Below, piece by piece: positions 1-46,011 of a stretch of DNA of 46,011 nucleotides. The notes under the pieces were generated by a model that worked only from the letters and a program-made list of their open reading frames with translations, was not told the DNA's origin and made no database searches. Origin of the DNA: Ectocarpus siliculosus (taxonomy: Eukaryota; Sar; Phaeophyceae; Ectocarpales; Ectocarpaceae); assembly GCA_000310025.1 (NCBI GenBank), contig FN649755.1, forward strand, positions 6,404 through 52,414. Reading direction: 5' to 3'. The position numbers and the translations under genes are program-made. Within the stretch, counting starts at the first letter, position 1; each line of letters opens with the position of its first letter.

Positions 1-462
1 ACCAAGAATCAAAGATATCACCAAAAACACACTATCAGTGCGGCGGTTGTTGTGTTCAACCGTTCACCGCACAATTATAAAATTCGCAGAAGTCACTAGC
101 GAGTAGTGAACGGAGTCAAAGGCTTCTTTCGAGCGATTAGAGACGAATGTAGCAGTCGTCTTATAGGGTGTACGTCTGTTGGACGTCTTTGATTCTTGTT
201 TTTTTGTGTGAGGTCGCGTGGGTGGTGACGATGAATACATACGTCGCTCACCGCTTGACCAAGTCCTTGAATCCGTCCATTCCTTCTGGGTGACTTCTGC
301 GAAGGTATCCGTTGTGCAGTTGACGGTTGAATACAAACGGTTTTTCTTCAACTGCACAATGGACGCGTTCGTGGAAGTCACTAGGGAGTAATGAACGGAA
401 CCAAAGGCTTCTTCAAAGTGGAGAGAGTCGTATGTATTCATCGTCTCCGCCCATGCAACCTT
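1..462. repeat. Repeat D, copy 1
   Basis: This segment is repeated almost base for base, in direct orientation, at 848-1309. The start of the unit resembles the sequence just after the second copy, so the pair may be what is left of a tandem array. The minus strand stays open through most of both copies, and within that reading two related blocks (around EAFGSVHYSLVTS and EAFDSVHYSLVTS) show that the unit is built from smaller internal duplications. No protein family was recognised. Confidence 0.8.
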
Positions 463-682
463 TTTTTTCTCTCTTTTTCTGTGCCAGATGGCCTTGTCTC
501 TGCTTGCGTTGTGAAGTACCAAGATTGAACCAAGGGGGTGTACCTCTTTCTCTCCGGCCCATGATAGATAGTGACTGCTAGTCTCAGTTGATACCTCGCA
601 TAGCGCGAAGAGGGAGTGGAGGATTCCAGAATATCTGTCGTTGATTTCTATTGACTTGCGGACCCCTCGGGGCCAGTTTATT

Positions 683-806
683 TGAGTGTACCTTTTTAGG
701 GTAAGTTAACCTGTGACCACGGGAATCGACCGCGTCGAGTGTTGGATCAGTACGGACATACGAAGGTACTGGGTAGAGAGAGATCGGAACGGTTTTTAAT
801 GTGAAG

Positions 807-837
<31 letters not shown>

Positions 838-838
838 C
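683..838 (+). mobile_element. SINE-like element C, copy 1
   Basis: A body of about 125 bp starts near GTGTACCTTTTTAGGGTAAG, passes through a GATCGGAACGGTTTTTAATG segment and ends in a run of AAC triplets. The same body and tail order recurs at 3284, 7676 (-), 16031, 22017 (-), 44417 (-) and 45741. A fixed body, a simple-repeat 3' tail and copies on both strands fit a SINE or another short non-LTR retroelement. No clear tRNA-type A/B boxes were identified, so the class is inferred. Confidence 0.6.
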
Positions 839-847
839 CTCCCCAAA

Positions 848-1309
848 TCCAAGAATGAATGGCATCCACCAACAACACACTACCAGTGCGGCGGTTGTTG
901 TGTTCAACCGTTCACCGCACAATGATAAAATTCGCAGAAGTCACTAGCGAGTAGTGGACGGAGTCAAAGGCTTCTTTCGAGCGATTAGAGACGAATGTAG
1001 CAGTCGTCTTATAGAGTGTACGTCTGTTGGACGTCTTTGATTCTTGTTTTTTTGTGTGAGGTCGCGTAGGTGGTGACGATGAATACATACGTCGCTCACC
1101 GCTTGACCAAGTCCTTGAATCCGTCCATTCCTTCTGGGTGACTTCTACAAAGGTATCCGTTGTGCAGTTGACGGTTGAATACAAACGGTTTTTCTTCAAC
1201 TGCACAATGGACACGTTCGTGGAAGTCACCAGGGAGTAATGAACGGAACCAAAGGCTTCTTCAAAGTGGAGAGAGTCGTATGTATTAATCGGCACCACCC
1301 ATGCAACCT
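848..1309. repeat. Repeat D, copy 2
   Basis: Direct repeat of 1-462 with only scattered substitutions. Element C lies between the two copies. The right end runs into a CCTCCCCAAATCCAAGAATC segment that also precedes this copy. Confidence 0.8.
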
Positions 1310-1839
1310 CCCCAAATCCAAGAATCAAAGATATCCACCAAGAATACACTATACATCATTGCTTTGGTACTTGTATCCAAACTTGAACTGCAAAATGGGT
1401 ACATTCACAGAATTTTGCGTTCCCCAAAACGGAATAACTCAAAACCAAAGTAGAGGCGTGTCCCAATGTTTTTGTTTTTGTTTCGGGTGTTTTTCTGTAT
1501 ATTGATAAGGAAACACTATGTAGGTCTGCAAATATATTCATTTTGGAGATCACCGACTCTTGAAGCGTCACCGGCACCTTGATCGTTACATCGACACTGG
1601 AGCGTTACACGACCCTTGAACACTGCACACCTCTCAAGATGCCACATGGTTCTTGACGAACATCTCTCCGCTCACCTCGATATCGAAAGACATGACATGA
1701 TACGACCCTTACGCATGATTCAACCCTTAAGCACATCTACTTTCTTACGCATGATATGCGAATCTTTCGTTTGATCCGTATTTACACGATTCTTCGCATG
1801 GTATCTATTGTTGGCGGATATCGAGGTGGTCATGTGGCG

Positions 1840-2440
1840 GAGACTATGAATACATTCGTTTGTTTCGACTTGAAGAAGCCTTTTACTCTGGTGATTACTT
1901 CCTGGGTGACTTCGAAAGTGTACGTATCCAGTATGCACTTCACGGATGATCCACATGGCTACAAATTCGTTCGCTCACCGTTGAAGAAGCCCTTGGCTAC
2001 GATAGCGGAGCCCCGAGATTACTACGGTTGACATCTAATATGCACTTCACGGATGAACAAAAATGGAAATGCATACGTCTGTCGCCACTTGAAGAAGCCT
2101 TTGACTCAGTTTGTGAAGACATGACAAGTTTCTACAAGCTGTATCCATTCTGCAGTTCATGGCTGAATGAAACTCGTCAACAGTGCACTGCACTACGGGT
2201 GGATTCGTAGCTTTGTTTTAGGGCGTGGTTGAGTTTTGTAGTGAATTCGAACGTCTCTCACCATTCGTAGAAGCCACTGACCTCGTTAATCAAGCCCTGA
2301 GAAATTTCTAGAAGTGACCCATTATGCAGTTCGCGACTGTTCAGCCGTGCTCTACACAACGGATACTTTCGTAGAAGTTTGTCCAGACCTTGGTTGATAA
2401 AGTCTTCGGCTTCTTCGAGGTGTGAGAGACGTGTGCACCG
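1840..2440. repeat. Diverged relatives of repeat D
   Basis: Several blocks resemble pieces of repeat D: a CTTGAAGAAGCCTTTGACTC-like block followed by a GTGACTTC block, at about 1868, 1980, 2088 and, in altered form, 2250-2440. They are strongly diverged and have no continuous reading frame, so I read them as an old tandem array. The rest of 1310-3066 shows no gene. Confidence 0.5.
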
Positions 2441-2655
2441 TAAACGACACAAGATAACACACCAGCTGGACCGATTTTCAAATCTCGATTTCTCAACGAC
2501 AGAAAGAGTCACAGCACCGTAAACGGTGGCGTTGAAGCTGTCTTGTCGTGAGCTTTCCGAAAATATATTGTTTCATTTATGCCTCCTCTTCGTCATAGCG
2601 TAATCGAGCTTTGAAAAATCGTCCAGGGGGTGTGTTATCTTGTGCCATAAAATCT
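2440..2655. mobile_element. MITE family A copy
   Basis: The left end GACACAAGATAACACACC and the right end GGGGGTGTGTTATCTTGTG are inverted repeats. Matching GACCGATTTTCAAA and TTTGAAAAATCGTCC blocks follow inward, giving terminal inverted repeats of about 50 bp around an unrelated centre. No coding capacity. Confidence 0.8.
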
Positions 2656-3066
2656 TCCCCACCACATGACCTCCCCAAACCGAAGAATTTTAGAAAATGT
2701 GTAACAATAAATAGAAAACATGCTCGTCTTGCCAAACACTAAACACACTCTTAACTAGTGTCCTATAAGTGGCACTAAACACACTCTTATTCGGTATCCC
2801 GTACGTGTAATTCCGTAAGGATGCGAGAGAACGCATGGTTCGCACGTACCGATGATATCGCACACCCCGTACATGTTGTGTGCCCCCCGTGGTTCGGACG
2901 TCTTAGCCAAGGCTCTACTACTGCGCTAGGGCTCAATACACTTACAACATTTATTTGACACCGGTGCAAATATATATTTTATTTTTTTGTTTCAAAAACT
3001 GAAAAATGTATTGGGAAACCGTGGGTTTGTGTTTCGTTCGTTTCAACCAAGGTCCGTACGTCTCAG

Positions 3067-6000
3067 CTGGAGTCTGTGAAGCGCCAGCCAATGAGCGAGG
3101 CCGTTTTCGTCCATCTGGACAGGGGAGAGCTCACGGGGTCGACCGGGATGGACCCTGTCCCTGACATCTGTGACGGTGAGATAAAAAGGCCCTCCCACAC
3201 CGTCTTCCCGCGTTTCGCCGGCCGGGCGCCAGCCCCGGCGGCACCTCCCGCTGCAGCAGAGGAGCCGGCCGCGGCCTGGTATTTTAGTATACCTTTTTAG
3301 GGTAAGTTAGCCTGTGAACACGGGGATCGACAACGTCAAGTGTCAGACCAGTACGGACAGATGAAGGTACTGGAGAGAGACCGGAACGGTGTCAATGTGA
3401 AGACACCAACAACAAAACAAAACGGACAGATGAAGGGCTGGGTCGAGAGATCGGAACGGTTTTTATTCTGAAGACGCCAACAACTACATTGTGGAGGGTG
3501 TTCTAGTGTGAGGAGGTAACCTAACCGCATGATGATGTGTTGCCATGGTTGTTTTGGCGTCGCCAGACGCTTTGTTTTGGGCATCCCCTGAGCATTTCTT
3601 CCAGTAGTGAAGGGAAACCTGATACCTTTGCGTCCTCATGCCGCCGGTCACGATTGTTTTGCTGGAGTACAAGGCCCGGCACTTTCTTTTTTTTTGTCTT
3701 CCCTTCAAATCAGTGCTCAAGGCGTTTGTGCCGTTTTGCTCCAACCCGTGGTCACACAGGAGGGTTCCTCTCCCTCCTACCCAACCCACCCCTCCTGCGG
3801 TACTTTGTCGTCGATACAATTTAACGCGAGAAGAGTGCAGCACTCTCTTCCTTCTGTGTACACCCTATTGCAATCCAATATTGTCGCTTTTCCCTCTGCT
3901 TTTTGTGTTTTAAGGTAAGGACAACAACATATTTTCAGATTTTCGGGAGAAAAATATGATGTGGGTGGTTTTATATTTAATTTATTTATTTTTGGGTTTT
4001 TCAAGGACAAGCCAACCCTCTGTCGCACGTCAATTCTAGGCATCATTTGAGAGTGTTAACGTTCTGCGTGCCTGCCGTGTGACGCCTGTCATCATGCACC
4101 CTGTTTTGCAGGAGTAAAGGAGCACCTGGCTTCGGCGACCCAGAAGCTAGACAGAGCCCTCGGGAAGCTGGCCCTCCTTACCCGTGGCAACAAAGACGGC
4201 GGTGACAGAGGGTGAGACAGAAGAATAGGACTGCCACCGCAATAAAAATGTATGCTCTGCGTTTTTTCGATGCAATGGTTGGTACATTTATGTATTTCAA
4301 CAAAACCAATACTGGTGGTAATTAGCTGCACTTGGACTTCCTGCTGCCGGTATCAAGTTTCACAGAACCCTCTTACGGTTTTGATTGTCAAGACCTCAGG
4401 GACAACGTCGGGTTCCTCCCTGTTTTGTCCTTACCCGTCGGTTGTCAGGATGATGCACCATACGTCTGAGTAGGTCTTCATTTTTTTTTTTTGCGATTGG
4501 CTAAAATAGGCCACGAGGCGAGCGTATCTACTAAAAAGGAATGACGGGGATGGTATCAACGTCGTCTTTCTGTTGTTGGGATGATGTATCACACGTCTGA
4601 CCAGGCGTTTGTTTTTTTCCCCGTTTTTGTTTTCACCTTGCTAATTCTTGTCTGGTTAACCAGGCCTCGAGACGAGCGCGTCGGTTCAAAAGGCATGACG
4701 AAGGACGGCATCAACGACACGGCAAGCACCCTTTTCGCCGAGGTCAAGGCGATATTCTCCAAAGCCAAAAAGCAACGACCAGCCGGAGGAAGCGGGTGAG
4801 CTATTGTTTTGCTCTTCTCCGTTGTTTTCGCTCTTTTTTTGTGATTCGTTTGTTTCTCTTTGGTGAATCCTAGCCCTCTCTTGAACAACGATTCCCAGAT
4901 CAGAAGGAGGGGCGGTGATAAGGATTGGCCAGGTTTGGGGGCGGACTTTCTACAATCTCGTGTTGCTTTCGATTGAAGTGAGGCTGTACCCTATTATCGC
5001 ATTCCATGCTCGTGGCAAAACCCGTATTAGTGAGATGGTGACCCTATTCCATCCTCGCATTTGTTGTAGTGTGCTAGAATAGACCCTCATTTTTTTGTTT
5101 TTTCTTCGATATTCGCATTATGACCCGTACATCCTTCACGATTCATAACACTCCACCCCGCCCCCCTTCATGTTATCTGTTGTCGGTAGTGGTGGGACCG
5201 TGCTGCCTATGTATCCCCCCACGTTTTGTAACACTCCGCCCCCTCAAATTTTGTTTTGTATTGCAGCGGTGAGATTGACCTCTATGTATCCTCGCATTTC
5301 ATGCAGTGGTAGCCCCGCCCTCATGAATTCATCTTGTCTGTTGTGGTGAAATGTTGACCCCTGTCCTCGCATTCATGCAGTGCTGCCCACGCCCTCGTGA
5401 TTGTTTTGTCTGTAGTGGTGAAATGTTGACCCCTGTCCTCGCATTTTTGCACGCACTCATCATTCATTTTGTCTGCCGTCTTGGGGATTGTGACCCGTAT
5501 GTATCCTCGTGTTCATGCAATGCTACCTGCGCTGTCATGAGTCATTTCGTCTTGTGGTGGTGAAATGTTGGCCCCTGTCCTCGCATTCATGCATCACTAC
5601 CCCCGTGTTTGGCTGTGTTTACAGGAATTGGATGGTGACCCCGATGCATCCTCCACGTTTCAGAACACTCGGCCCCCTCATGTATTAGATCGTTTTTGTA
5701 GCGGTTGGGATGGTGACACTTATGTATCCTCGCATTTCATGCAGTGTTGTCCCCGCCTTCAGGATTAATTTTTCTGTGCAGTGGTGAAATGTTGACCCCT
5801 GTCCTCGCATTCATGCGTCACTACCCCCGTGTTTGTTTTTGTATGCAGCAGTGGGATGGTGACCCCTGAGGACCACTCTCTGAGAGAAGCTCTCGTGGGT
5901 TTCAACATCGGGCTGTTCGGCGACCACCGGACTATCCTTAGGAGGCAGCCCGATGTATCCGTCAAGGTCGATCACGATTACTTCATAAGGTAAGGTGACT

Positions 6001-9000
6001 CTTTTCGACTCCCAACTTTCGTTGGTCCCTGGCATTGCACTTGACACTGTACGGAGAAACGTAGATCGTATAGTAAGTGCTTGGTGTTTAAGACTGTTGT
6101 TTATTAGGTACTGTTCGCGACTTGACTCCTTCATAAGGTAGCTGATCGCGGCTAGACTACTTCATGAAGGTAAAGTGACTGTTCACAACTACTCTCCTTC
6201 ATGTTGTATCTATTCGGCGCAGGACACATCCACAAAGTAACTAATCGCTGGTGGACACTTCATCAAGTAACTAATCGATTAGTTTCTTGATATCAAGTAA
6301 ATAATCGATTAGTGATGGAAGTGTCCAGCCGCGATCAAGTAACTAATCGATTAGTTACTTGATGAAGTGTCCACCCGCGATTAGTTACTTTGTGGATGAT
6401 CAAGTAACTAATCGATTAGTTACTTGATGAAGTGTCCAGCCGCGATAGGTTACTTTGTGGATGTGTCCTGCACCGAATAGTTACCATATGAAGGAATCTA
6501 GTCGTGAACAATCCCCTCGCCTTATGAAGTCGCGGCTGGACGACGTGATTTAGTACGTCGAGTGTTCACAACTATTTCATTGGTAAATGTTCATGACGAG
6601 ACTCCTTTATTTTGTTCTGCCTCGTGCTTTGTGACGATGAAGGTATCGTGAACAAAGGGGGGACTCGGAGGGAGTACTGCGCTTCCTGAAGGAGTTCACG
6701 CAGAGCCAGATGTTCCACATGCACATGATGCATGTCAAGGTCAGTACATCGAATCTGTCCGTGGGAAAATATCCCAACTCTTACGTATCATGAATATCCA
6801 AACTCCTTCTCTCACACATGGAAAGTAGAGTATTGTGTGGCGAGCGTTCTTAATTATTTTTTCATTTCACTCCCATTACCTTTTTCTTTCAAGTTTCTTT
6901 TTTTTTTTTTGCTGTGGGCAGGGCGTATTGAGATTGCACGTGGATGGTCGTGATGGCGGCGTTGCTTGTTTTTGGAGGTTCACTGTGTCGTCGGGATGTG
7001 GACTGCTCGGTATCTTTCCTTGAGCGAAGCGTCTGGGCGATGAACGATGCCCGCTAGCGACGAGAGATGCGAAGATTCGTGCGAAGCGGTGCTTGTGATC
7101 GGCAACCAGAAGGGCGTTGCTGCTGCTGCTGCTGCTGCTGCTGACCACCACGGCCGCTGTTCCTCCTGTGTGGCTGCCGCTGACCACTCCTACTGCTGCT
7201 GCTGCTGCTGCTGCTGTTCCTCCTGCTTCTGCCTGCCGATGCTGCTGCTCTCCATTCCGCCCTTTCCCGCACCCACGCCGCAGGACCGACTGCGCAACAA
7301 GCAGGACCCAAGCACCCCCAGCCCCAGGGAGGGAGCACCAGACCACCGCCACCACCCCTCCCCCGCGACCTTCCTGCGCGTTAGCGACCAGCTCACCCTC
7401 AGGGGCGGGTGGGGCGACGCGAGCGGGAACGGGGGGGGGGGCTTCGCGCCCGCCTCGGTCAAGAGGGCCCTGAGCAAGGTGTTGGCGGAGGCGTTGCCAG
7501 CCGGGTCCGGTGAGGTTTCCGATTGCGTACGATAGCACCCACCCAACCCCCCGCCCGGTTTTTCAGGCTCAAACATGCTCTTGTGTGGAATAAAGCATTG
7601 CAACGCTACCGCTGTAGTAGCATTTTGGCAAATGTTGGAAGTGGCAGCTGGTGTGTTGTCGTTCTTCGTTGCCTATGCTGTTGTCGTTGTTGTCTTCACA
7701 TTGAAACCGTTCCGATTTCTCTATCTAGTACCTTCATCTGTCCCGTGCTAGTCTAACACTTGACGCGGTCGATTCCCGTGGTCACAGGCTAACTTACCCC
7801 CAAGAAAGGCGTCCTCAGATAGAAAGGGTCCCGAAGGGTCCACAAGTCTGGTCGTGATCATAATTGTGTGTGTGTGTCGAGCTCGATTGTGTCCGTTGCG
7901 CCCTGAATATTGCGCACCAACGCCTGCTGTAGTATTTTTTGTCTGTTTCATCCGATTCTCTGCATTTTTTCTGTGAAATCAGAAAATTCAAGTGACTGCT
8001 GATGTCTTGTTGGTCCTGGCCATGTTTTATCTCTTTATGTTGGTCGTGGTTGCTTGGTAACACGGTTCTTCTCTCTCGACCCCACTCCGAAGGTACCACC
8101 TGTGGAAACGAAGATATTGCGTGCACTTGCCCGGAAAGGAAATCATAATCATTTCTCTTGCAGTTTGTGTAGCCGAATTTAACTTTATTTGATTTCTGTC
8201 TTGGGTAACATTTGGCTACAGGTTCCAATTCCTACGGTGACCCAACTTTGAACCCGAGGGCCCTCGCCGCGACGGCCAACGGCAACGCTTCCGCCAAGGA
8301 CATGGCCAAACTCAGGGCCGAGCTTTGCAGGTGAGAAGAATAAATGCGAGGTTGGCGTGGAGCTTTGACGGGTGGTACTTCCTGTAGCAAACGAGATTTT
8401 TTGGGCGCGATGGCTTGGGGATTAACACAAAAAGGGTCGATTGGCACACTTTTTCAGGGACTTTTTTTTTTTATCCGCTCTCGCGAGGTGGCGGAGGTGA
8501 GAGCGAAGGATAATGAATGATCACAGCTTTAGAGGGGGACGTGGGCGTACCTCAAGTGTTGCAGGCCTCAGCTTTTAGACCGATGGCCACGCGTCATCGA
8601 GAGGACGGAGCCAAGGCCCAAATGTTTCCTATCCTATCTATGTCAGGAGGGAGTGGGGGGGGATGTACTCGTAGTCATCCATGCCATAGTGGTTAGATAA
8701 TTGACCTCGCATTCCTACGGGACGGAGCACGCCGGATTGTCACCGGACCAGGCTCTTCAGGACGGAGGGGGGGTGGTACTGTATTTTGGGGGTCGAGATC
8801 AATGTTAATTATGCGTTGTGTTGACGGGACTGTACGACGACTGATTGTGCTGTGTTGCGCCTCTTTGCTGCTGTGCAGTGCTTTGGGTTGTTGACCTTTG
8901 TATATTTTTTGGCGTCGAGATGGATCATCAACCGATTCGTTCACTGTCCAAGCCCCCGCTACGCGAAACAGTCCGTCGCCATCGAGCGTCACATTTGTGG

Positions 9001-12000
9001 ACCATACGTGGGCTCCGCTAGACACGTTGACGAAGGGCCATATTCGCTCACCCCGCCGATGCATATCGGTGCTTTGCGTGATGCTGTGGGTTGTTGACCG
9101 TTGCGTTTTGCGGATCGAGGTCACTTTGGATTCTGCCTTGCGGTGGCCCGCTGCACCATTTGCTGCCGTGATGTCCTGCGGGCGGTTTCGCCGTTGTGTT
9201 AGGCAGATCGAGGTCAATTTCGATTTTTCGTTGTGTGGTGACCAGATACACCCTCTTGCTGCCGTTCTGTGGTGTGCTGCGGTGTGCTGTGGGTTGTTGA
9301 CCTCCGTTCCCGCAGGACTGCGAGAGAGTCCGCCAAGCTGAGCGGAATCATGCGTGTGGTGTGGGTGAGGCTGCTCGACTGCCGCGGCAACAAGTGAGGA
9401 TTGTGTCTCGCACACGACACGATATCATACCATACACTACTTATATTTAGTACGATATCATACCATACACTTCTTAATAGGATGTGATATCATTCCATAC
9501 ACTACTTAATAGGATACGATATCATTCCATACACTACCTAATAGTATATGATATCATTCTACGCTTCTTGTTAGTGTACCTACTTGTTTTGATACGACAT
9601 AATACAAGTACTTGTTAGGAACCGATATTTTACCGTACACTACATTTTCCCTTCCAGCCTTCAGAGGGTGGTGACGCGCACACGATGCGATACGATAATT
9701 CGTACGCCTTTTTTCTTTCAGCCTTACGATGGAGGTGAGGCACATTCCCCCCGCAATTCCAGTCCCGTATTTGGGTGCCCGCACGGCATCGGATGCCCAA
9801 GACTGCTCGAAGCCCTCGGCCTAATTATTATTTCCCACAATGACAATCCCGTTCATAGGTGGCCGCACGCCATGGAAGACCTGAGGCTGCTGAAAGCCCT
9901 CAACATAACTACAATTTTCCCACCATGCCAATCTCGTTCATAGGTGGCCGCACGCCATGGAAGGCCTGAGGCTGCTGAAGGCCCTCCTCCTGTCCGGACC
10001 AGCGGGGTGTGTCGCCGACGCTCTCAACCACGTGCCCCTCATCCGGCGGTGCGCGCAGTACCCCAAGGGATGGGAGGATACGGGAGTGGTGGGGGGCGGG
10101 GGGGGGGATGCTGGGAAAGCGTCCCCGAGGATCCGGGCCATGGCTCGGGAGGCGAGTTTTTTTTGTGTGAAGCATCACCTCCTAGCTGTTGGGCACTGAG
10201 TATGCCCTAGGATCCGTGCCGTGGCCCGGGAGGCGTGTTGGTTTCTTGTGTCTTTCATCAAACTCTAGTTGTTGGATGCTGAATTGCCCTCGGATCGGGG
10301 CCATGGCTCGGAAGGCGAGTTTTTTTTTGTGTGTCGTACACGTTCCAGCTGTTCGGTACTGCGTTTTCGCTTTCTCTCTTTTTGTGTACACCGACTGCGC
10401 TAGAAAATGCGCCATCATCCTGAGACCAGACCAGTATTTGCTTGGCAAATTATTGGTGGTAGAATGGCTCGCCTGAGATCCAGGCCATGAAAAAGACGTC
10501 AGTCAGTCTTAGTGCGGTTGAGAACACAACACTTTTGTGTGTGTGTGTCATACACGATCTAGCTATTTGGTACTGCGTCGTCCATTGGTATAAACGTTTT
10601 TCAGTGCAATGTTGACGTTACTCTCTGGTGTACCTGTTTTTCTATTTTTTGGTCCACCCAACGGTCGCAGGTGGTGACGCTCGTGATGGACATGAAGAGG
10701 CTGGCCTTGCGCCGCGAAGCGGTAGCGAACCTCGAGCAGCGGGAGGCGGACAGGGCGGGGGGGCTCCCGGAGAAGATCAAGCTCCGTAGCCGGTAAGACC
10801 ATGGGCAACCGACTATACCCCGCGCCTTTGCCCCTCCGCAACAAAAAAAAAACAACCAAGCGCTTGACCAGTCGAAATGTTTACGCGCGCAGAATGTCGA
10901 AGATTTCTATGGACATCCATTCTAGGCGGAACAACCTGGCGGGACAGACATCTTTCGGCGAGTCCTCTAACCACACGCACCACAACGAACCGTCATTGTA
11001 TTACTATAACGACCGTACCGCACCGCACCGTACCGCACCGCACCGCACCGCACCGTGGACATCCCTGGATTATTAAGGTGCATGCCGGACTTCAGCACCT
11101 TCCACAACCTGGTGGGACAGGCATCTTTCGGCGACTCCTCTAACCACACGGGAGGCTTCGATAGCGGAGGCAATGTAACCAACGACGACGAGGTGGCGGC
11201 AGCCGTTACAGGGGCGCTGTTCTCGTCGAGAAGCAAGTCTTCAGTGGGGGGAAGCAGCGGTAAGTTCTTCCTCTTCTTTTTTATTTTTCTGCTGTGCCCT
11301 TTCTTGTCTTGGTGTTTTTTTTGTTTTTCTCCTCGAGAAGCAAGTCTTCAGTGGGGGGGAGCATCGGTGAGTTCTTCGTGCTTTTTTTTTGGGTGTTTCG
11401 AACCCTTACTTGTCTTGGTGTTTTTCTCTTTTTCTCCTCTAGAAGCAAGTCTTCAGTGGGGGGAAGCAGTGGTGAGTCTTGTTATTTCATCGCCGTGCCC
11501 CTTCATGTCTTGGTGTGCTTTTTCAGCCTGCTGTTCTCGTCGAGAAGCAAGTCTTCGCTGCGGTAAGTCTTCTATTTTTTGTTTTTTTCCGTTTTGAACT
11601 CTTTGTTGTCCTGATGGACTTTTCCTCGAGAACAAGTCGTGTGGAGCAGCGGTGAGTCTTCTTTCTTTTTTGCTAAATTGAGCCCTTTCTTGTATTGATG
11701 TGTTCTCTGGACCCCTGGAGGTGAGTGCGCTCCCGCTGCGTCTAACCTTTGGCCGGGTGTATTACCCCCCCCCCCGTAAAGTGCGTTCTCATGGCAAGGG
11801 TTCAGCAACCCTTCACTTTTATTTCAGGAGACTTGGATTGGTTTTCGCCGTTGGGTTATGTTTCGTCGCGATGTTGTTTTTCTTGTTTGGAGTAATTTTT
11901 CAACGACAAGGCACGCTGCTTGTGTTGTTATTGTTTGTTGCTGTTCTTGTTTTGTCACTCAAACTGACATCGTCATGATACAGCAGTATTGCGGAAGCAG

Positions 12001-15000
12001 CAAAAATCTCAACAGCCACGCGATGGCACCATTGTCTCGGCAGGAAATATTTCTGCGGTCTTTGTTGTACTTGGAATATTTTTGGGTCTTCTCGAGGAGA
12101 AAGGTTTACCTTGTCGTCGATGTTTGAGTGGGGTCATTGGGTGGTCGCTGTCCTGATGTGATTGGCTAGCGACAGCAGCGGCTGCAAAGTTGGCAGCAGG
12201 TCGATGTCTTTCTACGTACTGTCCATTGTACCCCGGGGAGGTCAAGCAGACATCACGATTTCTTTCTCCTGGTACAAGAAAATATGGTGTTCCGCGTTGT
12301 TGCGGTTTCGTATGTTTTGTAGTGAACAGGCAAACAGAAGCGAGCATTTTGGTTGTATGATATTCCCCCGCGTGTTCGTGCACAAAGAGGAGTGGTGCCA
12401 AATAAATACCAAATCTCCCGAATTTCCCTTTTTTTCTGGTGGTAATAATTTGCGGGCTACGTGGCAACACCCCGACGGCAGATCTCCGACCGGTCATCAG
12501 ACGTCACAATCTACGACAATCTGAGGTGAAATTTCACAGAGCTGTTTGTTCTTCACCCCCGTCATTTGTTCCCGTACTGTATGTATGTCTATTTCTTTCG
12601 TCTGCAGAGTACGGTTCGCAGGGCGATGGCGGGCTGCAAGGGCTACCGGCCTTCGGAGATCTCGGAGATTCCTCCAGCCGTGCCGCGTGGCAGGACCTGG
12701 CTGCTACGTACTCGCTGCCTGCGGGTGGCGGAAGCGGATACGACGAAGAGAGCAGCGATGGCGAGGTATGCGTGCCACACAAGATAACACCCCCTGGACC
12801 GATTTTCAAAGACCGATTTATCAACAGCAGCAAGAGTCGCAGCGCCGAGAATGGCGGCGTCGAAGCCGCCCGGTCGAGTACTTCTATGCCGGTATTCCGC
12901 AAGAATAACCGCTGTTGTACGACCGTATACACAAGATAACACACCCCCTGGACCGATGTTCAAAGCTCGATTTATCAACAGCAGAAAGAGTGGCAGCGCC
13001 GAAAACGGTGCGGTTGAAGCGGTCTAGTCGAGAGCTCTCCGAAAACGTGTCGTTTCGTTTGTGTATCTTCTTCGTCGTGGAGTAATCGGGCTTTGAAAAT
13101 CGGTCCAGGGGGTGTGTTATCTTGTGTCACGTCGTATACGGTATTGTGGCTGTGGTTATGACCGCTGCGGTTGTCGTCAATCAATGTGAAAGCAACGACA
13201 ACACAATACATCCGGGCATCGCGTGCTCCCGGCTAAAGACGGCGTGCTGCCAACCCGGAGTGTCCTTTATTTTTGACGTCCTTATGACGGGAGGGCGACT
13301 GTGACTCTCCGTCCCACCATCCCTGTTCTTGGAGGAGGGTGTCGTTATGCGGCTTCTCCATCGTACCAGGGGTTTCGAGGCTCACTGAATTTCTTCACTG
13401 CCAATGACTGTAGGCGCCAACTGTATAGCCCTACGCCTTTGCCCAACCCCGGACCATCGGCAGAGCAACGCCGGGGGGACCTCGCCGCCGCCGCCGCCGC
13501 TCCCGGTCCGCGGGGACTCCGTGGGATCATCCCGTGATGGCAGTGGGTATGTCCGCAACAACCGCAGCAGCACCAGCAGCCCCCAAGGTCCTCTGGTGCA
13601 AGACTTGCTCTCGGACGAGTTCGTGGGACCGGGAAGCGGAGGCAGCGCTAGCCCTAACCCGTTCCAAGGTGGGTGATGAGCGAGACAATGTGGAATACGG
13701 TATGGTTCCATGGATACAATGCGGCCCCGGGAAACGGACGCGGCGCTAGCCCTAACCCGTTCCAAGGTGAGTGATGAGCCAGACAATGTGGAATACGGTA
13801 TGGTTCCATGGATACAATGCGGCCCCGGGAAAAGGACGCGGCGCTAGCCTTAACCCGTTCCAAGGTGAGTGAGATGCTGTGGAATATGGTATCGTCGCAT
13901 GGATACATTGCGGCCTCGGGAAGCGGCCGCAGCGCTAAATAGCCCTAACCCATTCCAAGGTGAGTGAGATAATGTGGAATTTTCATGTGTACGTCGCCGC
14001 CCATTATTGTTGCCGCTGCTGCCGCTGCTGTGACTCATCCTGCCTTCTACCCCCGACACCCATCCTAAAATGGCGCGCAACCCTCGCTTTTGTTGCTGCT
14101 GCTGCTGCTGCCGCTGCTGCGACTCCTCCTGCTCTCTACTCCAACGCCCATCCAATTCAGGCCGGCAATCCTTGGACGACAACGGCTTTCCAGTGCAAGA
14201 GGCGTCTTCGGGCTTGTCCACCGCGGTGGTCGGTTACACTTCCTCCCCGAAGTCGCTGGCACCACCGCCACCATCACCATGGGAGGTCCCTGGCCAGGTG
14301 AAGACGCTTTTTTTTTTCTTCTTCTAGGGTAACGCATTTTTTGTAGATGGGCGGATTTTTCTGTTCAAGTGCGAATGTGTTGGGCGTCTTTGCAGTCGGT
14401 GGGGGAGAAACATGCTGGACTCCCCCGGAAGAGGTTTTTCTTACAAACCAGGAAGTCATAGGTGGACAATAACGGTATATATTCACAGTTGACCAAGGCA
14501 TGCACTCCGTCGCTTACATTCGTACCCAGGTCGTTCGCCGGCGTGCTTGACTTTTTTTTTTTCGTTATTTGAAGGTGGTGGACGAAGCCCATCTCTTCCT
14601 TATGCTTATCTCATCACGCCTTGTTTGACGCGCAACGTTTGAAAGGTACCATTCTGGTGCCGAAAGAAAACATACATACCTTCCTTCGTCGCTCGCGGTG
14701 GCTTTTTTTTTTTCAACGGATACCATCCATTACAAAGTGGTGGTGGTTCCGATATATCGCGGTCCCGATGAACACGGTTCCCGAGGTAGTCGCGGTAAAT
14801 TGCTATTCAGGGACATTTCCCCGTAGGGCGGTTCCTGATGTACCGCGGTTATTGACGGTTTTCACGTTTTTTCTTATTCTGGTGGGTTACCGGTGAGAGC
14901 AAAATTGAAGGAGGAAATATACTCACCTTTCCAACCCTAGACGCAGCCAGTTCACAATTCCAGCATTTGCCATCTCTCCTACAGATATCAGAGGCAATTT

Positions 15001-17040
15001 TAAAGTCCTTCCACGCTTGTTGCTTACCCCGTTCCAATCACTCGACTGAAACACGTGTTCTCCTCTCAACCCCCTGACTGCCGTTACAGTAACGGGTTCA
15101 CTGCACAATTTCCACCACTTTCCATCTCTCCTAAAGATATCAGAGGCAAAATCAACGTCATACCACGCTTGTGGCTTCCCCCGTTCCAATCACCACGGAA
15201 AGAAGACGTGTTCTCCTGTCAACCCTCTGACTGCAGCACCAGCAGCAACAGCAACCAGCTCGCTGCACCACTTCCAGCAGCTCCCATCTCTCCTATTGAT
15301 TTGATATCAGAGGAAAATGTAACGTCGTTCCGCGCTTGTTGCTGCCCCACTTCGAATCACGACAGGAGGAAGACCCGTTCTCCTCTCAAGCCCCTGACTT
15401 CAACAACAACAAACAGTTCGCTGCACAACCGCCCCCACCGCAGCCCCCACTCCCGGCTCCCTCGGCGGCGCCATCATCTCTCGGCCTTGAAACAGCCGCC
15501 AACCCACCCACCCCGCCGCTTCCGCCGCCTCCGGCGTCGACGGCGTACTCAACAGTCTCGGCACCGGCACCGGGACCGGCACCGGCGGCGGCGGCGTACT
15601 CAACAGTCTCGGCACCGGCACCGGCACCGGCACCGGCACCGGCGTCGGCGGCGTACTCAACGGTCTCGGCACCGCAGACGTCGCAGCAGCAGCAGCAGCA
15701 GCCGCCGCCGCCGCCACCGGCATCAACAACTTCATCGTCGTCGTCGTTACGACCGAGTCAGCTTTTCGCTCCCCCCGCACCGGCCTCGGCATCATCCGTG
15801 AAACCCAGCCAGATCTTCGCGGGACGTACCAGCGTCGGGGGGGGCGGCACCGCAGGCGGTGGGGGCGGGATTTCGCGGGGGGTGGGGGGTGGGGGTGGAG
15901 TTCCAACGTCGACCGGGGGGGTGGCGGGACTCGTGGGGAGGTTCGAGCGAGCGTCACCTACACCCTCAGGACCGGTGAGGGACTCCGTGTTTGGGATTGA
16001 TTTTTCAGAATATATGTGCCTTTTTTTTTAGTATACCTTGTTTAAGGGAAGTTAATCTATGGCCACGGGAATCGACTGCGTCAAGTGCTAAATCAGTACA
16101 CGGGCAGAAGGAGGTACTAGATAGAGAGATCAGAACGGTTTTTAATATTGCGAAGACAACACTATCAAATCACAGCTAGACTACCTGTTCTAGATCATTC
16201 CACAGTCGAAGGGCATGTGTCAAAGTCTTTGCAGCGAGGTTGTTGTGGAAAGAGGATCATGTTTGGGAGTGTAGGCCTAGGTGTGGTAGTCTTCTGCGAT
16301 ATGCACCCAACCACTCAGGACCAGTGAGGATCATGGTTGGTACCATAGGTGACACAAGCTACCACACCCCGTGGACCGATTCCCAAAGCTCGAGTATTTA
16401 GTCCACGACGAAGAGGAGGATGCCAAAATTAATTCGCATGCTTTCGGACAGATCTAAACGAGCCGGTTCAACGCCGCCAATTCCGGCACCACCACCACCA
16501 CTCTCTCTACTGCGGAGTGACCCATCCCTCGCCTCCCGGTTTCTTTTGGCAGGTGACGGGCCAAGCGCAAAGCCATGCAACCAAGGGGGGTGTGCAGGAG
16601 ATGCGCCCTGGACGCGCATACGGGCAGCACATGCTGCAGCCGGTAGCTCGCCAGCAGGCATCGGCGGTGCCCGCACCAGAGCCGCAGCCGCCGCAGCAGC
16701 AGCAGCCGTCGGCACCGCCGCCGCAGCAGCAGCCGTCGGCACCGCCGCCGCAGCAGCAGCAAGCGTTGAGCTGGCAGCAGCAAGGCATGCAGAGACATTC
16801 GCAGCAGCACTTGGGTCACCAGCAGGTGGCGCGGCAGCAGAGCGAGGCCATGCAGCAAAGGGCGCAAGCGGGACAGCAGATGTGGCAGCAGCAGCAGCAG
16901 CAGCAACAACAATATCCTCAGCCACAACAGCAACCACCTCCGCCTCAGGAACTTTTTGCACAACCGCCACCGCAACTACAGCAGCAACATTATATGCAGC
17001 AGCAGCAACAGCAACTGCAGCAGCAGCAATTTTGGCTACC

Positions 17041-17078
<38 letters not shown>

Positions 17079-17359
17079 TGCAGCAGCAGCAGCAATACCA
17101 ACCGTTACAAAACGCCTACGCACCTGGCGACCCCCAGTCGTGTCACGCCCCCCCTCCTCAGGGGGGGCAGGCGTTTGGCCCCGCTTCTTCCACTCAATGG
17201 AACCAGCAGCAGCAGCAGCAGCAGCAGCAGTACCAGCAGCAGCAGTACCCCCAACAGCAGCAGCAGTTGACTGGAGCCAACTTTGTTGGGCCGAACAACA
17301 GCCAAGGTGTGAATAGGCCCGCGAGTGAAGACATTCAGGATCCATTCGCCGGCCTTTAG
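3067..17359 (+). CDS. DENN-ENTH fusion protein with endocytic motif tail (3' part of gene)
   Basis: Proposed exons: 3067-3175, 4112-4211, 4664-4795, 5849-5989, 6643-6739, 7284-7509, 8222-8330, 9316-9393, 9944-10151, 10671-10792, 10893-10997, 11078-11259, 12608-12765, 13464-13668, 15373-15974 and 16553-17359. All 15 junctions agree in phase, and the sum is an exact number of codons (1126 residues plus stop). Seen in order: the end of a DENN domain, an ENTH/ANTH-like domain, a Ser/Pro/Gly-rich linker with NPF and DPF motifs, and a Gln-rich tail ending in DPFAGL. Known for the families: DENN proteins activate Rab GTPases, ENTH proteins bind phosphoinositides and clathrin adaptors, and NPF/DPF motifs bind EH domains and the AP-2 ear. 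Inferred role: a Rab activator built into the endocytic coat. The exon at 9944 needs a GC-AG intron. Exon edges near 10997/11078, 13464 and 15373 are the least certain. The 5' exons lie off the left edge. Two adjacent genes is the alternative. Confidence 0.68.
3284..3485 (+). mobile_element. SINE-like element C, copy 2 with a second partial copy
   Basis: It starts with GTATACCTTTTTAGGGTAAG and runs to an ACACCAACAACAAAAC tail near 3420. A second partial body follows (GACAGATGAAGG...GATCGGAACGG, 3423-3485) with its own short AAC-like end. It sits in the first intron of the fusion gene, about 110 bp after the exon. Confidence 0.65.
4500..4605 (+). repeat. Decayed copy of an acceptor junction in an intron
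   Basis: The sequence at 4508-4563 (TAGGCCACGAGGCGAGCG..., then GGAATGACGGGGATGGTATC) resembles the true exon start at 4661-4720 (CAGGCCTCGAGACGAGCGCG..., then GGCATGACGAAGGACGGCATC). The preceding stretches, GATGATGCACCATACGTCTG at 4450 and GATGATGTATCACACGTCTG at 4580, match as well. The unit is therefore about 150 bp long and spans intron end plus exon start. Confidence 0.7.
5270..5848 (+). repeat. Tandem copies of the acceptor of exon 5849
   Basis: Units of roughly 70-90 bp each contain a GTGAAATGTTGACCCCTGTC or GGATGGTGACCC block followed by CCTCGCATTCATGCA. The same block is the true junction at 5841-5875 (GCAGCAGTGGGATGGTGACC...). About eight units are visible, from 5270 to the exon; looser relatives reach back to about 4975. 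Confidence 0.75.
6120..6180 (+). repeat. Decayed copies of the donor of exon 5849-5989
   Basis: CCTTCATAAGGTAGCTGATC (6128) and CTTCATGAAGGTAAAGTGAC (6161) both resemble the true donor at 5981-6000 (CTTCATAAGGTAAGGTGACT). The intron therefore starts with three diverging versions of one exon end. Confidence 0.65.
6181..6510. repeat. Foldback element with perfect palindromes
   Basis: The outer arms, 6181-6247 and 6443-6509, are inverted copies (TATTCGGCGCAGGACACATC against GATGTGTCCTGCACCGAATA). Between them lie two identical perfect 30-bp palindromes, 6334-6363 and 6399-6428, centred on AACTAATCGATTAGTT, plus imperfect ones near 6275 and 6305. It lies in an intron and has no coding capacity. 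It could be a foldback transposon or a palindrome-amplified structure. Confidence 0.8.
7117..7260. repeat. CTG/GCT trinucleotide tracts
   Basis: Runs of (TGC)n at 7117-7142 and 7190-7215 with interrupted copies between them. They lie in the intron before exon 7284, and the apparent long Ala/Cys/Leu reading frames here come from the triplet repeat. Confidence 0.75.
7676..7803 (-). mobile_element. SINE-like element C, copy 3
   Basis: On the minus strand the body runs from 7803 (GGGGGTAAGTTAGCCTGTGACC) down to GAAGACAACAACGACAAC near 7676. The tail is short and mutated. Confidence 0.65.
9060..9315 (+). repeat. Tandem copies upstream of the acceptor at 9316
   Basis: GATGCTGTGGGTTGTTGACC (9080) and GTGCTGTGGGTTGTTGACC (9284) repeat, with looser relatives at 8875 and 9190. 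The last copy leads into the true CCCGCAG acceptor. Units also contain GATCGAGGTCA(A/C)TTT. Confidence 0.55.
9418..9565. repeat. Tandem repeat, about 30 bp
   Basis: About five units of ACGATATCATACCATACACT(A)CTTAATAGG or close variants. AT-rich, inside an intron, no coding signal. Confidence 0.85.
9773..9943 (+). repeat. Two decayed copies of the start of exon 9944
   Basis: The true exon starts TAG/GTGGCCGCACGCCATGG and continues GGCCTGAGGCTGCTGAAG. At 9857 there is a near-identical copy including the TAG acceptor (TAGGTGGCCGCACGCCATGG, then GACCTGAGGCTGCTGAAAGC). At 9773 there is an older one (GGTGCCCGCACGGCATCGGA). The older copies reach in-frame stops or intron-like sequence soon after their matching part. 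Confidence 0.85.
10125..10335 (+). repeat. Copies of the end of exon 9944-10151
   Basis: GAGGATCCGGGCCATGGCTC at the real exon end is echoed at 10209 (GGATCCGTGCCGTGGCCCGG) and 10293 (GGATCGGGGCCATGGCTCGG); a weak fourth match is at 10476. Each is followed by a GCG(A/T)GTT and T-rich stretch, so the donor was copied with the exon end. Confidence 0.8.
10913..11151 (+). repeat. Tandem duplication within the tail-coding exons
   Basis: GACATCTTTCGGCGAGTCCT (10947) and GGCATCTTTCGGCGACTCCT (11121) lie in matching contexts (AACCTGGCGGGACAG and AACCTGGTGGGACAG upstream, CTCTAACCACACG downstream). Both copies are open, reading GQTSFGESSNHT and GQASFGDSSNHT. Between them is a CACCG pentanucleotide array (11025-11056). 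Confidence 0.75.
11221..11660 (+). repeat. Four to five copies of the donor junction of exon 11078-11259
   Basis: The true end is TCGAGAAGCAAGTCTTCAGT...GCAGCG/GTAAG. Copies lie at 11332 (CTCGAGAAGCAAGTCTTCAG, then GTGAGTTC), 11438 (CTCTAGAAGCAAGTCTTCAG, then GTGAGTC), 11535 (TCGAGAAGCAAGTCTTCGCT, then GTAAGTC) and, weaker, 11626. Each keeps a donor-like GT, and three keep the SRSKSS reading. Confidence 0.85.
12774..12900. mobile_element. MITE family A, truncated copy
   Basis: The left terminal repeat (CACAAGATAACACCCCCTGG) and internal AAGAGTCGCAGCGCCGAGAA are present but the right end is missing. It begins a few bases after the donor of exon 12608-12765. The right neighbour is a complete copy. 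Confidence 0.7.
12930..13130. mobile_element. MITE family A copy
   Basis: Complete copy with termini ACACAAGATAACACACCCCC and GGGGGTGTGTTATCTTGTGT and the inner arms CAAAGCTCGATTTATC / GTAATCGGGCTTTG. Centre includes GAAAGAGTGGCAGCGCCGAA. Confidence 0.85.
13639..13975 (+). repeat. Four tandem copies of the NPF-coding donor junction
   Basis: The exon end GCTAGCCCTAACCCGTTCCA/AG-GTGGG is repeated about every 90-110 bp, at 13745, 13845 and 13936. Each time it is followed by GTGAGTGA and a GACAATGTGGAATACGG-type intron start. All copies keep CCTAACCC(G/A)TTCCAAG, which reads PNPFQ in the frame of the real exon. Confidence 0.9.
14900..15372 (+). repeat. Tandem copies of the acceptor side of exon 15373
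   Basis: Units of about 145 bp contain CATCTCTCCTA(C/A)AGATATCAGAGG, then CCACGCTTGT(T/G)GCTT, CCGTTCCAATCAC and GTGTTCTCCTCTCAACCC. They occur at 14970, 15117 and 15290; the last leads to the real exon (CCGTTCTCCTCTCAAGCCCC). The copy at 15180-15320 is open in the same frame (EDVFSCQPSD...), so it could itself be an exon in some transcripts. Confidence 0.8.
16031..16170 (+). mobile_element. SINE-like element C, copy 4
   Basis: Starts GTATACCTTGTTTAAGGGAA and ends GAAGACAACACTATC with almost no AAC tail. It lies in the last intron of the fusion gene. Confidence 0.65.
16350..16500. mobile_element. MITE family A, degraded copy
   Basis: The left end GGTGACACAAGCTACCACAC, CCGATTCCCAAAGCTCGAG and the central AGCCGGTTCAACGCCGCCAA match family A, but the order is partly broken and the right end is lost. 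Confidence 0.5.
16680..17262. repeat. CAG/CAA triplet tracts coding polyglutamine
   Basis: Many (CAG)n runs, the longest at 17041-17075, interrupted by CAA. The plus-strand frame of the fusion gene reads them as Gln; the shadow frames give Ala, Ser and Leu runs. Confidence 0.9.
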
Positions 17360-20300
17360 ACGTGTGTAGCGGTCCGTTGGGCCGGATTGGATGTATCCGT
17401 TGGACGGCTGTTGCGATGATGTTGGTCGTGCCGAAATGCACTACCTTGGGGTGGCGTCTAGCCGCTTGCGGATTGCCTCCCCCTGGCCTTGTTTTTGTCG
17501 ATCAAACCGCTGCGAGCATGACGAGATTTGGTGATACTTTTGGAGGGTGGGGGCTTACTATTGTTTTGCATGCCTTGGCGGTCAGACCGTTGACCACAAG
17601 AGGACGTAGCATTCGGAGGGTAACATGGGGGGATGTTGTTCCGACGGTTGGTCGGCGGCAATGTGTGTGCGATTGGTTCATTGGCAGCGGAACCACTGTA
17701 GCATGCTAACGGAAGCTCGCACGTTGCGTTATATTTGCAAGTATTTACTACTGTGTAGATGAACAAGGAGAGCCGGTCGCCTTGTGAAGGCCGGTGAGAT
17801 CGGGATGTACCGATGGAATGTTCAAGTCAGTTGTCTCATGTCGTCGTTGTCTTGAGGGAGTTTTGGTTTATTCATGCACGAATACGCGTGTATCAATATG
17901 TCGATGGTTAATGCTGTGTCTCACGAGTACAGTACTTACAGTGGTTGCGCACACTCTGTGGACATGTGCTCAGGGCAGATTGTAAGACACGTTTCGAAAA
18001 GAGTGGCGCGGCACGATGCTTCTGCTGTGAATCCGACCCTGCGCACCACAATGTTTTTGTGGGAGACGCTTCTGACGTTGGAGAGAGCGTCTAGCCGATG
18101 CTTGCGGACAGTCACTTGAAGCGTCAGGGGTCTGCAGAAGGGCTAGATGCCTGCTGCTACATAGTGAACAATCGATTCCATCAACGAACGCCTTCGTGAC
18201 CTCTGTGTAAAGTTCCATGAAGAAAGCGTTTCACCTGGCATTTTTATTTCCACTCTTGATTGCCTCCTTGGTCGAAACACCAAGAACAAGTATTGAAAGT
18301 GAGAGAGACAATGTTTGCTTCCAAATACGGGTATGTAACAACCACCACATGGAACGTGTTGGAAGCCGCGAAGGGCCTGTCTGCCGTGGAGCTAATTCCT
18401 TCTGCTTCTGCGTACAATGTACGACGACGATGAGGTCTATTCGAGCTAAAACTTGTCCTGGTTCGAGTGCCGGGATGAGCTACATATTGGGTCGGCAAAT
18501 ATCCAACAACAGTTGCCCGATCAAGCGTCATCGGGACTACTTCAGGCCCGGAATAAGAGACTTCAAAGAGACTTCAAAATCGGGTCGAGGCTCCATCCCT
18601 TATTTTGCGTCGAAGGACCAGCCGAAGTCGTCCATTTTCTTAAAAGGCATTTCGTACAAGTATTCCTTTGGACTATCGCGTCCTCCTGATGCTGTCATTT
18701 CTCATTTCTTTAATTTCTGGCTATAAGAATATGCATACAATAACACCAAACATTCGCAGCAGTGAGTAAAGCAGCCCGCGGAGGCGCCGAGTAGCTAAAT
18801 AGCGCGGAGGTGGGGGGGGCAGCGCCAACAGTCACTCTCCCTACGAAAAAAACGTTGTCCAGCTAAATAGGTACGGGGGGAGTGGGAGCACGGAAGGAGC
18901 AGCAGTGGAACGTTTCTTATTGGATACGCTCCGCCAGAAACCCTTGTTTCCCATGTATTGGGGGTATCGCACGATCATGTTTCTTATTGGAACGTTTGTT
19001 GTGTTGTGGCCGAGATTGAGCTATGTTTCTTAGTCTCTTTTTCTTATCTTTGGTAAAAAGTTAGTCTAATAAAAAGCCATTTTTTTGGATTTTTTCGCAA
19101 TTCCGCGCGGGCCCAAACTGCTGTTGTTTCCTCCGTGGGAGAGTCAAGCAAGGTAATATTTCTAGGGTTCGTTGTGGTCAGGGATTATCCCGGCAGTTTT
19201 TTCCCACCTTAGTCGGCGGTCCCGGTACTGGCGGTAGACACCATGTTTTGGTGTTACCGCGACCGGTGCAGGCGGTACGCGGAAAAACGAAAAACGGGTT
19301 TTATGTACCGCCAAAGAAGTACCGCCAAAGAAGTACCGCCAAAGAAGTACCGCCAAATTGCACACACACCCCTCCTGCCTGGGTGTCCGCCAAAAAACGG
19401 TCCCGACGACAACCAACCCTGAAAATTTCAGGTCATAGGTACATCTTGAAGGAAGCAAGTACCACCAAGACGGCGTTCTCTCGAATACTTGGAGGGCAGT
19501 ATTACGAGAGTGGAAACGCCTTTATGCTGGCGCAACCCGCGGCGTCTCATGTACGTCGCATCCACCTACTGCTGTGGTACATAGCAGTGTATTATTATGT
19601 CGCGCAACACGGACGATATATTTTTATATTTTTCTCTCCTCCAGGCTACCGCAGTGCATGTATGTGTGTGCCTACGGTCTTGGATCTAGCGCCGAATCCA
19701 CCCCACAGGGGAAACAGTCGTTACAGTACGAGAGTTGATTGTGGGGGGCTCTCGACTCATTGTACTCGCGTGTGAAACGTTGTTGAACCAGTTGAAGCCG
19801 AGAGAGAAACGCCTTGTTGTCGGCGGTTTCATGTTTCAAGGCTACCGTTTCAGACCATCCTTCGGAAAACAAAAGGGACGGTGGGTGGGGAAAAACTACA
19901 ACAGTGCTGCCAACCGCCTGTAGATCAGAGCTGTAGTGCGAGATGGTTTTGGGTCTGCTAATCCCGCGGCGATCAGTGAGCCTGTGCGCTTGCCCCCGGA
20001 ATGATCTGCCCCTTCGTCTGCTGCAGGTGGTCACCTTGCATATATATATCTTCCAGCTCGATTGATTGCTGCTCGAGTACATGGTGAAGAAGAATCAGCA
20101 ACATAGTGATGTGTCCTTGGAACGACCTTGGTGAGATGGTTCCAACTTCGACACCGCTGTCCGCTCTTTCTACTGCTGTGGCGGCAATGGCGGGCTTGGA
20201 TACATCCGTGTATCTGTTGTTTTACCGATCCATTGGGGTGTGGCATCTATTATAACGTCATCTGGTTGGGGTATACGTACTTGGATACGTCTTCCAACTG

Positions 20301-20565
20301 CGGGGACCCCACAGGCGCGTTTGCTGTGCACAGAGCATAGCACTTTGAGCACCGGGAAGCCTAGTGCAGGGAGCACCAGGAGACGCGTGGTTGGTTCTCC
20401 TTCCTCTGTGTCACTATCTTGTTCTTTACGGCGTGAGGTGGCGTGGCGACTTGCTCGGCCAATCCTTCTCTCGACAACCTAGACCAAAGACAACCACCAC
20501 CGCAAGCAAGGTCTGCTGCTACACCGCGGCCTTTGACGGTTACCACGGCAAGGAGCTGCAGCAGC
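17360..20565. other. Intergenic region between the fusion gene and MRPS9
   Basis: No exon chain or known family was recognised on either strand. The first few hundred bases should include the 3' UTR of the fusion gene. A 169-codon plus-strand frame at 18217-18726 starts with a hydrophobic stretch, but it has no family resemblance and no coding signature I trust. The 3' end should include the promoter and 5' UTR of MRPS9. Confidence 0.5.
19305..19356. repeat. Short tandem repeat AAGAAGTACCGCCAA
   Basis: Four copies in a row of a 15-16 bp unit, next to looser GGCGGT/ACCGCC elements from 19213. Confidence 0.85.
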
Positions 20566-23500
20566 ATGGCAAGCCGTGCAACAGCGACAACTGCCATGAA
20601 GCACCCGCTCATCCAGCGCGTGATGACGGCAGCAGCTTCCTCTCGCGCCGGTGGCAGCAAGGCGGCTCTCCACAGCTCTTCCGCACAGGCAGGCGGCGCA
20701 GCAGCAAGACCTACCGCTTGCCGTCATGTCGCCCGTGGCGGCGGCAAGAACCCAGCGTTGCCGGCTCCTGCTGGGTCTGCTGGGCTAGTAGTCTCTCGAA
20801 GGCACATGTCCTCTGGCACAACGGGAGACGACAGCAGCAGCAGCAGCGGGCGGTTCAGTGAGGACTTGGAGAAGCTCATCTCCAGGGCGGGCGAGAGAGC
20901 CGATCGCACGGGCAAGTCAGGGAAGGGAGAAAAAGCCTCTGCCGTTGCGGTTGCTGCGCCCCGGGCGGCTGCTGGCGAGGGGGCAGGGGAGGAAGAGGAG
21001 GAGGACCCGGCGCTGTCTGCGCGCGCGATGAAGTTCCGGGCCATGATCAGCAAGCTCAGGCCCCAGAAAAAAACTGCCGTTGTCAAGGTATGCCTATTTA
21101 TGCTGTCTCAACAGTATGCATACCGTGTATAGGTGACATAAGATACCACCCCCCCCCCGATTTTCAACGTTCGATTGCTGCACAGCTCCAAACACAGCCG
21201 TATCCTATGCGTATAGTTAGCCCCCGCACTTATGAACTTGGGAGTTACGAAATTTTGGCTCAAATCCAGATAAGTTTAGGAACGTGACCATGAGAACGGG
21301 TGGTCTGTCGAGAGGCCTATACACTACCGAGTACATATGAGTGTGAGTCAGCAGTGTACGTTTTAGAGAAAAATAACTGAATTTGTTGCACATCTTGTAG
21401 AGATGGATGTGTTGTGTCATAAGAAAAAAAAAAAAATGGCAAAAAGTCTAATAATAAGAAGCGAGCCTCGGGCAAAATAATTGGTTCTTCATGTGCTGTT
21501 TCAGGAGTGCACCTGGTCTTGACCTGGTACATCATAACTCCATTTCCAGAAGGTGACACACGGTAGATACCACCCCCTTGTCCGGTTTTGTTCAGCTCGA
21601 TTGCTCCACAGCAGAACAAGCGGCGGTGGCGTTGGAACCGCCTTGTCGAGATCTCTCTCACACAGATTGTTTGATCATGTGTCGTGTTCCTTGAGGAGAA
21701 ATAGAGCTTCTGAAAATCGATCCAGGGGGTCTGATGTCTTACGTAACCTATGTCTGCGGGAGGTGTGGCACTCCCTCCGCATGGGCTCTTTGCCTGCCTG
21801 TGGCACCCTCACGCTACCATACAACGTCGTTCGCAACAGCGCGTGCCCCGCATGCGTATGTACATCAGTATTCTAGAGCTCTAATAGTTCTTCCTCTTAG
21901 TGTGGGATTTGCCAGTGACGTCGCCTTACACGAGTCGTGGATGTCTGCCATCCTCCCATACTCTTTTGTCCCACACTATCTCGGGTAGAAGCATTTCTCG
22001 CTCATGTCTTACTTGTTGTTGTTGTTGTTGTCGTTGTCGTTGTTGTTGTTGTCTTCACATTAAAAACCGTTCCGGCCTCCGCTCAGTACCTTCTAGTGTC
22101 TGTATATACTCCTGGTTCAACTGAAGCGAACGCCTTTCGTGGTCACAAGCCAACTGCCCCCAAAAAGGGATAGATAAAAAAAATATCGTCGCCACTTCTA
22201 AATTTTGAGAAGATGATCGTTCAAAGCATCGGTGATGGACCGAAAGCCACAAAATGTCGGCTTTGCTCACCCAAAGAAACCTCGTTGGGCTCCCTTTACC
22301 GCGCCTCTGTTACCCCATGGACCATACCCTCGCCCCCGGAACCTGGCGCGACTATCTACCTCCATCGGACGCATGTATCTTCATGCTGTCTTCGGTTTTT
22401 TCCAGCGTGCTTTCTGCATAGTAGATGAGAGAGAAGCTCCTTTGCTGAGCATTTCGCCGGGTACGCGGTGCGAGAAGTCGACGAGGCGCTGAGGCTAGCG
22501 AAACTAGACCCCGATCTGAGTGAGGAGGCAAACCAACTGTTATGCCTTCAAGGTGGCCTCAAGGAAATATGGAAATATCAACCAGCCGGTTATGGTGGTC
22601 CTGCCGATGAGAGATAGGTTGCTAGAGTCGTGCGGGGGCGGCAATGATTTGGATTACAAACACATGGAGGAGGAGTTCTCGACCCCTACGAACGTACTAT
22701 GCTGGCGAGCTAGCTGATCGTAGGATATGCACTGCTCTGCTTAGGNNNNNNNNNNNNNNNNNNNNNNNNNNNNNNNNNNNNNNNNNNNNNNNNNNNNNNN
22801 NNNNNNNNNNNNNNNNNNNNNNNNNNNNNNNNNNNNNNNNNNNNNTTTGGCAAGCCTACTACCTCCGTGAAGGTCGAGAGCTCCTCCTCCATGCGTGTGT
22901 AGTCGACTTTGCCGGCATCCTTGCATGACTCTAGCAACCGATCCCTCGACCACGGGACCGCCGTAATCGACTGGTTGGTATTCCCTGCCTTCTTGAGGCC
23001 ACCTTGAAGGTATGACAGTCGTGTTGTTTACTCGCTCAGGTCGGGATCCAGTTTTGAGAGCCTCAGGGCCTCATCCACTTCGCGTCTACAACTCTCCAGC
23101 AGCAGTTCGATGCTTTCTCGGCCTGTCTTGCACCGTTTCGTTCGCGCGTGAACGCTGGTACCTTCTACCGTAACATCGCTCAAAGGTTTAACAAACGGTA
23201 TTTTGTTTTGCCGGCATTTTCCTCGCAGACAGGAGTCCTCCAATCTCGACTGCATGCGTTGACGGTTTCTTGGCGTTTGCGGCCCCTTTTGTGCCGTTTC
23301 GTGTTTCCGGCGTGAACACTGCCTAGACCTGTACTCGATAGGCCTTCCTTTTTTTTCGTAACATAGCACAACAAATCCATCTCTATCCATAGAAAAGGAT
23401 CTAGGATATATTGGTAATGAAGTCAAGCGTTAGCGGGGTGCGATTCAGATTAACTATTTTTGGTTCCATTCTATTCTCAGCATTATACCCGAAATCGACA

Positions 23501-26500
23501 ATGAAATGTACAAAGCAAGAGCCTGTCGAGTACTGGTTTAACGCTGCCGCTACTACACCCACCCCTCTCTCCAGACATTCACGCCTTCGAGGGAACCGTT
23601 AGTTGACAACTTGGGCCGCTCTTACGGCCTAGGAAGGCGTAAGACCAGCACGGCTAGGGTGTGGATCTCTCTCTCCAAGGGCGAGGGGGGCGTGTTCATG
23701 GTCAACTCGAGGCCCATGATCGACTACTTCCCTCGGGACCACCTGCAGAACGAGGTAACTGCTGGCGGTTTCGTCTTAGCTGTGGTTTATGCTTATTTGA
23801 GTGGCACCACACTTTCTGTGCTTTCGTCGTAGTCAGCTGTGGTGTGTGCTTGGTTGAATCACGCCACACGTTCTGCACTGTTGTTGTTTTCGTCATAGTC
23901 AGCTCCGGATCGTGCTTCCAGCGTAAGCCGTCGAAGAAGAAGGAGAGCTATTGTAGTACCACCGCACTTTCTGAAGCTGCTGCTTTCGTCTGGAGGCAGC
24001 TGTGTTTTGTGCGTGATGAGCGCCACACTTTCTGTGCTTTCGTCGTAGTCAGCCGTGTTTTGTGCTTGATTGAGTCGCACCACCCTTTCGGTGCTTCATC
24101 TTAATGTGAGCTGCTGTGTTTTGTGCGTCATTCGCCCCACACTCTCTGTGCGTTCGTTGTAGTTAGCCGTGTTTTGTGCTTGATTGAGTGGCACCGCACT
24201 TTCTGTAGCTGTCGCTTTGGTCTTAGTCAGCTGTGTTTGGTGCATTATTTAGTAGCACCACGATGAAGGGCGGCAGTTGCGGCTTTTTACCCTGTGCCAA
24301 TTAACCTCGTTTTTGTCCTTGTTTCGCAAGTGCTAGGTTGTTATCACCCTCGCTATTGCTGTTTTTGGGCCGTCAGATTCTTGAGGCCCTTGAATACATC
24401 AGCGAGCTTGGCAAACTACTTGTGTGCTGTTGCCGTGCTGAAGGCATCGTCCCTTCCACCGGGTTTTGCTGTGTTTCGCTGGGCCGTCAGATTCTCAAGT
24501 CTCTTGAATACACCAGCAAGCTCGGAAACTTCCATGTTGTTGCCATCCTGAAGGCATCGTCCCCCTCCCACGGCTATTCTTGATTTTGTTTTGGCGATCA
24601 CATTCTTAAGTCCCTTGATTACTCCAGAGGGGCTGGCAACGTCTACTTTTTTTTTTTTCCTGTACGAATCGTCACCCTCCCCCCCCTCCCCCCCCCCGGC
24701 TGTTGCTGTGTTTTGTGGGCCGCCAGATTCTTAAGCCCCTTGAGTACACCAACAAGCTCGGCAACTTCCATGTGAGGTGCACGGCAAAGGGAGGTGGCCA
24801 AGCTGGCCAAGCCGGCGCCATCAGGCTGGGTCTGGCGAGGGCGCTGGAGGCACACGACCCCTGGCTCAGGAAGATGCTCAAGAAAGGTACAGTACAGCAG
24901 CGGTTGACACCTAAGCAGAGCAGTGCATATCCCTGGCTCAGCAAGCTCCTCAAGAAAGGTACAGTACAGCAGCAGTTGACACCTATGTCGAGCAGTGCGT
25001 ATCCCTGGCTCAGCCAGGTCCTCAAGAAAGGTACAGTACACTCCTGGGCCCTGTGTAGTGCCGATATGTGTTCAGAGATTTTGCCGGCACTGCTCCGGAC
25101 ACTGGCACTGTAAGCCTGACACCGGCGCTATTCAAAGTACCGAAAGACTTGGTACGTATTTCAACGAGTGCGAGCCGAAACACCTGCACTATCGTGTATA
25201 TGACACAAGATAGCACACCCCCTGGACCATTTTTCAAAGCTCGATTTCGCCATGACGAAGAGGATGAATCAACCAAACGGTACAGTTTCGGAAAGCTCTC
25301 GACGAGACAGCTTCAACGCCACCGTTTTCGGCGCTGTGAGTGTTTCTGTGGTTGAGAAATCGATATTTGAAAATCGGCCCTGGGGGTGTGTTATGTTGTG
25401 TCATTTACGGTATACCGGGCACCCGACACTTTTCGACGGGCACTATACAGGGCCCAGTGCTGTACTGCGTATCCCTGGCTCAGGAAGTTCCTCAAGAACG
25501 CAGTACAGTACTGAGCATTGCGTATCCCTGGGTCGGGATGCTCCTCAAGAAAGATTCTGCAGCAGTTCCATCCACTATGAGCAGACCAGAGCGTGCCCCG
25601 TTCTGCGGCGTCCTTCCGTACATGCACGTTGGCGCTGTAACCGGGTGTTGTAGTTGCCGTTTGCCGCCTGTGGTCATCCCGAAGACCGTTCTTTTTTTTC
25701 CGGGCAAGTGCACGCAACATGTTCGTTTCCACAGGTGGTACCTTTGGAGTGGGGTCGAGAGAGAACAACCGTGTTACCAAGAAACCACGACCGAATTAAA
25801 AAGATAACCATATGTAGGCCAGGAGCAACAAGACATCAGCTGTCACTTCCCATTTCCAAAATCTCTGTCCCTCGCTGTTGTTGTTCCGCGGTCTTCCGTG
25901 AAACCGGAAGGAAGGTGACCACGAACCGCACGGTTGTAGCACAGAAAACCTTACCGTAAGAGTCGGAGAGATGGCACCCCCCCAAGACCGACTTTCCAAG
26001 CTCGATTACTCCATGACCAAGATTGTCTGTACCGAACCGTATAACGTACCGTGGTATTCCGTAGGAGGCGGAGAGATGGCACCCCTCCTAGACCGACTTT
26101 CAAAGCTGGTTTGCTCCACAATCAAGATTGTCTGTACTGTACCGAATACCGCACCGTGGTATTCCGTAAGGGTCGGAGAAATGGAACCCCCCTAGACCGA
26201 ATTTCAAAGCTCGATATTCCCACAACCAAGATTGTGCCAACGCCAATAACGGTGGTTTTGGAAATATCTCGTCAAGGGAAATTGTTCACGTATCGGGCTC
26301 TTTCCGCGCCCACTTGTGGAGCAATCGAGCTTTGAAAGTCGGTCTAGCGTGGATGCCATCTCTCTCCCTCTTACGGGCTCTTTCCGTCCATTTTCGGAAT
26401 ATCGTAGGTGACACGAGATACCGAACCCCCCGGACCGATTTTCAGAGCTATATTTATCCACAGTAGAAAAGAAGCGTGGCAGCGCCGAAACGGCGGGGTT

Positions 26501-28047
26501 GAAACCGTCTCGTTAAGAGCTTTCCGAAAACGTATCGTTTCATGTATGCATCCTCTTCGTCGTGGAATAATCGAGCTTTGAAAATTGGTCCAGGGGGTGT
26601 GGTATTCTATGAAACCACGGTTTCCTGTGAAACCACGGCATACAATGAAACCACCGTGAAACCGCGGTATACAATGAAACCGCGGTATGCTATCAAACCG
26701 CGGTGTCCTATGAAATCACGGTATCGTATGAAATCACCGTATATCGTGTGGCATGTAAATGGGTACGCGTGGCCTCAAAAGGACAACTTGGCGCGCCGTG
26801 TCTCATGTTTTGCGCTCTGAATGGAACGGTACGGCGGCTGGTGTTGTCTTTCTCGGCAATTCTTGAAAATGTCGTTTGTGGGCATTTTGGGCGATTCGTT
26901 TTCAAGCGGCGAAAGGGGACATGAGCCGCGTCGCACCCAGTGGGCGGGGCAGGTATCGTAGCATATTTCGTTCATTACCCCGTTGCGCATTCAACAAGTC
27001 ATACCACCTTTTGGTCACCCTTGTACATAGACCGCGAGCAATTGCAGCTCCTAGCTTCGTCACGACCTGAAACTCATCCACCCCACTGCATAAGATTCTA
27101 CATGGTACAATCCCCTGGACCGACTTTCAAAGCGCGATTCCTCCACGAGGCAGGGGATACCAAAATCAAATACTTCTTACTCCATTTTCGGAAGGCTCTC
27201 GACGAGACAGTTCCAAGGCCGTCATTGTCGGCACCGTCACAGCTCTTTCTGCCGAGCAATCGAGCTTTAGAATTTGGACCAGGAGGTGTGATGCATTTTG
27301 CAACACAGTATCATACCCCACACCATCCTTGATCGGTCGATTTTTAATCTCCCCTTCGCGGCCCTTGCCTGTTGTGCTTTTTTTTTCTCATGATACAACA
27401 CATCCATCTCCACAAGATGTGCAACAATTTCATCCTTCTAAGTATTGTCGCCCCTCGTGCGCGATGTTTGTGTTGGTTCAGAGGGCATCAATGAGCGGGA
27501 CTCTCGAGCATGCAGTCTTTTGGTGGCCACTGTAGACCGCAATTGTCGCACCTAAATTTTGCTCACCCTTCGTCGACCTCGATCCGTCGCTTTTTTTCGT
27601 TGTCTTCCCTGTCCTTGCCTCCTTTGTATTTTTTTACTTCAGAGACTGGACTCTCGAAAATGCAGTCTTTTGGTGACCCCTGCAGGCCGCAGTTGTCACA
27701 CCTGAATTTGAGCTCACCCGGCATCGACCCAACCCGACATCGACCCTAATATTTTCGTATCCTCCCCTTCCAGTCCCTCCCCCGTGTTTGTTTACTTCAG
27801 AGGGCATGATGAAACAAGCCTCTCGAACATGCAGTCTTGGTGGCCCCTGCAGACCGCAATTTCTCGCACCTAATTTTGAGCTCACAAGACATTGTATCCT
27901 CCCATTCCCTTGCCTCCTTTGCCCGCCTCCGCGTGATTTTTTTGTGCTTTTTCAGAGGGCATGATGGAACGAGACTCCCGAAGGGTGGAGCGCAAGAAGC
28001 CGGGTCTCAAGAAGGCTAGGAAGGCACCGCAGTGGGTCAAGCGATAA
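20566..28047 (+). CDS. MRPS9: Mitochondrial small-subunit ribosomal protein uS9
   Basis: Exons: 20566-21087, 22432-22527 (end uncertain), 23575-23754, 24727-24886 and 27956-28047, all joining in phase, about 349 residues without any extra exon at the gap. The start was chosen because it opens a presequence-like segment (MASRATATTAMKHPLIQRVM) rich in Arg, Ala and Ser and free of acidic residues. A long non-conserved, acidic linker follows. The uS9 core is clear: GRSYGLGRRKTSTARVW (exon 23575), PLEYTNKLGNFHV and GQAGAIRLGLARALE (exon 24727), and the terminal KKPGLKKARKAPQWVKR. The basic C-terminus of uS9 reaches the P-site tRNA in bacterial-type ribosomes. Loss of gap sequence may hide one exon between 22528 and 23574. 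Nuclear coding with mitochondrial targeting is inferred from the leader; a plastid target is less likely. Confidence 0.88.
21548..21745. mobile_element. MITE family A, diverged copy
   Basis: AGGTGACACACGGTAGATAC at the left and AAAATCGATCCAGGGGGTCT at the right, with a GGCGTTGGAACCGCCTTGTC centre. A solo left end of the same type lies at 21131-21190. Both are in MRPS9 intron 1. Confidence 0.6.
22017..22170 (-). mobile_element. SINE-like element C, copy 5
   Basis: On the minus strand it runs from 22170 through GTTGGCTTGTGACCACGAAAG and GGAACGGTTTTTAATGTGAA to an (AAC)n-like tail at 22017-22055. Confidence 0.7.
22746..22845. other. Assembly gap of exactly 100 N
   Basis: One hundred undetermined bases, the conventional length for a scaffold gap of unknown size. 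It lies within MRPS9, so missing exon sequence and a wrong contig orientation on either side are both possible. Confidence 0.95.
23028..23086 (-). pseudogene. Inverted extra copy of MRPS9 exon 2
   Basis: The minus strand encodes EVDEALRLSKLDPDLSE, differing from the plus-strand exon at 22471-22524 by one amino acid. It is followed by a GTAAAC donor-like site where the plus copy has GCAAAC. Upstream of it the minus strand has no matching SFAEHFAGYAVR segment, so the copy is partial. It may belong to a second MRPS9 gene, a rearranged allele or a misassembled contig. Confidence 0.6.
23755..24270 (+). repeat. Tandem repeat after the donor of MRPS9 exon 23575
   Basis: About seven units of 55-75 bp with the pattern GTGTTTTGTGCTTGATTGAG, GCACCACACTTTCTGTGC and TTTCGTCGTAGTCAGC. 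The first unit begins directly at the exon's donor region. Confidence 0.8.
24365..24726 (+). repeat. Three decayed copies of the acceptor of MRPS9 exon 24727
   Basis: The true junction reads GGGCCGCCAG/ATTCTTAAGCCCCTTGAGTACACC. Copies: 24367 (GGGCCGTCAGATTCTTGAGG), 24481 (GGGCCGTCAGATTCTCAAGT) and 24590 (GGCGATCACATTCTTAAGTC). Each includes a version of the CTTGAATACACCAGC coding block, followed by CTGAAGGCATCGTCCC. Confidence 0.88.
24861..25035 (+). repeat. Three copies of the donor of MRPS9 exon 24727-24886
   Basis: CCCTGGCTCAGGAAGATGCT...AAGAAAG/GTACAGTACA at the exon is followed by copies at 24930 and 25002 with the same GGTACAGTACA(G) end. Further copies occur after a MITE insertion at 25470 and 25526. 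Confidence 0.88.
25196..25411. mobile_element. MITE family A copy inside the donor-repeat array
   Basis: Termini GACACAAGATAGCACACCCC and GGGGGTGTGTTATGTTGTGT. In this copy the centre runs in the opposite direction (CTCTCGACGAGACAGCTTCA, then AACGCCACCGTTTTCGGCGC). Donor-junction copies of MRPS9 lie on both sides, so the insertion came after at least some of the duplications. Confidence 0.8.
25430..25560 (+). repeat. Further MRPS9 donor-junction copies
   Basis: GTATCCCTGGCTCAGGAAGT (25468) and GTATCCCTGGGTCGGGATGC (25526), each followed by CTCAAGAA. These continue the array at 24861-25035 beyond the MITE. Confidence 0.75.
25950..26376. mobile_element. MITE family B, with tandem left ends
   Basis: TACCGTAAGAGTCGGAGAGA at 25950 starts a left end that is repeated at 26060 and 26160, each followed by ATGG(C/A)ACCCC, GACCGA(C/A)TTTC and (G/A)TTGTCTGTAC. 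The right end at 26322-26376 (TTTGAAAGTCGGTCTAGCGT...) is the inverted partner. Confidence 0.65.
26400..26612. mobile_element. MITE family A copy
   Basis: Left GTGACACGAGATACCGAACC, centre CGTATCGTTTCATGTATGCA, right GAAAATTGGTCCAGGGGGTG. A tandem repeat begins at its right end. Confidence 0.8.
26608..26755. repeat. Tandem repeat with ACCGCGGT palindromes
   Basis: About eight units of 15-19 bp, of the type TATGAAACC(A/G)CGGTAT(C/A)C, directly after the right end of the MITE. Confidence 0.85.
27090..27302. mobile_element. MITE family A, diverged copy
   Basis: CCCCTGGACCGACTTTCAAA at the left and AATCGAGCTTTAGAATTTGG plus ACCAGGAGGTGTGATGC at the right. Confidence 0.6.
27478..27955 (+). repeat. 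Three decayed copies of the acceptor of the last MRPS9 exon
   Basis: The true junction reads TTTTTCAG/AGGGCATGATGGAACGAGAC, then TCCCGAAGGGTGGAGCG. Copies at 27477 (CAGAGGGCATCAATGAGCGG), 27640 (TCAGAGACTGGACTCTCGAA) and 27796 (CAGAGGGCATGATGAAACAA) all continue with ACTCTCGA(A/G)(A/C)ATGCAGTCTT and a GACCGCA(A/G)TT(G/T)(T/C)C(G/A)CACCT stretch of intron. Confidence 0.88.
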
Positions 28048-28340
28048 GGGCTTGAACAGTAGTGCCACTGCTTTATATTGCGAATATTTTTGCCGTTCGA
28101 TATAGGCTTGAATGGTGTGTAGTGCCGCTTCTTTCGATGGCCAATATTATTCTTGTTTCAGTGCAAAACATGATCGGTTCGCTGGCTGTCGAGTGCTTCC
28201 ACCGCAGAATATCGGTTCAGTTGCTGTCGGGTGGTTCACCGAAGAATACCTGTAGAGTGGTTCCATAGCAGAACATCGGTTCGCAGGCTGTCGAGCTGTT
28301 GCGGTGCACGATATCGATTGGCTGGCTGTTGGCGAAATGA
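28048..28340. repeat. Tandem repeats after the MRPS9 stop codon
   Basis: Two copies of a GGCTTGAA(C/T)(A/G)GT...GTAGTGCCGCTTCTTT type unit of about 60 bp. About four shorter units follow, around ATCGGTTCGCTGGCTGTCGA. They probably lie in or just past the 3' UTR. Confidence 0.6.
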
Positions 28341-28604
28341 GTTGCCCTCGACGAATGAGAGGTTGATTTGCCCTGGATGGGTCGACGGCAGTAGTTGCCA
28401 ATAGAGGTGTTCATCCACTTTTTTGGTCTCTTGTTTTCTGTGGTGTCTTTTGGTGTGCGGTGGTGTGTGGCATACCGGATGTTGTGATGGTGCCGTCGGT
28501 TTAAGTGTGCGGTGACTTGTAACGCTTTGATCAAACGCACGTATGTATGGCCATCCGGCGGTACGGCGGTAGCTTTTGGTACGGTGGCGCACGTACCGTA
28601 ACTG

Positions 28605-28803
28605 ACTTGAGCTATCACACCCCGTGAACTTTCTAACCTCGATTTCTTCATAGCAGAAAGAGTGGCAGTGTCGAAAATGACCGCGTTGGAGCCGTCTCAT
28701 CGAGAGCTTCTCGAAACCTACCGTTTCATGTATTGGTCGTCTTCAGTGTGGAATAATCGAGCTCGGAACATGGGTCCAAGGGGGTGCGTTATCTCGTGTC
28801 GCC
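28605..28803. mobile_element. MITE family A copy
   Basis: Left GACTTGAGCTATCACACCCC, centre AAAGAGTGGCAGTGTCGAAA, right CATGGGTCCAAGGGGGTGCG. Diverged but complete. No gene is visible from here to 29756. Confidence 0.7.
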
Positions 28804-29756
28804 TACGTTATTTATGCCTTGCCATCCGATGGCAGCCTCAGGTAGGGTGGTGGTGAGTGCACTCTGTCCTTGTCGTGTCGTGTGTCCCAGCATCGGGGGG
28901 CTTACCTTAATTCGTGGTCGGCTTTGGGTGCGGCAAGCACGACGGCACTCCGTTCTCACGGCAGCAAGTATGTGGATCGGTGACGCCTTCGCGCCGCCCA
29001 CTCTCGTTTCAACGGTGTAATGGGGTCATCGTCGATGGGAACCGCAAGTTGTGATTGCGGTGTGCCGACGAGCGAGGAGTCGATGTCGGGGGAGGCTACC
29101 GCGATCAGTTTACATGCTTCTCTAGTGCTTTCGCCTTGAGTTCTTTTTCCCGTTTTTCCTTGGAAAGCCCGCAAGCGGAGTGTTTCCAGCTGATTGGCAC
29201 AGGTTGCTTGCCCATCAATCCGGAAAACAGCGCTATTCACGCCCGATGCACGTCGAAACACCTACATAACTCCGAGTTTCCCGTCTTCTTGAGTTGAAAC
29301 GATGTTGGATACATCGTCGTTGCTGTTTCCGACAGCATGTCCGGGTCGCAAGAACCAATCTCTCTCTCTTGTCTCTCCTCTAATTCTCACGAAACAAAGC
29401 CAATGAAAAACCAATGTGGTGTTGGTGGTATCAGCATCCTCGCACGTACAAGCCCAACAACAATCAATCAATCTTGCAGTATAATAACGAGAGTGAAATG
29501 TGGTAGTGACACTCAAGTATGGACGAAAATTTGAAAACCTCAGCAGTGGATCCCACGATGCACTCTCGCATCAAGGTACCTTTGCTCGACGGTGGCTGGA
29601 AGCAAGAATTTTGAGCCTCGACTCCAACTGGAACCATTTCTTTGTCTCCGGGCGCCGACAGCGACCAATTTTCATCCAAGATTACCTTCCGGAGTGCTGC
29701 CGGCCATGCGACGTCGGCGATAGAGTGAGTGTAGTCACAGGCTGGTGCGAGCATCG

Positions 29757-30206
29757 TCAGCTCTGTAGGACGGGGTGTCCGCGTTTCGAGCCCGTCCGTG
29801 CCGTGGCTGGTTGAAGTTCCGGCCAAAAACGAGCTGCTGAGGTGAGAGTGGCCACACGACCTTGTCTATCGGTTGGAAAAGTGATCAACGAACGTGAGCT
29901 GTTGCAGTGAAGTTGGCCACTCGGCCAGGCGGTCGAAAGGCGGGCAAGAGTGATCAACGAACGTGAGCTGTTGCAGTGAAGTTGGCCACTCGGCCAGGCG
30001 GTCGAAAGGCGGGCAAGAGGCTTCTCAAGAGTGTCCATGGGAGTACGGTATACTGGTACGCACCATAAGCTTACTCCGAAGACGAGCCTGGGGTTCGCGG
30101 TGGGCAGATTGGCGATACGCTTCTTCTCCGGACAGAGTGATCGTAAGGGGGGTATGCCGCGAAGATAACTCCTGAGACGAACCTGGCGGTCGCAGAGTGC
30201 CGGCAA
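29757..30206 (-). pseudogene. FNIP-repeat fragment
   Basis: On the minus strand one frame reads FDRLAEWPTSLQQLTF twice in tandem. A shifted frame then reads QPIDKVVWPLSPQQLVFG and NFNQP. The W-P-x-S-L-Q-x-L-x-F-G and F-N-Q-P-I pattern is that of FNIP repeats. The frame change and the lack of a continuous frame mark it as a remnant, perhaps once continuous with the FNIP gene at 30736. Confidence 0.55.
29882..30020. repeat. Perfect 69-bp tandem duplication
   Basis: Two identical 69-bp units starting AGTGATCAACGAACGTGAGC, equal to 23 codons of the FNIP-like reading on the minus strand. No differences are visible between the units, so the duplication is recent. Confidence 0.9.
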
Positions 30207-30735
30207 CGTCTCGCGGCGGTCGCAGTGCCAGTGACACAGAGAGCGACCGCACTACGGCATCAGTCATGAAATCGAGCCTTGAAAAAAATCAAATTCTAAG
30301 AACTTGAGCATCATTATTTATGAGCAGCTCGGTTAAAACCCCACACTAAAACCTATATAGCGCCCATTTGTATCCTACACGAGGAACAGAGAATCCCTGT
30401 CTCGGAAAAAACTACCACACAGTACTGTAGAGAGTATGACGTGCGGGTCGCGTAGAAACCCGGTGCCTCGGCCAGTCATACACACACCACACAACGGCAG
30501 TCAAAGAACCCTTTCATTACCCGTTGATTACAGTTGTGCGAGAAAAAGGCACGTTTCAAGGATGCCCAATTTCCGGTTGACGGCGCAGTAACCAGGATCT
30601 AAGCCCCGGCCCAGAGAATGTTGATTCTATAACTTGTTGCCGAGACGGTTTGTCCCACCTAGCAACGTGCTGATTGTCGTGCGTCCCGATCCTCAGATTC
30701 TGCAGAGAACGAGGCCATGTCGCTGCTTCGGTGGG

Positions 30736-32441
30736 TCACTGAAAAGTAGGTACGCTCAAAGTGAGATGCTGGAGAGAATCAGGCCACGTCGGCGCTTCGA
30801 TCGGCTGGTTGAATCCCTGTCCGGATCTCAGATTCTGCACAGAATCAGGCCATGTCGTTGCTTCAATGGGCTGGTTGAAGTTACAACCGAAGGTGAGATG
30901 CTGCAGTAATGCATTCCAGGCTACCCTTTGAATCGGCTGTTTGAACTTGTTCCCAAACCTCAGATGCTTAACATGCGGAGGCCATGTCGTTGCTTCAATG
31001 GGCGTGTTAAAGTTAAACCTGAACGTGAGATGCTGCAGTGATTCATTCCACGTCACCCTCTCAATCGGCTGGTTGAATTTCGCCCCGCAGCTCAGGTACT
31101 GAAGACGCTGAGCCCAAAGGGCACGTTCGATGACCTGGTTGAAACGCTTGCCAAACGAAAGATGCTGAATTGAGTTGAGCCAGGCGAATCCCGAAACCGG
31201 CTGGTTGAAGCAATCTCCGAAAATGAGTTGTTCCAGGCATGGAGGCCACTTGACCATATTGATTGCTTGGTTGAAGCTGCTCCCGAATTCCAGCCGCTGC
31301 AACGACGCAGGTAACCCAGCGGACCCTGCGAATCTCGAAACCGGCTGGTCGAAGCAATCTCCGAAAATGAGTTGCTCCAGCAATGGAGGCCGCCTGACCA
31401 TACTAATTGCTTGGTAAAAGGTGCTCCCGAATTCCAGCCGCTGCAACGACGCGGGTAACCCACGAACCCTGCGATAGGGCGGTTGAACGACCGCCCAAAC
31501 GTGAGCCTCTTCAGCCGACTCGGCCACGCCACCGTGTCAACAGCATCGTCGAAGGCATCCCCAAAGCGCCAAACCTCGGCTTCGCTCAACGCATCGATCG
31601 GGCTCCGTATCTCCGTCCGGATCAAGGAATGGTCTCAGATAACACCGTACGCCCGGAACCGTGGAACGCGCGAGGGCGAACCGTCGGTCGAGAACCGTGG
31701 AACGCTTGAGGAGGTACCGCCGGTCGAGAACCGTGGAACGCTTGAGGAGGAACCGTCGCTCGAGAACAGTGGAACGCCGGAAGAGGTACCGCCGGTCGAG
31801 GGAAGTGGAACGTTTGATGAGGAACCGTCGCTCTAGAGCCGTGGAACGCTTGATGAGGAACCGTCGCTCGAGAACCGTGGAACGCTTGAGGAGGCACCGT
31901 CGCTCGAGAACCGTGGAACGCTTGAGGAGGCACCGTCGCTCGAGAACCGTGGGGGTATCGCCGCTCGAGATCCGTGGAACGCTTCATGAGGAACCGTCGC
32001 TCAAGATCCGTGGAACGCTTGAGGAGGTATCGTCGCTCGAGAACCGTGCAACGCTTGAGGAGGAACCACCGTTCGAGAACAGTGGAACGCCGGAAGAGGT
32101 ACCGTCGCTCGAGAAACATGGAACACCGGAAGAGGTATCACCAGTCGAGAGCGGTGGAACGCTTGAGGAGGAACCGTCGCTCGAGATCCGTGGAACGCTT
32201 GAGGAGGTACCGTCGCTCGAGCACTGTGGAACGCCGGAAGAGGTAACGCCGTGCGAGAGCAGCCTGTCTGGAATCCCGTCGATGATCCGCAAGTGCAGGG
32301 TGGGCACGTTGCGGCACGCCCGACACACGTCTAGAGACGCCAGCTGAAGCTCCTTTGTCGACGTGTACCACTGCCTTCTTCCGCCGTAAGCTTGGTGGAG
32401 GGCCACCGCCAAGGCATCGAGCCAACGGCTTCCATCAACAC
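30736..32441 (-). pseudogene. FNIP-repeat protein gene, broken
   Basis: Minus strand. From about 31470 to the stop at 30736 one frame encodes about ten FNIP-type repeats of 22-23 residues, for example FNQPIEATTWPDS followed by VQNLR, and SLQRLEFGSSFNQAINM. FNIP repeats form leucine-rich-like solenoids, often in F-box proteins. Above about 31470 the same repeat type continues in another frame (RFGDAFDDAVDTVAWPSRLK, RLTFGRSFNRPIAG), so there is a frameshift. Further upstream a likely exon starts at 32441 after a T-rich acceptor (AVALHQAYGGRRQWYTSTKE, then LASLDVCRACRNVPTLHLRI) and runs into the 36-bp minisatellite, where the open reading meets a TGA at 31984. With a frameshift and an early stop this is probably a pseudogene, unless the minisatellite is spliced out. 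No F-box was found in the window. Confidence 0.68.
31650..32262. repeat. 36-bp minisatellite, about 17 units
   Basis: The unit contains CGTCGCTCGAGAACCGTGGA followed by ACGCTTGAGGAGGAAC or ACGCCGGAAGAGGTAC. Because 36 is divisible by three, most frames stay open on both strands, giving 12-residue repeats such as RTVERLRRNRRS on the plus strand and SSDGTSSSVPRF on the minus strand. Unit variants are interspersed, which suggests unequal exchange. Confidence 0.92.
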
Positions 32442-32709
32442 CTGGATGGTGGAGCAGAAGAAAAAAAAACGGGGGGGAAAAAGTCGTGGGATTATTTTTA
32501 GTTTTGGGGTCCCGCATGAATAAAACGGTACGCCCCGGCTATGTTGAATATATTCTGGGCACCCTTCCATCAGATTCGGCGTGCCTTGTTTTTTTTGTCG
32601 CTCCGTGGCAATATCAGCTTGCTCGTGTATATACCTGAATGCTCACGGCTCCTCCCATGCGGGCAAAATGCCACGTCACGACTTGAAACCCGAAATCTCG
32701 CAGAGTACC

Positions 32710-32915
32710 GCAAACGACACAAGATAACACACCCCCTGGACCGATATTAATAGCTCGATTTATCCACAGCAGGAAGACTCGCAGCGCCCAAAATGGCGGC
32801 TTTGAAGACGTCTGGTAGTTGGCTCTCCGAAAACGTATCGGCATCCTCTTCGTCGTGGAGTAATCAAGCTTTGAGAATCGGTCCAGGGGGTGTGATATCT
32901 TGTGTCGAATACGGT
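32710..32915. mobile_element. MITE family A copy
   Basis: TACCGCAAACGACACAAGAT at the left and TCTTGTGTCGAATACGGTA at the right; the outermost TACCG/CGGTA bases are also inverted. Diverged direct repeats with an ATGCGGGC(A/G)AAA(A/C) block lie on both sides (32622 and 32990). Confidence 0.82.
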
Positions 32916-33094
32916 ATTGCCCCCTTCCCACGGTTTCGCTGCGTAGGATGAACACGTTGAGACTTGACAACGCCGAATCTAATCTACAGACAATACCAGC
33001 ATGCTCGCGCCTCTTTGCATGCGGGCGAAACACCACGTCCGCCGCATTTAAACCCCACGCTGAGTGGGACAGACACGTCGAGCCTTCAAATATT

Positions 33095-33400
33095 CCATGA
33101 CTCATCTTTTTCTACCCTGTGAGCGCAAAGTGAGGCAGACATGTTGAGCCTTCCATGACTCATACAATCTACCCTGTGAGCGCTAAGTAGAACACACACA
33201 CATGCTGGCCTTCTGTTCAGGGTTTGGGTTACAACCTTGATGCCATGACCCTTAATATCCACCCTGCGAACGCTAAGCAAGACAGATACGTCACTTCTTC
33301 CATTCATGGTCAGGGTATGCCATGACCCTTAGTGTCCACCCAGCGGGCGCTAAGCAGGACAGATATGTCACTTCTTCGATTCAGCGATTCAGGGTTAGGG
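33095..33400. repeat. Diverged tandem repeat, about 70 bp
   Basis: About four units with CCATGACTCAT or CCATGACCCTTA, then TCCACCCTGCGAACGCTAAG and GACAGATA(C/T)GTCACTTC. A short GGGTTAGGGTTAA lies at 33400; it is only two telomere-like units and probably incidental. From 33600 to 34210 there are looser repeats around TCAGTATAGT and GGCTT(G/C)AATA. No gene was recognised from 33400 to 35890. Confidence 0.65.
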
Positions 33401-35654
33401 TTAACACCCCAATTTTAACCCTAAATCGACCCCGTGGTGGCTTCACCACTCACGCCCCCGAGTTCTGCACCTGGACACGCTCCACAAGTGTCGGAATTGT
33501 AACTGTCATCACGCTTTTGCCTTTTAGACCCAGACGTCCCCTCCCTGTCGCGACGGGTGCACGAGTCCCCGAAACAGAAATAATACAGCGGTAGAGGTCC
33601 GAGATTAGTGCTGGTTGAATGTGCCGGTTATCAGTATAGTGTCGGCGATTTTGCAGGCATTCACTGGGTCACCAAGTCATTATATCAGTATAGTTCCGAT
33701 GTCCGGTATAGTGACGGTCAAATTTCCGGGCACTACTCTGTATACAGATGTTTTCTTACTTGCATTACCTGGCATCACAGATGAAAAGAAAAGGGTGTAC
33801 AAGCTCAAATTGAACTCGAAATATAACCCCAGTATTCGAAAAAAAGACTACAGCAGTAGAGGCTCCTCCTCAGTGCAGGTTGCCGTTGTTGTCTCAGTTT
33901 TTCGGCGGGCAGACTGAATAGGGCCGGTGTCCCCCGTGTAGTGCCGTCTGGGCACCTACCGGCACGCGAGGAGGCCTCTATTGTCACAGATGCTTTAGTA
34001 ACACCAGCATTAATAACACCAGCTGGCGCCACTGATAAAAAGCCCAGTTGTAGGCTTGAATAGACACGAAAATAAGCGCAGCATACATTTTACGAAGCAA
34101 AAGAATATACAGATATATTTCTTTGCTATTAGCACGAGTTGGCACCGCTGACAACACATTCGGTATATAGGCTTCAATAAACTCGACCTGAGCCCAGTAT
34201 CCAGCTCACTATAAAGACCAAGACCTTCACCACATCCCCTTCGACTGACTGTGGTATTACCTAGAACGTGCAGTCTCTCATTGATTGTACACATACTTTC
34301 TGAAAATTACAGGGCAGCGGTTACGAGGGCGTTCGGATGTCATCATGGAATCTTCCTTGCACTGCAAGGGAATATGTTCTTTTTAGTGGTGGCGCGTTCT
34401 GCGCCTCAGTTGACCGTGCCGTGCACTCATTGGCGGCCAAGGTCACCATTGCGCTTCACGGCATGATTGCTTCCCGAGGTGCCATGTCCTGGCCTCTCAA
34501 CGCCGCACCCGTACAGAGCATAGCGAATGTCAAGTCTTGGGGGTGGTTCTCAAAACTTGTGGTGCACAACGTACAACACGTTTGAGGGTGATGCACGGTC
34601 CCGCAACCACAAAAAAAAAGTTAGGTACCGTCGTGGCTCCGATACCTAAAGGGGGTACCTTGTACGAGGGGGCTCAAATGCAAGAATGCAAGAGGGTCGA
34701 ATTCGGGTGTCACGGACTCGACCGTTCAGACTATAAAAATAGTAGGGTAAAGGAACCAACCCCGATTTGCACGCAACAATTTCGTGTGGCTGGCGGTGTC
34801 ACCCTGACCTGTGGTTGAGGACACCGTGCGTCCACAGACGAAGGGGCTGTCTTGGGGAAATACATCGTGATAAGAAGCGTAAAGGGATTCACAAGGGTAG
34901 GTGATGCGGCTGCTGCGAAGTATCACAAGTTCGTGGACTTGGATGTTGCGCAGCGTTACTTGTAGGTTGTGCCTTGCTTGAGGGCGGAAAAATAGTGGAA
35001 AGTCCAACTCACACACCAAGTCGACGTGACAAGTTGCAAGCCTTAATGAAAACGGGATGAAGAGACCAGGGTACGGAAAAGAGGAAAAACAAGACCAATG
35101 ACCAAAACAAGCGCGGGGCATGACAGGATTAACACGTACCGTCACTCGTATTGGCGACAAAAGCTTACGTCCTGATGCCATCTGATGATCCAACTGTCAC
35201 CAGATATCTAACGTGGACCGACAGAAGAGACAAAGATGGCACGAAATAAACAAGACGGATGGACCAAAAACAGAATGGGAAGGTGAAAACGATAAACGAG
35301 CACGGAACAGAACGAAGAGTCCGGAAATGACACACGAAACACAAGACAGAAAGACACAGCGCTCCTGGTCGAGACAACAGCTTCTTTCCTGTCAAAGCTA
35401 CCCAAACAAAAGCAACCGACAGAGACGCTAGATCGTGCCCCCACTAGGTTGGCGTTGCAGCGAATTGACCGTCGTGCTTGTGCGAAGGAGGCCGGTCACC
35501 TCGCACACCCAACAGCAGAGTGCTGAGTTCACAACACTCAAGACGTGCGTTCGAGCACTCGCATGCACACATAGTCCAGAATCAACAGCCCGACACCATC
35601 CTGCGACAACTCGCGTGACATTCTTGCCCGGAATTTCCCCAACCCAAGCAAGGC

Positions 35655-35684
35655 GGGCCAGGCCAGGCCAGGCCAGGCCAGTAC
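35655..35684. repeat. GGCCA pentanucleotide repeat
   Basis: Five consecutive GGCCA units. Confidence 0.85.
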
Positions 35685-35898
35685 CGCCGCTGCTCAGCCA
35701 CTTCACCGGCCCATCCCTCCGTAAAATCATAACACGAGGAAGAGTTACCGAGGAACTTCAAGAAGACACAGCAAGAGCGACAGCACACCGGACGCACAAA
35801 CGGGGAATGATGGTCGAAAACAGCCAACTCCGAGGTCACGAAACGCGAGGTACTTGTTACCCATCTAGTCAACGGATATAACACCAAACTGCACGCCG

Positions 35899-36003
35899 CC
35901 CTGCGACAGGGCGGGCGCTCCCTGAGACAAGGTGGGCGCTCCCTGAGACAGGGTGGGCGCTCCCTGCGACGATGCGGGCGCGCCCTCAGACAGGGCGGGC
36001 GGG
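35899..36003. repeat. 21-bp tandem repeat at the MULE 3' end
   Basis: Five units of CCCTGAGACAGGGTGGGCGC(T) with few changes. Each contains the short palindrome CCCTGNNACAGGG. The array starts just downstream of the transposase stop and its last unit overlaps it. Confidence 0.85.
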
Positions 36004-39000
36004 CATCAGGCGGACGTTGTCGGAGGTCGACGAAGCGTGCTCTCCCCTGGATGGGATCCTCTTCATCATCGAGGGCCCCTTTTTCTTGGGGCGACCAGCC
36101 TGGTTGGGCACCCAGGCCGGAGGGAGAATGTCCACGTCAACCGTCAGCTCATCCGGCACGGGCAGCTGCACCTCGAACCGGCTGTCCGCGTACAGGGCTC
36201 GGTAGGTGTCCAGGTGGTAGGCCGGGTCGATGCTTGACATGGCCTCGTCGGACTTGTCCAACGCTGCGCCAGTGACAAAAATAAGGGCAGGGCCGGGCAG
36301 TGGAGGAAAAGGCGCACATAGATGAGTGTCACGCGAGGAATCGATATGGCAGGATATTTCTTTCTGTCAAGTTGTCCGCCAACGCAGTCCCGACGAAAAG
36401 CATTGACTGAAAGCAATCCTAGTATTCCAGGACAGCGTCTATCACCCGTTGGTGCTTCCTGGAAAATAAGCTCCAACGCGTCTACCAACTTTCACGGCGG
36501 GATGAGAGCGGGACGGCGGGCCCCTGCGGGCTGTGGTAACACTTGACTCAGCAACACTGCACCTCTTTTCGCCAGTCCAACCGGGCTGCGCCACACTTAT
36601 ACGAGTGCCGGAGCTGTCACTGCCCACCTCGCCCTTAGCGATGATACCGCAGCACGGGATCTTGAATCGAGACGTGTAGCGCACGTGCAATCATGCGAGT
36701 CACCACGCCATCTGTCCCGAACTCCAGCCCCACTCGGTTGCCGTAGTTGCTGCCTAGTTTGCGAACAGTCAAGTTGCCGTTCCAGGTGGCGCGGGAAGGC
36801 AGGCTGTGATACGAAGACGGGCGCGAGTTGTGGGATGTGGGATGGACAGCAAATAACGAAATCAGGTTGTCGTGTAGTTGCCGCACAAGGCAGACACGTC
36901 AACCCGAGCGTCAACAACAAAGTAAATCGGCGGAGAGATGGCAACGGTCGGAGAGGCTAACCCGGTACCCGCATTAACAAGGCTAACAACCAAACAAAGG
37001 TAAAAAAACAAGAACGGCATGATTTAATTTGATTTTTGCACCGGCGTCGGAGAAATTTCTTTTCGAGCTGCAGGAAAGAGGCACGAGTACATGTGCCGTA
37101 ACATACATGTGGAACATATGGGGACGGTGTCAGCGGAGCTGAAATACTTGACGGATTTGGGTTCGTTTTTGAATTGAAAGGAAGTTGACAACCGGATACT
37201 CACCCAAGCACACAACATACAACCCGAAACTACTGCTACTGGCGTGTGTGCGCAACAGGGCCTGGTGGGTATGTTACTGGAGATAGCACCGGCCTTTGAC
37301 ATTGCACCGGGGTGCCTTAAAAAACCTCAGCGATATCATGGATTTGTGGAAGGCTCTTGGTGGAATATACGCACCGGGCTCAAAGAGATGGCACGTGTCA
37401 TCTCGCCGCCTTCTACGGGACACATATCAATGAAGCCCTACAAAACTTCTAGATACAGACTTTGTCCCGAAACGCTTAGCTAAATGCCTCGTGGAGGACG
37501 GTAGCACAAGCCGTCTCCTCGCCAGACGCAGGCGATGGTCTGTACCACTTACTTGCTGGATTCCCGCGCTGAGCCTCGAACTCGTCGCGGCGTAAGGGGT
37601 AAACCTCTGCGAGGTGCTGTTGCAAAGTTCAGCCCCCTCTGTCATCTGGGAGGCGGTCTTGTCCAGGATGTGTTGGGCCATGGGCGGCAACTTCCTCCCC
37701 TGTGAATGAAGTAACGGCGACACTGTTAGGACCTTGGTGACAAGAACAGATATCTTGACTCGTTTTGGCTGCTGACATAATACCCGATTCTTGACGTACT
37801 CAAGCACGACGTCTTCCCTGTCGTGCTTGCTTGGTGGCCTATACAAGACGTGCGCACCCCTTATGGTGAATGAGAGCAGTACTATTGTGTAAAGACATTT
37901 TGACACGAAGGGCGAAACGCCGCCGCCCCCTGCGTCTTGATGAGGTCGACCTGCCGTACCCTACAAAGGCCGGCACGCCGTCGACCTAAGGGAGAGTTAG
38001 CACCGCGTCCGCCGCCCCGTCAACGTCTCTCGCCCTCACCACTCCTCAACGTCACTCTTGAAATAGCCACGCTGTCCAAGACTTGGTCCGCGTGCTCGCC
38101 ACCAATTCAAAACACAACTCAACACGATGGGGTGATGAGGCCACACTAAAGCACGCTTGACTCGCCAAGAGTAGAAATAATCAAGTTGTCTCTAACTGCG
38201 TTCGCCGAGTACCAATTTCGACAGCCTTCACTTCGGACGTTGGTCGAACAAACGCTAAAACAGCTGTTAGGACACCCGTCCAATCCCTACCAACAATCAA
38301 CCCTTACCTGCAAGCCTACCATAGCCATGTTTTGCTCGGCCGCGTTGGACGGCACGACAGAACCGATGGCGGTGTCGCTGGGTCCGGCGTGGTGCGTCCA
38401 CTTGACAAGTTCGTGGGGTTTCTTCGGGTCCAATAGAGCGGCGTAGGCTTTCGGCTTCGTTGGCTTGACCTTGGCGTCCATGATGTCCATGAACTTGGTG
38501 CGGGTTGGCGCCCTGGCTGCGTGGTAGAGCCAGTGGGTCACAGTCTACGGAGGCAAACGAGGGCACATGAAAAGTCGGGAGAAGAACAGTATGTCAGGAC
38601 ACGCATTCTGTTTTGAGCGAGAAGCTACGGGCCCGCTAGTTCGTCGCGGAAAGTAAATGGTATGGGTGTTGCAACTTTTGGAAGAGTGGAAACCAACACA
38701 AAGTAATGCCCAACATCAGGTCAACACACTTACACGCTTCAACACAAATAGGATACACAAGCTTAGATTCGATACAACTACAAGACTCCAACTACAAAGT
38801 GCACTGTTGTATGCTTGGCACAGCAGCTACACGTGACTTCGGCACATCTCGATGAAAACTTGTGGTACACATTCGTACCCCTTTTCAACACAAGTTTTTC
38901 GTCTGACAACACACGCACCCACCGGTTTTAAGCAGAGGGGTCTACACGCGAATGTCAACCAAACCCTCCGAACCTCGTGCCCAGGATTTTTGGATTTCCC

Positions 39001-40245
39001 CCGTGCTATCGCAATTGCTTTCCATGCTCAGTATGAAATAGCACCGCATTTCGGCCAAACTTCGTTTTCGACGACCGCCCAGCCCCGCGAAACAGAGAGG
39101 CATCATTTCATCAACTCTTGATTTTGCTGCTGCTGCTGCTGTACATATAGTTATGGATATAGGTTGCGAGCTGGTCATGAGGGAGAGAGACTTGAGGGTG
39201 TAACCCATCCGAAGGCTGTTTGTTACCGGGTGAGAGGAACGGCACGTACACACACACCATGTGACTGACGTCTATCTTGTCAGCCGGTTTGTGCGGTCGA
39301 TGCAATTAATACAAGGTAAAAAAACACACAAACGCACGTCGGGTCGGTAGGTTGTAGTCCTTTCACGGGCGAGAGGCAGCCGCAAGGGGCGAGCAATGTC
39401 CTACTGCTGGAATGCCAGGAGTGCACACCCGTCCGAGCAGAACATAAGAGGCGAACTTCACAAGATGTCCGTCGTGTGTATTCATTGGGTGTTGCAAGAA
39501 TTCAGGGAGACACAAACAGACAGGCTCTTCGGTTGTGACAAGAGGCAGGACAGACGAACCTTTACTACGTGTGTACTCAGGTACTTACATCTTTCGAATA
39601 CAAAGAGAAGGGTGTGAGTCGTTTTTTGTACAGGTTAATACACTTTTTACACTTGTGTGCGAAGTGCCTACACCAACAGAGGCACAGGGTCACAACTCCT
39701 CTCACCTGTCCAGGAGTTTGATGTCGGGAAGTGCTTTGATGTGATGACGAAGGCACCACCTCCACACAGTGTTGGGCGCCGCGTGAAGGGTGACGGCAGG
39801 TTCGTGCGACTTGTGTTTGTCCGTGAAGAGGGTGGTCTTCGAGCTGTTGAGTACCTCCGCCGATGTCGACGTTGTTCTTCATCACCCTGTAGGAACCACG
39901 AGTAGTTGTCGGTGTTCTCCTTGTCGCAGATGCTGGTCGCCACGTGCACCAGCTTGTTGTCGGCGTCCTTGCCCGTCGCGACCATCAAGATACCGTTCCA
40001 GTCGCCCTTCAAGCGGCCAGCATCCACGCAGAGGACCTTTCACAAACAAAAAAACGGGCGTGTCGGGGAATAGATGGCCGGGTCGGCGAAGGAGTCGGGT
40101 TATCTGGTTCGGTCAATAGGCACCGCTCCCGCCCGTACGCAGCTGCAGTGGTCCGAGGTGATTAGTTCACGCCACGTGTGTTGGACCAAGCAAAGTACGC
40201 GTACGGTGGGCCAAGGAAACACGCGTGTGAACCAAGCGAACCACG

Positions 40246-40795
40246 CGGGGGGGGGGGGGGGGGGGGGGTTTGGGAGGGGGGTTTTCCCCCCTTTTTTTTT
40301 TTTTCCCAAAAAAAATTACCCTGGGAATGGACCCGGGAAAAAACCCGGGGGGGTTAACCCCCATTGAAACCCAAATTTTTTTTTTCCCCCTTCCCCAAAA
40401 ATTTTTTTTTTACCCCCCAAAAAAAAAAAATTTTTTTTACTTAACCTTTTGTTAAAAACGTTTTCCCGGTTTTTCTTAAAAAAAAAAAAAAAAAAAAAAA
40501 CCCCCTTTTTGACCCAATTTTTTTTTTTCCCTTAACTTTTTTTTAAAAAAATTTTTAACTTTCCCCCAATTTAAACCCCCAAATTTTCAAATTTTTGTGT
40601 GGGGTTGGGGCCCCCATTTTTTTTTTTTAAAAAGTTTTTTAAATTTCCCTTTTTTTTGGGGTTTTTAATTTTTTTTAAAAAGGGTAAAACGGGGGTTTTT
40701 CGTTTTCCCCCCCTGGAATTTTGGGGGGGAAATCCCCCCAGCCCCCCCCTTTAAAAAATTTTTTCACCCGGGGGGGGGGGGGGGGGGGCAACACC
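40246..40795. other. Homopolymer-inflated sequence, probable assembly artefact
   Basis: Bounded by poly-G runs at 40247-40268 and 40769-40788, the interval is almost entirely runs of three or more identical bases. It looks like low-quality reads with stretched homopolymers. It lies in the MULE intron between the exons at 41599 and 40036. No frame or repeat here should be trusted. Confidence 0.85.
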
Positions 40796-41859
40796 TCCGG
40801 ACACATGTTTCGCTTCTTTGTGCCCGGGGCTGCGGGACGCGTATCCCCGGCGGAACAAAACGCCTATACAACACAGCAGCAGCAGGCAATACAGCAGGCA
40901 ATCCGCAAGTGCACAACAGCCGCCAGGCACAGGCTGCTCCGCTGCATGGCTGCTACTGTTGTAACAGACGCTTGCTACTGCCGCCATTACCTACATCTGT
41001 AGCAGGAACGGATTGCACTGCAATAAAGCACCATACCGACCACAACGCACAGCCAGCAGCAGCAGTTTGTTCATGGTAGCAGCTACCTCTCTTTGTGAAT
41101 GTTGTGGGGCGAACCACACAGATCAGCGTGGCCAACCCTCCCCTCAAAGCGTGAACATGGACAGGTACAACCACACATATGCATACATCATCGACGAACA
41201 CACATACACAACATGCGGCGTCATCACAGCAGTTGCTGCACGTATCTCTCTCTTTCTCTGTATCTGCGTGACTCTATCATGCTTTCTCTCTTGACTGAAA
41301 GTAACTGCCGCATTGGGACGGATTCGCCGCATACCCCCCCCCACTAAAAAACTCTTCAAGCAGGGGGAGGGGGCGGGGGGAAACACCTTCAGACATACCT
41401 CGAACGGGTAGTCTTTCTGTGTTTGTTGTCTGCTAAACATACATGTCACTCACCTCTGGTGGTGTGTTATCATGATGATGGGCGGGCCCTAAAAAAATAG
41501 CCGATAGTCTGCCACACAGCAACATCCAGGTCCAACGAGCGAAACATCTTTCCAAGCAACACCCACGCCACCACATTTCTCGCATACAACTCGCCCACCT
41601 TCAGCGGACTTTCCGCGACCACGTGCGCCGCACGTCCGAGCATGATATAACATCGCATGAAGGTGCCGTCTGGGTGTTTCTGCAAGAAAACCGGTGGGTG
41701 CGGGGAATGATCCATGAAACCGGCAATTTTGCAGAAGACAGAACATGCAGTGTTGGCGCGAAGCATACACGGAGAAGGGCAGCCAACGAAAGACAGAGAG
41801 AATGCCCACAAGGTTGAATACACGCTTGCATAATACGAGACCAAATGGTACGGAGATGC

Positions 41860-41935
41860 GGGGACGACAGACAGCTAGAGACGACGAAGATGGGGGGACG
41901 ACAGACAGCTACAGACGACGAGGCGGGGGCGGGGG
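41860..41935. repeat. Imperfect tandem repeat GACGACAGACAGCTA
   Basis: Two units of about 35 bp (GGGACGACAGACAGCTAGAG and GGGACGACAGACAGCTACAG) inside the MULE intron. Confidence 0.75.
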
Positions 41936-42251
41936 GCAAGAGAGGAAAGACAGAGAGGTGTAGCGACAGAGAGCGAGGGACCAGCCCGTTCCAAATCAAC
42001 ACGTCTATTTGGTTCGCTTTCCTTGAACCTCTTTGATACTTGGACATAAAATTAGGGATGGAGTAAAAATAGTTGGGGACAAAATACACGAGTGTTTCTT
42101 CTGATGATATCTTCTATGAAGACAAGATAAAGTGGTTCCAAGTGCACAGCAGCATTTGACTTGGCGAGGGGGGGAACCAAACGGCCGGCATCAACGCTTC
42201 ATACTTCAAACAAAATTAACAGAGCAGCAGCAGCAGTACACACCTATTTGG

Positions 42252-42465
42252 CACAAGATACCACACCCTATGTCGCACAAGATACTAACCCCCCGGACCG
42301 ATCATCAGGCGAGATTACAATGCAAGCGATGCAATCGCCATCAATCTACATGACATATCAATCAATGACAGAGCGACAGATTTTTCTGATTGCAATCCTC
42401 TTCGGCGTGAAGCGGTTGAGCTTTCGAATTGGGCTCAGGGGGTGTGGTAACTTCCGCGAGCTAAC
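42252..42465. mobile_element. MITE family A, rearranged copy
   Basis: Two left ends in tandem (CACAAGATACCACACCC at 42253 and CACAAGATACTAACCCCCCG at 42278) and one right end (GAGCTTTCGAATTGGGCTCA, then GGGGGTGTGGTAAC) near 42418-42455. It sits in MULE intron 1. Confidence 0.6.
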
Positions 42466-43227
42466 GCTGCTGTATGCATAGGACATGCGAGGACGGAAGG
42501 AAGCGAAGGGGTCGCCCACAATCGGCGCTGAACTCACAGACAGACTACAAATATACTGCTGCAGACAGACTACACTGCTACTGCTGTTAAGAGCTGTGCT
42601 GTTGAGAGCTGTGCTCTTGAAAGTACAATATGGAGTGGCCATATCACCAACACAGGTCGCCCGTGGACACCACACACCACACGCTTGCATCAGTACAGTC
42701 CTAACCACACATTTTCATTTTGCATGCGCAGACCACGAGTCGACAGAAAACATATCTCACCTGGGTTTCCGCGACAGAAACAGGGCACTGCTGTTGAAGC
42801 AGGTCGCAGAAAGAACCCAGCAGCTCGGCTTGCCGTTTATGGACGAATGGTCCATCACGGCTGTGAAGGCCAGATGTTGGAGAGCAGTGGTCCTCCCCTT
42901 CGTGTTGCCGCCGGAGCAGTGGGTGTGTGCGGCGTCAACCGTGTGCACCTTCCACACTCCGTCGGCACCCTTGTAGGCGCGGACTTGTGCCTTGCAGCCG
43001 CCGGTGTGGCCCGAGCACCGGTGAGTCTTTTGCCTGCCCCCGCTGTTCCTACTCGCAACGAACGAACGGCCATCTGCCGCGAACATTTGACCCACCGCTG
43101 TCCAAAGATCGCTGGTGGTGAAGTAGCACGCGCCTTGCGCGAGGACCGCGGTACTCCATCGCTCATATTTTGCCGATGCCGGTCTACCGTTCAGGCACGA
43201 GTGCCGAGATGAACCACGAGAGACTTG

Positions 43228-43330
43228 GTGGGTTGCAAGAGCGAGATCTACTTCAAACGAGAGTTCCGCCGCGTTGCAGGTGAGAGATCCACCTCAAACG
43301 AGAGTTCCGCCGCGTTAGCCGCGTTAGGTC
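43228..43330. repeat. Tandem repeat upstream of the MULE
   Basis: GAGCGAGATCTACTTCAAAC and GTGAGAGATCCACCTCAAAC, each followed by GAGAGTTCCGCCGCGTT; unit about 40 bp. Confidence 0.75.
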
Positions 43331-43744
43331 CGCCTCCGCCGGCCGTCGGAAGCGTCGGAATTCGAGTGCGGGGTGTTGGCGACGTGTGTTGGTGAGCGTG
43401 GTCTGCTAGCGGTCTGTTGGTCGAATAGCCCAGCCATTTTCGGGAAGGCGAGAGTAAGATCGGGCACCCCTCCGGGGGGTGAGTAGCCAAGATCGGGTGC
43501 ACCCGGCGGGAATAGGGTCAGGGCCGGGTAGGGGCGGGCGTCGGCCAATCAGATGGCGCCAGGAGGGCGCTGCCGACTGTGTAAAACAAGTGTACCCGAT
43601 AATGGCCGGGTTGGGGCCGGGTGTATCCGATTTTGGCCACTCCTCTCATCTAAACATAGACTAGTATGAGCAAGATGTAGGGTATTTTTATAACAATTAC
43701 GAGTTTACTTTTCGTTTTTTTCGAGGCCAAGTGTAGCGGCTTAC

Positions 43745-44215
43745 CGTACATGACATAACGTGAGATATCACACGCCCTGGACCGAGTTGCAAAAGCTCGA
43801 ATACCGTAAATGTCGGAGAGATGGTACCCCTGTTTTGAAGTGTATTTGTCCGCAATCAGCGGGGTACCACTACCCCTGTTATTAACGTTTTTAAGGCGTA
43901 CTTCTCCACAACCGGAGGGGTACAATACCAGTGCCGAAAAGGGTGATTTCGGAAACATCTGGTCTAGGGGTTTCCTGGCAGGTATCGGTTGGTCTTCGCA
44001 CCCTCCTAGTTGTGGAGAAATACGCTATGACAAAACGCTAACACGGGCGGGGTGCCATCTCTCCGACTCTTGCGGTACCCCACGCCGGAGATGATTCATA
44101 AATGAGAAGATACCTTTTCGGAAACCTTTTTTGGCACCGCCGCTCTTTCTGCCGTGGAGAAATCGAGCTTGGAAAATCCGGCAATGCGGGTGTGATATCA
44201 TGTGTCACCTTCTGT
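43745..44215. mobile_element. MITE family A split by a nested insertion
   Basis: The left end (TACATGACATAACGTGAGAT, then CACACGCCCTGGACCG, 43746-43799) and the right end (AAATCGAGCTTGGAAAATCC...GTGATATCATGTGTCACC, 44160-44208) belong to one family A copy. The middle is replaced by a family B element. Confidence 0.75.
43798..44083. mobile_element. MITE family B nested in family A
   Basis: Terminal inverted repeats TACCGTAAATGTCGGAGAGA...TGGTACCCC and GGGGTGCCATCTCTCCGACT...TTGCGGTA, with second-level arms GAAGTGTATTTGTCCGCAA / TTGTGGAGAAATACGC. A dinucleotide TA borders both ends, which would fit a TA target duplication. Confidence 0.75.
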
Positions 44216-44416
44216 ACGTTGTCCGTCCCACCCACCGGTATGGCACCATTCTTTGGACACATGTTTCGGACATCACTACAGTCGGAGGCCCTCCATAGTG
44301 AAATACAAGTATATGGAGCGGGTGTCCCGTATACAAATTGAGGCAAGGGGAAATTGGCGGGCACAGATGGCCACTACCTTGAATGCCCGCTAGAGCGGGT
44401 GAAAGCGATTGGCACG

Positions 44417-44512
44417 TGTTGTTGTTGTTGTTTTCGTCGTGGTGGTTGTGGTTGTCTTAACATAAAAAAACGTTCCGTCCTCTCTGCCCAGTACCTTCTT
44501 CTGTCCGTACTA
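44417..44512 (-). mobile_element. SINE-like element C, copy 6, truncated
   Basis: Minus strand: AGTACGGACAGAAGAAGGTA, GGAACGTTTTTTTATGTTAA, then AACCACAACCACC and an AAC tail at 44417-44430. The 5' part is missing. Confidence 0.6.
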
Positions 44513-44974
44513 AATAGTCGTGGCAAACACCCGCACTATTGAGGGGCCCCGCAACTGTACATATCGCGTGCTATCGCTGCCAAGCAGCACAAGCTCCGTA
44601 GCGCAGCCTTCCCGCAGGGACTGTCTTTCGTACGGCGGTAGGTGCAGAACAGAATCGAAATCCTTGGGAACAACTTCACTCGCCGACAAAAAGCTCTTGC
44701 CAACAACACAAGTTTGTCCGAAATATCCCGCGTCATGCCAAGCAAGCGCTCGCCCTTCACGCGCCGACGCACAATAGTCACGAAGAGAGAGGAGTTGCAA
44801 AGCAAACGGTGTGTGATATATAGCCGATTTTCTTGCCCTTGAGTCCAATGGGTACATGAGATCAACCAAACACGGTAGGTGGTGTCATGAACTGACGGTC
44901 AAGCATTGAATGCGGTTCCCATGAGCGGGAAGGACGCGGTCAACCCTGTTCTGCTGCGTTCAACACGATGTCAT

Positions 44975-45310
44975 CCAAAAACTCGACGTTCCTTCGAAGC
45001 AAGCACCGTCAAATCTAGCACGCACGGTTGTTGCTATATCTCCAGTCTTGCCGTAAGTGACACGTACATATCACACCTCGATTTCTCCCGAGCAGACAGA
45101 GCGGAAGCGCCGAAAACAGCTGCACTACTGAATAAGCCGTCTTATCGAGAGATTCATTCCCGAAACCATATCGTTTCATCCATGCACGATGTCGTGCCAA
45201 AACTCGAATTCCTTCCAAGAATACAAGAATACAAGAATACACCGTGAAAAGCTAGCACGCACGGTTAATGCCGCATCTCCAGTCTTGCCGCATGTAACAT
45301 GAGTTTTTCA
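44975..45310. repeat. Direct duplication containing MITE A sequence
   Basis: AAACTCGACGTTCCTTCGAA...CTAGCACGCACGGTTGTTGC and CTCCAGTCTTGCCG at 44976-45053 recur at 45200-45292 (AAACTCGAATTCCTTCCAAG...CTAGCACGCACGGTTAATGC, then CTCCAGTCTTGCCG). Each is followed by MITE A sequence, so unit and MITE were duplicated together. A short ACAAGAATAC triplication lies at 45220. Confidence 0.75.
45053..45200. mobile_element. MITE family A, truncated copy
   Basis: GTAAGTGACACGTACATATC, CCTCGATTTCTCCCGAGCAG, AGCGCCGAAAACAGC and ATATCGTTTCATCCATGCA match the left half and centre. The right terminal repeat is missing. Confidence 0.65.
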
Positions 45311-45502
45311 AAGCTCGATTTCTCCCAAGCAGAAAGAGCGGCAGCGCCGAAAGCAGCGGCATTGGATAAGCTGTCTCGTCGAGAGCGAGAGCGGTCTCCG
45401 CAGTCTCATCGTTGTCATTTATGCATACCCGCTTTGTTGTGGGGTAAACGGGCGTTGAAAATCGGTCCCGGGGGTGTGGTATCTTGTGTCACATGCGGTA
45501 AT
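45293..45502. mobile_element. MITE family A copy
   Basis: CATGTAACATGAGTTTTTCA with AAAGCTCGATTTCTCCCAAG at the left and CGTTGAAAATCGGTCCCGGG plus GGTATCTTGTGTCACATGCG at the right. The left end lacks the GGGGG block. Confidence 0.75.
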
Positions 45503-45740
45503 TCTCAAGGCCGTCCTTCCACAGTTGGTTTGCTTTGTGACGAGACGAAATCAGCAGCCACGACGAATAAAACTTCCCCACCCGTGTTATCAACCGACTG
45601 AGTTTCCCAAATCGGCTAATTCTTCACATCAGAGCTGGGGGTACTTCGTTGTAAGGCTTGTTTTTATTGCGTACAACACACAGACTGGAGGAATTTTTTG
45701 TTGTATTTCCCGCCCGTTGTTTGTTTTCTACTTCATAGAA

Positions 45741-46011
<271 letters not shown>

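Follow-up and report, generated by a model that had tools for sequence, protein, structure and literature searches.

Ma, Lan and Niu (2016, PMC4974935) reported a tandem duplication across an intron-exon boundary in an RdRp gene of potato. As in the arrays described here, the duplicated unit joins an intron's 3' end to the 5' edge of the exon that follows, with the splice signals included. The single duplication in potato is reported to have given rise to a new intron and an extra piece of exon, backed by RNA-seq data and outgroups, and an 83 bp tandem duplication inside the first intron is also mentioned in that paper (PMC4974935). In the Rogers model, introns are gained through tandem duplication of exonic AGGT segments (PMC3443670, PMC2891723); as presented there, and likewise in the arrays studied here, tandem duplication yields redundant splice sites and the mRNA can remain unchanged. 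Intronic minisatellites, as reported from Daphnia (PMC3152781) and from human segmental duplications (PMC2812944), share with these arrays the head-to-tail arrangement of units of tens to more than 100 bases within genes.

Here, we analysed a stretch of 46,011 nucleotides from Ectocarpus siliculosus, hereafter the window, in which splice junctions have been copied within the introns of two genes. While the potato case is a single duplication, these copies form multi-copy arrays at many borders, have been absorbed into existing introns and are known from the sequence alone. The arrays differ from the Rogers model in that the units extend across borders that were already there and add length to introns already present, and from intronic minisatellites in that some of them include an exon edge and a splice site. 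We regard them as the same kind of event as in potato RdRp, in a multi-copy form absorbed by the intron. In a literature search mostly confined to papers available without subscription, we found no description of border copies in many introns of one genome.

Gene models and other features of the window

The window corresponds to positions 6,404-52,414 of contig C30 (4.0 Mb) in an assembly of 189 Mb and 492 contigs. The two genes were modelled by frame continuity as follows:

4114-17359, + strand: ENTH-domain gene (gene 1), 15 modelled exons, based on frame continuity and Pfam ENTH
Exons 1-8 of the ENTH gene: 4114-4211, 4664-4795, 5849-5989, 6643-6739, 7284-7509, 8222-8330, 9316-9393, 9944-10151
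Exons 9-15 of the ENTH gene: 10671-10792, 11078-11259, 12608-12765, 13464-13668, 14161-14297, 15417-15974, 16553-17359
20566-28047, + strand: mitochondrial ribosomal protein uS9 gene, 4 exons (20566-21087, 23575-23754, 24727-24886, 27956-28047)

The Pfam ENTH match had an E-value of 2.3e-8 with a query of 517 residues from exons 1-11 of gene 1, and the uS9 model matched Pfam Ribosomal_S9 with an E-value of 1.6e-42. The less certain parts of the ENTH model are its 5' end and the acceptor of exon 12. The start of this exon was set at 13464 for frame, while 13414 was used in the loose scan, the control-border test and the estimate of interior rates; the border counts were identical. The exon 8 donor of the ENTH gene is GC (CGGGAG/GCGAGT, 10145-10160), which makes this a GC-AG intron, and the GC is kept in both inner copies. 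The median intron length is 653 nt in the window, 418.5 nt in the kinesin controls and 512 nt in the chaperonin controls, values near the 524 bp given for introns on Ectocarpus autosomes in PMC12477816.

The window also contains a dispersed, self-complementary (palindromic) element of about 200 bp, which is MITE-like and occurs in both orientations, in introns as well as between genes, with copies that are 65-87% alike:

2437-2649: palindromic element copy
12929-13129: palindromic element copy
25196-25412: palindromic element copy
26400-26605: palindromic element copy
28594-28812: palindromic element copy
32703-32916: palindromic element copy
45304-45500: palindromic element copy

Downstream of the two genes, a 69 bp unit at 29880-30019 is duplicated with 100% identity and represents either the youngest-looking duplication in the window or possibly an assembly fault. 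An array of 36 bp repeats with approximately 16 units (two TRF rows) lies in an open frame at 31644-32245, within a segment of longer repeats of similar type that starts near 30.7 kb. The segment at 40250-40780 is shredded into homopolymer runs of all four bases and resembles a sequencing or assembly fault, and a gap of 100 Ns (22746-22845) is placed between inverted repeats at 22471-22706 and 22850-23084 that are 75% alike. In the genome as a whole, the chlorophyll-binding family PF00504 had 87 matches, with gene clusters on C92, C232 and C488 (identical scores) and on C16:100-282 kb (alternating strands).

Copies of splice junctions within introns

In a strict anchored test, the 40 exon and 40 intron nucleotides flanking each junction were used to search the remainder of that intron, and a copy was required to reach a total score of at least 20, with at least 6 on each side, at a distance of at least 20 nt. 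A junction-spanning copy was identified at 11 of the 34 borders in the window. No matches were obtained with reverse-complemented introns (0/34), other introns in the window (0/544) or first-order Markov introns (0/680), and a looser scan flagged 15 of the 34 exon edges. The copies align to both flanks of an existing junction, the intron flank included, so that the unit at the 11 borders comprises an intron end, an exon edge and a splice site, as in potato. TRF and self-alignment placed arrays at or near the ranges of the initial annotation, with TRF periods of 31-152 at the border sites, and the copies are imperfect and arranged head-to-tail with units of tens of bases or more, as in intronic minisatellites and other tandem repeat arrays. 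That annotation had listed 11 ranges with border copies, ten of which passed the strict test while the eleventh (4500-4605) passed a looser one. The 11 borders of the strict test are made up of these ten and of one weak case that had not been listed, the acceptor of intron 12 (score 22). These results confirm that the copies of splice junctions in the introns of the ENTH and uS9 genes are real. The sites are:

4500-4663, + strand: decayed copy of the exon 2 acceptor, ENTH gene; unit of about 163 bp, failed the strict test, loose score 29
5266-5848, + strand: acceptor array before exon 3, ENTH gene; score 40, inner junctions 5266, 5343, 5415, 5478, 5624, 5701 and 5781, AG in 5/7
5989-6180, + strand: donor copies after exon 3, ENTH gene; score 21, inner junctions 6137 and 6169
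9774-9986, + strand: acceptor array at exon 8, ENTH gene; score 59, found by TRF, period 85, inner junctions 9774 and 9858
10124-10335, + strand: donor array after exon 8 (GC donor), ENTH gene; score 42, found by TRF, inner junctions 10232 and 10314
10931-11150, + strand: decayed acceptor-side copy at the start of exon 10, absent from the initial annotation; self-alignment of 10931-10977 with 11104-11150, 93.6% identity
11220-11709, + strand: donor array after exon 10, ENTH gene; score 49, inner junctions 11366, 11471, 11562 and 11651, GT in all
13629-13980, + strand: donor array after exon 12, ENTH gene; score 70, period 98, inner junctions 13766, 13864 and 13959 all GTGAGT, outer GTGGGT
14072-14160, + strand: weak acceptor copy before exon 13 (intron 12 acceptor); score 22
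14955-15438, + strand: acceptor array before exon 14, ENTH gene; score 30, inner junctions 15096 and 15252, both without AG
24376-24726, + strand: acceptor array before uS9 exon 3; score 52, inner junctions 24376, 24490 and 24601
24859-25565, + strand: donor array after uS9 exon 3; score 54, period 72, inner junctions 24958 and 25030, decayed copies at 25500 and 25553
27465-27982, + strand: acceptor array before uS9 exon 4; score 25, inner junctions 27481, 27642 and 27800, AG in all

The largest run contains up to eight copies of a junction at one border, six of which have an intact AG. In the donor array after uS9 exon 3, the decayed copies at 25500 and 25553 are located beyond a palindromic element at about 25196-25412, and the position of this element between copies of the array indicates that duplication and insertion were layered in time.

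An error of sequencing or assembly could in principle also create such arrays, and the window does contain the homopolymer-shredded stretch (~40250-40780) and the N gap with inverted flanks (22746-22845). However, neither of these overlaps the border arrays, a dispersed element interrupts one array, and approximately 25-30% of the flanking bases are different between the border copies and the outer copy. Given this divergence between copies, it is most improbable that the border arrays are artefacts. Introner-like elements were also considered and rejected, since none of the 544 border queries matched other introns in the window and the segment 4212-5300 (one intron-exon stretch) had a single match in the genome.

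Decay of the inner copies and probable choice of the outermost junction

On average, the inner copies match the outer copy with an identity of 0.75 in the exon flank and 0.68 in the intron flank. Of the inner donors, 13/15 retain the splice dinucleotide, as do 11/18 of the inner acceptors, and shifts by multiples of three are seen at nine of these 33 inner junctions. If the inner junctions were used, the reading frame would run into a stop codon in 23 cases, while there would be no stop in the remaining ten, three of which are also in frame. These three are the donor at 11562, with an extension of 101 codons, and those at 24958 and 25030, the first two inner donors of uS9 exon 3, which would extend the exon by 24 and 48 codons without a stop. 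All inner junctions that were listed for gene 1, except for the donor at 11562, either shift the frame or introduce a stop. The suggestion in the initial annotation that inner copies hold stops or intron sequence is thus valid for the majority of the junctions and not for the ten that are free of stops.

The uS9 model with the outermost junctions is ungapped at the exon 2/3 and exon 3/4 junctions when compared with solved uS9 chains (3 of 112 distinct sequences matched). The earlier proposal that the frame is kept by the outermost copy therefore gains firm support from homology in uS9 and is likely in gene 1, where the argument is drawn from frame. By homology, the outermost copy firmly fits the predicted uS9 protein, and by frame it likely does so for the predicted product of gene 1. 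The spliceosome accordingly would be expected to use the outer sites in both genes.

Several inner donors score at least as high as the outer donor with a weight matrix derived from 44 control introns, as exemplified by exon 12 (11.8 versus 9.6). These strong inner donors count against the explanation that we favour below, ordinary tandem duplication, as they leave the choice of the outer site unexplained. They would be expected if the inner copies were maintained as arrays of alternative splice sites, serving isoforms or the tuning of expression. The three in-frame, stop-free donors also agree with such a role, as does the retention of the splice dinucleotide at 24 of the 33 inner junctions, compared with about 17.3 expected from the identity of the flanks. 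However, the rate of retention is similar for dinucleotides at neighbouring offsets, because the copies were selected for similarity at the junction. Moreover, only 9/33 shifts preserve the frame and 23/33 extensions reach a stop. Selected arrays of splice sites were rejected as an account of the retained dinucleotides, and we consider it very unlikely that the inner copies are kept for alternative splicing. The pattern fits a decay of the inner copies without selection.

Borders compared with intron interiors

The initial annotation had suggested that introns grow by repeated tandem duplication across their borders, a reading that would predict copy rates above those at random positions in introns. 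We compared the borders with pseudo-borders in the interior of the same introns, with the same inward search over 400 nt, in 15 of the 17 introns, two shorter ones being left out. Copies were found at 11 of 30 borders compared to 9.2 expected (P = 0.24), and within the introns examined the copy rate at borders was thus largely no higher than at random positions. At thresholds of 16, 25 and 30, the P-values were 0.12, 0.29 and 0.14, with the observed number above the expected each time. Since the border count exceeds the expectation at all four thresholds, a small border preference is possible, but the borders are not clearly special. The part of the suggestion that stands is that units span borders and that the extra copies are intronic, while the focus on borders does not, and the reading of intron growth across borders is partly supported.

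Inward copies were observed at 0/34 positions 75 nt inside the exon, 11/34 at the border, 17/34 at 75 nt inside the intron and 8/34 at 150 nt, with a peak at 60-90 nt inside the intron (15-17/34). Such a profile would result from units ranging from tens of bp to about 160 bp that fall across the intron and its edges, although the peak at 60-90 nt is unpredicted. Copies in any direction were found at a rate of 0.37 for positions less than 60 nt from a border, 0.43 at 60-539 nt and 0.24 at positions at least 540 nt from a border, the last of which come from the longer introns only (n = 371). The lower rate at these distances and the inward peak at 60-90 nt show that the duplications are unevenly spread over long introns, which, like the possible small border preference, counts against ordinary tandem duplication as the explanation. 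Duplication of whole exons, including mutually exclusive exons, was rejected as a source of the copies, as inward copies had vanished (0/34) by 75 nt inside the exon and each array repeats one border.

Duplication might nonetheless be set off specifically where exon and intron meet, for instance through breaks linked to splicing or transcription, so that introns grow from their ends. Copies at 11/34 borders, a count above expectation at each threshold and the high frequency of inward copies 60-90 nt inside the intron are all in line with such border-directed growth. Against this, the excess over pseudo-borders of the same introns gives P = 0.12-0.29, the copy rate is 0.37 within 60 nt of the border versus 0.43 at 60-539 nt, and none of 126 borders in control genes has a copy (see below). 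We therefore consider it unlikely that duplication is directed to the borders.

Comparison with other genes in the genome

To assess how general the border copies are, control introns were modelled from exon matches to kinesin-motor and chaperonin genes, which are conserved and may not represent all genes. In total, 63 introns were modelled from 91 adjacent pairs of matches; 23 pairs were without a model and another five were not taken in. As 44 of the 63 introns are confident, a number of control borders may be set wrongly, in which case their copies would be missed. The strict test identified no copies at the 126 borders of the 63 introns, where about 2.8 were expected from the interior one-sided copy rate, which is 0.022 in the control introns versus 0.189 in the window introns. 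With looser criteria, 15 of 290 control exon edges were flagged, and two of these are clear border copies, both in chaperonin genes. In one of these genes (L070), a stretch made up of an acceptor and about 45 bases of its exon recurs 213 bp upstream, and the downstream (outermost) copy alone runs into the conserved exon. In the other (L067), a donor-side copy is located 98 bp into the intron, with its GT now changed to TT. Both are independent instances of the outermost-copy rule. Another two flagged edges are uncertain (C38:123615 and C23:235353), and the remaining 11 were judged by eye to be low-complexity sequence, off the border or dispersed repeats. Border copies are thus rare in the control genes, and the results do not support them as a general feature of this genome.

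The window and control introns differ strongly in their content of duplications, a contrast that is inflated because the window was chosen for its striking appearance. More than 5% duplicated positions were found in 13 of 17 window introns versus 10 of 63 control introns (p = 4e-9), and the mean duplicated fraction of introns of at least 450 nt is 0.41 in the window (16 introns) versus 0.05 in the controls (31 introns). Similarly, TRF identified 23 arrays with a period of 30-500 in the window, corresponding to 5.0 per 10 kb and 10% of the bases when the repeat-coding stretch at ~30.7-32.3 kb is included, and eight arrays in 189,031 bases of the controls (0.42 per 10 kb, 0.5%). Two intergenic stretches of the window are almost devoid of duplicated positions, with fractions of 0.007 (17450-20450) and 0.000 (36000-40200), and the fractions elsewhere are 0.13 (760-3400), 0.144 (28200-36000, with the repeat-coding stretch) and 0.048 (40800-45200). 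The excess of duplications thus peaks within the ENTH and uS9 introns. No arrays were found by TRF in 4 kb beside the window nor in 4 kb from the middle of the contig (L075, L076). The unusual feature is the richness of the ENTH and uS9 introns in tandem duplications.

The window begins 6.4 kb into its 4.0 Mb contig. Nearness to a chromosome end was rejected as a cause, as array cover is not correlated with the distance to the contig end in 44 control loci (Spearman -0.09, p = 0.55; L031 left out). The telomere-like motif (CCCTAA)5 has 146 exact matches in the genome. Among the matches listed (100 of 146), none was in or beside the window on this contig, most were far from contig ends and represent interstitial telomere-like repeats, and a few were close to contig ends, on C8, C16, C17 and C56.

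Origin and significance of the arrays

Taken together, the arrays are probably the result of ordinary tandem duplications that have accumulated in, and been tolerated by, introns, some of them straddling a splice site. The introns would have gathered many duplications of differing age, which may have been caused by slippage or by the repair of breaks, and the units that span borders are mostly about 30-165 bp. A unit that straddles a donor or an acceptor would copy the splice site too and so produce a run of junctions. Duplication over a donor would yield the order exon-intron-exon-intron, in which splicing from the first donor would restore the old mRNA, and after duplication over an acceptor the last acceptor would do so. 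The inner copies would turn into intron and then decay like the rest. A border duplication would be tolerated because the junction farthest from the centre of the intron leaves the mRNA unchanged, while a duplication inside an exon alters the protein. Border duplications should for this reason do hardly more harm than duplications that lie wholly within an intron, and such near-neutral tolerance would produce the outermost-copy rule without any directed process.

For gene prediction, an inner copy may be mistaken for the edge of an exon. The near-identical, competing splice sites would also be good test material for site choice by the spliceosome. A more far-reaching idea, which we put forward tentatively and regard as rather doubtful, is that bursts of tandem duplication are concentrated in the introns of some genes and that the spliceosome still takes the outermost of many junctions. 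If so, the choice of the outermost site would imply a strong exon-based selection of splice sites, and the introns with bursts would amount to natural experiments in how splice sites compete, in which the inner sites, including the three that are in frame and free of stops, are perhaps used at a low level. The arrays suggest that introns can take up duplications that cross their borders with the protein unharmed, and tandem duplication combined with the redundancy of splice sites would thereby offer a route by which introns become longer.
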